This document shows, in pieces, positions 1 through 64,000 of a stretch of DNA of 64,000 bases. Origin of the DNA: Methylocystis echinoides. Its GTDB lineage: Bacteria; Pseudomonadota; Alphaproteobacteria; Rhizobiales; Beijerinckiaceae. Made by a program: the position numbers and the translations under genes. Under the pieces are notes generated by a model, which was given only the letters and a program-made list of their open reading frames with translations, was not told where the DNA came from and searched no databases. Each line of letters starts with the position of its first letter. The stretch's first letter is position 1. The DNA lies in NCBI RefSeq assembly GCF_040687965.1, contig NZ_CP156084.1, positions 510,501 through 574,500 on the forward strand. The letters are read 5' to 3'.

Positions 1-1584
1 GGCGGCAGGTCGGCCGCCATCTTTCTCCTGGGCGTCGCCGGCGCGGCGCTCTTCTCCGGCGACGCCATCATCACCCCGGCGATTTCTGTCCTGTCCGCGG
101 TCGAGGGCCTCGAACTCGTGACCCATCGCTTCAGCGATTACGTCGTGCCGATCACGCTCGTTATCCTCATCAGCCTGTTCTGGGTGCAGAGTCACGGCAC
201 GGCGCGCGTCGCCAGCTTCTTCGGGCCGATCATGGTCGCCTTCTTCGCCGCCATCGGCGGGCTCGGCGCGATGCATATCGCCGACGCGCCGCAGGTGCTC
301 ACGGCCTTCGACCCACGTTCGGGCGTGAGCTTCCTCCTGGAGCACGGCTGGCTCGGCTTCGCCGTTCTCGGCTCGGTCTTTCTCGGCGTCACGGGCGCGG
401 AGGCGCTTTACGCCGACATGGGCCATTTCGGACGCTTCCCAATCCAGGCGGCGTGGCTCTGTTTCGTGCTGCCCGCGCTGCTCCTGAATTATCTCGGCCA
501 GGGCGCGTTGATGCTGTCGCGGCCGGAGACCGTCGCCAATCCCTTCTTCCTGCTCGCGCCCGACTGGGCGCTGCTGCCGCTGGTGCTGCTGGCGACGGCG
601 GCGACCGTCATCGCCAGCCAGGCGGTGATCACCGGCGCTTTTTCGATCGTCCGCCAGGCGATCCAGCTCGGGCTTCTGCCGCGCCTCGACATCACCCATA
701 CCTCGGCCATGCAGGAAGGGCAGATTTACATCTCGCGTGTCAACCGGCTGCTGCTCCTGGGCGTGCTGCTGCTCGTCATCGCCTTCAGAAGCTCCTCGGC
801 GCTCGCCTCCGCCTATGGCATCGCGGTGACCGGGACCATGGTCGTGACGACGGCGCTGGCCTTCGTCGTCGTCCGCTATCACTGGAAATGGCCGCTCTGG
901 ACGAGCCTCCTCGTCATCGCGTCGTTTCTTGCGATCGACGGCGCCTTCCTGACAGCCAATCTCTTGAAAATCGTCGACGGCGGCTGGGTCCCGGTGGCGC
1001 TCGGCGGCTGCTCGATGATCGTCATATGGACGTGGGTGCGCGGCACGCGGCTTCTCAACGAGAAGACTCACCGCGATTCGATACCGATCATGGAGCTCAT
1101 TCCCATGCTCGAGAAATCGAAGCCGATGCGCGCGCCCGGCACGGCGATCTTTCTGACCAACGACCCCAACATCGCGCCCGCCTCGCTCATGCACAACATC
1201 AAGCACAACAAGGTGCTGCACGAACAGGTGCTGCTCCTTTGCGTGCGCACCGAGAACTGCCCGCGCGTACCGGTCGGGAAACGTTTTGAAATCGAGCGGC
1301 TGTCATCGGATTTTGCCGTCGCCACGCTGCATTTCGGCTTCATGGAAAGCCCGCGCGCGCCGGCCGCCCTCGCCCTGATGCGCAAGGCGGGCTTCCAATA
1401 TGACGTCATGACGACGAGCTTCTTCGTCGGCCGGCGCACGGTAAAGGAGAGCCCCTCCTCCGAAATGCCGCCCTGGCAGGACAAGCTCTATGTCTCGCTC
1501 ACCAAGCAGGCCTCCAGCGCGCCCGACTTTTTCGCCATCCCGCCCGACCGCGTCGTTGAGCTCGGCGCGCAAGTGACAATTTAG
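1..1584 (+). CDS. kup: Kup-family potassium uptake transporter, 5' truncated
   Basis: The open frame is already running at base 1, so the N-terminus lies outside the window; about 527 residues remain of a family usually near 630. Kup proteins are inner-membrane K+/H+ symporters. The first visible residues carry the family segment GDAIITPAISVLSAVEGLE, followed by a series of hydrophobic membrane helices to about residue 340 and a hydrophilic cytoplasmic C-terminal domain (about 350-527) with the family-typical stretch FLTNDPNIAPASLMHN. The reading frame is intact to the stop. Family assignment is firm; ion specificity is inferred from the family. Confidence 0.93.
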   Translation, partial: GGRSAAIFLLGVAGAALFSGDAIITPAISVLSAVEGLELVTHRFSDYVVPITLVILISLFWVQSHGTARVASFFGPIMVAFFAAIGGLGAMHIADAPQVLTAFDPRSGVSFLLEHGWLGFAVLGSVFLGVTGAEALYADMGHFGRFPIQAAWLCFVLPALLLNYLGQGALMLSRPETVANPFFLLAPDWALLPLVLLATAATVIASQAVITGAFSIVRQAIQLGLLPRLDITHTSAMQEGQIYISRVNRLLLLGVLLLVIAFRSSSALASAYGIAVTGTMVVTTALAFVVVRYHWKWPLWTSLLVIASFLAIDGAFLTANLLKIVDGGWVPVALGGCSMIVIWTWVRGTRLLNEKTHRDSIPIMELIPMLEKSKPMRAPGTAIFLTNDPNIAPASLMHNIKHNKVLHEQVLLLCVRTENCPRVPVGKRFEIERLSSDFAVATLHFGFMESPRAPAALALMRKAGFQYDVMTTSFFVGRRTVKESPSSEMPPWQDKLYVSLTKQASSAPDFFAIPPDRVVELGAQVTI

Positions 1585-1635
1585 CGCAGCCGCCCACCAA
1601 GCCGCTCCCTGGCGTCCAGCGCGGCGCGCGACGGC

Positions 1636-1660
1636 CGCCTTCCCCGTACGGGGGAGGATG
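1636..1660. repeat. GC-rich palindrome of the CCTCCCC...GGGGAGG type
   Basis: Between kup and trpA a short inverted repeat pairs CCCC at 1642-1645 with GGGG at 1651-1654 and extends with weaker pairs on both sides. There is no T-run, so it is a poor intrinsic terminator. It resembles the palindrome at 25297-25316. Confidence 0.3.
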
Positions 1661-1815
1661 GCGGCGGCAGGTCTGCTCGAGGCGCATCGCCGCCGCGGCG
1701 AGGCCAGCGCTTCCGAACCGGGACGCAAAAGGAGTGGACGGGAGCCGGGCCAGGGACTAAGCCATCAGCGAAATCGGGCGGGCCAACCGCCGAACCGGAA
1801 AGACCGCAACTTCTT

Positions 1816-2700
1816 ATGTCCACCCGTATCGACGACCGATTTGCCGCCCTCGCCGCCGAGGGGCGCGCCGCTCTCGTGACTTTCGTCATGGCCGGCGATC
1901 CCGATCCGGCGACCTCGCTCGCCCTCGTCAAGGCCCTGCCCGCCGCCGGCGCCGACGTCATCGAAGTCGGCATGCCCTTCACCGATCCCATGGCCGACGG
2001 CCCCGCCATTCAGGCCGCGGGCCTGAGGGCGCTCAAGGCGGGCATGACCTTGAAGAAAACCCTGAAGCTCGTCGCCGATTTCCGCGCCGGCGACGACAAA
2101 ACGCCCATCGTCCTGATGGGCTATTACAACCCGATTTACGTCTATGGCGTGCCGCGTTTCCTCGTCGACGCGCGGGCGGCGGGCGTGGACGGGCTGATCG
2201 TCGTCGATCTGCCGCCCGAGGAAGACCAGGAGCTTTGTATCCCGGCGCGTGACGCGGGGCTCAATTTCATTCGCCTCGCCACCCCCACGACCGACGACAA
2301 GCGGCTGCCCAAGGTGCTCGAAAACACCTCCGGCTTCGTCTATTATGTCTCGTTGACCGGCATCACCGGCGCGGCGCTTGCCGATTATGCGGGCGTGAGC
2401 GCCGCGGTGCGGCGGATCAAAGGCCATACCGATCTGCCCATCGCCGTCGGCTTCGGCGTGAAGAACGCTGAAAACGCCGCGGAAATCGCCCGCAACGCCG
2501 ATGGCGTCGTGGTCGGCTCGGCGCTGGTCGAGGCGTTGAAGGCGTCGCTCGGCCCCGACAACAGGGCGACCGACAAGAGCGTCGAGGCGGTGATCGCGCT
2601 TGTGTCGAGCATTGCGGGCGGCGTGCGCGGCGCACAGAGAAGCCCCGCCCCCGCGAAGAACGGCGGCGCACTTTCCTGGCTCACGAGGCTTTGGGCATGA
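1816..2700 (+). CDS. trpA: Tryptophan synthase alpha subunit
   Basis: The 294-residue product matches TrpA along its length. It cleaves indole-3-glycerol phosphate to indole and glyceraldehyde-3-phosphate, and the indole is channelled to the beta subunit. The catalytic Glu lies in EVGMPFTDP near residue 51 and the catalytic Asp in MADGPAIQ near 62; the phosphate-binding GFGVK and VVVGSALV segments are present near 215-240. The stop overlaps the accD start as ATGA. In many alphaproteobacteria trpF-trpB-trpA-accD-folC are adjacent. Here the gene upstream of trpA is kup, so trpB and trpF must lie elsewhere. The C-terminal 25 residues are a family-variable tail. Confidence 0.95.
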
Positions 2701-3560
2701 ACTGGTATTCCAACGTCGTTCCGCCGAAGATCAAGGCGCTGATCAAGCGCGAAGCCCCGGAAAACCTCTGGGTGAAATGCCCCGAGAGCGGCCAGCTCGT
2801 CTTTCACAAGGACATCGAGGCCAATCTCTATGTCGTGCCGGGTTCGGGCTATCACATGCGCTGCCCCGTGGACGTGCGGCTCGCGACGCTCTTCGACAAT
2901 GGCGAACTCGAGTTGCTGCCGACGCCCGAGACGCCGCTCGACCCGCTCAAATTCCGCGACATCAAGCGCTATGTCGACAAGCTGAAGGAATATCGCGCAA
3001 AGACCGGCGCCCAGGACGCCGTGACTCTCGCCACGGGCAAGCTCGACGGCTCGCAGGTCACCGTCGCCGTGCAGGACTTCGACTTTCTCGGCGGCTCGCT
3101 CGGAATGGCCGCGGGCGAAGCGATCGTCGCCGGCGCGGAACATGCGCTCTCGCGGCGCACGCCCTTCATCATCTTCACCGCCTCCGGCGGCGCGCGCATG
3201 CAGGAAGGCATGTTCTCGCTGATGCAGATGCCGCGCACGACGATCGCGGTGCAGCGGCTGCGCGATGCGCGCCTGCCGTATATCGTCGTGCTCACCAATC
3301 CGACGACGGGCGGCGTCACCGCCTCCTACGCCATGCTCGGCGACGTGCAGATCGCCGAGCCCGGCGCCATCATCGGCTTCGCCGGCGCGCGCGTCATCGA
3401 GCAGACGATCCGCGAGAAACTGCCCGAAGGCTTTCAGCGCGCGGAGTATTTGCGCGATCACGGCATGGTCGACATGGTGGTGCCGCGCCAGGAGATGCGC
3501 GAGACGCTCGCGCGCCTGTGCGGCCTCTTCACCAAGGCGCCGCCGCGCCGCGCCGCCTGA
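2697..3560 (+). CDS. accD: Acetyl-CoA carboxylase carboxyltransferase subunit beta
   Basis: The 287-residue product is the beta half of the carboxyltransferase that moves CO2 from biotin to acetyl-CoA to make malonyl-CoA. The ATG at 2697 overlaps the trpA stop, which is why it is preferred to the in-frame TTG at 2691. The carboxyltransferase core shows the [12 protein letters not shown] and [16 protein letters not shown] motifs. The N-terminal zinc ribbon is degenerate: where E. coli AccD has four cysteines, this protein has KCPESGQ and a cysteine-less PGSGYHMR. The same loss is familiar in alphaproteobacterial AccD. Confidence 0.96.
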
Positions 3561-3577
3561 CGCGAGGCGCGGCCGCC

Positions 3578-4897
3578 ATGGATCAGCATGACGCGATCCT
3601 GTCGCGACTGCTCACGCTCCATCCCAAGAAAATCGATCTGTCGCTCGGGCGCACCGAGCGGCTGCTCGCGGCGCTCGGCCGTCCCGATCTCAGCCTGCCG
3701 CCGACGATTCATGTCGCGGGCACCAATGGCAAGGGCTCGACCATCGCCTTTCTGCGCGCCATTCTGGAGGCCGCCGGCCAGCGCGTGCATGTCTATACCT
3801 CGCCGCATCTCATTCGCTTCAACGAGCGCATCCGGCTGGGCGCGGAAGGCGGCGGCAAGCTCGTCGACGACGCGCGGCTCAAGGCCGTTCTGGAGCGCTG
3901 CGAGGAAGCCAATGGCGGCCAGCCGATCACCTTCTTCGAGGTGACGACGGCCGCCGCCTTCGCGCTCTTCGCCGAGACGCCCGCCGACTGGCTGCTGCTC
4001 GAAACGGGACTGGGCGGCCGCTACGACGCGACGAACGTCATCCGCGCGCCGAAAGCCACGATCGTCACCTCCGTGTCGCTCGACCACATGGAGTTCCTCG
4101 GCGATACGGTGGAGAAGATCGCCTATGAGAAGGCCGGCATTTTCAAGCCGGGCGCTCCTGCGATCATCGGCTTTCAGCACGAGGGCGCCGAGCGCGTGCT
4201 GGAGCGCGAGGCCCGCCGCGTCGGCGCGCCGCTTTTTGTCGCAGGGCAGGATTTCCATGTCCGTGAGGAGAATGGACGGCTGGTCTTCGAGGACGAGCGC
4301 GGCCTTCTCGACCTGCCGCTGCCGCGTCTCGCCGGCCGCCACCAGCATCTAAACGCCGCCGGCGCGCTCGCCGCGCTGCGGACGGTCGCGCCGGATCTCC
4401 CCTTGATCGCCATGGAGCAGGGGCTCGCCCGCGCCGAATGGCCGGCGCGCCTGCAACGCCTGCTGCGCGGACCCGTCGTCGATCTCGCGCCGCCGGGCGC
4501 CGAAGTCTGGCTCGACGGCGGCCACAATGAGGACGGCGGCCGCGTGCTGGCCGAAGCCATGGCCGAATTCCACGACCGCGCGCCGCGCCCGCTGGCGCTG
4601 ATCTGCGGCGCCCAGACGACCAAGGACGTCGGCGCCCTGCTACGGCATTTTGCCGGGCTCGCGCGCGAAGTCGTGGCCGTGCCGGTCGAAGGCGAGCACA
4701 AGAGCTGGCCGCCCGAGGAGGTCGCCGCCATGGCCAGGGCCGAGGGCATCCCAGCCGCGGCCGCCGCCCCGAACGTCGAGGAAGCTTTGCGGATTCTGGC
4801 GTCGCGCCGGTTCGACCAGCCGCCGCGCGTGCTCATCGCCGGGTCCCTCTATCTCGCGGCGGCGGTGCTCGCGGCCAATGGGTCGCAGATCGAGTAG
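3578..4897 (+). CDS. folC: Folylpolyglutamate / dihydrofolate synthase
   Basis: The 439-residue product is a Mur-ligase-like enzyme that adds glutamate to dihydropteroate and to folates. The P-loop HVAGTNGKGST lies near residues 45-55, followed by the folate-binding YTSPHLIRFNERIR and the LLLETGLGGRYDATNV segment. SLDHMEFLG and the Lys-containing YEKAGIFKPG loop complete the ATPase core; the C-terminal domain starts near LDGGHNEDG. The ATG at 3578 lies 17 bases after accD and matches the usual family start. The longer frame opening at 2600 runs over accD and is not real upstream of 3578. Confidence 0.95.
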   Translation: MDQHDAILSRLLTLHPKKIDLSLGRTERLLAALGRPDLSLPPTIHVAGTNGKGSTIAFLRAILEAAGQRVHVYTSPHLIRFNERIRLGAEGGGKLVDDARLKAVLERCEEANGGQPITFFEVTTAAAFALFAETPADWLLLETGLGGRYDATNVIRAPKATIVTSVSLDHMEFLGDTVEKIAYEKAGIFKPGAPAIIGFQHEGAERVLEREARRVGAPLFVAGQDFHVREENGRLVFEDERGLLDLPLPRLAGRHQHLNAAGALAALRTVAPDLPLIAMEQGLARAEWPARLQRLLRGPVVDLAPPGAEVWLDGGHNEDGGRVLAEAMAEFHDRAPRPLALICGAQTTKDVGALLRHFAGLAREVVAVPVEGEHKSWPPEEVAAMARAEGIPAAAAAPNVEEALRILASRRFDQPPRVLIAGSLYLAAAVLAANGSQIE

Positions 4898-5002
4898 CCC
4901 TCGCATTCACAGAACCGGCCGGACCGTATATGGAGGCTCAGCGCCGGGGGCGCTCGCTTCTCCCTCGTTTCGACAGCGCGCAAAGGATTGGAGTCCGGAT
5001 AA

Positions 5003-6121
5003 ATGACCCTGATGTTGGCCAGCGTTCTGTCGCGCGAGGAAGCGGAGATCGCCCTCGCCCACGGCGCCGACATCATCGACTGCAAGGATCCGGCGCGCGG
5101 CGCGCTCGGCGCGCTGCCGCTGGCGCAGGTCGCGGATATTGTCGCCGCCGTGGACGGCCGCCGGCCGGTGAGCGCCGTGGTCGATCTGCCCCATGACGTC
5201 GCGCACGCCCGCCGCGCCTTCGAGGAGGCGGCCGACGCCGGCGTCGACTATGTCAAATTCGCCCTGCCGCTCACGCCTGACGCCGGCGAGATCGTCGCCG
5301 CCCTGTCGCCGCTCGCCCAGCGGCTCAAGATTGTCGCCGTCCTGTTCGCCGATCTCGGCCCCGACTTCGCGTCTCTGCCCGATCTGGCGGCGGCGGGCTT
5401 CCACGGCGCCATGCTCGACACCGCCCACAAGGGCAAGGGACGGCTCATCGACATGATGCCGGTCGGGGCGCTCTCGGAGTTCACCGGGCTGTGCCGCGAG
5501 CTCAATCTTTCGGCCGGCCTCGCGGGCGCCCTGGAGCCGCCCGACGTGCCGCGGCTTCTCGTCACCGGCCCGGATGTTCTGGGGTTTCGCGGCGCCCTGT
5601 GCGCCCATGGCGACCGCCGCGCCGGCATCGACGCCGGCGCCACCCGGCTCATCCGCGACCTGATCCCCACGCGCCGCGACAAGATCGACACGCTCGCCGC
5701 CGAATGGGCGCTGATCGCGCGGGGCTATATCGAGCCGCCGGGCCTCAACGAGACAGACTGCGTGTTTCTGCACGACTATGTCGTGCCGATGGAAGTCGGC
5801 GCCTATGCGCATGAATATGGCCATACGCAGCGGGTCCGCTTCAACGTCGACGCCGAAGTCGCCCGGGTCGACGTCACGGACGACATGCGCGCGGTCTTCT
5901 CCTATGACGTCATCATGGACGCGATCAAAGTGATCCTCGCCGGAGGCCATATCGCCATGGTCGAGACCATCGCCGAGCGCCTGGCCGAAAGCGTTCTGCT
6001 GCACGAGCGCGTGCGTTCGGTGACGGTGCAGGTGGAAAAGCTCGACGTGGCGCCCGGCGCCGTCGGTGTGAAAATCCGTCGTGAGCGTCATCCCGACGCC
6101 CGCCGCGTCAAGCCGAACTGA
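5003..6121 (+). CDS. mfnB: MfnB-like furan phosphate synthase fused to a dihydroneopterin aldolase (FolB) domain
   Basis: The 372-residue product has two domains. Residues 1 to about 235 match the (5-formylfuran-3-yl)methyl phosphate synthase family (MfnB, DUF556), which condenses two glyceraldehyde-3-phosphates in the first step of methanofuran synthesis. Lys28 in IIDCKDPARGALGA and Lys85 in DYVKFAL sit where the archaeal enzyme has its active-site lysines. Residues 248-372 are a FolB domain, with Glu in YAHEYGHTQ, Tyr in FSYDVIMDA and Lys in VQVEKLDV at the expected spacing; FolB makes pterin precursors of folate and H4MPT. A GGAG lies 9 bases before the ATG. The domain fusion joins two cofactor pathways in one chain. 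Bifunctionality is inferred. Confidence 0.85.
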   Translation: MTLMLASVLSREEAEIALAHGADIIDCKDPARGALGALPLAQVADIVAAVDGRRPVSAVVDLPHDVAHARRAFEEAADAGVDYVKFALPLTPDAGEIVAALSPLAQRLKIVAVLFADLGPDFASLPDLAAAGFHGAMLDTAHKGKGRLIDMMPVGALSEFTGLCRELNLSAGLAGALEPPDVPRLLVTGPDVLGFRGALCAHGDRRAGIDAGATRLIRDLIPTRRDKIDTLAAEWALIARGYIEPPGLNETDCVFLHDYVVPMEVGAYAHEYGHTQRVRFNVDAEVARVDVTDDMRAVFSYDVIMDAIKVILAGGHIAMVETIAERLAESVLLHERVRSVTVQVEKLDVAPGAVGVKIRRERHPDARRVKPN

Positions 6122-6125
6122 CGCC

Positions 6126-6770
6126 ATGGCGCGAGAGGCCCCCGAGGGCGCGCGGCCCCTCCTCGTCGCCAAGATCGGCGGCAGCCTCCACGCCTCGCCC
6201 AATCTCGCGCGCTGGATCGCCGCCCTGCGACGCTGGCCGCATCGGCTGACGATCGTTTCAGGCGGCGGCCCCTTCGCCGACGCCGTGCGCGCCGCGCAGC
6301 CCCGGCTGGGCTTCGACGAGAAGACGGCCCACGCCATGGCCGTGCTCGCCATGGAGCAATATGCGCTCGCGCTGTCGCAACTTTACAACCTCGATCTCGC
6401 CGCGACGCTTGAGGACATCGACGCCGCCCATGCGCAGGGCCGGCCGGCGCTCTGGCGCGCATCGGCCATGGTTTGCGCTGCGTCGGATATCACGCCGGGC
6501 TGGGACGTCACCTCCGACAGTCTCGCCGCCTGGCTCGCGCGCCGCAGCGGCGCGTCGGCCTTGCTGATGATCAAGAGCGTGGACGTCGGCGCCGATTCTG
6601 CTTTGGCGAGCCTCGTCTCGGCCGGCGTTGTCGATCCGGCCTTTCCAGCCTATGTCGACGGTACGCCCGTCGTCGTCGCCGGCCCCGGCGCGCTCGCCTC
6701 AGCGGGCGCGCAACTGGCTGGCGGCGCCCTGCCCGGCGCGCCTGTCCAACTCAAGAAGATTGCTTCATGA
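6126..6770 (+). CDS. mfnE: Amino-acid-kinase-family protein, MfnE-like
   Basis: The 214-residue product belongs to the amino acid kinase fold: the N-terminal VAKIGGSL phosphate loop, SGGGPFADAVR near residue 45 and the DVTSDSLAAWLA segment near 125 are typical. In methanofuran synthesis MfnE phosphorylates an aminomethylfuran phosphate to its diphosphate. The position between MfnB-FolB and a DmrB-like flavoprotein supports that role over aspartate or glutamate kinase. The ATG at 6126, four bases past the mfnB stop, is preferred because the upstream in-frame ATG at 6081 lies within mfnB. The 3' end overlaps the next gene as ATGA. Confidence 0.75.
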   Translation: MAREAPEGARPLLVAKIGGSLHASPNLARWIAALRRWPHRLTIVSGGGPFADAVRAAQPRLGFDEKTAHAMAVLAMEQYALALSQLYNLDLAATLEDIDAAHAQGRPALWRASAMVCAASDITPGWDVTSDSLAAWLARRSGASALLMIKSVDVGADSALASLVSAGVVDPAFPAYVDGTPVVVAGPGALASAGAQLAGGALPGAPVQLKKIAS

Positions 6771-7324
6771 CAAAAAAGAACGTCGTCACGCCGCGCTGGG
6801 GATGGGCGCTCACCGGCTCAGGCCATTTTTTTACCGAATGTCTGGAAATGATCCGCTCGCTCGACCATTGCGACCTTTTCGTCAGCAAGGCGGCGGCGGA
6901 AGTCGTGCGCATGTACAAGCACGACCTCAATCTCCCCGATACGATCCGCATCTTCAAGGACACGACCGCGAGCGCCGCCCCGGTCGGCGGCTTCTATTAC
7001 AACGTCTATCACACGCTGGTGGTCGCCCCGGCGACGTCGAACACGGTCGCCAAGGCCGTTGTCGGCATTTCCGACAATCTGGCGACCAATGTCTTCGCCC
7101 AGGCCGGCAAATGCCGCGTGCCAACCATCGTCTTCGCTTGCGACACCGCGCCGGAGCTCGAGACCCGCGCCCCCAAGGGCATGGTGATGGTCTATCCGCG
7201 CAGAATCGACCTCGAAAACACCGATAAGCTCAAATCCTTCGAGGCCACGCAAGTCGTCGAGAGCCTCGCGGCGCTGCAGGAGGCCGTCGAGCGGCGCAAG
7301 CGCGAACTGGCGGAGCAAGGGTGA
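6767..7324 (+). CDS. Flavoprotein of the DmrB / phosphopantothenoylcysteine decarboxylase-like family
   Basis: The 185-residue product starts at an ATG overlapping the upstream stop. It shows the flavoprotein fold: WGWALTGSGHFF near residues 11-22, a VVAPATSNTVAKA loop near 83 that binds FMN in this family, and SDNLATNVFAQAGK. DmrB proteins of methanogens and of some Burkholderia reduce dihydromethanopterin to H4MPT, which fits this neighbourhood of methanofuran and pterin genes. The assignment to dihydromethanopterin reduction rests on family and context. It could also be another flavin-dependent enzyme of the same superfamily. Confidence 0.75.
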   Translation: MTKKNVVTPRWGWALTGSGHFFTECLEMIRSLDHCDLFVSKAAAEVVRMYKHDLNLPDTIRIFKDTTASAAPVGGFYYNVYHTLVVAPATSNTVAKAVVGISDNLATNVFAQAGKCRVPTIVFACDTAPELETRAPKGMVMVYPRRIDLENTDKLKSFEATQVVESLAALQEAVERRKRELAEQG

Positions 7325-7548
7325 GCCGGCAACTCCCCTGCCACCCTTGCTTGCGCTTGTCACGGGCGTTTACGGCCGCAAGACCTTGGACGTTGTGACG
7401 TAGATGGCCAAGCCGGCCATGGCGCGGGATAGACTCGCCATGCGCCCGCCGCGATTGACTGGGCTTCCCGCCGTCCCCTAGAGGGGTGGGCCGGCCACGC
7501 GCCGACACTTAAGTTACGTCGGCCGGACCCCTTCAAGAAAGCCCGAGC

Positions 7549-8967
7549 ATGAGCGAGCGCCTGCTGTTTCTCACCGGCCACCTGGCCTATCCGCGCCTGG
7601 AGCGGATGGTGGCGGGCTTTGGCGAGGCGGCGCGCGAGTGGCGCATTCACGACATTGGCGTCAAGGTCGCGGCGCTGATGACGCAGGACATCATCCTGCG
7701 CCGCCTGCCCCGCCCCGTCGCGGCCGATCGGGTCATTGTCCCCGGCCGCTGCCGCGCCGATCTCGACGTTCTTTCGGACGAATTCGGCGTGCGATTCGAG
7801 CGCGGGCCAGAGGAGATCGCCGATCTCCCCGCCTATCTGGGACGCGGCGGCGTCCCGCCGGACCTCTCGCGCTACGACATGCGCATTTTCGCGGAGATCG
7901 TCGACGCCTCCAAGATGAGCGTCGCCGAGGTCGTGGGGAAGGCCCGCGAGTTGGCGCGCGCCGGCGCCGACGTCATCGATCTCGGCTGCCTGCCGGACAC
8001 GCCTTTCGACCATATGGAAGAGACGATCGCCGCGCTGAAGGCGGAAGGGCTGAAAGTCTCAGTGGACTCGGCCAATATTGCGGAGCTCGAGCGCGCCGTG
8101 GCCGCGGGCGCCGATCATCTCTTGAGCCTCGACGAAGAGACGCTCGCGATCCTGCCCGACAATTCGCCTCTCGTTCCGGTGCTGGTGCCGCGCCCGCATG
8201 GCGATCTCGATTCCCTGCAACGGGCCGCGCGGATCGCGCGTGCGCGGGGCATCGACTTCATTCTCGACCCCATTCTGGACCCCATCCACTTCGGCTTTGC
8301 GGCCTCGATCGCGCGCTATGTCGAGCTGCGCGCGCGCGAGCCCGAGGCCGAGATCATGATGGGCACCGGCAATCTCACCGAACTGACCGACGCCGATACG
8401 GCCGGGATTACGGCGGCGATGCTCGGCGTCTGCTCGGAGCTTCATATCCGCCACCTGCTCACCGTGCAGGTCAGCCCGCATACGCGGCGCACGCTGCAGG
8501 AGCACGACGCGGCGCGCCGTCTGATGTATGCCTCCCGCGCCGACCGCGCTTTGCCGAAAGGCTACAGCGACGCGCTGCTGCAGGTGCACGACAAGCGCCC
8601 CTATGCCTCGACGCCGGCCGAGATCGCCGAGCTGGCGCGCGAACTGCGCGACTCGAATTTCCGCATCGAGACGACGCAGGACGGCGTGCATATTTTCGCC
8701 AAACAGTTCCACGCGGTCGAAAAGGACGCCATGGCGCTGTTTCCGCATCTCAATGTCGAGCACGACGGCGCGCACGCCTTTTATCTCGGCGCAGAGCTGA
8801 TGAAGGCGGAACTCGCCTTCAAACTCGGCAAGCGCTACCGACAGGACGAACCGCTCGACTTCGGCGTCGCCATGGACATCAACGAAGAAGAAGCGACCCG
8901 CTTCAAGGAAGCAGGACACACGCTGCGCAAGGCGGGCGAGGGAAAAGGAAATGCCTCTGATTCATGA
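7549..8967 (+). CDS. Dihydropteroate-synthase-like protein (DUF6513 type), C1 cofactor synthesis
   Basis: The 472-residue product has an N-terminal region (1 to about 115) unlike DHPS, then a TIM-barrel DHPS-like core: FAEIVDASKMS near 118, ARAGADVIDLGCLPDTPF, KVSVDSANIAELERAV and ILDPILDPIHFGF. A C-terminal extension (about 340-472) is specific to the subfamily. Such proteins occur in H4MPT-using methylotrophs and archaea, where they are thought to act in pterin-cofactor assembly; the exact reaction is not established. A 224-base gap precedes the gene. Its last 17 bases overlap the DUF447 gene, so the two are probably translated together. Confidence 0.8.
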   Translation: MSERLLFLTGHLAYPRLERMVAGFGEAAREWRIHDIGVKVAALMTQDIILRRLPRPVAADRVIVPGRCRADLDVLSDEFGVRFERGPEEIADLPAYLGRGGVPPDLSRYDMRIFAEIVDASKMSVAEVVGKARELARAGADVIDLGCLPDTPFDHMEETIAALKAEGLKVSVDSANIAELERAVAAGADHLLSLDEETLAILPDNSPLVPVLVPRPHGDLDSLQRAARIARARGIDFILDPILDPIHFGFAASIARYVELRAREPEAEIMMGTGNLTELTDADTAGITAAMLGVCSELHIRHLLTVQVSPHTRRTLQEHDAARRLMYASRADRALPKGYSDALLQVHDKRPYASTPAEIAELARELRDSNFRIETTQDGVHIFAKQFHAVEKDAMALFPHLNVEHDGAHAFYLGAELMKAELAFKLGKRYRQDEPLDFGVAMDINEEEATRFKEAGHTLRKAGEGKGNASDS

Positions 8968-9520
8968 ATGCGTCGTCACGACGCTGTCGCCGGACGGGCG
9001 CCCGCATGTGGCGCCGCTCGGCCTAATCGAGGAAGGTGAATATTGGATCGCCGCGCCTTTCAGGCCCTCGACAACGCTTTTCAATCTCGAGCACGGGAAG
9101 AAGTTCACCGCGAGCTTCACGGATGACGCGCGCGTCTTCGCGGGGCTTGTGACCGGAACACGCAGCTTTCCGCTCACCGACATCGAAGGCTGGCCGGCCC
9201 CGCGCCTGTCCTGCGCGCTCGCTCACGCCGAACTCGAAATCGCCCGCGTCGAAGACGACGAGATTCGCCCGCGCTTCTTCTGCCGTGTGAAGCACACCGA
9301 GTCGCACCGCCCCTACCTCGGCATGAACCGCGCCCGCGCCGCGGTGCTGGAAGCCGCCATTCTCGCGACGCGCCTCGGGCGGCTGCCGCGCGAAAAAATC
9401 GACAGCGAAATCGCCTACCTCAGGATCGCGATCGACAAGACGGCCGGAGACGCCGAGCGTGAAGCGTGGGACACGGTGATGGAAAAAATCGCGGCCCATC
9501 TGAATGAAGCGGCGAGCTGA
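8951..9520 (+). CDS. DUF447 family protein, H4MPT-linked
   Basis: The 189-residue product begins MPLIHECVVTTLSPDGRPHVAPLG, typical of DUF447, a split-barrel flavin-binding-like family that travels with fae and H4MPT genes in methylotrophs and archaea. The ATG lies inside the 3' end of the DHPS-like gene. The middle holds VTGTRSFPLTDIEGW and a helical C-terminal half follows from about residue 115. The product is cytoplasmic, with no signal peptide. The function is unknown; a role in cofactor assembly is suggested only by the company it keeps. Confidence 0.82.
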   Translation: MPLIHECVVTTLSPDGRPHVAPLGLIEEGEYWIAAPFRPSTTLFNLEHGKKFTASFTDDARVFAGLVTGTRSFPLTDIEGWPAPRLSCALAHAELEIARVEDDEIRPRFFCRVKHTESHRPYLGMNRARAAVLEAAILATRLGRLPREKIDSEIAYLRIAIDKTAGDAEREAWDTVMEKIAAHLNEAAS

Positions 9521-9527
9521 AGCCTAA

Positions 9528-11078
9528 TTACTTGGCGCTCAGATCCTCCGGTCTGGGTTCGCGCAGCCAGATTCGATACTCGGGCTTGAGCCAGTTGAAG
9601 AGTTTCTCGCCATAGACGCGATCGGGCCAGCAAAGGCGCGTCTCGACTTCGAGCGGCGCGCTTTTCGGCCCGCCGGCGAAGAGCCAGGACGGGAAGGAAT
9701 CGATGGCGGCGATATAGGTCGGCAGATAGCGATCGTGATTGTGCTTGCGATAGACCGTGAGCAGATTGCAATCGCTAATGGAGAAGCGCGGCGTCGTCAG
9801 CGTGTCGTAGAGTTCAAGCGCGGGCGACATGGCGCCGATGAGGAAAACGAGCGCGCCCGCGGCGAGCGGCGCCCATGCGCGCGCGAAAAAGAAATCGATC
9901 AGCAACGCGTCGAAGCCAAAGGCCAGCAGCGCCCGCGGGGCGATCGAGACCCTTTGCGTGGCGTCGTTCATGTAGCCGAGATTGAACAGCGGAGATATCA
10001 GCAGAAGAAGGGCGGAGATGGCCAGGAGCGGCCGAAACCAGACGTCGAGCCTTTTCCAGAATACGAAAACAAAGGCGAGCTGCGTCAAGCCGAAGATCAG
10101 CAGCAGAACATATTCGTCGGCAAATCCGCTTTCGAAGATCTGGAGGCGATGTGGCACGCCGTCTGCGCCAGCCCCAAGATAGGCGAGAAGAGGGAGAAAC
10201 CCGAGAGCGGACATACAGGCGAAGGCGAAGCGCGGCCGCGTGATCTCCTGAGGCGAGAGCAGCGCCAGCGGGACAAATATTGCGGCGGCGCCCATCAAGG
10301 CGAGCGGGGACCAGAGCAGGAGCGGCAAACTCGCGGCGGAAAGGGCGGCAAGATCGATTTCACGCCGCAGGTAGAGCACAGCGAGCGCAGCAAACCACCA
10401 GCCTGGCAGCGCGTGTGGCGGGCACCAGAACACTTGCGAGAGATTGGGCGGAAAATAGCCAATCTCGACCCAGAAGGCGGGGACGCGCAAGAGCGACGCC
10501 CCTCCCGTTTTGATCAGAACCGGGATGCTGTCCAGCCCGCTGAAAAAGACGAACAGAAAAATGAACGCCAGCCTGCCGCGGGGCCAGACGAGCGTGATGG
10601 CGTAGAAGAAGGCGGCAAGCAGGAACGTCGTCTGCCCGACGAGCGTGAAATGCGCCGCCTGAAGGCCGGCGATCCTGCCGACAGCGGCAGGGAGGAGATA
10701 CATCCCGAGCGGCGCGCGGAGAATGAAGTCGCCGCCCTCGTGACGATAGAACGCCGGCATCGCGCGGCTCACGAGATCGGCGAGCACGGCGTCGCGACCG
10801 AGCCAGTCATCTTTCGAAAAAAAGAGATGGCCCTCGCCGCCCAGCACCGCCAAAGACAGACCGACGCCCGCGCAGACTGCGAGCCATCTCCACTCGACCG
10901 GCCGCTCCAGCGCCTCGCCGAAGCGCCCCGCCAGGAAGACGCAATTCGCACAGACGACGCCCGCGAGCGCCAGAAGCGCGGGCAGGAGCGAGAAGCTCGG
11001 CGCGAGCAGCGCAGAGCCTGCCGAGGTGACCGCCATCGCCGCCGCGATAATATGCCAGTTCTTCAAAACGCCCCCCAA
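9528..11078 (-). CDS. Polytopic membrane protein, GT-C glycosyltransferase-like, function unknown
   Basis: The roughly 516-residue product has about eleven to thirteen hydrophobic helices separated by short loops. A long first periplasmic loop (about residues 65-110) holds an FSKDDWLGRDAVL segment with paired acidic residues, as in membrane glycosyltransferases using polyprenyl-linked sugars. The C-terminal 70 residues are soluble. I do not recognise a specific family. The start is uncertain: the longest frame opens with TTG at 11078, and a TTG at 11066 sits behind a GGGGGG run. The gene separates the plus-strand cofactor genes from mfnF and converges with the DUF447 gene, leaving 7 bases. 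Confidence 0.7.
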   Translation of the reverse strand: MGGVLKNWHIIAAAMAVTSAGSALLAPSFSLLPALLALAGVVCANCVFLAGRFGEALERPVEWRWLAVCAGVGLSLAVLGGEGHLFFSKDDWLGRDAVLADLVSRAMPAFYRHEGGDFILRAPLGMYLLPAAVGRIAGLQAAHFTLVGQTTFLLAAFFYAITLVWPRGRLAFIFLFVFFSGLDSIPVLIKTGGASLLRVPAFWVEIGYFPPNLSQVFWCPPHALPGWWFAALAVLYLRREIDLAALSAASLPLLLWSPLALMGAAAIFVPLALLSPQEITRPRFAFACMSALGFLPLLAYLGAGADGVPHRLQIFESGFADEYVLLLIFGLTQLAFVFVFWKRLDVWFRPLLAISALLLLISPLFNLGYMNDATQRVSIAPRALLAFGFDALLIDFFFARAWAPLAAGALVFLIGAMSPALELYDTLTTPRFSISDCNLLTVYRKHNHDRYLPTYIAAIDSFPSWLFAGGPKSAPLEVETRLCWPDRVYGEKLFNWLKPEYRIWLREPRPEDLSAK

Positions 11079-11104
11079 AGGAGGACGAAGCTAATCCTGA
11101 GCCA

Positions 11105-12172
11105 TTAACAATCCAAGAGCGCGAGCGACGCGGCTGGCGCACAATCGGCGGCCAATGACGCCAGGGCGTCGGGCGCCTCGACGAAGCCGGCGAAATCCCG
11201 GTAGGCATGGCCTTGCGACGTCGCAAGCCGCGCGGCGAGACCGCGCCCCGCGCCGGCGCCCACGAACAACATGTCGCCTGAAATGGCTTCGCGCGACGCC
11301 AATAAAGCGATCTGGTCCTCGATCGCCCGCAGTTGGGCGCGGGCGAGATGATCGGCCAAGGCCCGAATCTGCGCCGCCGACAAATCGCCGCCGTCCCGGC
11401 CCACGAGCCGCGCCAGACGGGCGCTCGACGCCGCCGCCGTCTTGCCCCGCCCATCGGCCGTTGGCGACAGATCGGCGACGCTCTCCCCTTCCGGCAGATC
11501 GCCGAGCACGCGCCGAACGTCCGCCATCGATGCAAAAGCCTCGTTGACGAGCGGCGTCCAGAGCCCGTCGACGGGCGCCCGCGTCGCATAGGCTTGGGGC
11601 GCGCCGCGCGAGAAGCCGGCGTAGGCCAATTCGCCATGAACAAGCCGCTCCGCGTCGGTCTCGCCCCGCGCCGCAACGGCGCCGTTCCGAATCGGAACGA
11701 GATCCGTCGTTGTGGAGCCGATGTCGATGAAAAGCGCGTCGTCGCAATGGCGCGCCACGAGTTCGGCGCTCGCGCGCCAATTCGCCGACGCGATCGAACG
11801 GGCGGCGCCGGCGACTTCGGCGCGCGACACAAAGCCTCGCGCCCCGGCGTAAAACAGAATGTCTTCGTTTCCAATCTCGCGCGCAACGACCGCGGCGACG
11901 GAGACGACCCCACGCCCCCGGTCCTCGAAAGCGTCGGAGAGCTCCGCCGTCATGGTGACGCGATGGCGCGCGGCGGGGCCAAGCTCGACGAGCGTCTCGC
12001 GGATCGGCGCTTCGAGATGGGCGAGGCCCAGATGCGGCGCGCAGGCGCGCTGGGCGACGGCGACGAGCCGCCCGTTTTCGGCGCGCGCCGCCTTGACATG
12101 CGCGCCGCCAATGTCCCAGCCGATGGTCGCCGTCACTTGCGCATTTCTCGAGCTCTCCTGAGCTAACGACAT
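11105..12172 (-). CDS. mfnF: MfnF-like protein of the hydantoinase/oxoprolinase (ASKHA) fold
   Basis: The 355-residue product has two actin-like ATPase signatures: TIGWDIGGAHVKAA near the start and FIDIGSTTTDLVPI near residue 150. This is the H4MPT-linked C1-transfer pathway family whose archaeal member MfnF couples the furan amine with the gamma-glutamyltyramine part of methanofuran. It lies 67 bases downstream of fae on the same strand, but a strong terminator separates them, so it probably has its own promoter or depends on read-through. A GTG at 12136 directly before TATIGWD is an alternative start. Confidence 0.8.
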   Translation of the reverse strand: MSLAQESSRNAQVTATIGWDIGGAHVKAARAENGRLVAVAQRACAPHLGLAHLEAPIRETLVELGPAARHRVTMTAELSDAFEDRGRGVVSVAAVVAREIGNEDILFYAGARGFVSRAEVAGAARSIASANWRASAELVARHCDDALFIDIGSTTTDLVPIRNGAVAARGETDAERLVHGELAYAGFSRGAPQAYATRAPVDGLWTPLVNEAFASMADVRRVLGDLPEGESVADLSPTADGRGKTAAASSARLARLVGRDGGDLSAAQIRALADHLARAQLRAIEDQIALLASREAISGDMLFVGAGAGRGLAARLATSQGHAYRDFAGFVEAPDALASLAADCAPAASLALLDC

Positions 12173-12192
12173 CTAGACGGTGCAAAAGAAAA

Positions 12193-12215
12193 AGGGGAGC
12201 CGTGAGGGCTCCCCT
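12193..12215 (-). terminator. Intrinsic terminator downstream of fae
   Basis: A perfect 9-bp stem (AGGGGAGCC at 12193-12201 with GGCTCCCCT at 12207-12215) and 5-base loop lie 25 bases after the fae stop. Read on the minus strand it is followed by a U-rich tract from the A-run at 12184-12193. It should end the very abundant fae message. Confidence 0.88.
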
Positions 12216-12239
12216 TCAAAACCGAGCTGGAGCCCGAAA

Positions 12240-12749
12240 TCAATTCGGGGCGAAGGGGTGCTTGGCTTCGTTGCGCTTGGCGACGACTTCCGAGGCCTTC
12301 GGCTCGCCGCGGACGGCGCGGGCGATGGCTTCCTTCGTGGCCTGATAGTTGTAGTCCTGAATCTTCTTGTCGTCGTTGGCGTCCCAGTGGATGAACACGC
12401 CGACCGAGATGAACAGGTCGTCGGCTTCCGAAACCGGGATCACGCCCTCGGCGACCGAGTCGGCGACCGCCTTCGCGACGCCGTGCTGCGCCGGGCCGAA
12501 CATCTGGACGGCCTGCTTGGCGCCCTTGATGGTGACCTTGTTGAAGAGAATCGTGTTCGGCTTGCAGAGCAGGTTCGGCGCGACGACCGCGAGAAGCGTC
12601 GTGAAGCCGTCCTTGTTGTTGACGAGCGCGTTCGCGAAGGCGAGCTCAGCGGCCGAACCGCGCGGACCCATGATGAGGTCGATGTGAGCGACTTCGTTGC
12701 CCTCGCCGACGAGCGACTCGCCGACCAGCATCTTGTTGATCAAAGCCAT
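12240..12749 (-). CDS. fae: Formaldehyde-activating enzyme
   Basis: The 169-residue product condenses formaldehyde with tetrahydromethanopterin to methylene-H4MPT, the entry to the main formaldehyde oxidation route of methylotrophs. The sequence is full length and opens [26 protein letters not shown]. His22 matches the residue proposed as catalytic in the Methylobacterium enzyme. A strong Shine-Dalgarno (AAAGGAAA) precedes the ATG and an intrinsic terminator follows. The gene sits 167 bases downstream of mtdB on the same strand, so formaldehyde capture and methylene-H4MPT oxidation are encoded side by side. Confidence 0.98.
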
Positions 12750-12916
12750 GTGCGTTTCCTTTCAAAGAAACCTGACGACCCGCCCCGCGGCAGGCGTTTT
12801 GTGAATAAACCGTGCGCAATGCCGCGCCGGCCTTGAGAAGCGCTGCAGTTTCTCCGCGGCGCGCACTCAACCAGTTTCACGCGCCCGCGCCAAGCCTGGC
12901 CGCAGGCGCGCCAGAA

Positions 12917-13807
12917 TTAGACGAGTTGACGCGCCAGCGCGAAGGCGTGGCGGAAATCGAGGCACAGCGGCTTGTCCGAGGTGACCATCTGCTTGAACAG
13001 GCCGGACTCGGCGCCGTATTTAACATTGCCGATGGCAAGCGCGCCGATGCCGAGAGCGCCATGCTCGGAAATGACGACGCCATTGTCGTGCAGGCCGCAG
13101 CCCTCGACGCCCAGCGGCGGCACGGCGTTGACGTCGGCGGCGATGAGCAGATCCTTGGCGGCCGCCAGGTCTTCCTTCGACAGAACCTGAACGCCGGCGC
13201 GGGCGGCGCAGAGCGCTATCTCGTGCTTCAGCAAAAGCTCGCGCACCATCTCATGGCTGCTGCCGTCGGCCGGCGTCACCTTGATGTTGAAGCGCTTGTT
13301 CATCTCGTCGGCCTGCTTGGCGACGCGGTCGAGGCCGCTGTAGCCGACGATCGTGACGGCGGCGCCTTCCAGCGCCGCGATCACCGCCGAGGAGTAGCCG
13401 ACCACGCCGGTCGCGCCATAGATGACGATCTTGGAGCCCTTGAGCTCGCGGCCCTTCTTTTCACGCAGGACCTTTTCGGTGCAGGCGACCATCGCGCCGG
13501 CGGTGGTGAAGGAGCCGTAGGGGTCGGCGAAGAGCGACACTTCGAAGGGCTTCAGCAGCGCCTTCTGCGCCGCCTCGAGCATGTCGAGGGCGAGCACGGC
13601 GTCGCGACCGGCGAAGAAAATGCCCGTCTTCAGGGCGGCCGAGGGCGCGCGGGAGAACATGGCGTCCTGCACCAGCGCAGTCACTTCGTCGAGCGTGACG
13701 TTCGTATAGGGAATCGCGGCGTCATAGCCGGCGTCCAGGGCCATGTTCACGTCGAACGGGCTCATATGCTTCAATGTGCTGAGCATATGGAGAATTGCTT
13801 TGGCCAT
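12917..13807 (-). CDS. mtdB: NAD(P)-dependent methylene-tetrahydromethanopterin dehydrogenase
   Basis: The 296-residue product oxidises methylene-H4MPT to methenyl-H4MPT, the step after Fae. The N-terminal domain has the family segment HMSPFDVNMALDAGYDA. The Rossmann domain shows IYGATGVVGYSSAVIAAL near residues 128-145, and CAARAGVQVL and DVNAVPPLGVEG follow. It starts at the ATG at 13807, with GGGGA about 7 bases upstream; the frame remains open further upstream to 13984 but that part is not family-like. The divergent rpmB lies across a 403-base region that should hold both promoters. Confidence 0.96.
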   Translation of the reverse strand: MAKAILHMLSTLKHMSPFDVNMALDAGYDAAIPYTNVTLDEVTALVQDAMFSRAPSAALKTGIFFAGRDAVLALDMLEAAQKALLKPFEVSLFADPYGSFTTAGAMVACTEKVLREKKGRELKGSKIVIYGATGVVGYSSAVIAALEGAAVTIVGYSGLDRVAKQADEMNKRFNIKVTPADGSSHEMVRELLLKHEIALCAARAGVQVLSKEDLAAAKDLLIAADVNAVPPLGVEGCGLHDNGVVISEHGALGIGALAIGNVKYGAESGLFKQMVTSDKPLCLDFRHAFALARQLV

Positions 13808-14053
13808 AGGAATTTCCCCAACCTTTGTCTTTTCGCGCTCGACGCCCCGGGCAATTGGCGGGGCTCGGCGGGAGGACAGGCTCCGGCTCTGTCGATTTTC
13901 GATGATTCCGGGCGGCTGAACGGCGCAGGCGCGCCTGGACCCGTCCGGAGCGACGAGGAGGCTTAGAGCCCAGAACGCGGCCAATGTCTAGAGGCGATTG
14001 CGCCGCAGCCGCCGCTTTCCCCGGCCCTGCGACGGCTTTAGCCTTCCGGCCGG

Positions 14054-14083
14054 TTGACGCTCGCCGGGCTTTGCTCTTATAAG
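14054..14083 (+). promoter_or_regulatory. Sigma70-like promoter for rpmB
   Basis: A TTGACG -35 element at 14054-14059 and a TATAAG -10 element at 14078-14083 are separated by 18 bases. Transcription would start near 14090, giving a leader of about 120 bases before the rpmB ATG. Confidence 0.6.
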
Positions 14084-14095
14084 GCTCGCGAACAG

Positions 14096-14124
14096 GGCTC
14101 GGCGCTGGGGCGGCGAGCCTTTTT
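14096..14124 (+). terminator. Possible leader attenuator hairpin before rpmB
   Basis: GGCTCGGCGC at 14096-14105 pairs with GCGGCGAGCC at 14110-14119 with one mismatch, followed by TTTTT at 14120-14124. The hairpin lies just after the predicted start site and before rpmB, so it could end transcription early. No experimental basis. Confidence 0.35.
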
Positions 14125-14210
14125 CCGTCGTTTCCACCCATCCGTCGCGGCGTGCGGGCTTTAGCCCTCCCGACGTATGGAAGCGCTACACTGGTTTGAA
14201 AGGAAGTTCC

Positions 14211-14504
14211 ATGTCCCGGCGTTGCGAGCTGACCGGCAAGGGCGTGCAGACGGGCAATCTCGTCAGCCACTCCAATCGCAAGACGCGCACGCGTTTCCTG
14301 CCCAATCTCGTCAATGTGACGCTGGCCTCCGACGCGCTCGCGCGCTCGGTGCGCCTGCGCATTTCGGCCGCGGCGCTGCGCTCGGTCGAGCATCGCGGCG
14401 GCCTCGACGCCTTTCTGGCGAAGGCCCGCGACGAAGAGCTGTCGCAGGGCGCCCGCGCGCTCAAGCGCGAGATCGAGAAGAAGCAGGCCGGCGCGATCGC
14501 CTGA
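14211..14504 (+). CDS. rpmB: 50S ribosomal protein L28
   Basis: The 97-residue product matches bacterial L28: [20 protein letters not shown] at the start and a basic body with [13 protein letters not shown]. It is a structural protein of the large ribosomal subunit. The ATG at 14211 is preferred to an in-frame ATG at 14196 because AAGGAA sits just upstream and the family starts at MSRRC. The cysteine pair of zinc-binding L28 forms is not complete; only one Cys is visible. The next gene begins at the base after the stop. Confidence 0.97.
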
Positions 14505-15068
14505 TTGTCGTCGATCGTCCTGATCCGACATGGCCCCGTCGCCGTCAAGGCGTCGGGGCTTTTGTCGTTTCAGGCCTTCGCGGCTTTCATCTCGGCCTAT
14601 GAGGAGGCGGGGATCGAGGCCTGCGCCCGCCCGCCCGCGCAGCTGATTCCGATCCTGCGGAGGGCGTCGAGAATCTACGCCAGCGATGCGCCGCGCGTGA
14701 CCGAGACGCTCTCTCGGCTGGGCGCGACCGCCGACGTCGTCGACGCCTCGTTCCGCGAGGCGCCGCCCAGAGCGCCGCGCCTGCCCGGCCAATGGCCGGA
14801 AATCGTCTGGCTCGCCCTCGCCCGGGCGCGCGGCGCTTTCGACCCGGCCCTGGCGCCGGCGCGCGCCGATCTGCGCCGCCGCGTCCGCACATGCTGCGAT
14901 GAACTCCGGGAGGCGGCGCTCCAGGGCGACGTGGCGCTCATCGGTCACGGCTGGTTCAACCGCGCCGTCGCGAAAGATCTCGCGGCTGAAGGCTGGCGAC
15001 AGACCGGCCCCGGCTTCAGGCGGCCCTGGGGTCATCTCGCTTTGTCCCCGCCCCCCGGCGAAACCTGA
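14505..15068 (+). CDS. Histidine phosphatase superfamily protein
   Basis: The 187-residue product has the phosphatase RHG motif (IVLIRHGPVAVKA) at residues 4-16 and a second histidine in ALIGHGWFNRAVAK near 150, as in phosphoglycerate-mutase-like phosphatases. It starts with TTG directly after the rpmB stop, so translation is probably coupled to rpmB. The only alternative would be a shorter frame without the RHG motif. Substrate unknown. Confidence 0.78.
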   Translation: MSSIVLIRHGPVAVKASGLLSFQAFAAFISAYEEAGIEACARPPAQLIPILRRASRIYASDAPRVTETLSRLGATADVVDASFREAPPRAPRLPGQWPEIVWLALARARGAFDPALAPARADLRRRVRTCCDELREAALQGDVALIGHGWFNRAVAKDLAAEGWRQTGPGFRRPWGHLALSPPPGET

Positions 15069-15146
15069 CGCTCGGCCGTGGAGCGCGCCTGTTCATCGGC
15101 GCGCCGCTCCTTAGCTATCCGCATGGGCGGACGCGAGGACCGTACG

Positions 15147-16418
15147 ATGGCGCATTTCATGTTCAGCACGGGGATCGAAAACAGCTGCCCGACGATCCAT
15201 CACGGCCGCACGCGAATCGACGAGATGGAGCTTTGCGGGCACTACCGGCGCTGGCGCGAGGACTTCGACCTCGTGCAGGATCTCGGCGTCAAGACGCTGC
15301 GCTATGGCCTGCCCTTGTGCACGACGTGGCTCGGCCCGGACCGCTATGACTGGGAATTCGCCGATCTGGCGTTCGGCGATCTCGAGCGGCGCGGCGTCAT
15401 CCCCATCGCCGATCTTTGTCACTTCGGCGTGCCGGACTTCATCGGCGATTTTCAAAATCCCGATTTCCCCCGCCTCTTCGCGCGCTACGCCCACGCCTTC
15501 GCCAAGCGCTTCCCCGCCGTGCAACTCTATACGCCGATCAACGAGATGTTCGTTTGCGCGACCTTCTCGGCCGCCTATGGGTGGTGGAACGAGCAGATGA
15601 CGACGGATCGGGCCTTCGTGACGGCGCTCAAGCATATTGTGAAAGCCAATGTGCAGGCGATGCACACGATCCTCGCGGCGCGGCCCGACGCGATCTTCGT
15701 GCAAAGCGAGTCGACGGAATATTTCCACGCCGAGAATCCAGCCGCGATCGCGCCGTCCGAAGACTTCAACGAGCGCAGATTCCTGTCGCTCGATCTCAAC
15801 TACGGCCGCGCCGTAAATTCCCAGATGTTCGTCTTCCTCATGGATAACGGTATGACGCGGCAGGAGTATAATTTCTTCATGCAGCGGCACCTGAAGAGCC
15901 ATTGCATCATGGGCAATGACTATTACGGCGCCAATGAGCACAACGTCGCCGCCGATGGGACCATGACGTCGTCCGGCGAAATCTTCGGCTACAACGAAAT
16001 CACCCGGCAATATTACGATCGCTACCGCCTGCCGGTGATGCATACGGAAACCAACACATGCGAAGGCCCGCGCGGCGACGAGGCGGTGCGCTGGCTGCGC
16101 AAGGAATGGGCGAATGTGCTGCGCGTCAGAAACAGCGGCGTGCCCATCGTCGGCTTCACCTGGTATTCGCTCACCGATCAGATCGACTGGGACATCGCCC
16201 TGCGCGAAGCGCGCGGCAAAGTCTGTCCGCTGGGACTCTACGATCTCGACCGCAAGCCGCGCGCCGTCGGCCTCGCCTATAAGCAGTTGATTCGGGACTG
16301 GCGGGAGGTGCTGCCGGCGCAGAGCATCTGTCTCACCGTGCCGCTGGCGCCCTATGGACTCGTGCGGAGCCCGTCCCCCGCGCAGCAGCAGGAGATGGAA
16401 AAGGCGCAGCCTCATTAA
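15147..16418 (+). CDS. Glycoside hydrolase family 1-like protein
   Basis: The 423-residue product has the (beta/alpha)8 layout of GH1/clan GH-A enzymes. Glu133 in LYTPINEMF takes the place of the acid/base Glu of the family's TxNEP motif, and Glu301 in VMHTETNTC that of the nucleophile in TENG. Both motifs are changed around the glutamates, so substrate and activity may differ from standard beta-glucosidases. There is no signal peptide, which points to the cytoplasm. The ATG at 15147 is preferred to GTG 15078 and ATG 15123, which add a non-family N-terminal stretch. Confidence 0.75.
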   Translation: MAHFMFSTGIENSCPTIHHGRTRIDEMELCGHYRRWREDFDLVQDLGVKTLRYGLPLCTTWLGPDRYDWEFADLAFGDLERRGVIPIADLCHFGVPDFIGDFQNPDFPRLFARYAHAFAKRFPAVQLYTPINEMFVCATFSAAYGWWNEQMTTDRAFVTALKHIVKANVQAMHTILAARPDAIFVQSESTEYFHAENPAAIAPSEDFNERRFLSLDLNYGRAVNSQMFVFLMDNGMTRQEYNFFMQRHLKSHCIMGNDYYGANEHNVAADGTMTSSGEIFGYNEITRQYYDRYRLPVMHTETNTCEGPRGDEAVRWLRKEWANVLRVRNSGVPIVGFTWYSLTDQIDWDIALREARGKVCPLGLYDLDRKPRAVGLAYKQLIRDWREVLPAQSICLTVPLAPYGLVRSPSPAQQQEMEKAQPH

Positions 16419-16495
16419 AGTCCCCTGCTCCGGTTGTCGGCCGCGGAGCGGGTCTCAACCTAATTGGCGCGCTCAACTCAAGAAAGGGGCGGCGG

Positions 16496-17563
16496 ATGCC
16501 AGGGACTTCGAACGGCGAACCTCCCGTCATTGTCGTCACGGGCGCCTCGGCCGGCGTTGGCCGCGCCGTCGCCGTCGCATTCGCCCGTCGCGGCTGTCGC
16601 GTGGCTCTGCTCGCGCGCAGCCCCGAAGGATTGGACGGCGCCGCTCGCGATGTCGCGACGGCGGGCGGCCAAGCCTTTGCGCTCGTCACCGACGTCGCCA
16701 AGGCCGATGAGGTCTTCGGCGCGGCCGAAGACGTCGTCGCCCGGTGGGGCCGCATACATGTCTGGGTGAACGACGCGATGGAGACGGTCGTCGGGCCAGT
16801 CGACGTGATCACGCCGCAAGAATTCAGGCGCGTGACCGAAGTAACCTATCTCGGGGCCGTGCACGGGACGTTGGCCGCGCTGCGCCACATGCGCGGGCGC
16901 GACGAGGGCCATATCGTCCAGATTGGCTCGGCGCTTTCCTATCGCGCCATTCCGCTGCAATCGGCCTATTGCGCGGCAAAGTTCGCCATGCGCGGCTTTA
17001 CAGACGCGCTACGCGCGGAACTTCTGCACGACAAGAGTCGCATTCGTCTGACGATGGTTCAGCTCCCCGGCGTGAACACGCCGCAGTTCGACTGGTCGCA
17101 TATGCATTTTGCGCATCGGCACCAGCCGATCGGGACTGTCTATGAGCCGGAATCTGTCGCCGAGGCGGTTGTCGGCGCCGTCGAGGCGCGACGCGCGCCC
17201 CGTGAACTCTGGCTCGGCGCGCCCACCGTGCAGTCCATCCTCGGGCAGATCGTCGCGCCCGGCTTGCTGGATCGTTATCTGGCGCGCAACGCCTATGAAA
17301 ATCAGCTGTCGAACGACCCCGTGCGCCCCGGCGATCCGGACGAACTCCTTGGCCCGGACGATAGCGATCATGGCGCGCGGGGACGTTTCACGAGCCGCGC
17401 GAAGGACAGCCTTCTTGCGGTCGACCCGGCCTATTTGCGCGGCGGCGGCGTTCTGGCGGCGCTGGGTCTGCTCGCGGGGGCGTTTCTGTGGGGACGCGCG
17501 TCGCGTCAATCCGTGAAAAAGCCACGGGCGGCTCTGCCCGTACGCGGCAGTCAGCATTCCTGA
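16496..17563 (+). CDS. SDR-family oxidoreductase with C-terminal membrane helix
   Basis: The 355-residue product is a classical short-chain dehydrogenase: the cofactor loop VTGASAGVGRAVA near residue 14, an NDAMETV segment in place of the usual NNAG, and the catalytic SAYCAAK (YxxxK) near 160. After the Rossmann domain comes a 100-residue extension ending in a hydrophobic helix (about 320-338, GVLAALGLLAGAFLWG) and a basic tail, so it is probably membrane-tethered. It follows the GH1-like gene by 77 bases in the same direction. Substrate unknown. Confidence 0.8.
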   Translation: MPGTSNGEPPVIVVTGASAGVGRAVAVAFARRGCRVALLARSPEGLDGAARDVATAGGQAFALVTDVAKADEVFGAAEDVVARWGRIHVWVNDAMETVVGPVDVITPQEFRRVTEVTYLGAVHGTLAALRHMRGRDEGHIVQIGSALSYRAIPLQSAYCAAKFAMRGFTDALRAELLHDKSRIRLTMVQLPGVNTPQFDWSHMHFAHRHQPIGTVYEPESVAEAVVGAVEARRAPRELWLGAPTVQSILGQIVAPGLLDRYLARNAYENQLSNDPVRPGDPDELLGPDDSDHGARGRFTSRAKDSLLAVDPAYLRGGGVLAALGLLAGAFLWGRASRQSVKKPRAALPVRGSQHS

Positions 17564-18273
17564 AAACGAAAAGCGACGCTGTAGCGCCGCAAAGTAAGTC
17601 GGGGAGCCATGCGCGCGGCCGAGACGGCTCTCGAGTCGAAATCGGACGCCACCAGAACGCCTCTGACCTCGACCGACCCTTCCTCGGCGCTCACATCTCC
17701 CATGTAGCTGAGGATCTGGCCGATCGCGTCTCGGCCAGCCGTTCCGGCCTTCAGTTCTATGACAACGAGCCTGCCGGCCGCATCGCGCGCCGTGATGTCA
17801 ATTCTTCCGGAATCAACGCTACGCTCGATGCCCTCGTCAACAATTGTCAGGCCGGCTTCGAGCTGTTCGATCGCTTTTCGAAGCGACGCCTGCAGGTCGC
17901 GCTCGAGGCCAAAGCGCTGGCTTGGCTCCGGCCCTACAGCGTCCGCGGCAGACTCTTCCCCGCCTGCTCGCGCCTTTGGAAGCGATGCTTCGTCCCGAAA
18001 GCGCTGATAGAGAACGATCGCGTTGCGATATGACGCAAGATTGCTATAGGCGTCGCCCTCAAAAGGTATCTTCGTTGGATTTGGCTTTCCCCGGCGTCTG
18101 TCGTCGGCGGAATATTTCAAATCGCTTATCACTGAGGCGAGACGGTCCTTGGCGTAATGGTCGTCGAGATCTCCGTAATTTTTCTCGACCCGACCCACGC
18201 GATGGAGCTGCGCGGTTATCGTCGCCCTGTCGTATTTCTGATTCTCCAGCCACTGCTTGTAGTCAGGCTGCAT
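17551..18273 (-). CDS. NucS/DUF91-like nuclease domain protein
   Basis: The 240-residue product has a C-terminal half (about 125-240) resembling the NucS/EndoMS nuclease domain: an acidic start (LERDLQASLRKAIEQLE), RIDITARD and VVIELKAG supply the D...ExK pattern of PD-(D/E)XK nucleases, followed by AIGQILSYMGDV. The N-terminal 120 residues are helical and not recognised. The ATG at 18273 follows a good GAGGGACA site; the frame stays open to 18333 but that stretch overlaps the thrS terminator hairpin. The 3' end overlaps the convergent SDR gene by 13 bases. It could act in DNA mismatch or defence processes; substrate unknown. Confidence 0.7.
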   Translation of the reverse strand: MQPDYKQWLENQKYDRATITAQLHRVGRVEKNYGDLDDHYAKDRLASVISDLKYSADDRRRGKPNPTKIPFEGDAYSNLASYRNAIVLYQRFRDEASLPKARAGGEESAADAVGPEPSQRFGLERDLQASLRKAIEQLEAGLTIVDEGIERSVDSGRIDITARDAAGRLVVIELKAGTAGRDAIGQILSYMGDVSAEEGSVEVRGVLVASDFDSRAVSAARMAPRLTLRRYSVAFRFQEC

Positions 18274-18301
18274 TGTCCCTCGCAACCGTCTCTGAAAATG
18301 A

Positions 18302-18333
18302 ATGACCCAGAGACGTGAGCGCCTCTGGGTCAT
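18302..18333 (-). terminator. Hairpin downstream of thrS
   Basis: A perfect 11-bp inverted repeat (ATGACCCAGAG at 18302-18312 and CTCTGGGTCAT at 18323-18333) lies 20 bases after the thrS stop. The minus-strand sequence after it is only moderately T-rich (TCATTTTC). It fits a thrS terminator. Confidence 0.65.
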
Positions 18334-18353
18334 CTATCGTCAAAATTTGCCGT

Positions 18354-20285
18354 TCACCCTCGCACATCCGGCGGCGTCGCCTCTTCGGCCAGCAGCTTCA
18401 GCGCCTCGTCGATGGCGAGTTGCGTCTGCTGCTGCGAGCCGAGGCGGCGCATCGAGATCGTGCGCTCGGCCGCCTCCTTCTTGCCCGCGACGAGAAGCAC
18501 CGGGACCTTGGCGTGCGAATGTTCGCGCACCTTGTAGGTGATCTTCTCGTTTCGCGCGTCGACGTCGACATTGAGTCCGAGCTTGCGCGCGACCGCCGCG
18601 ACCTCATAGGCGTAGTCGTCCGCCTCCTGGGTGATCGTACAAACGACGATCTGCAGCGGCGACAGCCAGAGCGGCAGATGCCCGGCGTAATGCTCGATCA
18701 GAATGCCGGTGAAGCGTTCGAGCGAGCCGAACATGGCGCGGTGAATCATCACCGGCGTCTTCTTCTCGCTGTCCGGTCCGATGTAGAAGGCGCCGAAACG
18801 CACGGGCAGATTGAAGTCGACCTGCGTCGTGCCGCATTGCCATTCACGGCCGATGGCGTCGCGCAGCGTATATTCGAGCTTCGGCCCGTAAAACGCGCCC
18901 TCGCCTTCCTGAACGCTCGTCTTCAGACCGCGGCGCGCAAGTTCGTCGAGCACCTTCCCGAGCGCGGCTTCGGCCTTGTTCCAGGCTTCATCCGAACCCA
19001 CGCGCTTTTCGGGTCGCGTCGAGAGCTTCACGACCACGTCCTCGAAGCCGAAGTCGCGATAGATCGTCAAGATGAGGTCGTTGATCTTCAGCGCCTCGTC
19101 CATGATCTGATCTTCGGAGCAGAAGATATGGGCGTCGTCCTGCGTGAAGGCGCGCACGCGCATCATGCCGTGCAGCGCGCCCGAGGGCTCGTAGCGATGT
19201 ACGACGCCAAACTCCGCGATCTTCACCGGCAGATCACGATAGGATTTGAGCCCGTTCTTGAAGATCTGCACGTGGCCAGGGCAGTTCATCGGCTTGATCG
19301 CGAAGACGCGCTCGTCCTCCGTTTTGGTGACGAACATGTTCTCACGATACGTCTGCCAATGGCCCGACGTCTCCCACAAGGCGCGGTCGAGCACCTGCGG
19401 CGTATTCACTTCGATATAGCCCGCCGCCTTCTGCTTGCGCCGCATATAGGAGACGAGCGTCTGGAACAACGTCCAGCCCTTCGGATGCCAGAAGATGGCG
19501 CCCGGCCCTTCCTCCTGGAAATGAAAGAGGTCCATCTCGCGCCCGAGGCGGCGGTGATCGCGGCGTTCCGCTTCCTCGAGCCGGTGCAGATAGGCGTCGA
19601 GCTCTTCCTGCGTCGCCCAGGCCGTGCCGTAGATGCGCGACAGCATCGGCTTCGTCGAGTCGCCGCGCCAATAGGCGCCGGCGACCTTCATCAGCTTGAA
19701 GGCGCCGCCGATCTTGCCGACCGACGGCAGATGCGGGCCGCGACAGAGATCGAGCCAGTGGCCCTGTTTGTAGACGCTCAAGGGCTCGTCCGACTTGATG
19801 CTGTCGATCAATTCGCCCTTGAACGTCTCGCCCTTGGCGATGAACCATGTCTTGGCGTGCTCGCGGTCCCATTCCTCGCGCACGATCGGCGCGTCGCGGG
19901 CGATGATCTCGCGCATCTTCTTCTCGATCGCCGGCAGGTCTTCGGGCGTGAAGGGCTCCGCGCGCTGGAAATCGTAATAGAAACCATTTTCGATCACCGG
20001 GCCGATCGTCACCTGCGTGCCGGGATAGAGCTCCTGCACGGCCTCCGCCAGCACATGGGCGGCGTCGTGGCGGATGAGCTCCAGCGCGCGCGGATCGTCG
20101 CGTGAAACGAATTCGACTCGCGCGTCCTTCTGGACGGGTTTCATGAGGTCGACGAGTTCCCCGTCGAGCGTCATGGCGACGCTGCGCTTGGCGAGAGACG
20201 GGGAGATGCTCTTGGCGATGTCGAAGCCCGTGACGCCGGGCTCGAACTGACGGGACGCCCCGTCGGGGAATGTAACCGCAACCAT
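18354..20285 (-). CDS. thrS: Threonyl-tRNA synthetase
   Basis: The 643-residue product is full length. It has an N-terminal TGS domain (1 to about 62), the editing/second additional domain with the [11 protein letters not shown]is cluster near 92, the class II core with [10 protein letters not shown] (zinc ligand Cys) near 335 and [26 protein letters not shown] (motif 2), motif 3 near 515, and a C-terminal anticodon-binding domain (about 540-643). It charges tRNA-Thr in the cytoplasm. No T-box-like leader is visible. Confidence 0.97.
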
Positions 20286-20620
20286 TTGTCGCTCCTGTCG
20301 CGCTCAATCGCCGACACGGATCGGCGTAAGTCGCTTGGCGTAGGTGAAGGAGCGCGTTTTAGCGCCTCGGACGCGCGGGCGCAAATGGCGGCCGCGCCGC
20401 CATCTGCTTTCAGGCTGCGAGCCCGCCGCGTTTCGGCTAGTGGGAGCCCTCAAGATGTATCCCGTGTCCTCCTGAAAAAACTTACGGCCACGAGCCGCGG
20501 CTGATCTCAACTGGGCTCGCCCCGGTCAAGTTTCCAGCCCCGATAAATCGATGGGTCGCTTTGAAAAATTCGATAGTCCCGCCGACCCCCCTCTGGCCGA
20601 CGGTCACTCGAGCGAGGGCG
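20286..20620. other. Intergenic region between thrS and a DUF2795-like gene
   Basis: These 335 bases hold no convincing gene or repeat. They include the thrS upstream region and the downstream end of the DUF2795-like gene. Confidence 0.5.
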
Positions 20621-20935
20621 CTACTCTTCCTCGTCCTCGTCCTCGCCCTGGCCTTGTTGCCTGTGCGCTTCCGAGACGGCCGAAGCAACGTCGGCGACGG
20701 ACAGGAACTCGTCCTTGTCCACGTCCTTCAGAAGGTCGCCCAAGCGCTCGGAACTGTCCTTTGTCCAGTTGACCTCTTCCTTGCCGTGCTGGCGGATCAG
20801 ATCTTCCTTGGAGATCGGGAAGCTCGTCCCATGGAGCGCCTGCGTCACCGACGCCACGCCGAATGCGAAGCCCTTGGCGGGACCTTTATGGCCGCTGCCG
20901 CGACCCTCGCCCGTGTTTTCGGTCGTTCGAGGCAT
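20621..20935 (-). CDS. Small DUF2795-like acidic protein
   Basis: The 104-residue product has a short stretch (ALHGTSFPISKEDLIRQ, about 33-49) typical of DUF2795, a small domain common in stress-related bacterial proteins. A charged middle and a Glu/Asp-rich tail (EDEDEEE) follow. It lies in a run of four small hydrophilic KGG proteins on the same strand. Function unknown; a stress or nucleoid-linked role is only suggested by the neighbours. Confidence 0.7.
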   Translation of the reverse strand: MPRTTENTGEGRGSGHKGPAKGFAFGVASVTQALHGTSFPISKEDLIRQHGKEEVNWTKDSSERLGDLLKDVDKDEFLSVADVASAVSEAHRQQGQGEDEDEEE

Positions 20936-20949
20936 GAGGCTTCTCCGCT

Positions 20950-21168
20950 TTAGTGCTTCTTGCCCTTGCCGGACGAGCCCTCGGCGCGCTTGCCTTCCTC
21001 GATCAGCTCTTTCACGCGCTGTCCGCCTTTGTGGCCGAGCTCGGAATAGCCCTCGGGCCCCAGCTCTTCCTTGCGGATTTCGCCGCCCATCTTGCCGGCT
21101 TCCTTCACGGTCATCGGCCCCTTGGGCGCCGATTTTCCACCCTGCGAACCTGTCTGTTTCTGTGGCAT
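20950..21168 (-). CDS. KGG-repeat stress protein (72 aa)
   Basis: This very hydrophilic 72-residue protein has two KGG-type motifs, GKMGGEIRKEELGPEGYSE and GHKGGQRVKELIEEGKRAEG, as in YciG-like 'stress-induced acidophilic repeat' proteins. Such proteins behave like plant LEA proteins and are induced in general stress. It is the second of four related genes in a row. No signal peptide or membrane segment is present. Confidence 0.82.
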   Translation of the reverse strand: MPQKQTGSQGGKSAPKGPMTVKEAGKMGGEIRKEELGPEGYSELGHKGGQRVKELIEEGKRAEGSSGKGKKH

Positions 21169-21204
21169 GACTTTTCCTCTCGCCGTTTCGGCGAAACCAT
21201 CGCG

Positions 21205-21405
21205 TTAGGCTTCGCCGTCCTCCTCTTCTTCGTCTTCCATGTTCTCGAGGTCTTCGCCGGCGTCCTCACGCTCGGCTTGCTTACCCTCCTTGATCAGCTC
21301 CTTTACGCGCTGCCCGCCCTTGTGGCCGCCGAGGCGCCCCGCCTCTTCGACCGTCATCTGACCGCGCTTGATGGACTTTTCAGGTTCAGTCCGCTTCTGC
21401 GGCAT
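21205..21405 (-). CDS. KGG-repeat stress protein (66 aa)
   Basis: The 66-residue product begins MPQKRTEPEKSIKRG and holds one KGG motif (GRLGGHKGGQRVKELIKEG), then an acidic tail with EDEEEEDGEA. It has the same layout as its neighbours, so the group probably arose by local duplication. Confidence 0.8.
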   Translation of the reverse strand: MPQKRTEPEKSIKRGQMTVEEAGRLGGHKGGQRVKELIKEGKQAEREDAGEDLENMEDEEEEDGEA

Positions 21406-21435
21406 GGCCTCCTCCTGTTGACGAGAACGGGCGGC

Positions 21436-21645
21436 TCAGTGGCGCGACTTCGACTTGCCGCCCTTCCCCGCGCCGCCCGGGCCTTCGGCGCGCTTGCCTT
21501 CCTGGATGAGCTCCTTGACGCGTTCGCCACCCTTCTGGCCGCCTTTTTCGCCGCCGAGATGGCCGGCCTGTTCGACAGTCATCTGTCCTGCGCCGGATTT
21601 TCCCGGCTTCTGCCCAGTCTGTCGCTGCGCCATGTCGTTCTCCAT
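21436..21645 (-). CDS. KGG-repeat stress protein (69 aa)
   Basis: The product is 69 residues from ATG 21645, or 65 from the ATG four codons later (MAQRQTGQ). It has a doubled KGG segment (GEKGGQKGGERVKELIQEG) and a basic tail (GKGGKSKSRH). The basic tail contrasts with the acidic tails of its neighbours. Confidence 0.8.
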   Translation of the reverse strand: MENDMAQRQTGQKPGKSGAGQMTVEQAGHLGGEKGGQKGGERVKELIQEGKRAEGPGGAGKGGKSKSRH

Positions 21646-21679
21646 TTAGTCAAGCGCGCTCGCCGTCGGGCGACTGCCT

Positions 21680-22111
21680 TCAGTGACGCGGTTTGCCGCG
21701 GCCCTTGGTCTCGCTTTCCTCTTCCTCTTCGCCGGCGCCTTCTGCGCGCTTGCCCTCTTCGATGAGCTGCTTCACGCGTTGGCCGCCCTTATGGCCGAGT
21801 TCCGAGTAGCCTTCGGGGCCGAGCTGCTCTTTACGCGCCTCGCCGCCCATCTTGCCGAGTTCCGAATAACCTTCCGGGCCAAGCTGCTCTTTACGGGCCT
21901 CGCCGCCCTTCTTGCCCATCTCGGAATAGCCTTCGTGGCCAAGCTGCTCCTTGCGGACCTCGCCGCCCATCTTGCCGATTTCCGAGTAGCCCTCGGGGCC
22001 GAGCTCTTCCTTGCGGATCTCGCCGCCCATCCGGCCGGCTTCCTGAACCGTCATCGTGCCCTTGGCCTTCTGAGAGCCTTTTTCGCCTTCCGTACCATGT
22101 GTGCGGGCCAT
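21680..22111 (-). CDS. Tandem-repeat KGG/LEA-like stress protein (143 aa)
   Basis: The 143-residue product is built of about four 20-residue repeats with the core KEQLGPEGYSELGKMGGEAR, ending in the KGG motif HKGGQRVKQLIEEGKRAEG and an acidic tail. The repeat is like that of Em/LEA-type and general-stress proteins, which are disordered when hydrated. GGGAGG lies just before the ATG at 22111; the open frame continues to 22225 but without family-like sequence. It is the first and largest gene of the four-gene series. Confidence 0.85.
   Translation of the reverse strand: MARTHGTEGEKGSQKAKGTMTVQEAGRMGGEIRKEELGPEGYSEIGKMGGEVRKEQLGHEGYSEMGKKGGEARKEQLGPEGYSELGKMGGEARKEQLGPEGYSELGHKGGQRVKQLIEEGKRAEGAGEEEEESETKGRGKPRH
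21793..22032. repeat. 60-bp tandem repeat, about four copies, inside the LEA-like gene
   Basis: Four diverged copies of a 60-bp unit lie head to tail, each encoding 20 residues (KE-LG-EGYSE-GK-GGE-R). They differ mainly at third codon positions, which suggests selection on the protein. Confidence 0.85.
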
Positions 22112-22596
22112 AGTGACCTCCCATTCAACCTCGCGCTGGAGTTCGGGAACCTTGCGGGCCCCTGCCGAAACGAACGCCCGAGCGCATGTTCCGGGCCCCG
22201 AGGGCCGCCTGCCGGCCAGCGCCATTGTCCGTGCCGAGCGGCCTTTCGCCTGGGTGCTCGGACGCCGGCGTTTCAGCCTCCGAAACGCCGGTCGCCCGTC
22301 GCCAGACCATCGAGGCGATCAGCGCTAGATCGTTTGCGCGCCGAGCATGGGAAGTACGTACGAACACCTAGAGGGGCTCGATCTGCACCCTCAAGAAAAA
22401 CATGGGCTTGCGTAAAAGAGAGCCCCTTAAGCCCGTGCGAAAAACGGCGTCAGCTCGGCGCGCAAGCGACGATTTGACGCTTGGTCTCGACATCTGACGG
22501 GCTGACAAGCCGCTTCGCCTTGCGCCAACAGGGAAAACGCCGGCCGCGGGACGGCGCCGCCCCCGATCTTTTGCAGGCCTCGCGCGTTAAGGCGCC
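22112..22596. other. Intergenic region between divergent LEA-like and ABC exporter genes
   Basis: These 485 bases carry no convincing gene. The promoters of the KGG series and of the ABC exporter should lie here; I could not identify either with confidence. Confidence 0.5.
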
Positions 22597-24498
22597 ATGA
22601 GCCCGACCGCCGACGCGCCGCGCCAGAGCAACAAGCTCGCCGCCTATCAGAGAGCTTACGGCTATTTTGCACCCGACTGGCCCTGGATCGCGACGCTCGT
22701 GGCGCTCATTGGCGTCTCTGTCGGCGTCGGCCTGCTGGAAGCCTGGCCGCTCGCCATTCTCGTCGACACCGTCCTGACGCACGAGCCGAAAACCGGCTGG
22801 CTGCACGTCTACTTCCTAGCGTTGCTGCCCCCCGACAGGCCTGGCCAGATTCTCGGCCTCGTGATCATCGGCCTGCTGCTGCAGGTCATCGGCTATTCGG
22901 CCTGGATGGCCCGGATGATGATCAATTATTACCTCAATTACTGGGGAACGACGCGCGTCCGCGCCGATCTTTTCGGCAAGCTGCAAAGGCTCGATCTCGG
23001 CTACCACCAGTCGCGTCCGCAGGGCGATTCCATTTATCGCCTCACCACGGACGCTTTCGGCCCGTGGGGCATTATCGACATCATCATCGGCTCGTCTGTC
23101 GCGGCCGTCACGCTCACCGTCATGACCGCCATCCTTCTGTCCCGCAGCCCGCCGCTCACCTTCGCCGCCTATTCGGTGGCGCCGCTGATCGTGTGGAGCA
23201 ACTGGCGGTTCGGCTTGAAAATCCACAAGCGCGCGCTCGAGTCGAAGCAAATCGACGCGGATCTTACGGCGCATATTCAGCAGGCGATGGCGCGCGTGCC
23301 GCTGGCGCAGGCGTTCCGCCGCGAACCCTCTGAATTCGAGCGCTTCCAGCAAGCTGTCCTGCGCAGCGTGAACGCGCTCCTGCGCCTCAATTGGCAGGAG
23401 CAGCTCTATCCGCTGGCGCGCGACCTCATCCTGTCGCTCGGCGCCGCCATCATTCTCGGCTATGGCGGCTGGCTCGTCTACCGGGACCAGTTTCTCGCGC
23501 CTGTGGCCGACGGCATGACCGTCGGCGCGCTGATGATCTTCATGGACTATTTGCGCAAGCTCTGGGACCCGCTCAAATGGCTTGCCGAGTTTTTCTCGAA
23601 GGTGCGGACATTCGAGGCCGCCGCAAGGCGCGTGTTTTTCGTGCTGGATACGCCGGAGTCGATCAAGGACGCGCCGGATGCGCGGCCGCTGCCTGCGGCG
23701 CCGCGTCGACTGACGCTCGACCATCTCTCCTTCGGCTATCTGCCGGGCCGCCTGGTGCTGAACGACCTCACCGCGACCATCGCGCCGGGCGAAATGGCGG
23801 CCTTCGTCGGTCCGAGCGGGACCGGCAAGAGCTCCCTGCTCAGGCTGATGCTGCGATTCCACGATCCGCTCGAGGGCGCGTTGCGCCTCGATGGCGTCGA
23901 CATTCGCGACGTGCGGTTGGCCGATCTGCGCGCGCATTTCGCCTTCGTGACGCAAGACGCCTTCATGCTGCCGGCAAGCGTCGCCGAGAATATCGCCTAT
24001 GGGCGTCCCGCCGCCAGTCGGGCGGACATCGAGGAGGCGGCGGCGCTGGCGGGGGCGGCGGAATTCATCGAAGCGATTCCCGACGCCTATGACGCCATGC
24101 TCAGCGAAGGCGGCGCGAATCTCTCCGGCGGGCAGCGTCAGAGGCTCGCCATCGCCAGAGCGCTGTTGAGCGAAGCGCCCTTCCTCGTACTCGACGAGCC
24201 GACGAGCGCGCTTGATCCCCAAAACGAAGCGCTGCTCACCGAGACGCTGCATCGTCTGAAACGACGCCGTACGATCCTGCTCGTCACGCACAGGCTGAAC
24301 TCGGTCATGGAATGCGACCGCGTCTTCGTGATGGACGCGGGCCGCATCGTGGAGCGCGGGACGCATCGCGAGCTTCTCGCCCTTAATGGCGTCTATGCCC
24401 GCTTGTGGCGCCAGGAAGCGAGCGAAACGCCCCCGGAGCCGGCGCGCCGCTTCGCGGCCGGCGCGCCGCGCCGGAGGGCGAAGAAGCGCGTCAGTTAA
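22597..24498 (+). CDS. ABC exporter, fused permease and ATPase
   Basis: The 633-residue half-transporter has an N-terminal membrane domain (six helices, about 28-320) and a C-terminal ATPase (about 370-600). Walker A is GPSGTGKSS near 408, the signature LSGGQRQRLAIARALL near 509, Walker B FLVLDEPTSALD near 530 and the H-loop VTHR near 565. It should work as a homodimer. It resembles lipid- and drug-type exporters; the substrate cannot be told from sequence. Neighbouring genes give no clue. Confidence 0.88.
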   Translation: MSPTADAPRQSNKLAAYQRAYGYFAPDWPWIATLVALIGVSVGVGLLEAWPLAILVDTVLTHEPKTGWLHVYFLALLPPDRPGQILGLVIIGLLLQVIGYSAWMARMMINYYLNYWGTTRVRADLFGKLQRLDLGYHQSRPQGDSIYRLTTDAFGPWGIIDIIIGSSVAAVTLTVMTAILLSRSPPLTFAAYSVAPLIVWSNWRFGLKIHKRALESKQIDADLTAHIQQAMARVPLAQAFRREPSEFERFQQAVLRSVNALLRLNWQEQLYPLARDLILSLGAAIILGYGGWLVYRDQFLAPVADGMTVGALMIFMDYLRKLWDPLKWLAEFFSKVRTFEAAARRVFFVLDTPESIKDAPDARPLPAAPRRLTLDHLSFGYLPGRLVLNDLTATIAPGEMAAFVGPSGTGKSSLLRLMLRFHDPLEGALRLDGVDIRDVRLADLRAHFAFVTQDAFMLPASVAENIAYGRPAASRADIEEAAALAGAAEFIEAIPDAYDAMLSEGGANLSGGQRQRLAIARALLSEAPFLVLDEPTSALDPQNEALLTETLHRLKRRRTILLVTHRLNSVMECDRVFVMDAGRIVERGTHRELLALNGVYARLWRQEASETPPEPARRFAAGAPRRRAKKRVS

Positions 24499-24727
24499 CG
24501 CTGGTTGCCTGGCGCTTCCCGCGCAGGTTGTATCTGTAGCTTGACCATTTATTGAAGCCTGAATGCTCTTTAACTTCAGACGCCGACAATTTTAGTCGTC
24601 CGGATAAACGTCTGGTGAGAGCTGCCCGCTAACATTTCCGGCCACAGGGTAATCCCTCGATAACCACGCCGCCGCTTCGACCCTTGGGAGGCGAGAAGAG
24701 ACGGCATTGCTCGGGCAGGAGCAGGAC

Positions 24728-25285
24728 ATGAAGCAGCTGGTCTCGAAAGAACTCCACGACTATTGGCGCAGCCTCAAGGGCGCCCGTCTCGCGCCGGAGC
24801 GCAACGACATAGAATTTACCGCCATCCGGCGTCTGCTCGCCAATGTGTTCATCGTGCACTTCGACCACGCCGGCCGCTTCCCGATGAAAATGTGCGGCAC
24901 CCGCATCAACGCCTTGTGGCTGGGGGAGCAAAAGGGGCGCTCCTTCCTGGAATTCTGGGACGAGCGCGATCGCGCCGCCGTCGTCTCGGCGTTCGCCGCC
25001 GTGACCGATGAGGCGCGTCCCGTGATAATGGGCGCGCGTAGCGGCGCCGGCGATCTGCCGAGGCTCGATCTGGAAGTCCTGCTCCTGCCGCTGCGCCATT
25101 TCGGCCGCACGCACTCCCTCGTGCTGGGCTCCTTCGCCCCCGCCAATGACCCCGACTGGCTCGGACGCATGCCGGTTCGCCGGCTGCATGTCCAGTCTCT
25201 GCGCGTCATCGGCTCAGAGGAAAACGCCTTGCTCGGACGTCCGCGGCTCGTGTTGCACGAGGGCGGGAAGGCCGTTTGCGCCTAA
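24728..25285 (+). CDS. PAS-domain (PAS_5 type) protein
   Basis: The 185-residue product looks like the PAS_5 family of alphaproteobacterial single-domain proteins: KELHDYWRSLKGARLAPERNDIEFTAIRRLLANVFIV at the N-terminus, MKMCGTRINALWLGE, and a late segment RLDLEVLLLPLRHFGR. The ATG at 24728 has AGGAG six bases before it and is preferred to TTG 24707. There is no output domain, so it would act by protein contacts. Ligand unknown. Confidence 0.72.
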   Translation: MKQLVSKELHDYWRSLKGARLAPERNDIEFTAIRRLLANVFIVHFDHAGRFPMKMCGTRINALWLGEQKGRSFLEFWDERDRAAVVSAFAAVTDEARPVIMGARSGAGDLPRLDLEVLLLPLRHFGRTHSLVLGSFAPANDPDWLGRMPVRRLHVQSLRVIGSEENALLGRPRLVLHEGGKAVCA

Positions 25286-25296
25286 GGCGACGAATT

Positions 25297-25316
25297 CCTC
25301 CCCCCTTGTGGGGAGG
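25297..25316. repeat. CCTCCCC...GGGGAGG palindrome between convergent genes
   Basis: A 7-bp stem (CCTCCCC 25297-25303, GGGGAGG 25310-25316) with a 6-base loop lies between the convergent PAS and ABC-F genes. It may be a bidirectional terminator or a copy of a dispersed palindrome also seen near 1640. Confidence 0.45.
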
Positions 25317-25324
25317 GTTCGCCG

Positions 25325-26944
<1,620 letters not shown>

Positions 26945-27077
26945 TGGCTTTCCGGAGGGAAAAAAGGCGACCTGACGGCGGGACGGCGCGTCGCCGGCCG
27001 ATTGGGCGCAGCGGCCCGGCGAGCGCAGCGCAAGCGCCGGGAGGGCGTGTGTGACCTGGGCGAAGCCAGATGCTGGC

Positions 27078-27446
27078 TCAAGCCAGAAATTCGTCCGAGG
27101 CCTTGAATTCCTCGATGGACCAGCCGCGCTCGATCAGGATCGACTTCACCCATTGCGGCGGATGCGCGCCGCGACCCGACCAGGTGTCGCCGCTGGCGGC
27201 GTTTCGATATTTGGCTGCGACGGCCTTGCTGTTCGCCCGCTCGGCGGATTTCCTTTCCCGCGCGGGCTTGCCCTCGATCTCGGGAAAGAGATCGGTGAGG
27301 TCGAGACCGGCGTTCCTGAGCTTTTGCTCGATGTCCGCCCGAAGGTTTTCCCTGTGCGCCTCCTTGCGGCGCGCCAGCTCCTCATTGGCGCGATGGATCA
27401 GCGAAAGAACTTCAAGGTCGGACAGGCTGGCGAACTCGTCACTCAT
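27078..27446 (-). CDS. H-NS histone-like nucleoid protein
   Basis: The 122-residue product has a helical N-terminal oligomerisation region and a C-terminal DNA-binding motif TWSGRGAHPPQWVKSIL near residues 87-105, the core of the H-NS family in its alphaproteobacterial form. Such proteins bind AT-rich DNA and silence acquired genes. Start is the ATG at 27446; the open frame runs to 27473. Its possible relevance here is the AT-rich control region of the polyketide locus. Confidence 0.88.
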   Translation of the reverse strand: MSDEFASLSDLEVLSLIHRANEELARRKEAHRENLRADIEQKLRNAGLDLTDLFPEIEGKPARERKSAERANSKAVAAKYRNAASGDTWSGRGAHPPQWVKSILIERGWSIEEFKASDEFLA

Positions 27447-27666
27447 CTTGGGCTTTTCTCTTGGTGGCCTCACCCGCCCTTCCTATTCGAGGCCGCGCCG
27501 AAATCAAGCGTTTCCAGCCCGGAGGCGGCCGCATCTGGGCGATTTAGCCCTTGAGGGAGCCTTTCTCCCAGCCATTCCCCTTCGCGGACGACGGCGCCGT
27601 GCTTGCCGACGCGGCGTCGCGGGGCCATTTCCCGATCAACTGCATGTGACAGAAAGGGGCGCGGCC

Positions 27667-27789
27667 ATGGCCGTTCTTCGCCGCATTCGCATCGCTTTGA
27701 TCGTGCTGACAGGCCTGGCCGTCGGCGTCTCCTGGGGCGCGCTCGAGCAGAGTCCTCAGACCAAGGAGTGGCTCGCCGACCGCGGCTGA
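27667..27789 (+). CDS. Very small membrane protein (40 aa)
   Basis: An ATG at 27667, preceded by GAAAGGGGC, opens a 40-residue frame: RRIRIALIVLTGLAVGVSWG forms one hydrophobic helix with a basic start, then a charged tail (EQSPQTKEWLADRG). It may be a small membrane protein, or a chance ORF in the gap. It was not recognised as any family. Confidence 0.4.
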   Translation: MAVLRRIRIALIVLTGLAVGVSWGALEQSPQTKEWLADRG

Positions 27790-27902
27790 CGCGACAGCGC
27801 CCAAAGAACGCGCCGCCGAGCTCGCAAAACCATAATCGCCCCTATTTGGTCCTGGACGAAGTTCCCCGCGATGGAACTGACCTCACCAGGGGAGGAATTG
27901 GC

Positions 27903-28217
27903 ATGCTTCGTAAACTGTCCCTCTGCGCGGCGTTGTTGGGCGGCGTTCTCGCGCTTCCGAGCATCGCGCCGGCGCATGAACGCGCCGGCTGGCGCGATTA
28001 TGATCGCGACTACAGCATGCGCGATCGAGATCGCGACCGCGACTGGGATCGCGACCGAGATTGGGGCTACCGCCATGATCGGGGGCGCCACTATGGCTGG
28101 GACCGTGGCCGCCACGAAGGATGGGGCCGCGGCGAAAGGACCTGGGACCGGGACCGTGATCGCGACTTCTATCGCTATCGCGATCGAGACCGCGATCGGG
28201 ACCACGACAAGGATTAG
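27903..28217 (+). CDS. Small secreted Arg/Asp-rich protein
   Basis: The 104-residue product has a signal peptide (MLRKLSLCAALLGGVLALPSI, with cleavage near APAHE). The mature part is almost entirely Asp-Arg dipeptides with scattered Trp, Tyr and His. GGGGAGGAATT precedes the ATG at 27903. A polyampholyte of this kind is probably disordered; comparable proteins are found in many Rhizobiales without known function. The DNA is a low-complexity GATCGC-rich tract. Confidence 0.65.
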   Translation: MLRKLSLCAALLGGVLALPSIAPAHERAGWRDYDRDYSMRDRDRDRDWDRDRDWGYRHDRGRHYGWDRGRHEGWGRGERTWDRDRDRDFYRYRDRDRDRDHDKD

Positions 28218-28277
28218 CCCGCCGCTGGCGCAGAGAACGCCCCGCGCCCTCGCGCGGGCGTTTTGCGTGGAAGAACT

Positions 28278-28952
28278 CTACATCTCTGCGATGAGGAGCG
28301 CGACAAGCGCGAGGCTCGTCGGCAGGCTCAGCGACCACAAACCTGCCGCGGCTTGGTAGATTGCGCCAAGCGCGCATCCGAGGACGAAGCCGGCGATGAC
28401 GGGCAGCGTCCGTAAGGCGCGGTCGCGGGCAGCGGCGTAATCGCGCGCGTGCACGAGCTCCGTCAGGTCCAGAACGAAATGCGTGACGTTGGTCGTCATC
28501 ACTGCGGTCGAGGGGACCTTCTTGAACGCGATCTGAGCGAGCGCATTTTGGACCGCCATAGCGCAAACGGCGGACATGCCGGCCAGGAGCATTGCGACAG
28601 ACTGGGGATGAAGCCTCGATCCGTCGAAGACCGAGATTTCCAGGCAGGCGACGAGAAACAGCAGTTGGATGAATAGCAGCGGCCGCAGCGGAGGAAGGCC
28701 GATCCTTTCAAAGCGGATCGCCAGCATACGCGTCATATAAAGTACGAACATGAAGACTGGGACGGAGAGAAGATAAGACGCCACCGCAGGTTTGCCGGTG
28801 ACCAAATTGGCGGCCAACACCACGACATTTCCGGTGATGTGAGCCGTAAAGAGACCGTTCAATCCCAGGAAGCAAATAGTATCCGTCGCTCCCGCGATGA
28901 CGCTGAGCAGCACAGGCAATGTCTTGCTCGGCAGTTCAGCCTCCCTCGACAA
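28278..28952 (-). CDS. YoaK/DUF1275 family membrane protein
   Basis: The 224-residue product has about six hydrophobic helices and the DUF1275 marks GATDTICFLGLNGLFTAHITGNVV near residue 21 and AVQNALAQIAFKKVPSTAVMTTNVT near 130. It is an inner-membrane protein of unknown function. It stands alone between two short secreted-protein genes. Confidence 0.88.
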   Translation of the reverse strand: MSREAELPSKTLPVLLSVIAGATDTICFLGLNGLFTAHITGNVVVLAANLVTGKPAVASYLLSVPVFMFVLYMTRMLAIRFERIGLPPLRPLLFIQLLFLVACLEISVFDGSRLHPQSVAMLLAGMSAVCAMAVQNALAQIAFKKVPSTAVMTTNVTHFVLDLTELVHARDYAAARDRALRTLPVIAGFVLGCALGAIYQAAAGLWSLSLPTSLALVALLIAEM

Positions 28953-29132
28953 TGTTTTGCTAGCGGCTGTTGTGACGCGGCCGTCTTGGCGGTAGCGTTG
29001 CCGGCCGCTCTATGTCAAGCTTGTGACGCCGGGTTTCTTATTGGAAGCGCCCGGAGGGGGCGGTTCGCCGTTGACAGCTTGCGGCGAGCCGCCTTCGCAA
29101 GACGCTCTCCCGCCGCAGGGAAGCTTCATAAG

Positions 29133-29166
29133 AAAAAGTCGCGGCCTGTTCAGACCGCGACCTTTT
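29133..29166 (-). terminator. Bidirectional-type terminator after the small repeated secreted protein
   Basis: GTCGCGG (29138-29144) pairs with CCGCGAC (29155-29161). The stem is flanked by AAAAA (29133-29137) and TTTTT (29162-29166), so it can work on either strand. It lies 22 bases past the stop of the minus-strand gene at 29189. Confidence 0.8.
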
Positions 29167-29188
29167 TAAGCATCGAGGTGAGCAAGTC

Positions 29189-29488
29189 TCACGGAGCGCC
29201 GAAGTTCAGCGGGACCTGAGCCTGGATCACGACGTTCTTGTTGATCGCGTCGCCGCCCTTGGAGGTGTCGCCGATCTTCTGGCCGAGCTCAGCGCTCTGC
29301 GAAACCTTGCCGGTGGTGCTGTTGACCGGAACCTGCGCCTGCACGAGGAAGGACTTGTTCAGGGCGAAGCCGCCCTTCGAGGTATCGCCGATCGTCTGGT
29401 TGAGCTTCAGCGACTGGCTGATGTCGAGGGCGAAGGCGAAGTTGGTGGACAGGGCCACAGCGGCCGAAACGAGAAGAAGTTTTTTCAT
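29189..29488 (-). CDS. Small secreted protein with an internal duplication
   Basis: The 99-residue product has a classic signal peptide (MKKLLLVSAAVALSTNFAFA) and a mature part of two near-identical halves: LNQTIGDTSKGGFALNKSF-VQAQVPVN and LGQKIGDTSKGGDAINKNV-IQAQVPLN. GGAGG lies shortly before the ATG, and a strong terminator follows, so this is a monocistronic, probably well-expressed gene. No family recognised. It is probably periplasmic or exported; the IGDTSKGG motif is unusual enough to search for. Confidence 0.78.
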   Translation of the reverse strand: MKKLLLVSAAVALSTNFAFALDISQSLKLNQTIGDTSKGGFALNKSFLVQAQVPVNSTTGKVSQSAELGQKIGDTSKGGDAINKNVVIQAQVPLNFGAP

Positions 29489-29785
29489 TAATAATTCCTC
29501 CGGAGGGGAAGCTTCAACAAGCTTCGAAGACTACCTACCCCGCCGGCGCAGGTCTCGATAGGCGCCATTTTGGCCAGCGTTGGACACGCTTTTGCCCAAA
29601 AGGAGGGGGTGGGGCGCCCAAGAGGACAGACGAATAAGCTAGACCTTGAGCTTGCCAATCGAGGGCGCTTGAGCGTCGCGCGGCCCCTGGAGAAAAAACG
29701 ACCCTCCCGCAAGTAACGGACAGCGTGCCATGAGCGCCATAGAACCTATTTGTTGTGAGCCCGATCTGCAAAAGCCGGAACGGAA

Positions 29786-30817
29786 GTGACGACATACCTC
29801 TATGAAGCGCCTGCGCCTCAACTTGGCCAACGGCTCGCACGCGAATGGCGCCGTGCTGAAGCGATGGGCATTACAATCGATCAGGCCCTCGGCGCACAGG
29901 ATGACGATGCGCGGCGTCTCAGCAAAGCGGCGCATAAGAGGCTAGGAGCCGGAGATACGCTGGTCGTGAGCAGCGTGGGCGCGCTCGGCGCAAGTTACGC
30001 AGAAATATCCGACGCGATTCGCGACCTGATGCGTCGCAGAATTTCCCTGCGTTCAATTGACGAAAATCTCACTTTCAATGGCGCCATTCAGGACTGCGGC
30101 GCGCAGGCGTCGCGGGATGCGCTGATTGCCTTTGCGGCCGCGGCAGCCGCGGTCGCAAAAAGCGCTCAGCGCGCAGCCGAGCAAGGCCAAGCCCGTCTTC
30201 TCGAGGCCAAGGCGCTCGAAGACGGAGACAGAGAGAGCAACCCCACTGTCCCTCAACTCGGCGTGATTGCGGCACAGCTCGGCGCCCTCGCGCTCGCCGC
30301 CTATTTATTCACTGCAACGGACACGAATCGGTCTGAACCCGCGCCGCCATCCGCACAGGTCCATGAACACGCCCAAAACACCGAACCGGCGAGAGAGCCG
30401 CCTCTTTATGCTTCCAAAGACTTTCTCTCCGAAATAAAGCCCCCGGCTCCCGGGACGAAATCGGAAGCCGCCGCATCGCCTTCTTCACGTGCGCCAGGCG
30501 AACTCGCTGGAGAGCAGGGCGACGAAGAGAAATCCAACATCGCTCGGCAAGACTTTCAGCTTTCTCGCGAACGCGAACTCGCTGTTTTCGCCGCAGTCGG
30601 CGATTGGCGGTCAGCTAAACTGAAAGGGAACGCGCTTCCGATCGAAGTGGGCGCGCATGTCCCGCCCAACGTGCGCCTCTCAACCTTCCCTCGCAGGCTC
30701 GTCCGGCAGGAGCCAAAACTTGGCGGCTACAAGTTTATCGTCGCCGGCCGCCGCATCCTTGTCGTTGAACCCGCAGCAAGGCAGGTCGTCGCCGTCTTTG
30801 GCGGGCCGACGGTGTAA
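29786..30817 (+). CDS. Degenerate serine-recombinase-like domain fused to a membrane helix and DUF1236-like C-terminus
   Basis: The 343-residue product starts at GTG 29786. Residues 1 to about 140 follow the resolvase pattern (GAGDTLVVSSVGALGASYAEISDAIRDLMRRRISLRSIDE), but the catalytic serine near residue 10 and the arginines of the RLGR motif are missing. A hydrophobic helix follows at about 157-175 (IAAQLGALALAAYLF), then a disordered linker and a C-terminal segment (about 290-343: PPNVRLSTFPRRL, YKFIVAGRRILVVEPAARQVVAVF) like DUF1236. It is unlikely to recombine DNA; a membrane-anchored sensor or assembly role is possible. Confidence 0.65.
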   Translation: MTTYLYEAPAPQLGQRLAREWRRAEAMGITIDQALGAQDDDARRLSKAAHKRLGAGDTLVVSSVGALGASYAEISDAIRDLMRRRISLRSIDENLTFNGAIQDCGAQASRDALIAFAAAAAAVAKSAQRAAEQGQARLLEAKALEDGDRESNPTVPQLGVIAAQLGALALAAYLFTATDTNRSEPAPPSAQVHEHAQNTEPAREPPLYASKDFLSEIKPPAPGTKSEAAASPSSRAPGELAGEQGDEEKSNIARQDFQLSRERELAVFAAVGDWRSAKLKGNALPIEVGAHVPPNVRLSTFPRRLVRQEPKLGGYKFIVAGRRILVVEPAARQVVAVFGGPTV

Positions 30818-30826
30818 CTGTCGGCC
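30804..30826 (+). terminator. Hairpin overlapping the end of the recombinase-like gene
   Basis: GGCCGAC (30804-30810) pairs with GTCGGCC (30820-30826) around a 9-base loop that holds the stop codon. There is no clean T-run after it. It lies between convergent genes. Confidence 0.35.
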
Positions 30827-30865
30827 TTGCGAAGTTTGTAATTTCGCTTTCGGCTTGGAGGCCCT

Positions 30866-32218
30866 CTAGGGAACGTTCTCGAGACAACTCGCCTTGCCGG
30901 CGCGTTTCAAAGCAATAGCTCGCCATATTGCTTCAGCGCTGTTTCTCTGCCCGTCCATGGCGGACATGCGCTGGCCAAGGTCTTTGGCAGCTTTTCCAAA
31001 GCGCTCGCTTTCAACAATTTGCTGGACCGCTTTCTGTATGTTCGCGGCGGTCCATTTACTCCTCGGAATATGAATGCCGGATCCGCTCGCTTCGATATTG
31101 GCAAGATTCACGAATTGCTCAGCCTGGGCGGCCACGCCGACAAGCGGGGTGCCCGAACAGATCGCGGTCTGTAGCGTTCCCTGCCCGCCATGACAGATGA
31201 CGATATCCGCCATTGCATTGACGGCTTCCGCTGGGACAAACTTGTCCGTAATATAAACGTTCTCCCTGTCTCCAAGAACCGATCTCGCCTCATCGATCGG
31301 GCAAACGGACTCCGGTGAAAGAACTACCCCCGACCAGTTTCTGCCGATACCGAAGGTGAATGCCTTGACGATTTCCAGTAACTGGCCTTTCAGGCCGGAA
31401 CTGCCGAGCGTACAAAATAGCCTGAGCTTAGTGGAATCCTGGAATATGTCCCTTATCGGAGCGTCCACGCATGTGTCTTTCTCGGATCGCGAAAACACAG
31501 GACCTGTGAATACGATATCGGAGGAAAAACCGCCCGAACCATAAAAATCCGGAAAATCGTTAACAATTGTGAGATCGGCTTTCAAAAGGTCGAATATGTT
31601 TACGAGAGGCTTTTTCCATCCCACCTGACGCGCCGCCCACAAGATATTCGGTTGCCGCAACGGCGGACAACGCTTCTTTATCGCTCGCGGGACCATCCTG
31701 AAGACGGCTTTTCGAATTGGCGGAGGAAGCAAGTTTCCGAGAGGCGCGTCCTCTGGAACTTCCTTGATCACATCCAACATTTGTTCTGTCGTAAGGGGAA
31801 TGGGTACATAACAGATTCCGAGAATATCTTGCTCCAGCATCCTATAGGCAATGCCCGCCATGGGCCAGAAGCCATAGAGCACCACATTTGGCCGAAGGCG
31901 CTGATATGCTGAAATTTCACCCTCTATCAATGCCTTAGCGAGCGCCTTGTCGCCAATAAAATTACTTTCGGTCATTTTGTAATCGTGGCGCTCTCCAACG
32001 CCTTTCGTTCTCGGCTCGGCGTGATGAATCTTGAACCCGAGGTCGAGAACTTTCTTCTCGAACCGGCTGCCGCGAGAAATGAATATGATGTCGTAGTCAA
32101 TGTCCGCGGGCGCGTATTTTCTCAGACCGAGCGCAATCTCGATGGCGCGGGTTGCGTCCCCGGCGTCTTGGAAGACCGTGCTTATCACAATCCTCACGGT
32201 TTCCTGCGCGCGTTGCAT
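30866..32218 (-). CDS. UGT/MGT-type glycosyltransferase (GT1-like)
   Basis: The 450-residue product has the two-domain GT-B plan: an N-terminal acceptor domain (RIVISTVFQDAGDATRAIEIA) and a C-terminal donor domain with the UGT-like core VICHGGQGTLQTAICSGTPLVGVAAQAEQ near residues 355-383. There is no signal peptide or membrane helix. It is the last gene of the polyketide operon, 30 bases after the DevB-like gene, so its likely job is to glycosylate the lipid or polyketide before export. Donor sugar and acceptor are unknown. Alternatives are macrolide- or sterol-type glycosyltransferases of the same fold. Confidence 0.82.
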   Translation of the reverse strand: MQRAQETVRIVISTVFQDAGDATRAIEIALGLRKYAPADIDYDIIFISRGSRFEKKVLDLGFKIHHAEPRTKGVGERHDYKMTESNFIGDKALAKALIEGEISAYQRLRPNVVLYGFWPMAGIAYRMLEQDILGICYVPIPLTTEQMLDVIKEVPEDAPLGNLLPPPIRKAVFRMVPRAIKKRCPPLRQPNILWAARQVGWKKPLVNIFDLLKADLTIVNDFPDFYGSGGFSSDIVFTGPVFSRSEKDTCVDAPIRDIFQDSTKLRLFCTLGSSGLKGQLLEIVKAFTFGIGRNWSGVVLSPESVCPIDEARSVLGDRENVYITDKFVPAEAVNAMADIVICHGGQGTLQTAICSGTPLVGVAAQAEQFVNLANIEASGSGIHIPRSKWTAANIQKAVQQIVESERFGKAAKDLGQRMSAMDGQRNSAEAIWRAIALKRAGKASCLENVP

Positions 32219-32248
32219 CGGTTCTCTCCGGACCGTTAAGCCATTTAG

Positions 32249-33376
32249 TCAGCGAGAGCCCGCCACGGAGGCCTCGGTCCTTTCATGGGACATCCTTTGC
32301 TTTGCTAGGGGACGTTCGCCAAGAGGAGGAGCAGGGGTTAAGAAATACGCATCTACGCGAAGGCCGATCGGCGCCCTCACATTTGGATCAAGATGAATGA
32401 AGGCTTGAAGGATCTTGGCGTCGAGTTTGTCCGCAGGACGGCCAGTCTGGATTTGCTTTGCGCCCATTCGGGAGGCGACCCGATAGACCGTTCCGCGGAA
32501 CTTTTTGCCAGGAAAAGCATCCGCTAGAATTTCGACGCGTTGCCCAACTTTGACACGCGCGGCGTCCGTCTCGTCCACCTCCGCTCTCACCTGCAAGCCG
32601 TTGATATTCCCGACGATCGCTATCGGGGTCGGAGGCGTCGCAGAGACCGACTCGCCCCCCAAGCGCATTCGACGCAATACGATTCCAGAAATCGGCGACC
32701 TGATGAGGGTTTTATCCAGCAAGGCCGAGGCCAGCGCAACGTTCGCTTTGGCTAGATCAACATGAGCCTGAGCCGCGGCGATATCCTCGCTCCGGGACCC
32801 CGCCTCAATAGCGGCAAGCTTTTCCGCCGCCGCAGCCGCCCGCGCTTTAGCTACGTCCAGATCTGACGCGGCCTTGTCCAACACTGCCTTCGGCGAAACG
32901 CCGCTTTTTACGAGAGGCGCCCGCCGGTCGTATTCCCGGCGAGCGTAGTCGAGACCTGCATGCGCCTCTGAAAGCGCCGCCTGCGCCTCTCGCCGCTGTT
33001 CGGGCCGCGCGCCGTTAACCGTTTTGTCCAATTCCGCCCGGCGCAGCGCCAGTTCGGCGCGCGCCGAGTCCAAACGGGCGGCCTGCTCGGCGTTGTTCAC
33101 GATCGCGATCACCTCGCCGGCCGTCACTTCATCGTTTTCCTCGACGCGCACCTCTCTCAAAATCCCATTAGCTTCGGCGGCGACCTCACGCTCTTCGTTC
33201 AACGGCTCAATGAGACCCGGCGCCACGGCCACGTGCGGCGTGACCTCGGGCGTGGAGGCTCTGGACGAGGTGGCGTTAACGGACGTCGCCTCGGGCGTAC
33301 CTCCAAAGCCGAACCATAAGGCTACCGCTGAGAAGGCAACGACAATAGCGATCGCGGTCCCTTTAGAGAGCTTCAT
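32249..33376 (-). CDS. HlyD/DevB-like periplasmic adaptor of an ABC exporter
   Basis: The 375-residue product has an N-terminal membrane anchor (about 8-25), split biotinyl-lipoyl halves (ANGILREVRVEENDEVTAG near 70-90 and IRSPISGIVLRRMRLGGESV near 225-245) around an alpha-helical hairpin (about 100-215), and a beta-barrel domain. This is the membrane-fusion protein of tripartite exporters and resembles DevB of heterocyst glycolipid export. Its start overlaps the DevA-like gene as ATGA, so the three exporter genes are translationally coupled. The outer-membrane partner is probably the TolC-type protein at 48260-49729. Confidence 0.87.
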   Translation of the reverse strand: MKLSKGTAIAIVVAFSAVALWFGFGGTPEATSVNATSSRASTPEVTPHVAVAPGLIEPLNEEREVAAEANGILREVRVEENDEVTAGEVIAIVNNAEQAARLDSARAELALRRAELDKTVNGARPEQRREAQAALSEAHAGLDYARREYDRRAPLVKSGVSPKAVLDKAASDLDVAKARAAAAAEKLAAIEAGSRSEDIAAAQAHVDLAKANVALASALLDKTLIRSPISGIVLRRMRLGGESVSATPPTPIAIVGNINGLQVRAEVDETDAARVKVGQRVEILADAFPGKKFRGTVYRVASRMGAKQIQTGRPADKLDAKILQAFIHLDPNVRAPIGLRVDAYFLTPAPPLGERPLAKQRMSHERTEASVAGSR

Positions 33377-34095
33377 CCGGCGGATTCCTTTTCGTGCGGC
33401 CAGCGCCGGGGCGCAGTCTCACAGCGCGTGATACGGCCATCCTCTAAATGTATAATACGATCGGCCAAATGAAAAATTCGTGGATCGTGGGTTACGATCA
33501 CAACTGCATGATTTTGTTTCGCCAAAGCACAAAACAGCTGCATCGCCTTCTGCCCGCTCTCTGCATCGAGAGCCGCGGTCGGCTCGTCGGCCATCAAGAT
33601 TGGCGGGCCGGCGGCCATGGATCTCGCTATGGCGACCCTCTGTCTCTGGCCGCCGCTCAATTGAGAAGGATATGAGTCGAGCCGTTCTCCCAGGCCGACT
33701 TTTATCAAGAGGGCGCGCGCCCGCTCCATAGCTTGCTGCTTTCCGACGCCCAGCAGGTCTAGCGCCACCATTACGTTCTCAGTCGCTGTCAGCACAGGGA
33801 ACAAATTATACGCTTGAAACACGAAGCCAAAGTATCTCAACCTCAGCGCCGCGAGAGCCTCGCTGTCGCGTCCCGAAGCCCTCTCACCACAGACGATCAC
33901 CTGCCCCGACGTCGGCTTGAGAAGGCAGCCTAGGATCTGAAGAAGCGTCGTTTTCCCGCTCCCCGACGGTCCCGCAAGCAGCAGGACCTCACCAGCTCGG
34001 ATCTCGATATTGATGTCATGCAGCACGGTAACCTGATGAGGGCCCAATTCGTAAGTATGGGTAATATTCGCCGCAGTGAGGACGGTCTGTGTCAT
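33373..34095 (-). CDS. DevA/MacB-type ABC transporter ATPase
   Basis: The 240-residue single ATPase has Walker A GPSGSGKTT near 42, the signature LSGGQRQRVAIARSM near 145, Walker B ILMADEPTAALD near 165 and the H-loop VTHD near 198. It belongs to the LolD/DevA/MacB group that powers extrusion of lipids and proteins across the envelope. It overlaps by four bases with the permease upstream and with the adaptor downstream. Confidence 0.92.
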   Translation of the reverse strand: MTQTVLTAANITHTYELGPHQVTVLHDINIEIRAGEVLLLAGPSGSGKTTLLQILGCLLKPTSGQVIVCGERASGRDSEALAALRLRYFGFVFQAYNLFPVLTATENVMVALDLLGVGKQQAMERARALLIKVGLGERLDSYPSQLSGGQRQRVAIARSMAAGPPILMADEPTAALDAESGQKAMQLFCALAKQNHAVVIVTHDPRIFHLADRIIHLEDGRITRCETAPRRWPHEKESAG

Positions 34096-35300
34096 CGGAA
34101 GACCTTGACCGGATCGATGGCGGTTATTTTGCTAAGAGAAACAACGGATGCGCCGACGCACATTGCAATAGAAAGACATCCGATGAGAATTCCGAGCCAT
34201 ATTGGAACTTCTGGCCGGGAGCTTAAGTTTTCGGCAACAACTACGATGATGGCGACAATGGTCAGCCCCAGGACGCTTCCCAAAGCTCCGCCAATTACCG
34301 CCTGCTGGATAACGATTGAGTAAAGATATGACCGAGGCCCGCCAATCGCTCGAATGACCGCATATTCAGGGAGCCGATCCATGGTGCTGGCGTAGAGCGT
34401 CTGCGCAGAGATCACAATGCCAACCAGCAGCGCGAGAAGCGCGGAACCGATGATCGTAGCGCCAGCGCCTGTGGTAAAAAGCCAATACATCTCGCTCCGC
34501 CGCGAGAACTCAGACGCGGTCAAAACGTCGACATCAGGCATCTTATTCTTTAACTTTACAATAACATCGTTTTGATCGGCGCCGTTCTTCAGCTTTATCA
34601 GCACATATGTAATGTCATTATCCGACTTACGAAGAAATAGGCGTCCATTTCGCAAAGACGTAAACACATAGGGCGATTGCGTGAATGTACGCATTCCACG
34701 GGTAAAGCCGACGACTCGAGCGCGCCGATCGTTTATTTCTGCGACTTGATTGAGCCCGGTTACCCCTAATTTCTCCGCATACAGCTCATCGATAACGACC
34801 CCGTCCGGGCTGGCTAGCGCTTCTCTCACGCTTGGACCCTTCGCCAAACTCGGAGGAAGCCCCATCTCCGCATCTGGGTCAACCCCGATAACGATGACGG
34901 TCTGCCGCAAACCATCGCTCCTCTGCCAGAAGCTAAAGTGCAAAAAATACGATTCGGCCCGCTCGATTCCAGGCACTGAAAGAGCCTGAAATCTTCTTCG
35001 TTCCTGGATTGGCGTTGCGAGATCAACGCTCAGCGCGCGCGGGGCGGCTATCCACAGATCCGCGCCCGCCTGATCGACGATTATGGAAGTCGTATGCATG
35101 AAATTTAAAAGCATTCCCAACTGAATTCCGATGAGAAGAGTTGAGAAGGCGATGCCGACAAGAGTGACTGCAAAACGTAGCCGATCGTGAATCAGGTTAC
35201 GCCATGCAATTAATATCGTCAGACCCAGGCGGATTCTGCTCGAACGGTCGGGCCGATCGAATCCGAGGGGGACGGTCCGTGCGCTACTCCGGGATGACAT
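34092..35300 (-). CDS. DevC/MacB-type ABC permease
   Basis: The 402-residue permease has the FtsX/MacB/DevC layout: one helix near residues 38-62, a large periplasmic domain (about 70-270), then three helices near 280-390. The C-terminal domain contains DRLPEYAVIRAIGGPRSYLYSIV, typical of DevC. With the coupled ATPase and adaptor it makes a three-gene exporter of the heterocyst-glycolipid class. It lies 59 bases after an unknown small gene. Confidence 0.9.
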   Translation of the reverse strand: MSSRSSARTVPLGFDRPDRSSRIRLGLTILIAWRNLIHDRLRFAVTLVGIAFSTLLIGIQLGMLLNFMHTTSIIVDQAGADLWIAAPRALSVDLATPIQERRRFQALSVPGIERAESYFLHFSFWQRSDGLRQTVIVIGVDPDAEMGLPPSLAKGPSVREALASPDGVVIDELYAEKLGVTGLNQVAEINDRRARVVGFTRGMRTFTQSPYVFTSLRNGRLFLRKSDNDITYVLIKLKNGADQNDVIVKLKNKMPDVDVLTASEFSRRSEMYWLFTTGAGATIIGSALLALLVGIVISAQTLYASTMDRLPEYAVIRAIGGPRSYLYSIVIQQAVIGGALGSVLGLTIVAIIVVVAENLSSRPEVPIWLGILIGCLSIAMCVGASVVSLSKITAIDPVKVFR

Positions 35301-35359
35301 CGGACCGCCTTACCTACCGCTTGCGTATGAGAAATATTTTGAGGAGGCGCGCCGCTCTG

Positions 35360-35833
35360 TCAGGCGACGCGCTTATTTTGCTTGGGCGAACGGGATCGCG
35401 CGCGCGAGAAAATCGCTCTCAGTCCGGGCGGGATGGCGTCCGCGATACGGTCCTGCGCCCATTGAAGACGCCTGCCCGAATCGGCGCGGCGGCGATCCTG
35501 GCTTGGCAATGCGACAAACCGGCCGATGAATACGACACCAGGGGTCTGCCGATCTCCTAGACCGACCGCGAGCGAGGGCGCGAGCTTCGCAAAGCGAGAC
35601 GGCCCCTCGCTCAACTCGAAAAGCTTCTCTCTGGCCAATTCGTTCGCTAATGCTTGACCCGTCAAGGCGTATAATTTGTAGACCATGCCCCGATGCTTTC
35701 TTTCATTATCCGCGCTCGGCTCCGACTCGAAAAAGCAATAAGCATCATTATACCAAGCATGGCCCTCTAACATCTCGCTCGTCGGGTTCCGCATCCAAGT
35801 GATCTCGATTTCTTCGTCAGGCAGGAAGTACAT
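35360..35833 (-). CDS. Hypothetical protein in the polyketide operon
   Basis: The 157-residue product is not recognised. The N-terminal half is acidic and aromatic (YFLPDEEIEITWMRNP, AWYNDAYCFFE), and the C-terminal half is basic (RDRRRADSGRR, SRARSRSPKQNKR). The ATG at 35833 is chosen because GGAGGTAA lies just before it; the in-frame ATG at 35845 would put that site inside the gene. It sits between the dehydratase-PPTase gene and the exporter permease with gaps of 26 and 59 bases, so it is probably part of the operon. Confidence 0.6.
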   Translation of the reverse strand: MYFLPDEEIEITWMRNPTSEMLEGHAWYNDAYCFFESEPSADNERKHRGMVYKLYALTGQALANELAREKLFELSEGPSRFAKLAPSLAVGLGDRQTPGVVFIGRFVALPSQDRRRADSGRRLQWAQDRIADAIPPGLRAIFSRARSRSPKQNKRVA

Positions 35834-35859
35834 ATTTACCTCCATAACTTGGATAAAGT

Positions 35860-37740
35860 TCAGGTCATGGCGACTTGCTCCGAAGCAGCCACTTGCGTCG
35901 CATATGCAAGGATATAATCTTCGTCACGGAACGTCTGAACCGGATATACGCGGGCGCGCGCCTGATCCATGATTATGATCTCTCCGTTTTCCATGATCTG
36001 CACCGCTTCGAGCGATTTCATCAAACTTCCAATCCCAACTCCAAGGAGCTTGGCGACAGCCTCCTTGGCGCACCATAATTTGGTGCACAAGACGTCGAAC
36101 TCCTCAGGACTGAAAGCTGCAAGCAAGTCCCGCTCACGATCACATATGAATGCTTCCAACACTGCCGCATCTCTGGTTTTAATTTGTTCAATATCCACGC
36201 CCACCGGTTCGCTCTGCGCTATCGCAATCGCACGATCGTTGCAATGCGCTATAGAGATTTTCGGCGCAACGCCCGCGGCGCCTAGGGTTACGCGTGGCGG
36301 TCCGTCGCCATCGTCGGAATTTAGAGGCACGGCCGCCGGATGAAGAAAGTCCTGAGAGAGATCGCTCCTGACCCATTTCCGAGCGGCGTCCTTGGCCACG
36401 ACCCGCCCCAGGAGCCACTGTCGCTGGCGTTCAGGAAAGCGCTTCAAGGCTTTGTATCGCTGAAATTCGACTTCATCCAAGTAATAACGCGCGAGCAACA
36501 TGAGATCGAAACCACGCAAATCCTCGTCCGAAACCATCAAGGATACGCTTTGGGGCGCACTTGGGCCGATTGGCGCGTCTCGACTCAAAAGATAGCGATG
36601 AGGTAAGCGACGGAAGTCAACGATGCGTCGAGGCCATTTGAATTTCCAACTGCGCCAGTCGGCGATCCTCATCCAGACGCCGCCTTGGCCGTCCTGGATC
36701 TCGACATTCGCCTGGAGCATCTTTCCTTGATCGTTTGTAATTTCCAACCGAACCGGCGTGAGCGTGCCGACCGGCGGCGTAGGGCAATAAATTTCCAGCC
36801 TGCCCAATCCAATTGGAAACGCGAAACGTTCATGCGCCAAAGCCCAAACGCCGATGAACTGGCCCACGGCATCCAATAGAGTCGGGCACGCGAGGAGTTG
36901 CGGGCTTCGCGTAAAATCGAAAAGATTTTCCGATGACAAGATCACGAAGTCGCCTATCGCGCCATTGTCTGCAACGATCATTTCGCCATGAAGGCACTGG
37001 AAGCTTGGACCATGAAACATATGCCTTTCGGCGTAAAGCGCCTCGCCAGACTGTGGAAAGGACCGCGGGTTCTCGAACTCTGAGAATTCGAAATCGAGCC
37101 CAACGCAGTAGTCGCTCCCGAACAAGACTGTTGCTTCAATAGCGGGAGCCTTTTGGGCCGGGACGTAAATTGACGTCTTAATCCGCGTTACGCCCGTGGA
37201 AGGGTCTCGACCAACAAAGTCCGCAGCGAAGAAGAGATTTGTGGCGTCAGTGTCTTCAAGCTCGATCCACCGAGTCGCCGTGACATTCTCGAAGCCGAGC
37301 AATCCTTCCCCCGGGGCCAGGCAAGCGGCGGCTTCCGCCATCGCCTCTAGACTCATGGTCATGGGCAATACCGGCAGACACGATGACGCGGGCTTTACTC
37401 CTGGCGCGTGCACAAATGAGTGATCTTCCAGATAGAGATCTCGTTGCAAGCAGAGTCGCCGATCGAATCTTATCGCCTTTCCCGGCTCGTAAAGCTTGAC
37501 CGGCCCCAAGAATGGAAGGATTGGACTTTCATCAAGGGAGTTCTCTGGTTCCAAATCGTCAGGGGCTCCAATGCGCGAGGCCCCGAATCCAGCCGATTCG
37601 AAATCTCCTGTTTGTTGTTCTGCCTCGAGCACCCGGCTCACAAGCGGCGAAGCGCCAACCAGCGAACGACCGGAAATGTCGACGGAGGCGGTCGCATCTC
37701 CGAGGGTCAGATCGGTCGGGTCGTGCTTTCCCATAGTCAT
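35860..37740 (-). CDS. Polyketide dehydratase fused to a phosphopantetheinyl transferase
   Basis: The 626-residue product has two parts. Residues about 85-375 resemble a PKS dehydratase double hot-dog: His107 in YLEDHSF and Asp290 in TLLDAVGQ (DxxxQ) take the catalytic places. Residues about 410-615 are a Sfp-type phosphopantetheinyl transferase, with VGVDIEQI near 513-520 and LWCAKEAVAK near 555-564 supplying the Mg2+-binding Asp516, Glu518 and Glu560. The transferase would activate the ACP of the neighbouring synthase, and the dehydratase would act in trans on its intermediates. The ATG overlaps the type III PKS stop (ATGA). The first 85 residues are not recognised. Confidence 0.8.
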   Translation of the reverse strand: MTMGKHDPTDLTLGDATASVDISGRSLVGASPLVSRVLEAEQQTGDFESAGFGASRIGAPDDLEPENSLDESPILPFLGPVKLYEPGKAIRFDRRLCLQRDLYLEDHSFVHAPGVKPASSCLPVLPMTMSLEAMAEAAACLAPGEGLLGFENVTATRWIELEDTDATNLFFAADFVGRDPSTGVTRIKTSIYVPAQKAPAIEATVLFGSDYCVGLDFEFSEFENPRSFPQSGEALYAERHMFHGPSFQCLHGEMIVADNGAIGDFVILSSENLFDFTRSPQLLACPTLLDAVGQFIGVWALAHERFAFPIGLGRLEIYCPTPPVGTLTPVRLEITNDQGKMLQANVEIQDGQGGVWMRIADWRSWKFKWPRRIVDFRRLPHRYLLSRDAPIGPSAPQSVSLMVSDEDLRGFDLMLLARYYLDEVEFQRYKALKRFPERQRQWLLGRVVAKDAARKWVRSDLSQDFLHPAAVPLNSDDGDGPPRVTLGAAGVAPKISIAHCNDRAIAIAQSEPVGVDIEQIKTRDAAVLEAFICDRERDLLAAFSPEEFDVLCTKLWCAKEAVAKLLGVGIGSLMKSLEAVQIMENGEIIIMDQARARVYPVQTFRDEDYILAYATQVAASEQVAMT

Positions 37741-38954
37741 ACTTTTTCCACGATAAGTCCGGTCGCAGTTAGCCCTGGGCCAAAACCGAGACAGACGACC
37801 CGCGTTCCACGCGTAATCGAAGGTTCCTCTAAAATTTCCTTCAAGATATGAGGCACCGTCGCAGACGACATGTTGCCGTTTTCGACGAAAATAGAACGAC
37901 TGATCGCGACCTGATCATCTGTAAGGCCAAGACTTTCCTGAATGTGCTCCACTATCTTGGGGCCGCCAGGATGAATGGCGAACATGAGCCTCTCTCTCTC
38001 CTGTTCATAATCAAGATTGATGCGTCGGAACAGGTTTTCGACGAAGGGACGAACCGACTGTTTGATGATGACCGGAACCATCACTGAAAGCGTCATATGG
38101 AAGCGTGTAGAGCCCGGCACCCATGTCATGTCGTCTGCGGAATTGGGCAGAAGATGCTCGTTGAAGGCTAGAATTTTTAGCCCGGGCTGGCCACGCTGAT
38201 TTATCCATTCTTCGTCCACGACGGAGTATTTGATGAAGCCGTCAGCAAATAACGTCATCGTTATTATATTTTCAGCCTTGAGCTCAGCTGTATCGCAGTG
38301 GGCGGACAAGAGCTCGCTGTGGACGATATCCACACGATCTTTTGGCGGCGTTACGCTGAACCGGGAAGATGAAAGAAATCCATGGGCCATCTTGATCGCC
38401 GGAAAGGCCCCGTAACAACCCATATGGTAACTGTGCGTTACTGTCGTGTTGAACCATTCCCTGCGAGACACCATCCGCTCGACTGGGCTCGGAGCGAGAT
38501 AGCCGGAGCAGGTTACATGGATGAGGTCGTCCGGCGCTTCATCTACGCCGGAGTACATTTCGTCCAAGCAGTCTCCGACCACTTTCGCATAGCTTCCATG
38601 TCGAGCCTTGATGTCCTTCGGTGTTAGATCTTCATAATTATCAAACAGCTTGAGATAATCGTGCTCCGGTTCGTTCAAGCTGAATTGCCCATTGTCGAAC
38701 TTTATGTCCGAAAGCTTGGGAAAGAAAACCAGTTGCCGACGCTTGATGACGTCCTGAGGAAGCGCGTAATTTAAGAATTTCTGACGTACATCTTTGTAGA
38801 CGCTGGAGAACTCGACTCCATCCTCGTGCTCCCGCTTTCGGAATTGAGACTTCGCAAATGCGTAGGCCGAAATTTCCAAGCTCATGCCTTGGGGGGTCGG
38901 GTCAGCGAGCCGGATTGGCGTGAACCCTGTCAGAATGGGAGCAAATTGAGACAT
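37737..38954 (-). CDS. Type III polyketide synthase (chalcone/alkylresorcinol-synthase-like)
   Basis: The 405-residue product has the thiolase-fold catalytic triad of type III synthases: Cys180 in HSYHMGCYGAFPAIKMA, His328 in FAIHPGGPKI and Asn361 in VENGNMSSAT. The C-terminal GFGPGLTATG loop is the family signature. Such enzymes load a CoA- or ACP-bound acyl starter, extend it with malonyl units and cyclise to resorcinols or pyrones. It lies 34 bases after the type I synthase and overlaps the dehydratase-PPTase gene, so it probably takes its starter from the type I synthase. Product class is inferred. Confidence 0.85.
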   Translation of the reverse strand: MSQFAPILTGFTPIRLADPTPQGMSLEISAYAFAKSQFRKREHEDGVEFSSVYKDVRQKFLNYALPQDVIKRRQLVFFPKLSDIKFDNGQFSLNEPEHDYLKLFDNYEDLTPKDIKARHGSYAKVVGDCLDEMYSGVDEAPDDLIHVTCSGYLAPSPVERMVSRREWFNTTVTHSYHMGCYGAFPAIKMAHGFLSSSRFSVTPPKDRVDIVHSELLSAHCDTAELKAENIITMTLFADGFIKYSVVDEEWINQRGQPGLKILAFNEHLLPNSADDMTWVPGSTRFHMTLSVMVPVIIKQSVRPFVENLFRRINLDYEQERERLMFAIHPGGPKIVEHIQESLGLTDDQVAISRSIFVENGNMSSATVPHILKEILEEPSITRGTRVVCLGFGPGLTATGLIVEKV

Positions 38955-38988
38955 AGTGCTTTCCTTTTCCTGCTTCTTGCCTTTGCAG

Positions 38989-41900
38989 CTATACCGTTAG
39001 CTCCGCCGAAGCAGGCGCTTTCAAACGCGTTGTCAATTTGACGATCTCATCGAGACTAGAGGTGACGACAATTTCTGCCGGCCCGTCGGCTCCATATTGT
39101 AACTCTTCGAGACAACGTTGCGTCCCTTCCTCCAAACCAATCGGATAAATGTCTTTCGCGGCGAAGAATGCGCGTAGTTCCTGTCGAACCATCCCACCGT
39201 CCCAGGGACCCCAGTTTATTGCGACGGTTTGTACATGCGGCCAATCTACCCGCAAACGCCCAGAAAGTTTGTTAATGACCTCATTGGCTGCGCTATAGTC
39301 GGCTTGACCGGCATTTCCAAATCGTCCGGCGATAGAAGAAAAGAACACGAAGAATTTCAGCGTTTCCGGCTTCAGATTTTCGGCCAACACCATCGCCGGG
39401 ACAACCTTTGTCGAGAATACCTCGTCGAACGACTGGAGCTGCTTGTCTCGAATGAGCTTGTCGTCGACGACGCCGGCTCCGTGCAATACTCCGTCGATGC
39501 GTCCGTGAGACTCGTAGATGGACGCGATCAATTTGCTGAACGCCTGCTTGTCGCGCAGGTCGATCGAGTGATACTCCACCCGAGCGCCAGCGAGGCGCAT
39601 TTCGTCGAGATTTCTGGATATTTCGCGGTTTTTGAGAATTCGCTGCAGCGCTCTCTCAATTTCCACCGGCTTGATTTTTGGATTGCCGGCGCGCATGTCT
39701 TCGATCAAGAACTTTCGAAGCTCTTCAACGTTTTTGAGCGCAGTCGTCTCAGGGGACTCTGGCTCTGACAGCCGGCTGCGGCCGGTAAGAATTATGATTG
39801 GCTTAAATTTGCTCGCGAAGGCTTTAACAATATCCGAGGTGATCCCGTAAGCGCCGCCAGTCACGAGCAAGACAGAGTTTCGTTCGAGGCTGAGGTTAGA
39901 AAGGTTCTGATCTTCTCCGCTGTCTGGCTTCAAGTCTAGAACGAAGCGACCATCCGCCGTGAAGCCAACTTCTGTGGCCCGGTCCCCGCTCGTGATTTCG
40001 CGGATGGCATGTTCGACGAGACTATTTGGATCAATGTCGGGATCGACGTCGAGGCATTTGACCGTCACTTCAGGCCATTCGATTGCGGCGGTTTTCGCCA
40101 CGCCCAAAGTGCCTGCAGGAAGAACCCCGAACCGCTGTGTGCGACGCAGACCGAAGTGTCCGTCCAGCGCGGTTATGTTGAGAAGCCAGTTCCCGCGCTT
40201 GTCGGACCTCAGATCAGACTCGAAGGCCTTTAGCAGGAGAAATAATCGGCGCGCGGCTTCGAATTGCGTCGCCTCCGCCCCACCCATTGCGAAGTTTGCG
40301 ATGGCCCCGACCCTCTTTCCTTGGTCGTGAAGCAATGCGCTGAGCTTCTTCACGCCGTCGATCGAAGAGAAGTCGACCTCGGCGCGATTGGCGCCAACCA
40401 TCTTGGTCTCGCCAGCGGCGGAAATTTCGACAAACTGACAGTGTCTGGCCGCCAGCGCAGCACGGAAATGGCTGCTCATGGTCTCGGGCGCGCCAATCGC
40501 AAGCAATACGCGGTCACTGGAGAGGAGTTCCTGCTGCTCATCCGCGCCCAAGGGCGCAGATAAGGGGATTACCGCGTAACGACGAGCGTCGTGCGCGAGG
40601 GCCTGCATGTTTGAAGACTCCGTCGCCTCAGGCGAAGACTGCGACGGAGTCGGAGATTTTTTTCCAGTTTCAGAGCCTCCCGCCTTGTCTGCTGACCGCA
40701 GTGAATCGTACCAGGCGACGACTGCACTCAGGGTTTTGAGGTTCGAAAGCTCTTCGAACACCGTCTCTTGATCTCGTCCCTCCATAAAGGGGTAGTGATC
40801 CTTCAACTCGCTGAAGATCTCGATTCGCTTGATCGAGTCGATGCCCAGATCTGCTTCAACATGCGCATCGAGATCGAGCATCTCCTCCGTGTAGCCTGTG
40901 CGTTCCGCGACGACGCGAATCAGATCATTTTTGAACTGAGGGGTTGGCGGCAGCGCCGGGGCCTCGGCGGGTTTTGGCGTTCGTGCGGCGGGCTCCGGCC
41001 CCCGTCTCTCCGGAGTCGGCGCCGCTGTTCCATTTAGCGCCTGCACTTGAGTCTTCGGTTCGACTTTGCTGGGGGACGTAACAAACTTCGGGAGGACGGG
41101 CGCGGGAGGAACAATACGCCTCGCGAGCGCTGCCGGGGGTTCCGCGGCGCGCTGCAGAGGCTCCGATGTCGTCGCGGCGCGGACTGGAAGGGGCGCCGCC
41201 TCGGTTGAGAGCGAAGCTGCGGCGGCTGAAGCGGCAAAGGCTGCTGGCGAAGAGTGGGAAAGCCCCGAGCTCATAAGGCGTTCCTGAAACTCCATGAAGC
41301 GCCACAGCGTTTCTTGCTGCTGACGTTGCAGGTCGATTAGACTCGACAAGTTAGATTGGACTTCTGCCCCGAACGAGGTCGGTGACAGAGCAATATTCGG
41401 CGCCGTCGGCGGCGGGGCCGCTGGCCTATGGCTCTGTTCGTCAGTCTGCACTTTTGATCTCCTGTCAAATTTATAAATTACGCCATTACTTGCCGGATTT
41501 GCCGGCCTCTCGCTAGGGATGGATGGCGCAGGCTCCGGCCGCTGATCCTCGCGCTTCGCTGGCGCGAGCTCGCTGTGCCGCTTTCGGCCTGTTGCGGAGG
41601 TCTTCGCGGCATACCAGGGTTCAGCCCGCCCCCCATTAACTCGCCAGGCGAGTTGCGGCGGATTCGTGCTGGCGCGGGCGCGCTGGAGCGCCTCCTCCAG
41701 CCCAACGGGCGCGAGACCCCGGTTTCGAAACCAAATATCGAGATTGACCGGAAGACCGAGAGTAACGCATTGCGCGAGAACATGCGCAAGCTGCTGCCAC
41801 CCCGGGCGCCCAGCGACGTCCAAAGAGAGCGTTGCGTGCGGGCGCTTGCCCAGAATGTTATCAGTAAGCCGGCTCAGCACGACGCCTGGCCCACATTCGA

Positions 41901-44900
41901 CGAAGACTCTCGCTCCTTCATCATACAGTTCTTGTATTTCATCGACGAAGCGCAACGGCTCCACCAGGTGCCGCCCGAGCAGCGTCTTGATCGCCTGGGG
42001 CTCATCGGGAAATCGCTTGCCGATTGTATTACTGAACACTGGAGTGGCTGGAGTCTTGACGTCGATCCGGTCCAGAACGTCGACAAGCTCGCCTAAAGAG
42101 GCTCCCATCGCTTGCGTGTGGAATGCAGCAGTCACCGCGAGCCGCATGGCTCTCACGTTTTCCTTGTCGAACGCTTTGATCGCCTCTTCTATCGCCTCGC
42201 TGGCGCCGGCGATGATCGTCTGATCGGGCGCATTGAGGCTCGCTATTTCAACCGCCAGGCTCGGCCCTGCTATGGCTTCAGCAACTCTCGCTTCAGCGGC
42301 GTTGACGGCGGCCATCGCCATTTTCTGGCCGCCGCCCGCCTTCGCGGAAATGCGGCCGCGCGCCTCGGACAGCCGGATAAGCTCCTCCCGAGACATCGCT
42401 CCCGCTACGCATAGCGCGACATACTCACCGAAACTGTGACCCGCCAGAAAATGCGGCCGCAATCCAAACTCACTGAGTAGATCGTAAGCCGCGAGCTCGA
42501 TCACTCCAAGCGCCGGTTGAGCGATGCGCGTATCATTGAGTTCGGACTTCTGCCGATCCGCCTCGACCTTCGACAGGGCCGGCGGCGGGAAAATATACGA
42601 CGATAAGGGTCGCGAGAGAGACTTCTCCAGCAAAGCGTCAGCTCGCTCGAAAAGCGTATGGCTCGCGCGACGCGACGTCACGAGATCGCGCAACATATTG
42701 AGTTGCTGGGAGCCCTGGCCGGGAAAGAGAAAGCAGACCTTGCCGCTTGCTTCGATGTTCGTCTTGTCGCAGAAATACACGCCGGGCGCCGGCTTGCCGC
42801 CGTTCGACTCATCCGAGAAAGATCTAAGCTTCGTCTTCAAATCGTCCGCGGACGTTGCGATGATGGACAAATGGAATACTTGTCCTCCGTTCTTCGGCCT
42901 CGCCTTCGCCTCATCCAAGTGCCAAGAATACGCGAGTTGGGCCAAAGAGGGCTGACTTGTCTCGGATGCGGCGCGCAGTAGAGTCGTTGCAGCGTTCTCG
43001 AGGTCGGCGCGGGTGCTTCGACAAAGCGTGAAGATTTCAGCGTTTCTAGGGTTGAGATCGCGGGCGTCGTGCTCGCGGTACTCACCCTGGTACTCCTCCA
43101 GAACCGTATGGAAATTTGTTCCGCCGAAGCCGAAGGCGCTTACGCCGCATCTTCTTGGTTGGTCGGCGGGCCTGGTGATCCAGGGCCGCGTTTCCGTATT
43201 GACGTAAAATGGAGACGGCTCGAACTGAGGAAGTGGACGCTCGACGCCGATCGTCGGCGGGAGCACGCGCTGATCGAGGGCGAGACTCGCCTTGATGATC
43301 GACGCCAGGCCTGCCGCGATCTTGGTATGTCCGATCATTGATTTGACCGAGCCCACGGCGCAGGTTTTCTGCGCTGACTGGGAGGCCGGGAACGCCATTG
43401 ACAGCGCCTCGACTTCGGATCTGTCGCCCAGCACGGTGCCGGTGCCATGCGCTTCGATCAGCGTGACGCTGCCGATATCGACGCCCGCGTCCTCATAAGC
43501 GCGTTGCAGCGCCAACACCTGTCCTTGTGAACTGGGCGCCGTCAATGTGCGGCTGCGCCCGTCGCTCGAAGAGCCGACGCCTTTGATCACAGCGTAAATG
43601 TGGTCTCCATCACGCTCGGCGTCGCTCAACCGTTTCAACACGACGGCTGCGATGGCCTCGCCGAGGGCGATGCCATCGGCGCTTTCGTCGAACGGGCGGC
43701 AGCGGCCGCGAGGAGACAGAGCAAGCGTTTGAGCGAAGGACATGAAGCCGACCGGCCCATTCGTGGCGTCAACGGCCCCGACGAGCGCGACATCCGCGCT
43801 GTGGTGGCGAAGCTGCCGTACGCCGACCTCCAGCGCGGCCAGTCCCGAGCCGCAAGCCGCGTCAACCGTGAAATTCGCTCCACGCAAATCCAGGCGGTTT
43901 GCTACTCGGCCCGCCACGACATTGCCCAGGAAGCCAGGAAACGAGTGGCTCGTCCAGTTAGGCAAGTCTTGCGTGTAGAGCGACGATTTGATCTGCGCGG
44001 CGGCTTCCTTCGATATCCCTTCGACCCTGGGAAGAAACTTCGCGAGAAGCGTCCTGAAGACATATTCAGTCCCCAAGTCGTTCATCGCTCCAGATGCAAA
44101 GATCGTCGCGGTGCGATCGCGCGGGAACGGCCTCTGCTCGAAGCCGGCGTCCTGCAAAGCCCTTTTGGCCACATACAACGCGAGCAGCTGAACGGGTTCG
44201 ATGGAGGAGAGGCTTGCGGGCGGAATGCCGAAAGCAGCCGGCTCGAATGCGATGTCCTCGAGAAAGCCGCCCCACTTAGAATAGACCTTATCTTTGACGC
44301 CGCGGTTGGGATCAAAATAGTCTTCCATGCGCCAACGATCCGGGGGCACTTCGCGTATCGTATCCACTCCAAGCAATATGTTCCGCCAGTATGTCTCCAC
44401 ATCGTTCGCCTGTGGCATCAGGCACGCCATTCCAACAATGGCGATCGGCTCCCCCGACGCCGACGTCACGCTGGTCGTCGGCTTGGCGAAGACGCCCGCA
44501 GCTGCATCGAGCTCCTTACCGGCGCCGATGGTCACCGCTTCGTGGAGAGCCGCCATGGTCGTCTTCTGACTGCGCAGGCGGGCCACTTCGCCCATCATAT
44601 ACAATCCGTCGCGACGCTGCGTTTCCAAGTCGACAGGCCGGTAGCGGCCGCCGTTTTCCGGCGTCTCGTTGCGGACAACGCCTTTCGAAGCAATGCGCAG
44701 GCGCCCGATGTTGAGCAACTCGAGCGCCATCAGGATGTCGTTCTCGGACTTGCCTTCGAGCAAAAGCTTGCGTCGGGCGTCATCGAATTCGTCGCAGAAC
44801 GCCGTCTTCGCGCATCGTGTATAAATGCCGACGCCGGACTGCAACAAAGCAGTATCTCGGCAAGTCAGGGCCTCGTCTTGGAAACCCTGCGTGACGGCGC

Positions 44901-46584
44901 CCGATCGCACGGCTTCTTCCGTAAAGAGGTAGGCCGTGCCCATCAAGACGCCCACAGCCATGCCGCGCTCGACAAGCGGCGCCGCCAGAATCGAAACCAT
45001 GGCCGCAGAAATCTCGTCGTGGACCCCGCCTGCAAAAAGAATTCGAAACGACCCCGGGTCTTTGACGTCGGAAGCGAGGAGGACCTCCAACGCCGACTCC
45101 CACAAGATAAAGCTCGAGCGTGGTCCTGTGTGGCCGCCGCACTCGCTGCCCTCGAAGATGAAATTCCGGGCGCCTTCGTTGATGAAGCCCTGAAGCAACG
45201 CGGGCGAAGGAACATGTAAGTACGTACTAACGCCGAGTTCCTCCATCTCCCTGGCTTGGCTGGGCCGCCCGCCTGCGATGATGGCGTAAGGCGGCTTGAT
45301 CTCCTTGATGGCTTCCATCTGCGCCTGGCGCAATTCCAGTGGGAGAAAGCCGAGCATGCCGACGCCCCAAGGCTTTCCGCCCATGGTCTCCCGCGCTTTC
45401 AGCAGCAACTCTCTCGCTTGCGGTCCCGGCATGACGGCGAGCGCAAGGAAGGGAAGCGCGTCAGCCTCTGATACGGATTTGGCGAAAGGCGCGACATCGC
45501 TTACGCGCGTCATCGGACCCTGTAGGATCGGGTAGCGCACGCCATGCGCCTTCGCCAGGGCGGATTCGGGCGCCAATGGCTTCAGCTCCGCCGCCTGCCG
45601 AATTCTCTCTTCAGCCCCTGAGCGAATCGCTTGAATGATCCGCCCAGTCGTGCCGTAGCGACGCGCGAGGGGAGCCGCCAAGGCGATGTCCTGTCCAAGC
45701 GGGATGATCGGGTCATGATCGTCTGCGAGCTTCGCCTCGAGAGATTGGCGCCAATCCTCGCCGCGCGCGCAGGCCAGTTCGAGCTCCTTGAACTTGCTCC
45801 TGCCGTGCCGCGCGGAAATTCTGAAAAGATCGTCGTCTCGTCCCAGAACGACTGATTCGCTTCCATCGAAGTCCGGCAGCTTCTTTCCTCTCAGGAACCA
45901 GGGACCTTCCTCAGAAAGCCACAGCTGCTCGGCGAGAACCCAGCCCTTGGCGCCTGCTACAAGAGTGGCGGCCGCGACACGCGGACCGACGCCGCCTCTG
46001 ATCCAATAAGGAATTCGAACGAGCCCTCGAAGCTCCTGCGCCAAGATGTACGACGCCGTCTTGCTGACGCGTCCGGCAACCTCGCTGCCGTTTGCGATGA
46101 CGCCATCATAACCCGCAGCGTCAGCCATCACAGCAGACTTCGCGTCGCTCGCTTCGACGACGACGCGATCCGCAAGTCGTCGCGCGGCGCAGAGCAACTC
46201 CGCTGTTGGCTCCTCTCTTCCGCCGATCAGCAACAGGGGGACTTTGAAAGGCAGCGTCTCGGCCAGCCGGTCCATCCCGCGGGCCGGCAAACCGAGCGTA
46301 TCCCAGCGCACGCCCCACGACGCTGCGCCGATCGCGTCTCTCAATCTTACGATCTCTCTCTCGACCGCAGACCGGTTCTGACGGAAGCCGAGGTCCAAAA
46401 TTCCAACTGCGCCAGCGCGTGCGGCTGCAATGGCGATCGTGGCGTCGAGCTTATGGCTCGGCGTGAGCGCTAGAACCGTTTCCATGGCTACTCCCGAATC
46501 CGCGACGCGCGGGACGCAACTCGGCGCCGGGCGATAACCTGTTTCGAGATTACTGGGCCGACCAAAAGACTTCGCTAATGCCAT
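38989..46584 (-). CDS. Iterative type I polyketide/lipid synthase: NMO-like, KS, AT, ACP, KR
   Basis: The 2531-residue product contains, in order: a region with one clear FMN-type NMO/PfaD-like barrel (about 345-600, with SECGGHTGPRS) preceded by a second, degenerate barrel-like region (about 34-290); a ketosynthase (712-1165) with Cys911, His1046 and His1086; an acyltransferase (about 1283-1600) with Ser1384 in GHSFG and His1489; a Pro/Ala-rich linker; one ACP (about 1886-1960) with Ser1917 in LGIDSIKRIEI; and a ketoreductase (about 2000-2520) with Tyr2430 and Asn2434. The single ACP points to iterative use. The ACP and KS are of the Pfa/HglE/enediyne-PKS kind. Dehydratase is supplied by the neighbouring fusion. 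Start 46584 has GGAG upstream; ATG 46485, with GGGAG upstream, is equally plausible. Confidence 0.9.
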   Translation of the reverse strand: MALAKSFGRPSNLETGYRPAPSCVPRVADSGVAMETVLALTPSHKLDATIAIAAARAGAVGILDLGFRQNRSAVEREIVRLRDAIGAASWGVRWDTLGLPARGMDRLAETLPFKVPLLLIGGREEPTAELLCAARRLADRVVVEASDAKSAVMADAAGYDGVIANGSEVAGRVSKTASYILAQELRGLVRIPYWIRGGVGPRVAAATLVAGAKGWVLAEQLWLSEEGPWFLRGKKLPDFDGSESVVLGRDDDLFRISARHGRSKFKELELACARGEDWRQSLEAKLADDHDPIIPLGQDIALAAPLARRYGTTGRIIQAIRSGAEERIRQAAELKPLAPESALAKAHGVRYPILQGPMTRVSDVAPFAKSVSEADALPFLALAVMPGPQARELLLKARETMGGKPWGVGMLGFLPLELRQAQMEAIKEIKPPYAIIAGGRPSQAREMEELGVSTYLHVPSPALLQGFINEGARNFIFEGSECGGHTGPRSSFILWESALEVLLASDVKDPGSFRILFAGGVHDEISAAMVSILAAPLVERGMAVGVLMGTAYLFTEEAVRSGAVTQGFQDEALTCRDTALLQSGVGIYTRCAKTAFCDEFDDARRKLLLEGKSENDILMALELLNIGRLRIASKGVVRNETPENGGRYRPVDLETQRRDGLYMMGEVARLRSQKTTMAALHEAVTIGAGKELDAAAGVFAKPTTSVTSASGEPIAIVGMACLMPQANDVETYWRNILLGVDTIREVPPDRWRMEDYFDPNRGVKDKVYSKWGGFLEDIAFEPAAFGIPPASLSSIEPVQLLALYVAKRALQDAGFEQRPFPRDRTATIFASGAMNDLGTEYVFRTLLAKFLPRVEGISKEAAAQIKSSLYTQDLPNWTSHSFPGFLGNVVAGRVANRLDLRGANFTVDAACGSGLAALEVGVRQLRHHSADVALVGAVDATNGPVGFMSFAQTLALSPRGRCRPFDESADGIALGEAIAAVVLKRLSDAERDGDHIYAVIKGVGSSSDGRSRTLTAPSSQGQVLALQRAYEDAGVDIGSVTLIEAHGTGTVLGDRSEVEALSMAFPASQSAQKTCAVGSVKSMIGHTKIAAGLASIIKASLALDQRVLPPTIGVERPLPQFEPSPFYVNTETRPWITRPADQPRRCGVSAFGFGGTNFHTVLEEYQGEYREHDARDLNPRNAEIFTLCRSTRADLENAATTLLRAASETSQPSLAQLAYSWHLDEAKARPKNGGQVFHLSIIATSADDLKTKLRSFSDESNGGKPAPGVYFCDKTNIEASGKVCFLFPGQGSQQLNMLRDLVTSRRASHTLFERADALLEKSLSRPLSSYIFPPPALSKVEADRQKSELNDTRIAQPALGVIELAAYDLLSEFGLRPHFLAGHSFGEYVALCVAGAMSREELIRLSEARGRISAKAGGGQKMAMAAVNAAEARVAEAIAGPSLAVEIASLNAPDQTIIAGASEAIEEAIKAFDKENVRAMRLAVTAAFHTQAMGASLGELVDVLDRIDVKTPATPVFSNTIGKRFPDEPQAIKTLLGRHLVEPLRFVDEIQELYDEGARVFVECGPGVVLSRLTDNILGKRPHATLSLDVAGRPGWQQLAHVLAQCVTLGLPVNLDIWFRNRGLAPVGLEEALQRARASTNPPQLAWRVNGGRAEPWYAAKTSATGRKRHSELAPAKREDQRPEPAPSIPSERPANPASNGVIYKFDRRSKVQTDEQSHRPAAPPPTAPNIALSPTSFGAEVQSNLSSLIDLQRQQQETLWRFMEFQERLMSSGLSHSSPAAFAASAAAASLSTEAAPLPVRAATTSEPLQRAAEPPAALARRIVPPAPVLPKFVTSPSKVEPKTQVQALNGTAAPTPERRGPEPAARTPKPAEAPALPPTPQFKNDLIRVVAERTGYTEEMLDLDAHVEADLGIDSIKRIEIFSELKDHYPFMEGRDQETVFEELSNLKTLSAVVAWYDSLRSADKAGGSETGKKSPTPSQSSPEATESSNMQALAHDARRYAVIPLSAPLGADEQQELLSSDRVLLAIGAPETMSSHFRAALAARHCQFVEISAAGETKMVGANRAEVDFSSIDGVKKLSALLHDQGKRVGAIANFAMGGAEATQFEAARRLFLLLKAFESDLRSDKRGNWLLNITALDGHFGLRRTQRFGVLPAGTLGVAKTAAIEWPEVTVKCLDVDPDIDPNSLVEHAIREITSGDRATEVGFTADGRFVLDLKPDSGEDQNLSNLSLERNSVLLVTGGAYGITSDIVKAFASKFKPIIILTGRSRLSEPESPETTALKNVEELRKFLIEDMRAGNPKIKPVEIERALQRILKNREISRNLDEMRLAGARVEYHSIDLRDKQAFSKLIASIYESHGRIDGVLHGAGVVDDKLIRDKQLQSFDEVFSTKVVPAMVLAENLKPETLKFFVFFSSIAGRFGNAGQADYSAANEVINKLSGRLRVDWPHVQTVAINWGPWDGGMVRQELRAFFAAKDIYPIGLEEGTQRCLEELQYGADGPAEIVVTSSLDEIVKLTTRLKAPASAELTV

Positions 46585-46629
46585 TCCATATTCTCCAAAC
46601 CATCGGTGACGCCTTCAAGAAACGTGCCG

Positions 46630-47403
46630 TCAGGAGAACTCCTTCACGACGAAAGACGCGTCAGCATTTCGATCGAGCTCATTTAGAAATGTCCCCCAAT
46701 GTTCGACGACTTGCGGGTCATGAGCGGCTTTCTGACCCCTTAGCAACATGGCGGCCCTCCTATTTAGAGGCAAAAACTGGCCTGCATGACGCAGCGCTGC
46801 GTAACCCAATAGTATTCGTCTCAGCACCGCTGCTCGGGTTTCTATGCCTGCAAGCTCTTCGGCGATCGGTTCGACAACAAGCGCGGCCATAGCTATAGCA
46901 GCGCCTTTCACTCTGTCTTCTGCGTCGCGGAACGCATGCTCGGCTTCCTGCAACTCTCTCTCAAGAATCTCGCCGGCCTTCTTTGCCGCAGCGAGCCTCT
47001 TCTCAATATCGATCATTTGCTGCCAGACAGTCATAGTTTCAGGAGAAAACTCTACCTGCGGCCGCTCTACGCCGCCGATCGACTTCATGATTGATGCAAC
47101 GCATTCTTCTGTTACTACGGAACCGATATATGAGAATCTGGTCAACTGCTCCTCAAGCGCGTCTATCATCTCGCGGCTTAAACTGACGGCAGACCGGGCT
47201 CGTTCGAACTTCTCTCGGCACGCATCTCGCTGCTTTTGCGCGCAAAGCAGTTTTTCACGAGGACTACCGTCGGTGATCTCACGGGGCGGAGTTGGAATGG
47301 TCCCGCGAAACTGGCATTCCGTAGCCGGACTCTCGACAACGCTCGAACCTGAATCGAATCTTGCGCCGTTTGAGTGGGAGCCGTCATCGGAGTTCCTTTC
47401 CAT
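46630..47403 (-). CDS. Hypothetical coiled-coil protein at the head of the polyketide operon
   Basis: The 257-residue product is not recognised. A Ser/Pro-rich start leads into long charged helices (about 60-190, with heptad-like stretches such as IEKRLAAAKKAGEILERELQEAEHAFRDAEDR), probably a coiled coil. No signal peptide is visible. ATG 47403 is preferred to 47415 because GGAGG lies just before it. It ends 45 bases before the synthase start on the same strand, so it may be the first gene of the operon. It could assist assembly or localisation of the synthase; no sequence evidence for this. Confidence 0.65.
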   Translation of the reverse strand: MERNSDDGSHSNGARFDSGSSVVESPATECQFRGTIPTPPREITDGSPREKLLCAQKQRDACREKFERARSAVSLSREMIDALEEQLTRFSYIGSVVTEECVASIMKSIGGVERPQVEFSPETMTVWQQMIDIEKRLAAAKKAGEILERELQEAEHAFRDAEDRVKGAAIAMAALVVEPIAEELAGIETRAAVLRRILLGYAALRHAGQFLPLNRRAAMLLRGQKAAHDPQVVEHWGTFLNELDRNADASFVVKEFS

Positions 47404-48259
47404 CCAAACCTCCAATCAGGAAATGCTCCGTTGTAGTCTGGCAAAGCCACCACGCTCCGGGACAAAAATGCTGCGTCGCAGCGTGATCATAGCGCAAACG
47501 CGCGAAGTCTCGGTTTGGTTGCATCCATGGGCGCCACATTTTTGAGCCCCTTAATTATTTGATGTGAATTATTTATGCAGTTTCGAAATGAGGCTGTCTG
47601 CGTCGAGCGTCTCGAAACAATCATTCAGAGATAAAGCGCGACCGGCGCTGGCGAGCAATTCTAACTCAGGACGGCGTTTGCATCCGGGTACACTTGACAG
47701 GCAACAATTAGGGAGAAAAACGTCGAAACGCCTAACTGTGAAGCAATGAACGATGATAGTGAGCGCTGCTAAGCTTATTTTTCATGCACAAAATGCATTT
47801 GTATAACTCTACGCCAGTCTAATCGAAAACATATTTTGATGCAAACATACATGCAATTTATTAAGAAGTGTGATCTAAGCGTGGCCTGCACACCGACTCA
47901 TCACTAGGTGACAGCGCTGGAGCTTGAGTATTCGATGCGCCAACTCTTGTGACGACGCAATCACAACTAAATCATCACTCCATGCTTATCGACACCAGCT
48001 TACTGCAGTTCGCCAGAGGACGCCCCTGGAGAGAAAAATGAGCGCTGCGCCGCCAGTGATTCCGCGAGTTACAGATGGTAACCTATCTTTCGTCGCGGCT
48101 CTTTTCCTGCTCAATCGGTCAAGCTCAAGTAAGACTGGAATCAAAGGAATGTGGCCTTGTTCTGGCCAGTATTTTGCTCCTTGCTATGGCGCATTTTATC
48201 GCAAGACCGCCAGATCCTTTCGCAGCTGCACACTCTTAAGCTTAGCAGGTCGGACATTT
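47404..48259. other. AT-rich control region between the synthase operon and tolC-like gene
   Basis: These 856 bases contain no convincing gene; an open frame from 47924 into the tolC-like gene lacks a signal peptide. By count, 47821-47880 is 28% GC, against about 70% in the core genes. A short inverted repeat ATGCA-CAAAA-TGCAT lies at 47784-47798. Promoters for both flanking transcripts should be here. Confidence 0.6.
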
Positions 48260-49729
48260 ATGAAGAAACCGACGAAGCGTAACTTGTCGTTGGCGATCGC
48301 CCTCGCGCTTCTCGTCTCGACTCCGCGCTCCGCCCCGGCGGAAACGATCGCGCGCGCCCTTGCGCGCGTTTACAGCAGCAATCCTGATCTAAACCAACAA
48401 AGAGCGACGGTAAGGATCAGAGATGAAGACATTGCGCGCGCGTGGTCGGGTCTTCGGCCTATTGCAAAACTCGAGGCCGGAGCGGGGGCCCAGCGAACTG
48501 ACCTCAAACTCGGCTTTCCGCCAGTGCGGTCGCCGATTAACGGACAGTTCGTCACCTTGAGAAACCCTGCTACGGGACAGCCCTTTTCGTACTCGACCAA
48601 TTTCGCAGCCTATCCACGGGATGTGAAGGTCTACGTCTCGCAGCCGCTGTTCGACGGGGGCCGTACTGAAAACGCAGTACATCAGGCTGAATCGGGAGTC
48701 TTCGCCGCACGTTCGGTTGCCGATCTCTCCGAGCAGTCGATCTTGCAGGACGCAGCGAAAGCCTACATGAATGTCTTGCGCGACACGGCTGTGCTCTCTT
48801 TGCGCAAGAACAATATTTCAATTCTGCAAACTCAACTCAATTACACGCGTCGCAAAGTGCAAGAGGGGGATCTCACCAGCACCGACGTAGCTCAGGCGGA
48901 AGCATCGCTCGCGCAAGCCCGCTCGGATTTTTTTGGGGCGCAGGCTCAGCTCAAGAACAGCCTGGCAATTTACGAGCAGATCATTGGAGAGCCGCCCGGA
49001 CGGCTCGAGCCCGCGAGTTCGGTTGAACGGCTCCTGCCGAAGTCTGTCGACGAAGCAATTGAGCTCGCCCTAAACACACATCCGTCCCTGGACGCAGCTC
49101 GGCATCAAGTAGACGCGGCGGAGTTCGCAGTGAATGCGGCGTGGAGCAATCTTGCGCCGCGGCTTTCGCTCGATGGGCAGGTCTCACAGCAATATGATTC
49201 GCTATTGTCCCTGCGCGAGGCGGTGCTCGCAGCGCCTAACTCCAGGGAATTCAACGCCGCGGTGCGCCTGAACTTGGATGTTCCACTCTACCAACGCGGC
49301 GAGGAGTACGCCGCCATTCGGCAGGCGAAGGAAACCCTGGGGCGCGAGAAGCTGAATTTCGACTCACAAAGGCGAAACGTTCGCGCGGCGGTCATTTCGA
49401 GCTATGGCCAACTCAACACCGCCAGATCTCAAACCGCAACGGATGAATTGGCGATAAAAGCTGCCGAGGCGGCGCTGCGCGGCGTTCGCGAAGAAGCAAA
49501 AGTGGGGGCCCGCACCACCCTGGACGTGCTCAACGCCCAGCAAGCTCTGCTCAACGCCCGCGTCAACCTTATCATTTCGCAGCGGGATCGTGTTGTCGCC
49601 TCCTACGCTGCGCTCTCTGCGATCGGGAAGCTTTCAGCAACAACGTTGCAACTGGACGTCCAGCTCTACGATCCATCCGCGCATTTTGAACGGGTGAAGA
49701 ATAAGATGATTGGAACGGACGCAGATTAA
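48260..49729 (+). CDS. TolC-family outer-membrane efflux protein
   Basis: The 489-residue product has a signal peptide (MKKPTKRNLSLAIALALLVS, with cleavage near APAET), followed by two repeats of the TolC plan: ETIARALARVYSSNPDLNQQRA with an outer strand and helices to about 250, then SVDEAIELALNTHPSLDAARHQVDAAE and its helices. The fold is a trimeric outer-membrane channel with a periplasmic tunnel. It is likely the exit duct of the DevCAB-like exporter encoded nearby. The start at 48260 follows a weak ribosome site. It converges with the GMC oxidoreductase with 10 bases between. Confidence 0.9.
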   Translation: MKKPTKRNLSLAIALALLVSTPRSAPAETIARALARVYSSNPDLNQQRATVRIRDEDIARAWSGLRPIAKLEAGAGAQRTDLKLGFPPVRSPINGQFVTLRNPATGQPFSYSTNFAAYPRDVKVYVSQPLFDGGRTENAVHQAESGVFAARSVADLSEQSILQDAAKAYMNVLRDTAVLSLRKNNISILQTQLNYTRRKVQEGDLTSTDVAQAEASLAQARSDFFGAQAQLKNSLAIYEQIIGEPPGRLEPASSVERLLPKSVDEAIELALNTHPSLDAARHQVDAAEFAVNAAWSNLAPRLSLDGQVSQQYDSLLSLREAVLAAPNSREFNAAVRLNLDVPLYQRGEEYAAIRQAKETLGREKLNFDSQRRNVRAAVISSYGQLNTARSQTATDELAIKAAEAALRGVREEAKVGARTTLDVLNAQQALLNARVNLIISQRDRVVASYAALSAIGKLSATTLQLDVQLYDPSAHFERVKNKMIGTDAD

Positions 49730-49739
49730 GTCGTCCGGT

Positions 49740-51401
49740 TTACTGATCCGCCCCACGGCTCGACAAGGTCGCCGCCAGCCGGTTGGCGAGCGCCATAATT
49801 GTTAAGGTCGGGTTCTTCTCGCTGAGATCCGGCATGACGCCCCCGTCACATAAGTACAGGTTCGGGTGGTCGAAGCTGCGGCATCCGCGGTCCACGACGC
49901 CGTCATGTGGGTTGGCGGCCATTCGGCAGACGCCCGCATAGTGTATTCCAAGACCAGGCAGCGTATCGGGCGCGGCGTTGACGCCAATCGCAAAAGCGGC
50001 TTGCAATATCTTTCGGCCCCACAGCTGCATTGATTTCTGCATCTGCAAATCCTCGTTGCTCCAGGCGTAGTCCACATCGACCTGCGGCACGCCGTAACGG
50101 TCGCATTTATTACTTCGGCGTAAGCGGTTGCTGATGCGCGCGCTCGGTTTGCCCATGAAGAACAGACCGACATAGGTGGAAAACAGCCAACGCGCGAGCA
50201 GGTCTTTCAGGCGCGCCGGAAAAACCGCCATGCCGTCCAGATAAAATGGAAGCCAGGGCAACATGTGTCCGCACTGGATCTGAAAGCCGCCACGAAAATC
50301 GGAGGCGCTGAACAGAAAACGCGGGATCAGAAGGTGATCGCCGATTCCGGGGGGATCGGCGGGCTTGCTGCCGCCAAGCCACCAGAGCGAACCGGAAGCG
50401 CGGGCGCGCACATGGTCCTGCAAATAGCAGCCGACCAGCCCCGAGGAATTGGCGAGCCCGTTTGGCCACGCGTCGTCCGTCGAATTGAGAAGGAGGCGGG
50501 AAGTCTCCAATGCGCCAGCGGCGACGATAAATGTATCGGCCAGCACCTCGAAGCGCTCTTGTTTCGACGTGTCCAGGCATTCGACGGCTTCGATACGCGA
50601 AGAGCCCGAAGCGCGCCTCAGGCGCAAGACCTTCGTTTCGTACGCAATGCGAAAGTTGCGCCGTCCCTCGATGAGCGGCAGCAATCGGCTCGAGAATTTG
50701 TAGATACTGCCGGTTCGGCAACCGTGCACGCAGTGGCCGCACTGCAAACAGACATTAGGCGCATCGGCCCGGGTCTCGATCGCCTTTCGGGTTGGAATCG
50801 CCCGTAGCGGCAGGAGACGCATCCTTCGGACTGCCGACTGCATCGCCACATCTGGGCGCCGTAGCGGAAGCGGCGGAAGAAAATCGCCGTCGGGAAGAGC
50901 GGCAAGGTTCTCATGTGAGCCGCACACGCCGATCAATTGCTCAATTTCCGTATAGTGAGGCGCGAGGTCGTCGTAATCGATTGGCCAGTTGATGTCGCCG
51001 TCGCCAAAATCACGCGCGCGGAAGTCCCGCGGCGACATTCGCAATGCGACGCCACCCCACAGATTTTGCTTGCCGTTGAGCCGGAAGATCTGACGGTTGC
51101 AAAAGACGGCCGCCGCCTCTTGGCTCGTCGAGGCAATGTCAGCCGAAGCATACAGACGGCGCGCCTTCGCATTTGCGTCGAAAAAAACGTCGCTCGGCGG
51201 GTCGTCCCACGATCGCTCCCGCGAAATGCCGAAGTGTTCGTCCTGCGCCGGCGGGAGACCATTGTTGAAGTAATCATCCGTGATGGAGGCCCCCTGCTCG
51301 AGGGAGAGGACGTCGCGCCCGGCGCTTGCAAGTCGATAGGCCAGAATGCCGCCAGCGGCGCCGGCGCCAATGATGCAAATGCCTGTTCGCTCCCGGCGCA
51401 T
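49740..51401 (-). CDS. GMC-family FAD-dependent oxidoreductase
   Basis: The 553-residue product has the FAD-binding GICIIGAGAAGGILAYRLA near its start, a middle CLQCGHCVHGCRTGS cluster and the C-terminal family block CDGGVMPDLSEKNPTLTIMALANRLA. GMC enzymes oxidise alcohols using FAD. The Cys-rich CxxCxxC-type segment resembles a subgroup often found with Fe-S or heme-containing partners. It is the second gene after an extended SDR, with the start at 51401 close to the SDR stop at 51404. It is probably a tailoring enzyme for the nearby polyketide or lipid. Confidence 0.85.
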   Translation of the reverse strand: MRRERTGICIIGAGAAGGILAYRLASAGRDVLSLEQGASITDDYFNNGLPPAQDEHFGISRERSWDDPPSDVFFDANAKARRLYASADIASTSQEAAAVFCNRQIFRLNGKQNLWGGVALRMSPRDFRARDFGDGDINWPIDYDDLAPHYTEIEQLIGVCGSHENLAALPDGDFLPPLPLRRPDVAMQSAVRRMRLLPLRAIPTRKAIETRADAPNVCLQCGHCVHGCRTGSIYKFSSRLLPLIEGRRNFRIAYETKVLRLRRASGSSRIEAVECLDTSKQERFEVLADTFIVAAGALETSRLLLNSTDDAWPNGLANSSGLVGCYLQDHVRARASGSLWWLGGSKPADPPGIGDHLLIPRFLFSASDFRGGFQIQCGHMLPWLPFYLDGMAVFPARLKDLLARWLFSTYVGLFFMGKPSARISNRLRRSNKCDRYGVPQVDVDYAWSNEDLQMQKSMQLWGRKILQAAFAIGVNAAPDTLPGLGIHYAGVCRMAANPHDGVVDRGCRSFDHPNLYLCDGGVMPDLSEKNPTLTIMALANRLAATLSSRGADQ

Positions 51402-51403
51402 TC

Positions 51404-52708
51404 TCAACTCATTCTTTCGCGGAATTCGTCGGAGGCGTAGTAGCAATAATCGAGCAATCTCCTCAACCGACCGAGCGCAGCTTCGGGGCGATCGCCGGTC
51501 CAGTGGAAGCGTCCGCGTGCGTGATCATAACAAGCGCCGGACAAGGCCGTGTCGAGGGCGGCGGCAAGTTCGTGATTCTGGCGGCACGCTGCTAGAATCT
51601 CCGGCAAGCGCGGCAGGAGATGCGTGCGGTGAATATGGCTGCGCGCCAACTCACTGAACAGCAGCAGCGCATCGCGGTTCTCGTCGGTGATGGACGCGGC
51701 AAATCGCAGGTCACTGGGAACGAGGCCGCGGCCCACGAAGTCTGCGATCGTGTCGCGTATGGTCTGGGTCAGAGGCCGCCGCCTGTAGTGCAATTCACAC
51801 GTCGCGCGGTCGGAGCTCCCCCAATAAAACAGGGGTTGCGAGCGCACGAAGTCGCGATGCAAGGGGCTGCGCAGCCACCCGAATGTCAGGGCCGATGCTG
51901 CGTCGAGAGTAGTTACAAGGGCGGATACGAGCCAAAGGGGAGCCCGCGGCGGTCGTCTGATCCCCGTCTGCTCAGACATCAAGTCATAAAGCTGCAGCGC
52001 ATCGATATTCTCTCCGCCCAGGATGTATTGGCCGTGGCCTTCCGTGAGCGCCGCCACATGGGCGCGCGCGACGTCGCGCACGTCGCAGACGCTGTGGCCG
52101 CCGCACGCAACCATGATCGGGAATCGCTTCAGACAGAACCATTGCAGGAGCAAGGCGCTCGAAACTGAGCTGTTTACCGAAGCGCCGGGGCCCAGCATGA
52201 GGCCAGGATTGAGGATCACCACGTTGCGACCGGCGGCGCCCGCCTCGCGCGCCAATTGTTCGCAGGCCACTTTCGCCCGATCATATGCATTGAGGCGCGC
52301 GACGCAGACATGAGCGCGGCCGCTCGTCTCGTTGAAGACCAATGGCTCGAGACTGCCGGCCATCGCTGACATCGACGAGGTGAAGATAACGCGCGCCGAT
52401 GGATTCGAGCTTGAAATCGCGTTGAAGAATATCTTCGTTAGCTCGACATTCTGCGCCAAATATTGGTCTAGCGGCAGATCCGGCTTGAAATTCCTACCGG
52501 CTGCGAAGATCGCGGCCTCACAGTCGGCCAGCGCGTCGGCGACATAGGCGGCCTCATGCAGATCGCCTTCGAGTCGTCGCACCGAGCTTGGGAATTTTGC
52601 GCTGGACCCGCTCCGCACGATAGCGACGACGTCGTGTCCTTCGGCCAACGCGGCCCGAACGATGTGTTCTCCGAGATAGCCGCCGGCGCCCGCAATCGTC
52701 ACCTTCAT
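51404..52708 (-). CDS. Extended SDR / NAD-dependent epimerase-dehydratase-like protein
   Basis: The 434-residue product begins VTIAGAGGYLGEHIVRAAL (GxxGxxG cofactor loop). The usual YxxxK catalytic pair is in AYDRAKVACEQLA near residue 143, preceded by FTSSMSAM. After the Rossmann domain a C-terminal extension (about 300-434) is helical and unrecognised. It heads a two-gene minus-strand unit with the GMC oxidoreductase. Such reductases act on ketones or nucleotide sugars; here a role in lipid tailoring is a guess from context. Confidence 0.8.
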   Translation of the reverse strand: MKVTIAGAGGYLGEHIVRAALAEGHDVVAIVRSGSSAKFPSSVRRLEGDLHEAAYVADALADCEAAIFAAGRNFKPDLPLDQYLAQNVELTKIFFNAISSSNPSARVIFTSSMSAMAGSLEPLVFNETSGRAHVCVARLNAYDRAKVACEQLAREAGAAGRNVVILNPGLMLGPGASVNSSVSSALLLQWFCLKRFPIMVACGGHSVCDVRDVARAHVAALTEGHGQYILGGENIDALQLYDLMSEQTGIRRPPRAPLWLVSALVTTLDAASALTFGWLRSPLHRDFVRSQPLFYWGSSDRATCELHYRRRPLTQTIRDTIADFVGRGLVPSDLRFAASITDENRDALLLFSELARSHIHRTHLLPRLPEILAACRQNHELAAALDTALSGACYDHARGRFHWTGDRPEAALGRLRRLLDYCYYASDEFRERMS

Positions 52709-53094
52709 GAGGATCGCTCTCGATGTCGCAAACTAGGCAAGGAAGGTCCCCGCTTATTTATCTCAGCACAATTCATTCCGTTTACAAAATAGCACGAGCG
52801 GCGGGTCTGGGCGTCTGGCGGATGCGCTCTGGCGAATCAATGGCTGGCGATCGCAAATAGGACTTTCGGCAATAGTCTTTCCTAGCGCCGTCTGTGCGTC
52901 GCCGCGCATCGGCGCTGGCTCGCTTTTGGGAGGTTTGCGCGGGGCTGGCGCCGTTATGCGGCCGGCTGGGGCGGCCCGCCGTTCCCTCATCGAGCGGGCC
53001 GCCTTCCAATATCTTTGCTTAATTGCCGCGGCTGCGCTCGCCAGGAGCCGCCCCGCCCGCTTCGGCGACACGTCGGGCGTGATCCGACGAGAGC
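52709..53094. other. Intergenic region before the SDR-GMC unit
   Basis: These 386 bases hold no convincing gene. They contain the upstream region of the SDR gene and the downstream end of the hybrid kinase, with a strong inverted repeat at 52970-53003. Confidence 0.5.
52970..53003 (-). repeat. Perfect 10-bp inverted repeat
   Basis: GGCGGCCCGC (52970-52979) and GCGGGCCGCC (52994-53003) flank a 14-base loop, 92 bases after the kinase stop. No T-run follows on the minus strand, so terminator function is doubtful. Confidence 0.4.
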
Positions 53095-56000
53095 TTAGCT
53101 TTTAGCTGAGCCATCGCCGCCCGTCGAACTTGGCAGGGCGTTCAGCAAGTCTTGCACCGCGTCGATCGAAGCCGGCTTGGTGAGGTGCAGATCGAAGCCC
53201 GCTTCCTTCGCGCGGTGGCGATCCTCGTCCTGACCCCAACCCGTCAGCGCGACGAGGGTGAACTGAGGCCCCCGGCTGCTACGTCGAATGCGACGCGCTG
53301 TCTCGTAGCCGTCCACAGCGGGCATGCCGACGTCTATAAAGATCAGATCGGGGTCGAACGTCTCGACAAGGGCAATGCCGGCGGGACCGCTATAAGCCTT
53401 GCGAACAGTCGCCCCCAAGCCCTCCAGCAACAGACCGAAGCTGTCTGCAACATCGGCGTCGTCGTCAATGACAAGTATCCGCGCCGCCATCCTGTCCCGA
53501 GTCGCCGCCTCGTTGGTCGACGCCGTGACGGCCGTGGGCGCCGTGCCGAGAGGCAGCCAAACCACGAATTCGCTGCCGCGTCCAACGCCTTCACTATGCG
53601 CTTCAATTCGCCCGCCATGCAGCTCCAAGAGTTTGCGCACAAGCGCAAGCCCGATGCCGAGCCCCCCTTCGGAAAGCCGAGCTTGACCGTCTGTCTGGGC
53701 GAAGAGTTCGAAGACGTGCGGCAACATCTCGGCGCTGATGCCGACGCCATTGTCGCGAAAGCGCAGAACGACGTCGTTGCCCGCGCGCGCCGCCTCGACT
53801 TCAAGGCGCCCCCCGGGCGGCGTGTATTTTGCAGCGTTATGGATGACATTGGCGGCAATCTGAGAGAGACGCACCGGATCGCCAAAAACCCACGCCGGCT
53901 CATCGGGGGTCTTCATGACGACGCAATGGGTTTTCTTGTCGATGAGCGGCTGGCAGGTTTCCAATGCAGCCGACAAGAATTCCGCCAGGGCCACATTCTC
54001 CTTGCGCAGTTCTATCTTGCCACGGCTGATCCGGGAGATTTCGAGCAGGTCGTCTACAAGCCGGACAAGATGATCGACCTGACGCTGCATCATATTAAAA
54101 AGATGCGCTTCGGGATGCTCTGAACCATGCTTGATTTTCAGCAAGTGCACCGCGTTGCGAATAGGCGTGAGCGGGTTTCGCAATTCATGCGCCAAGGTGG
54201 CGAGAAACTCGTCCTTGCGTCGGTCGGCTTCTTGCAGGGCGACTTCCGCCTCGTGGCGCGCCGTCACGTCGGCGTGTGTGCCGATCGCCCGGAGCGGGCG
54301 GCGGTCGGCGTCGCGCTCCACCACTTGACCACGATCCAAAATCCAGCGCCAGGAGCCATCCTTGTGCAGCAGGCGGTGCTCGCATTCATAGAAGTCGGCG
54401 CGCCCTTCCAAATGGTCGATCAGCTTGGCTGCGACAGAGTCCCGATCGTCGGGATGGACGAGCACTTCCCACGCCCGCACATGGGACTCCACCTCGTCGA
54501 GGTCGTAGCCGAGCATGGACGCCCAGCGACCGCCGAACTGAACCCGGCCGCTGGGCACGTCCCAGTCCCAGAACCCGAGTTGCCCGGCTTCCAACGCCAG
54601 CGCCAGCTGCTGCTGGCTCTCGCGTAGCGCCAATTCCGCCCGTTTGCGCTCAGTGATGTCGATGTTCACGCCCGTGAGACGCACGGGCCTTTTGGCGCTA
54701 TCCGTGAAACCCTGGAAACGGCCTGCGATCCAACGCACCGAGCCGTCTCGCCAAACGACTCGCCACTCGTGTTCAACCGGCTCGCCGGTCGCAAGGGTTT
54801 CCTCGACCTTGGCGATCGCGCCGGCGCGGTCGTCGGGGTGAACCAGCTGCTCCCACGCCGCCTGCGATCCAGCGAATTCACCGGGCGCGAGACCATACAT
54901 CGCCTCCAATTCCGGAGTCCAAGTATTCACGCCCGCGGGGATGTCCCAGTCAAACGCGCCGATCTTTGCGGCCTCGGTCGCCAGCCGCAACCGGGCTTCG
55001 CTCGCACGGAGGGCTTGTTCGGCTTTCTTGCGCTCGGTGACGTCTTCGACGAGCGTGATGATCCACCTGGGGGCGCCGCTAATATTGCGGATGAGCGAGA
55101 CGCTCTTTCGGACCCAGATGACTTCGCCGCATTTGCGAATGTAGCGGTTTTCGACGACGAAGCTTGGAATTTCGCCGGCGAGCATCCGCTCCGTCAAGGC
55201 TAGATTGGCCGAGCGGTCGTCAGGATGGATGAGCTGCGAACCGTCTTGGGCGAGAAGATCCTCCAGCGTATATCCGGTGAGCTCACAATAAGCGGGGTTG
55301 GCGTCCAGGAAACCGAAGTCTGGCGCGTTCACCGCAAAGCCTATGGCGGCGTTGGCGAAGGAAACGCGGAAGCGTTCCTCGCTTTCGCGCAACTCGGCTT
55401 CCGCCCGCTTTGTCTCGGAAATATCGAGGACGAACGCCACGCCATTGGTACGGGTTTCGTCGAACATTGCTCCGGCGACGATAACCGGCACGCGCGCGCC
55501 GTTCTTGTGAAAAAACTGTTTCTCGAATGGCGAGGCGTTCGATCCTGCGGCTTGCGCTTCAAGTATCGCGGCGTCATCGACGAACTGGAACTCCGGCGGC
55601 GTCATTTTCCGCCAGTTGATCCGTCCTTCCTGAAGGTCTGCGCGCGAATAGCCGACCATCTCCAGAAATTTGTCGTTCGCGTCCGTAACCTCTCCAGCCA
55701 CATTCCAATAGATCACGCCTAGAAGGCCGGCCTCGTAGAAACGCCGCATCCGCTGCTCACGCTCGCGCAACGCCGCTTCGGCCCTTTTTTGCTCGGTGAT
55801 GTCGCGCGCGGTCCCTATTATGCCGACAATATTGCCCGCGGCGTCGCGGTAAGGCGCCTTGTTCGTCAGATAGCAACGGGTCCCGAAAGCGGTGCCCAGC
55901 GTTTCCTCGAAGGTCTCGGTTTGCCCCGACTCCATGATGCGGCGATCATTGGCCATGATGGCGCGCCCATCCTCTGGATTGTCGAAGACCTCCTCGTCGG

Positions 56001-57309
56001 TCTTGCCGAGGCAAAAATCGGCCGGCTTGCCAATTGCGGCGAATGTCGCGGGATTGGCCAGCAGCAGTCGGCTCTCTCCGTCTTTGAGAAAAATTGCGTC
56101 GGGGCTGCCATCGAGCACCGCCTGCAGCAGCCTTTCGCTTTCACGCAGCTTCTCCTCGGCGCGCTTACGCTCGGTGATGTCGCGCACAAATGCACGCATG
56201 CCGACAACTACTCCGGCGTCGTCGGTCACGGTCCACGTGCGGAGACTGACCGGAAAAACGGTTCCGTCCTTGCGGATGTATTCCTTCTCATATTCGTCGG
56301 ATTCGCCGCGCGGCAGGACTTGCTCCTGCACGATGGCGGCCTCCATGTCGCGCCAGATCGCCGGGGTCAGCTCCTGATAGGTCAATTGACGGAGTTCAGC
56401 GCCGGTATAGCCGAGCATGCGCTGATAGGCTGGATTGGCCTCGAGAATATGGCCGCTCAGATCGACGGTGACGATGCCGTCGCGACTCGTCTCGAAGAGC
56501 AAGCGGTAACGCTTTTCACTCCCCTGCAATGCTTCAATGTGCTTCTTGCGCTCGGTAATATCGACGGTGACGGCGACCCCGCCAAGCAGGCGGCCGTCTG
56601 GCCCGATAATGGGCGCGCCGGAAGCTTCCGCCGTCCACCGACGGCCACTCGGCAGTTGCACGTCGATTTCGAAAGGTTCGACTTCGCGTCGTTCGCGCAC
56701 CGCCGCCTGCAAGGGAAGCTCTGAACCCGTTAATTCGCGGCCCTGGTTGAAGAAGCGAACTCGGCGACCGGCGTCGGCCGGGTCAGGAGCAAGCGCCGAA
56801 ATATTGTCGCGGGCATTGATTTCAAATTGTGCAAAAAGCGCCTTGTTGCCGGTAATGTACGCGCAGCTCGGATCGCTCGAATAACTCAGGCCGATCGGCG
56901 CGGCGTTCATGATTGCTTCGAGGCGTTGCCGTGTTTCGGCAAGCTCCTGCTCGGCTTCTACTCGGTTGTGGAAGTCGATGATCGAGCCGTTGTAGCCGAT
57001 AAATGCGGCTTGTTCGTCGCGTTTCGCCGCGCCAACCGCCATCGCCCAGCGAAAATGTCCATCCGCGCGCCTGAGCCTCAAGACGATCTGGAAAGGCTGC
57101 TCCGATTGTATCGCCCGCGTCAGCTCCGCCCTTACCTGATCGCGATCGCCGGGGTAAACCGTTTCAAGCCAACCCTCCTGCAAGGCTGAATCGGCGTTTT
57201 GGCCCGTGATTTCGCGCCAAAGAGGATCAATGTAGCTGCATTGCCCGTCGCGATCAGTCGACCAGTCTACAACCCAGAGTGCGTCAATATTAGAGAGAGC
57301 CATATGCAT
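53095..57309 (-). CDS. Soluble hybrid histidine kinase with eight PAS domains
   Basis: The 1404-residue product has eight PAS/PAC units in series (roughly one each 127 residues, to about 1015), most ending in an ITERKRAE-type linker. Then come HisKA with the phospho-acceptor His in LAHELRNPLTPI, an ATPase domain with NAAKYTPPGG and GLGIGLALVRKL, and a C-terminal receiver with Asp in LIFIDVGMPAVDG. No transmembrane segment is visible, so it should sense intracellular signals. The series of similar PAS units suggests internal duplication. No response-regulator gene adjoins it. The start could also be the ATG two codons later (57303). Confidence 0.93.
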   Translation of the reverse strand: MHMALSNIDALWVVDWSTDRDGQCSYIDPLWREITGQNADSALQEGWLETVYPGDRDQVRAELTRAIQSEQPFQIVLRLRRADGHFRWAMAVGAAKRDEQAAFIGYNGSIIDFHNRVEAEQELAETRQRLEAIMNAAPIGLSYSSDPSCAYITGNKALFAQFEINARDNISALAPDPADAGRRVRFFNQGRELTGSELPLQAAVRERREVEPFEIDVQLPSGRRWTAEASGAPIIGPDGRLLGGVAVTVDITERKKHIEALQGSEKRYRLLFETSRDGIVTVDLSGHILEANPAYQRMLGYTGAELRQLTYQELTPAIWRDMEAAIVQEQVLPRGESDEYEKEYIRKDGTVFPVSLRTWTVTDDAGVVVGMRAFVRDITERKRAEEKLRESERLLQAVLDGSPDAIFLKDGESRLLLANPATFAAIGKPADFCLGKTDEEVFDNPEDGRAIMANDRRIMESGQTETFEETLGTAFGTRCYLTNKAPYRDAAGNIVGIIGTARDITEQKRAEAALREREQRMRRFYEAGLLGVIYWNVAGEVTDANDKFLEMVGYSRADLQEGRINWRKMTPPEFQFVDDAAILEAQAAGSNASPFEKQFFHKNGARVPVIVAGAMFDETRTNGVAFVLDISETKRAEAELRESEERFRVSFANAAIGFAVNAPDFGFLDANPAYCELTGYTLEDLLAQDGSQLIHPDDRSANLALTERMLAGEIPSFVVENRYIRKCGEVIWVRKSVSLIRNISGAPRWIITLVEDVTERKKAEQALRASEARLRLATEAAKIGAFDWDIPAGVNTWTPELEAMYGLAPGEFAGSQAAWEQLVHPDDRAGAIAKVEETLATGEPVEHEWRVVWRDGSVRWIAGRFQGFTDSAKRPVRLTGVNIDITERKRAELALRESQQQLALALEAGQLGFWDWDVPSGRVQFGGRWASMLGYDLDEVESHVRAWEVLVHPDDRDSVAAKLIDHLEGRADFYECEHRLLHKDGSWRWILDRGQVVERDADRRPLRAIGTHADVTARHEAEVALQEADRRKDEFLATLAHELRNPLTPIRNAVHLLKIKHGSEHPEAHLFNMMQRQVDHLVRLVDDLLEISRISRGKIELRKENVALAEFLSAALETCQPLIDKKTHCVVMKTPDEPAWVFGDPVRLSQIAANVIHNAAKYTPPGGRLEVEAARAGNDVVLRFRDNGVGISAEMLPHVFELFAQTDGQARLSEGGLGIGLALVRKLLELHGGRIEAHSEGVGRGSEFVVWLPLGTAPTAVTASTNEAATRDRMAARILVIDDDADVADSFGLLLEGLGATVRKAYSGPAGIALVETFDPDLIFIDVGMPAVDGYETARRIRRSSRGPQFTLVALTGWGQDEDRHRAKEAGFDLHLTKPASIDAVQDLLNALPSSTGGDGSAKS

Positions 57310-57875
57310 CCAATGCTACCCTGGACAAGAATTGCCGACGCCGCCGCAAGAGTCCGATCCGGATCGGATGACGTCTAAAGCCACAGGAAATACTCATGGC
57401 GCTTTATCGGCGTCCCTCGCTCAAAGCCTAGCAGGCGCCCAAGCATTGGCTTTACCCTGAGCGCGCTCGCCCGGTTACCTAACATCCGCGCGCAAGGGTG
57501 GGGCCTTTGTCAATGGGCTGCGTCGTCGCGGCTCCACTAAGCGTTACCGTAGCGCAGCCCGCGTTTGGGTGCTGGCGCACCGCACGTAGCGCTCCCGCGA
57601 CGGTTTCATCATGGCAATTTCTTTGAGATTGCTCGTGGCAAATTGCCACACGCCCGCAAGCGGCAAATAGCCCGGCCCACGCCACTCCCGGGGACGGCGC
57701 GCGGCGCTCCCGTCTAAGGTACGACGCTTGCGCAACCTCGCGCAATGCGCCCGCATACGGACCGGGACAGACGCATCTGATACCCAATGCGACGAACCCC
57801 TGGAGCAGGCAAGGAACGCGCGTCGCTCGACGGCGCCCGCAAAGGGGAGAGCATAGGTCACTGTGAGTCTAATCA
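57310..57875. other. Intergenic region upstream of the hybrid kinase
   Basis: These 566 bases have only short antisense-like frames without family features. No RNA gene or repeat was recognised. Confidence 0.45.
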
Positions 57876-58094
57876 ATGTCTTTCGTAGAGCTTACGCCGG
57901 TTGTCCGCCCTTTCTGGGCGCGCGCTGTCTCCACTCTGCCAATCTTTGGCGTGTTGGCTTTTTCGGTCTCCGGCCTCCTCCTGGCTGTTTCAACCTATAA
58001 GGCGGCGAAAGACAGGGATTGGCCGGCCGCTTTGATCGGCGTCGCGCTCACCTGCATCTGCGTCATTTGCGTGGCTTGGCTCGTCCTGTTTTGA
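57876..58094 (+). CDS. Small two-helix membrane protein (72 aa)
   Basis: The 72-residue frame has two hydrophobic helices (LPIFGVLAFSVSGLLLAVST and AALIGVALTCICVICVAWLVLF) joined by a basic loop. No clear ribosome site precedes the ATG. It could be a real small membrane protein; no family recognised. Confidence 0.4.
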   Translation: MSFVELTPVVRPFWARAVSTLPIFGVLAFSVSGLLLAVSTYKAAKDRDWPAALIGVALTCICVICVAWLVLF

Positions 58095-58332
58095 CTGAAG
58101 CTCGGGTCTGCCTCGGAGGATACAGTAAGACCTTGTAGAGTCGCCTTTCCCGGGCGGACGCTGGAAAGCGCAGATGAACAAATCCATGGTCGAAGAGGAG
58201 GCCGCCTGGCGGTCACGCCGCAATCCTCCCTACATGGAAGTCTTCGGCGATGACCGGCTGCGCGCCCGGCGCGTACCGCGCGCGTCAGCAACGGCGCAAG
58301 CCTTCTGGCTGGGGGAAGCCTTCTGGCTAAAG

Positions 58333-59679
58333 TCAGCGCGCCTGAAGGTTGGTCTGACGCAGCTCGACGTCCTTGCCGATCGGCGCGATCATGAGGCGTT
58401 GTTCGTCGGGACCGGGCTGTTCAGTCCACAAAGCGAGAAACCCGCTCTTCGTGGCGACGACTCTCGGGTGGGAGGCCGTGATCTTCAGCGGCGACAGCCG
58501 CTTGGCCGGCGTCCAATGGAGCCCGTCGTCGGTCGACGTCGAGGCGAAGACGCCAAGGCTGCCGTCGCCGGCGTCAGGGTCGACCATGTCCCATACCGCG
58601 GCGAGACGACCGTCCTTGCCCAGCGTGAGATCGCCATGCGCCGCCGTATCGTCGCCGAGGCGTCGCGGCTCCGACCAGCTCTTTCCGCCGTCCGTTGATT
58701 TGAGGTGATAGAAGCCGGCGCTCTCCTTCTTGCGCGTGCCCACGACCGCATGGATCTCGGGCCGCTTGCCGCTCTTGATCGCCAGTCCGCCGCCGATATG
58801 CGGACAGCCGGGGAAATCCCAGCCGAAGGCGCCGACCGTCGCCAGCCGCGTCCATTGATGCGTCTTGGGCTCGACCACGCCGATCGCCATGTCTGAGGGT
58901 TGCTTGTCGCGATAGAGAACGTAGAAATTACCAGCCGCGTCGGCTTTGCCGGTCGTCCAGCAGCAGGCGCAGGAGGCGGCGTCGAGCGTGGCGTTCTTCG
59001 ACCAGTTTGCGCCGGCGTCGGTCGAAAACGCGTAGCGCAATCCCTGCGCGCCCGGCGCCGGCGGCGGGCCGTCGCGGCTATCGAGCCAGGCCGCGTGAAG
59101 CGTCTTACCGTCCGAGGCGAGCGTGAAGAAGGAATGCGGCCCTTTTGCCCAATCGGCGGGACCGGCGAGCGGCGTCCATGTCTTGCCGCCGTCGCTGGAG
59201 CGCGCAGCGACCATCGGGCCGGCGCCGCCATGCGACGCGCCGTCGACATGGCTCATCCACATGGCGATGAGCTTGCCGTCGACGACGGCGATGCGGGCGT
59301 CCGACCCGCGCGTCACCGTGGCGCCGGCGCCGGATGGCCCCTCGACTTGCGTCTGAGCTGACCAGCTCTTGCCGTCGTCGGCGGAGACCTGGTGCCAGAT
59401 GGTCGTGGCGCCCTGCGCATGCCGTCCCGTCAGCAAATGCAGCCGGCCGCCCTCCGCGACGACGTCGAGGCTGACGACGCCCGTCGGCAGGCGCATCGCG
59501 TGTTTGGCGTGTTCAGCCGCGCTGTGCTGCGCATGTGCGTCGCCCGACGGCGGCGCTCCCGTCGGCGCCGCCTCCTCCGCAAGCGCCGGCCCCGCGGCCA
59601 GGGCGATGACGAGAGCGAGCGGCGCGCACGCGCGCCCGTCTCGAAACTTTTCTCTATTTTTGGAGTCAGATGCGCGCAT
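58333..59679 (-). CDS. Secreted BNR/sialidase-like beta-propeller protein
   Basis: The 448-residue product has a signal peptide (about 1-34) and a His-rich stretch after it (GDAHAQHSAAEHAKHAM). The body has several Asp-box/BNR motifs, such as SADDGKSWSAQ, SSDGGKTWTPL, STDAGANWSKN, STDGGKSWSEP and STDDGLHWTPA, which mark sialidase-type propellers. SCACCWTT near 240 is a Cys cluster. The gene follows the TonB receptor on the same strand, so it may bind metal or a ligand at the cell surface rather than cleave sialic acid. Confidence 0.75.
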   Translation of the reverse strand: MRASDSKNREKFRDGRACAPLALVIALAAGPALAEEAAPTGAPPSGDAHAQHSAAEHAKHAMRLPTGVVSLDVVAEGGRLHLLTGRHAQGATTIWHQVSADDGKSWSAQTQVEGPSGAGATVTRGSDARIAVVDGKLIAMWMSHVDGASHGGAGPMVAARSSDGGKTWTPLAGPADWAKGPHSFFTLASDGKTLHAAWLDSRDGPPPAPGAQGLRYAFSTDAGANWSKNATLDAASCACCWTTGKADAAGNFYVLYRDKQPSDMAIGVVEPKTHQWTRLATVGAFGWDFPGCPHIGGGLAIKSGKRPEIHAVVGTRKKESAGFYHLKSTDGGKSWSEPRRLGDDTAAHGDLTLGKDGRLAAVWDMVDPDAGDGSLGVFASTSTDDGLHWTPAKRLSPLKITASHPRVVATKSGFLALWTEQPGPDEQRLMIAPIGKDVELRQTNLQAR

Positions 59680-59731
59680 CCCGAGCGTCCTTCCTTCTGT
59701 CGGTCTTCAACCGCGTATGCGTTGCGTCGGT

Positions 59732-62074
59732 TCAGTAGGTCAGTTTCAGCCCCGCCGTGAAAAAGGCGCCAGGGTTGATCGTAAATTGATAGTAGCGGCC
59801 GAGCATATTATTGCCGGCAAAGTAGATCTCCGCAAATTTGGTCGGCTTGTAGGAGATATAGGCGTCGAGCTGCCAGAAGCGGTCGAAGCTGCCGTAGACG
59901 CCGCGCACGAAGTCGGCGTTGGTCGCAAGGTCGTAACTGTCAGCCGTATATCTTCCAGTAAGCGTGCTGGTCCAATCGCCATAATTGGCTTCGAGAGAGG
60001 CGTTGAACAGATTGCGCGGCGCGTTCGGGAGACGCTTGCCGACCGTTTCCGGCTGATCCGGCGCCTCGAGGGTTTGGGCGTCGAAAACATTGGTGTAGGT
60101 CGCATAGGCCGTCAGCCAGTCGGTGATCTGCTGCGAGCCGGTGATTTCGAATCCGCGCACAACCGCTTCGCCAGTGTTCACCGTCGTCGACCAGTTCTGG
60201 ATGATGCTCGGCGCCGGCAGGCGACGGGTGGAGTTGTAGTCGGAGAGCCAGCTTTCGAAGAAGGTCGCCTTGGCGAAGGTTCCCGTCTGCTTGAAAAACT
60301 GCTCGTAGCCGACCTCCCAGGAAATGGCCGTCTCGGGCTTCAAATTCGGGTTGGAGAAACTGCGCACATTGCCGCGCGTGCTGTCGACGTAAAGCGCGTT
60401 CAGCGTCGGCGCGCGGAAGGCGCGGCCGGCGGAGGCGCGCATCACGCCGTTCTCCCAGGGCATGTTGGCGACGAGTGAAACTTTCGGATTGAAGTTTACG
60501 ACGTCCTGGCCCGGAAAATTATCGTAGGGCGCGCCACCCGTGACGCGCACGCCATGCGTATGCCACCAGTCGACGCGGCCCCCGAGATAGGCCGTCAGCC
60601 AATTTGTGACCTTGATTTCATCCTGCACGAAGCCCCAAACGAAATTCGAGACCCCCTGCATGCTGCTCGTGAAGAGCGTCGACGATCCGAAATTGGTCCA
60701 GTCGCTGACATTATACGCCTGAAACGTCGCGGCGCCGCGATCCGTGCCCACGCCCGTCGTGAGGTGATGCGCGAAGAAGGGGAGGAACTTCACCGGGAAG
60801 GTGTATTGCACGCTCGCGCTGAACAGGTTCTGCGGATAATTATTATAGACGCCGGCTCCGCCCAGCGCCCAGGCGTTGGAGCCCGTCGCGGAAGAAGGCG
60901 TCGTGAACCGATAGACTCGCGCCATGTTGCTGACGTTCAGCTTGATCTCCGATTCCTCGGAGAATCGATGTTTCGCAAAGCCGTAGCTGATCACATTCGA
61001 TTCGTACGCGAGGCCTGCGCCGAGAACTGCGCTCGGCGTGATGCGGTTCGCGCCCGAGACGCGCGCATTATAGGCGAGATAGCTGGAATAGGGCGCATAG
61101 CTCTCGAACAGCCCCTGCATGGAATTGCTGAGAAAATAGCTGACCCCCGCACCGAATTTGGTCGCGTTGTCGTAGTCGTAATAGAGCTTGAGCTGCGAAT
61201 TGACCGTCCGCCATTTCGCCTCGCCCTGCAGACCGAGATTCCACAGCTGCTGCCCCTGTGCGTTGACGGTCGGGATGGCCCCGGCGACGTAGGGCGCGAC
61301 CAGCGCGCGCTGAATGACGTTGTCTCTGAAGCCGGAACTGCCTTCCCAGCGGCCCCCCGCGCTCCATCCGACGCCGTTTGGCAAACGATCGCGATAGATG
61401 ACGTCCCCGGCCTGTCGGGAGAACTCCCCGAAAGACGATTCGCCGCGGGCCAGAATTTCACGCTTTTCCGGTATTTTGCTGAAGGCGCGCACGACGCCCG
61501 CATAGGCGTTTGCGCCATAAAGCGCCGAGGATGCGCCGGGCAGCGTCTCGATGCGCTCGATGTCGTCCATGAAATATTGCGAATAATTGAACGACCCGAA
61601 CATCGGGTCGTTCATGATCTGATCGTCGTAGAGGAACAAGGTGCGCTGCAGGCCCGAAATGCCGCGGAAAGAAAAGCGGCCGGCGCGATTGGCGGAGGGC
61701 GCCGCATAGCCGAGACTGTTGCCCCATGAATAGATGCCCGGCGCGTCGCGAATGATCGCGCCGAGGCGCGGCGCATCGCGGCGCTGGATATACTCCTGGC
61801 TGAAGACGGTCAGGTCGCCGGGGGCCTCGCTCACCTTCTTCTGCGTGCGGGTCGCGGTCTCGACGACGATTTCTTTTTCCGGCGCAGGCTGATTAGCGCC
61901 GGAGCCAGTCGTCCCCGTCGAGGGGCTCGCCGCCGCCGGACGACGCGAGAGGCCTGGACGCGCGGGCCCGATGCTGATGGTGGGAAGCGATGTCTGGGCC
62001 TCGGCGACGGAATCGAGGGCGCAAAGAAGGGCGACGGCGGACGCGCCGCCGCGCAGCAGGTGCGGGACGTGCAT
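59732..62074 (-). CDS. TonB-dependent outer-membrane receptor
   Basis: The 780-residue product has a signal peptide, an N-terminal plug domain (KKVSEAPGDLTVFSQEYIQRR, FSFRGISGLQRTLFLYDDQ, ETLPGASSALYGANAYAGVV) and a long C-terminal barrel ending in an aromatic strand (AGLKLTY). Such receptors import metal chelates or other ligands using TonB energy. Neighbouring genes (DUF2946-type, PepSY-type, BNR-type) suggest metal, perhaps copper. The ligand cannot be told from the sequence. Confidence 0.9.
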   Translation of the reverse strand: MHVPHLLRGGASAVALLCALDSVAEAQTSLPTISIGPARPGLSRRPAAASPSTGTTGSGANQPAPEKEIVVETATRTQKKVSEAPGDLTVFSQEYIQRRDAPRLGAIIRDAPGIYSWGNSLGYAAPSANRAGRFSFRGISGLQRTLFLYDDQIMNDPMFGSFNYSQYFMDDIERIETLPGASSALYGANAYAGVVRAFSKIPEKREILARGESSFGEFSRQAGDVIYRDRLPNGVGWSAGGRWEGSSGFRDNVIQRALVAPYVAGAIPTVNAQGQQLWNLGLQGEAKWRTVNSQLKLYYDYDNATKFGAGVSYFLSNSMQGLFESYAPYSSYLAYNARVSGANRITPSAVLGAGLAYESNVISYGFAKHRFSEESEIKLNVSNMARVYRFTTPSSATGSNAWALGGAGVYNNYPQNLFSASVQYTFPVKFLPFFAHHLTTGVGTDRGAATFQAYNVSDWTNFGSSTLFTSSMQGVSNFVWGFVQDEIKVTNWLTAYLGGRVDWWHTHGVRVTGGAPYDNFPGQDVVNFNPKVSLVANMPWENGVMRASAGRAFRAPTLNALYVDSTRGNVRSFSNPNLKPETAISWEVGYEQFFKQTGTFAKATFFESWLSDYNSTRRLPAPSIIQNWSTTVNTGEAVVRGFEITGSQQITDWLTAYATYTNVFDAQTLEAPDQPETVGKRLPNAPRNLFNASLEANYGDWTSTLTGRYTADSYDLATNADFVRGVYGSFDRFWQLDAYISYKPTKFAEIYFAGNNMLGRYYQFTINPGAFFTAGLKLTY

Positions 62075-62154
62075 GTAATTCTCCTGATCGGCCGCGTTGA
62101 GGGGCCGTGCGAACGAATGGAATTGGCGACGCGCCTGCGCCGCGGCTCATGCGC

Positions 62155-62580
62155 TCAGGAGAAGAAAGGGGGCGCGCGCGAGGACCAGCTGCTTGCCCAG
62201 CCGGCCGACTTCGGCCGTGCGTCTTTCGGCTCGGGATAAACGGCTGCTCGCGGCGCGGCGTCACGCATCAACGCGCATGCGATCCACGCCGATGCGGCGA
62301 CGGCGACGAACGCCGCGTCGCGCGCATGGACCTGGCATAGGATGCAGCAGTCGTGGGGGTTGTGGCGCGCGCGCTCGGAGGGATCGCCAGCGTCGCCTTT
62401 ATGGCAGATTTCGGAGTCGACCAGAGAACTGACCGACGCGCCGTCAACCGGGTGCGCGGCGTGGGCGACGGCGGCGAGGGGCGCCAGCAAGCCCTGCAAA
62501 GCCAAGAACAGCGCCACGCAGCCGGCAATCAGCGCGCCGCGAGTCTCTGTCCATGGCTTTACCGGCTGGTTCCGCATCAT
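62155..62580 (-). CDS. DUF2946-family protein
   Basis: The 141-residue product has a signal or anchor helix (ALIAGCVALFLALQGLLAPLA) and the DUF2946 mark HNPHDCCILCQVHA, with further His/Cys near EICHKGD. DUF2946 genes are often beside copper-linked TonB receptors. It is 80 bases upstream of the TonB receptor on the same strand. The C-terminal part is basic and low in complexity. Confidence 0.7.
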   Translation of the reverse strand: MMRNQPVKPWTETRGALIAGCVALFLALQGLLAPLAAVAHAAHPVDGASVSSLVDSEICHKGDAGDPSERARHNPHDCCILCQVHARDAAFVAVAASAWIACALMRDAAPRAAVYPEPKDARPKSAGWASSWSSRAPPFFS

Positions 62581-62651
62581 TGGCGAAAAACACCATCGCC
62601 GGGGAATACGGTCAAGCTCGAGGCGGCAGGCTCGACTGAAAACAAACGCAG

Positions 62652-62669
62652 TGTGACTTGAACGTCACA
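62652..62669. promoter_or_regulatory. Palindromic operator candidate in a divergent promoter region
   Basis: TGTGAC (62652-62657) and GTCACA (62664-62669) flank 6 bases, between the divergent DUF2946-type genes. A TTGACA at 62676-62681 follows, which would be a -35 element for the plus-strand gene. Confidence 0.45.
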
Positions 62670-62711
62670 GTTAGCTTGACAGCTGCGTCTTAGCGGTCCT
62701 AGCTTCGACGT

Positions 62712-63083
62712 ATGCGCGGCGTCTTCAAATTTGTCAGGCTGGGGCTGGTCGCGGTCTACGCGCTCTCGACCCTTGTCGCCGTCCTGCTCGGCGCTGCGCA
62801 CCAGTCGCCCGAACGCGGCGTCGAACATTCCGCGTCTGCGGCGCTGGCCCACGCCTTGTGCCTTGGCGGCGAAGAGACGAATGACGCGTCGAAACGGGCC
62901 GGCGCCTGTTGCGGCGCCTGTCAGCTCAGCGACGCCGTCGGCCTCCCGGCGATCTCGACCGCGTCCTTCTTGATGCGTGATGAGGCGTCGACCCGGCGTG
63001 GCTTCGCCCAGCGTCTCGGGCATGTGACCGACGACACGCCGGACGATCTGCGCTCTCGCGCGCCTCCCGCGCTCGTCGTCTGA
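62712..63083 (+). CDS. DUF2946-like Cys-rich membrane protein
   Basis: The 123-residue product has one N-terminal helix (VRLGLVAVYALSTLVAVLLGA) and a Cys cluster ACCGACQLS with nearby HALCLGG, the same layout as DUF2946 at 62155-62580. No ribosome site precedes the ATG, and the predicted -10 lies directly before it, so the message may be leaderless. It lies 101 bases before the PepSY-type gene on the same strand. Confidence 0.6.
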   Translation: MRGVFKFVRLGLVAVYALSTLVAVLLGAAHQSPERGVEHSASAALAHALCLGGEETNDASKRAGACCGACQLSDAVGLPAISTASFLMRDEASTRRGFAQRLGHVTDDTPDDLRSRAPPALVV

Positions 63084-63184
63084 TCTCCCAAAACCGAAAC
63101 GCCCGCCGCAGGACTCACGCCGTCTGACACGGCTGCGCGCCAAGAGACGCGGCGCGGTTCGCCACTGTTGCGAGGGAGGCTCGC

Positions 63185-64000
63185 ATGACTTTTCTAGACT
63201 CCTTTTTTCGCCGGTCCGCCATTGACGACGCCCCTGGCGTGACGGAGACCGCCCAGCGTCCCGCGCCGAAGACGGAGGCGGGCGGCTCCAGGCTCTACCG
63301 ATGGTCGTTCGTCATTCACAAATGGGCGGGCCTGGCCGGCCTGGGCTGGCTCGCGGCGCTCGGCGTGACCGGCTTTCTGATGGATCACGACGAGTGGCGC
63401 TGGATGCAGCAGGGCAAGGCGCCCGCTTGGCTGACGCCCGTCGACCTACAGGACTTCGCCGCACGAAACGTGGTCCGTTTCCACCAGATCGACCCGACGT
63501 CGTCCTCGAACCGCATCGCCGGAGGCCCGCGCGGTTTGTGGGCCTCTTCCGACGGCGGCGCGAGTTGGACGGCCACTCGCTTCGTCGACGGCGACCATCC
63601 GCAAATTTCGGGCGTTACGCCCGATCCGGCTCTCGGCTGGGGACGTCTGTGGTTTGCGACCGACAACGGCGTCTATCGCTCGACCGACAAGGGCGCCGCC
63701 GCCGCGCCGGCGGGACTTGCGGGCGCGCATGTCACCGCGATCGCCGCGAGCGACCGGGCCGACCAGCTCCTGCTCGTCGTCGACAAGTCGAAAGTGCTGC
63801 GCTTCGGGACAGACGATGGCCAGATCGAAGAGATCGCGCTGTCGCCGCTCGACGAACAGACCCGGCCGCCGACCGTCGACCTCATCCACTTCGTCCACGA
63901 CCTGCATTTCGGCCGCGCCTTCTTTGATCCGCTGACGTCGCTTGTCATGAACGACATTGGCGGCCTCGGCATGTTTCTGCTGGCGCTCACCGGGCTGCTC
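63185..64000 (+). CDS. PepSY-type membrane protein with a BNR-like periplasmic region, 3' truncated
   Basis: From ATG 63185 the frame stays open to the window end (272 codons), so the gene is partial. Residues about 42-70 (WSFVIHKWAGLAGLGWLAALGVTGFLMDHDEW) form the first membrane helix of the PepSY-associated family, with its typical HKW. The region after it has BNR-like repeats (LWASSDGGASWTATRF, LWFATDNGVYRSTDKG), and a second helix starts near residue 260 (GGLGMFLLALTGLL). Proteins of this type are linked to metal reduction or uptake across the inner membrane. Confidence 0.75.
   Translation, partial: MTFLDSFFRRSAIDDAPGVTETAQRPAPKTEAGGSRLYRWSFVIHKWAGLAGLGWLAALGVTGFLMDHDEWRWMQQGKAPAWLTPVDLQDFAARNVVRFHQIDPTSSSNRIAGGPRGLWASSDGGASWTATRFVDGDHPQISGVTPDPALGWGRLWFATDNGVYRSTDKGAAAAPAGLAGAHVTAIAASDRADQLLLVVDKSKVLRFGTDDGQIEEIALSPLDEQTRPPTVDLIHFVHDLHFGRAFFDPLTSLVMNDIGGLGMFLLALTGLL

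Follow-up and report, generated by a model that had tools for sequence, protein, structure and literature searches.

Nine consecutive, closely packed ORFs run along the minus strand from position 47415 down to 30866 in the ORF list of the window, i.e., the whole 64,000-nucleotide stretch of Methylocystis echinoides DNA that was analysed. They encode, in this order, a 261 aa protein, a 2531 aa synthase, a 405 aa type III polyketide synthase (PKS), a 626 aa dehydratase-phosphopantetheinyl transferase (PPTase), a 161 aa protein, a permease, an ATPase, an adaptor, and a glycosyltransferase. An earlier note on this DNA had predicted a nine-gene operon with gaps below 60 bases and five genes overlapping or nearly so. 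The computed distances bear this out, i.e., 45, 34, -4, 14, 59, -4, -4, and 30 bases, where negative values are overlaps. The named domains (synthase, type III PKS, dehydratase-PPTase, exporter, and glycosyltransferase, with flanking TolC, GMC oxidoreductase, and SDR) were all found by Pfam. A LysR-type (ArpR-like) regulator was not matched by Pfam among the 18 window ORFs scanned. Promoter-like sites (7 vs 7.0 expected) and terminator-like sites (26 vs 23.0 expected) gave no usable signal.

Table 1. Genes of the predicted operon and its neighbours, in window positions.
Feature	Position	Strand	Basis
261-aa coiled-coil protein (model), operon gene 1	46630..47415	-	homologues upstream of arsA; model
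ArsA orthologue, iterative type I fatty-acid/polyketide synthase, ER(NMO)-KS-AT-ACP-KR	38989..46584	-	Pfam, identity, NCBIfam, motifs
ArsB orthologue, type III PKS, predicted alkylresorcinol synthase	37737..38954	-	identity, PDB matches, Trp278
ArsD orthologue, dehydratase + 4'-phosphopantetheinyl transferase	35860..37740	-	Pfam PS-DH + ACPS, identity, motifs
161-aa protein, no assigned fold	35360..35845	-	only in ars-bearing Methylocystis among 100 relatives
DevC-like MacB-type ABC permease	34092..35300	-	Pfam MacB_PCD + FtsX; NCBIfam DevC best model
DevA-like ABC ATPase	33373..34095	-	Pfam ABC_tran; NCBIfam DevA best model
DevB/HlyD-like periplasmic adaptor	32249..33376	-	Pfam HlyD_D23; NCBIfam DevB second-best model
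UDP-glycosyltransferase-like protein	30866..32218	-	Pfam EryCIII-like_C + UDPGT
TolC-family outer membrane channel, divergent from operon	48260..49729 (start revised from 47924)	+	Pfam OEP, TIGR01844
GMC oxidoreductase, neighbour, membership doubtful	49740..51446	-	Pfam
SDR/epimerase-family protein, neighbour, membership doubtful	51404..52708	-	Pfam Epimerase-type

The synthase carries NMO-type enoyl reductase, KS, AT, ACP, and KR domains in Pfam. It is 50% identical to Azotobacter vinelandii ArsA across residues 34-2516, scores 1026.1 on the NCBIfam PfaA-subfamily model (cut-off 1010.1), and retains the KS Cys/His/His, AT Ser/His, ACP Ser, and KR Tyr motifs. The type III PKS (Pfam Chal_sti_synt_C) is 65% identical to A. 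vinelandii ArsB, with the catalytic Cys, His, and Asn motifs present in an alignment judged by eye. The dehydratase-PPTase (Pfam PS-DH and ACPS, motifs retained) is 48% identical to ArsD. The three genes are collinear with the A. vinelandii ars genes, and similarity and gene order extend to ars loci of other Azotobacter, of Beijerinckia, and of further bacteria. In the ArsA and ArsB trees the window groups with other alphaproteobacterial ars loci (support 100/99 and 100/100). The Azotobacter alkylresorcinol system had been called related but distinct. The relation stands, but the distinction was given up since ArsA, ArsB, and ArsD are orthologous and in the same order; as judged from sequence, the window core is the Azotobacter cyst-lipid (ars) system itself, not a mere relative. 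A heterocyst-glycolipid-like (hgl) system with an incidental type III PKS would suit a PfaA-like synthase and a Dev-like pump. However, this orthology and collinearity with arsABCD make it very improbable, as does the known ability of Azotobacter ArsA to hand acyl chains directly to ArsB (PMC6274091). The constant presence of the type III PKS is no evidence here, since the loci were gathered by means of it.

The best PDB matches of the window ArsB were 3vs9 (2.1e-160) and 3vs8 (1.4e-158), i.e., ArsC G284W and ArsC (PMC6274091). A single residue separates ArsC from ArsB cyclisation (PMC6274091). Window Trp278 is aligned with Trp281 of A. vinelandii ArsB, and the ArsB-like Trp occupies this switch position in all five loci from Methylocystis as well as in copy one at each of the two Beijerinckia loci. 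A second type III PKS (ArsC) is missing from the window, which has a single copy, as do 26 of 30 ars loci; two copies were found in the other four (L040, L046, L047, and L048) and in the plasmid locus L127. The ArsC copy is not taken as defining for the arsABCD or Type P system. The class of Type P secondary lipid synthases was reportedly named by Shulse and Allen in 2011. A Type P synthase has previously been reported in Beijerinckia indica (PMC3098273).

The locus is very probably a phenolic-lipid operon of the ars type that includes an envelope exporter of its own. The PPTase part of ArsD would arm the single ACP of ArsA, and ArsA with the dehydratase of ArsD would iteratively build a fully reduced long acyl chain, which is C22-C26 in Azotobacter and is not assumed to be of equal length in Methylocystis. 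The chain would be handed to ArsB, three malonyl units added, and the ring closed by aldol condensation to a 5-alkylresorcinol. A glycosyltransferase probably attaches a sugar, and the DevC-DevA-DevB-like pump with a TolC channel would take up the lipid at the inner membrane and deliver it to the outer envelope. The most likely product predicted from these genes is an exported, perhaps glycosylated, long-chain alkylresorcinol.

The type III PKS may instead make another scaffold, i.e., an alkylpyrone or a resorcinol tailored to a quinone, and the exported lipid would then be no plain alkylresorcinol. One residue underlies the difference in cyclisation between ArsB and ArsC (PMC6274091), and GMC and SDR genes adjoin the operon. 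Methylocystis rosea-type ars loci have added a methyltransferase and an FAD oxidoreductase after devB; in planctomycetes, genes of these kinds neighbour alkylresorcinol synthases (PMC10896814). However, neither M. rosea protein has a window match at 1e-3, the GMC and SDR genes are not conserved, and the switch Trp is of ArsB type in the Methylocystis and Beijerinckia loci named above. Another scaffold is considered unlikely.

The window glycosyltransferase has no orthologue in 100 relatives (best match 31%, C-terminal part), and it is 29% identical, again in the C-terminal part, to a glycosyltransferase that neighbours L042, the ars locus of Methylobacter. The glycosyltransferase family varies between ars loci, and the Methylosinus one sits outside the operon on the opposite strand. 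The best GMC oxidoreductase match in the 100 relatives was 43%, in G077, a genome without an ArsB match. The SDR reached 139.8 bits on the HpnA model, below the cut-off of 367.65, and had no match at 1e-40 in the 100 relatives. These three genes are present or flanking as the earlier note described, but by this search they lie outside the conserved set; GMC and SDR were rejected as pathway members because they are not conserved.

Neither small protein has a Pfam match. Homologues of the 261-aa protein, 34-35% identical, lie immediately upstream of arsA in L037, L039, and L065, with no match in L040, L127, and L128; among the loci read it is restricted to Methylocystis ars loci. Its predicted structure has two long helices, i.e., a coiled-coil hairpin (mean pLDDT 66, half its length below 70). 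Homologues of the 161-aa protein were found in six of the 100 relatives, all ars-positive Methylocystis, and its structure model was unusable (pLDDT 43).

The exporter genes carry MacB_PCD/FtsX (permease), ABC_tran (ATPase), and HlyD (adaptor) domains. In NCBIfam, DevC was the best model for the permease (146.6 bits, cut-off 290.35), DevA the best for the ATPase (244.3 bits, cut-off 295.8), and DevB the second-best for the adaptor (111.6 bits, cut-off 129). All three are under the curated cut-offs, and the pump is therefore described as DevBCA-like only. The proposed analogy with heterocyst glycolipids holds for the pump type but neither for the rest of the system nor at the level of the curated Dev models. 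The flanking TolC gene (OEP domain) is present and scores over the TIGR01844 cut-off, but its listed start, TTG 47924, was revised. The start is probably ATG 48260, i.e., residue 113 of the listed ORF, with a signal-peptide-like sequence after it; a majority of the matches in relatives, though not every one, start near or past this residue. With this start, the divergent spacer between operon and TolC gene measures about 845 bp. In five Methylocystis genomes, a TolC gene is located 3.1-3.4 kb past devB, and in the Methylosinus plasmid L128 one directly adjoins devB. The stretches from Beijerinckia (L040 and L127) had no TolC match. The window TolC is 59-60% identical to ars-locus TolC genes vs 58-60% to TolC paralogues elsewhere.

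The gene-neighbourhood comparison across relatives confirmed that synthase, type III PKS, dehydratase-PPTase, and DevBCA-like pump are co-conserved as a block. In the 100 relatives searched, a DevC orthologue (at least 62%) was found in 7/7 ars-positive and 0/93 other genomes. The pump was present in all eight alphaproteobacterial ars loci readable beyond arsD, two of them plasmid-borne, at a constant position and in constant gene order. A distinct, distantly related ATPase-FtsX set was found in 24/24 beta/gammaproteobacterial loci read, A. vinelandii included, and is accompanied by a LolA-like gene in 23 of them. By sequence, the two export modules are mutually exclusive. No further ArsB was found at E <= 1e-100 in 384 other class-sample or 396 other order-sample Alphaproteobacteria genomes, samples that share genomes with each other and with the 100 relatives, and the exporter rule was therefore tested on plasmid loci, examined after the rule was drawn. 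Both, i.e., B. indica pBIND02 and Methylosinus pMSC49a, carry the ars core, DevC/A/B orthologues, and a glycosyltransferase.

MacB-type pumps also transport drugs and peptides. The adjoining pump could thus serve general efflux or self-protection, with the ars lipid not its cargo, as some Anabaena Dev paralogues serve drug resistance (PMC8277102) and the window pump scores below the Dev cut-offs. Against this stand its constant place and order, the lack of DevC orthologues in the 93 ars-negative relatives, and the alternative module in the same position on the beta/gamma branch. In A. vinelandii, an ABC ATPase, Avin_29510, has a locus tag close to those of arsC, arsB, and arsA (29530, 29550, and 29560; PMC10651043). 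This ATPase is absent along with ArsA, ArsB, and ArsC in an algU mutant kept under encysting conditions, in a proteome table that includes dozens of further proteins (PMC10651043). A general pump has a low probability beside a lipid exporter.

The export modules were at first candidates for being unrelated. This was rejected since the permeases of both have Pfam domains of the FtsX/MacB superfamily and a 27% match at 2e-4 was seen in two alphaproteobacterial loci; hence they are called distinct. The window DevA shares 47-51% identity with the ATPases of Dev-like sets that lack ars genes and 38-42% with those of the beta/gammaproteobacterial ars loci. The window DevC shares 35-40% with the permeases of such ars-free sets, and the 24 beta/gammaproteobacterial loci gave no match to it at 1e-3. 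These nearest other DevC homologues lie in five stretches, with a Dev-like triple in L121, L123, L124, and L125 and DevC alone in L122, and none of the five has a match to ArsA, ArsB, or ArsD. One module may have diverged in place into two, with adaptor or chaperone exchanged and no wholesale replacement; an ABC ATPase and an FtsX-type permease do occupy the same position in both sets, and the ATPase identities and the weak permease match would fit. By pairwise identity, however, the alphaproteobacterial pump resembles Dev-like pumps without ars more than it does the beta/gammaproteobacterial module. Replacement is therefore likelier, and divergence in place is to be doubted. On the alpha branch the pump sits at the position that the ATPase/FtsX/LolA-like module has in beta/gammaproteobacterial ars loci.

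The ars operon was found in 6/38 other Methylocystis genomes and ArsB in 7/100 relatives, with no ArsB orthologue in the nearest kin of the window. Operon G+C is 0.577 vs 0.655 and 0.646 in the surroundings. Two relatives carry the ars locus on plasmids, and phage records had no ArsB at 1e-10. The arguments for horizontal gain are the G+C, the patchy distribution, and the carriage on plasmids. Of the 100 relatives, only 3 have orthologues (E <= 1e-100) of the right-flank gene (59732-62074), and a 19 kb stretch (L126) from one carrier matches the window only at 58373-62203; no clean chromosomal insertion site was demonstrable from these.

The words 'transport' and 'export' are both absent from the available text of PMC4824345, and the route of lipid relocation is not stated in that of PMC10651043 or PMC4824345. 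We lean slightly towards the view that this unsolved step, the exit of alkylresorcinols from the inner membrane, is encoded inside ars operons and was solved twice. Beta/gammaproteobacteria would use an ATPase-FtsX-LolA-like shuttle, and on the alpha branch a DevBCA-like TolC pump would have taken its place in a single event. Interchangeable glycosyltransferases would set the sugar head, and plasmids would spread the package.

A resting-cell role of the lipid, the hypothesis of the earlier note, is plausible. Type II methanotrophs as a group are described as forming cysts or exospores (PMC4700171). In the Azotobacter cyst, alkylresorcinols and alkylpyrones replace most membrane phospholipids and form part of the coat (PMC10651043, PMC4824345), and encystment induces the best-studied orthologue by a factor of about 200 (PMC4824345). 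The lipid may otherwise belong to the envelope of growing or stressed cells, or be secreted as a bioactive. The patchy presence (6/38), absence in the nearest kin, plasmids, and lower G+C suggest an accessory trait, and vegetative A. vinelandii cells make some alkylresorcinol (PMC10651043). The encystment response and the cysts or exospores of type II methanotrophs speak against it. This non-resting role is given somewhat less than even weight.

The novelty lies in the export module. A methane-eating bacterium with Azotobacter cyst-lipid genes on a different pump suggests the exit route of the lipid and an exchangeable export part. For a single class of lipids it offers concrete candidates for two export routes, and one route is that of A. 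vinelandii, which is genetically tractable. The predicted phenolic lipid of some type II methanotrophs is relevant to survival in drying soil and to biomarker use.

Compared with A. vinelandii arsABCD, the window shares orthologous ArsA, ArsB, and ArsD with the same order, domains, and switch Trp. In contrast, it has no ArsC copy, two extra small genes, and a glycosyltransferase of another family, and a DevC/A/B-like pump stands where A. vinelandii has the ATPase-FtsX-LolA-like module. The hgl system (hglC/D/E/A) is not known to include a type III PKS, whereas the window has one together with ArsA-B-D orthology; the two are set apart by gene content. Both combine an iterative synthase with a tripartite pump of MacB type, which serves an envelope lipid in the hgl system (PMC8277102, PMC8064123) and would do so in the window, and heterocyst glycolipids are exported by DevBCA with the TolC homologue HgdD (PMC8277102). 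Unlike the heterocyst pump, the window pump is under the Dev cut-offs and genetically joined to the synthase. Like MacAB-TolC, the window locus encodes a MacB_PCD/FtsX permease, an HlyD-type adaptor, and a TolC-family channel. In MacB the ATPase is fused to the permease, whereas the window ATPase is on a separate gene and the locus is linked to a lipid synthase. The srs-type loci of Streptomyces join a type III PKS with a methyltransferase and an FAD oxidoreductase, and we know of no ArsA or ArsD in these or in planctomycetal type III PKS loci. The Planctomycetota arrangement of an alkylresorcinol synthase with these tailoring genes (PMC10896814) is shared by the M. rosea-type ars loci.

The domains that the earlier note had assigned to the nine genes of the minus-strand operon were borne out by Pfam. 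In a named-genome scan for type III polyketide synthase (PKS) relatives, confirmed by tblastn, the Azotobacter ars loci ranked among the nearest relatives within the best 80 of 87 matches. Identity to A. vinelandii CA was 50% for the type I synthase (ArsA), 65% for the type III PKS (ArsB) and 48% for the DH-PPTase (ArsD), and the gene order, i.e., arsA-arsB-(arsC)-arsD, was common to both. ArsA was matched in 30 of the 32 fetched loci (L037-L068), some of them cut by contig ends; L064 had no ArsA match, and the Chlorobium locus L067 had merely a 27% fragment. The catalytic motifs of KS, AT, ACP, KR, DH and PPTase essentially agreed with those of A. vinelandii and five other loci.

Features of the window and of a related locus, with positions
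Feature	Position	Strand	Observation
Window in genome (4.35 Mb)	G000:C1:510501-574500		
Nine-gene operon	47415-30866	-	spacing of at most 59 bases or 4-base overlaps (ORF calls)
TolC gene	48260-49729	+	divergent from operon; start probably at 48260
Resolvase-like ORF	29786-30817		convergent with operon end; weak N-terminal resolvase match, C-terminal DUF1236 match; possibly a mobile-element trace at the operon border
Strong AT skew	10001-12000		+0.33
Strong AT skew	20001-22000		-0.32, opposite in sign
Remaining 2-kb steps of window			AT skew about 0.13 or less from zero
Methyltransferase and FAD oxidoreductase (Methylocystis rosea-type ars loci)	L039 19199-21192		after devB

The choice between alkylresorcinol and alkylpyrone is described as set by one residue, i.e., Trp281 in ArsB and Gly284 in ArsC, in a passage of PMC6274091, which also identifies PDB 3vs8 and 3vs9 as the ArsC and ArsC G284W structures. 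ArsC structures were the closest solved structures to the window type III PKS, and the G284W mutant outscored the wild type. By alignment, the window equivalent of Trp281 is Trp278. Among the 30 ArsA-bearing loci, the first type III PKS copy carried Trp in 26 and Glu in four, and the second copies carried Gly in three Azotobacter and Leu in Beijerinckia mobilis. In the plasmid locus of B. indica, the second copy carried Trp. The Glu-bearing ArsB orthologues belong to Paraburkholderia and Burkholderia (L057-L060), and the ArsB/ArsC pair gives no basis for predicting what they make.

For a census of the export module, reference proteins of several loci were searched against L037-L068. DevC, DevA and DevB orthologues followed arsD in the alphaproteobacterial ars loci, i.e., the window, four Methylocystis loci (L037, L039, L041, L065) and B. 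mobilis (L040), and in these six neither a LolA-like gene nor a full match to the beta/gamma permease was found. Another Methylocystis locus, L038, stops short of the export region, and its genome (G028) has a DevC orthologue on a different contig. In the beta- and gammaproteobacterial loci (L042-L063, L066, L068), the ATPase and the FtsX permease of A. vinelandii each had an orthologue in 24 of 24, the LolA-like protein (PF17131) of that species had one in 23, the exception being a 7.3-kb contig (L053), and no DevC or DevB match was found in any of the 24 at 1e-3. Two plasmid loci, read after this pattern was drawn, also had the DevC/A/B set (DevC 62% and 65%) and lacked the other module. The split is thus 8/8 alpha loci with DevC/A/B, which share ancestry and are not eight independent events, against 24/24 beta/gamma loci with ATPase-FtsX.

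The pump and the lipid genes also occurred together. Among 100 relatives, a DevC orthologue (at least 62% identity) was found in each of the seven genomes with ars; the 93 others lacked one, their best homologue reaching 40%. In a proteome table of an A. vinelandii algU mutant under encysting conditions, ArsA, ArsB, ArsC and the ABC ATPase Avin_29510 are all at 0, in a table that holds dozens of further proteins (PMC10651043). Because its locus tag adjoins the ars tags, we infer that Avin_29510 is the ATPase after arsD.

Permeases of both modules belong to the FtsX/MacB superfamily (Pfam), and alpha DevA shared 38-42% identity with the beta/gamma ars ATPases. By sequence comparison, the two modules are distinct and distantly related. 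In other Hyphomicrobiales genomes, the ATPases of ars-free Dev-like sets shared 47-51% with alpha DevA, and their permeases 35-40% with alpha DevC. On these identities, replacement of the module is likelier than its divergence. The alpha ars loci formed a single clade (support 100/99 in the ArsA tree and 100/100 in the ArsB tree), so a single exchange on the alpha branch would fit. The window branch was long in the ArsA tree (0.53), and its place within the clade was left open by the trees. At the type III PKS locus of Chlorobium, the ATPase, FtsX and LolA-like proteins were likewise matched (45, 28 and 27%), which suggests that the LolA-type module may be the older partner.

ArsB at 72% or more was found in seven of the 100 relatives (G005, G006, G016, G017, G019, G028, G041), with ArsA and ArsD adjoining; within the genus, six of 38 other genomes had it. 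No further ArsB was found at E <= 1e-100 in 384 other class-sample and 396 other order-sample genomes. The nearest kin by an ABC-F housekeeping protein, G025 and G037 (94% identity), had a type III PKS at 51% to the window ArsB, and no ArsA match was found within the 32 kb fetched around it, nor any ArsD or exporter match in the stretch fetched (L064, L010). The ABC-F identity was 86% for ars-bearing Methylocystis and 84% for Beijerinckia, and ArsB was at 72-73% in both. The G+C of the operon was 0.577, against 0.655 and 0.646 in its surroundings. The operon is plasmid-borne in two relatives, i.e., B. indica (pBIND02, 66.7 kb, NC_010578.1) and Methylosinus sp. C49 (pMSC49a, 325 kb, NZ_AP022333.1). 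Given the G+C drop, the patchy occurrence and the two plasmid-borne operons, horizontal gain is likely but not proven. On pMSC49a, TolC immediately adjoins devB, and another large type I PKS lies past TolC. In G005, contigs C31 and C34 each had DevC, 161-aa protein and TolC genes, i.e., two copies with equal DevC and 161-aa scores, from either locus duplication or an assembly artefact.

A glycosyltransferase was found in 9/9 alpha ars loci, in differing families: the window has a UDPGT-like enzyme, the Methylocystis loci L037, L038, L039, L041 and L065 have a GT2 along with an FkbM methyltransferase, and both Beijerinckia have a GT4, as does Methylosinus, there upstream of arsA on the opposite strand. 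The window gene had no orthologue in the 100 relatives. The A. vinelandii GT4 was matched in 16 of 24 beta/gamma loci. Azotobacter cysts contain alkylresorcinol galactosides. The two genes after devB in Methylocystis rosea-type loci suggest that methylated or quinone lipid forms may be made there. A different type III PKS, 26-28% to that of the window, lies near a DevC-like permease in G007, G054, G033 (L117-L119) and G034 (C92), with an FAD monooxygenase between them in L118 and L119; upstream in L119 are an AMP-ligase, an SDR, a methyltransferase and a class-III aminotransferase. Judged by gene content, this is another type III PKS and Dev-like exporter locus of the same genus and family.

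The best reading of the product is an alkylresorcinol lipid, probably glycosylated and exported to the outer envelope. Exospores or lipid cysts are ascribed to type II methanotrophs in PMC4700171. The patchy occurrence of the operon across the genus argues against its being essential for forming resting cells. In the literature searched, which covered few subscription papers, no paper joined type III polyketide synthase with Methylocystis, none had arsABCD, Azotobacter and ABC transporter together, and none paired alkylresorcinol with DevBCA, LolA-like, ABC exporter or lipoprotein-sorting protein; the exporter pattern may already be known elsewhere. A 2025 study (PMC11964084) tallied methanotroph clusters of type III PKS and phenolic lipids per family and per habitat. 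The orthologous operon of A. vinelandii is raised about 200-fold by encystment, according to a passage of PMC4824345, and Type P synthases were already known from A. vinelandii and B. indica in 2011 (PMC3098273).
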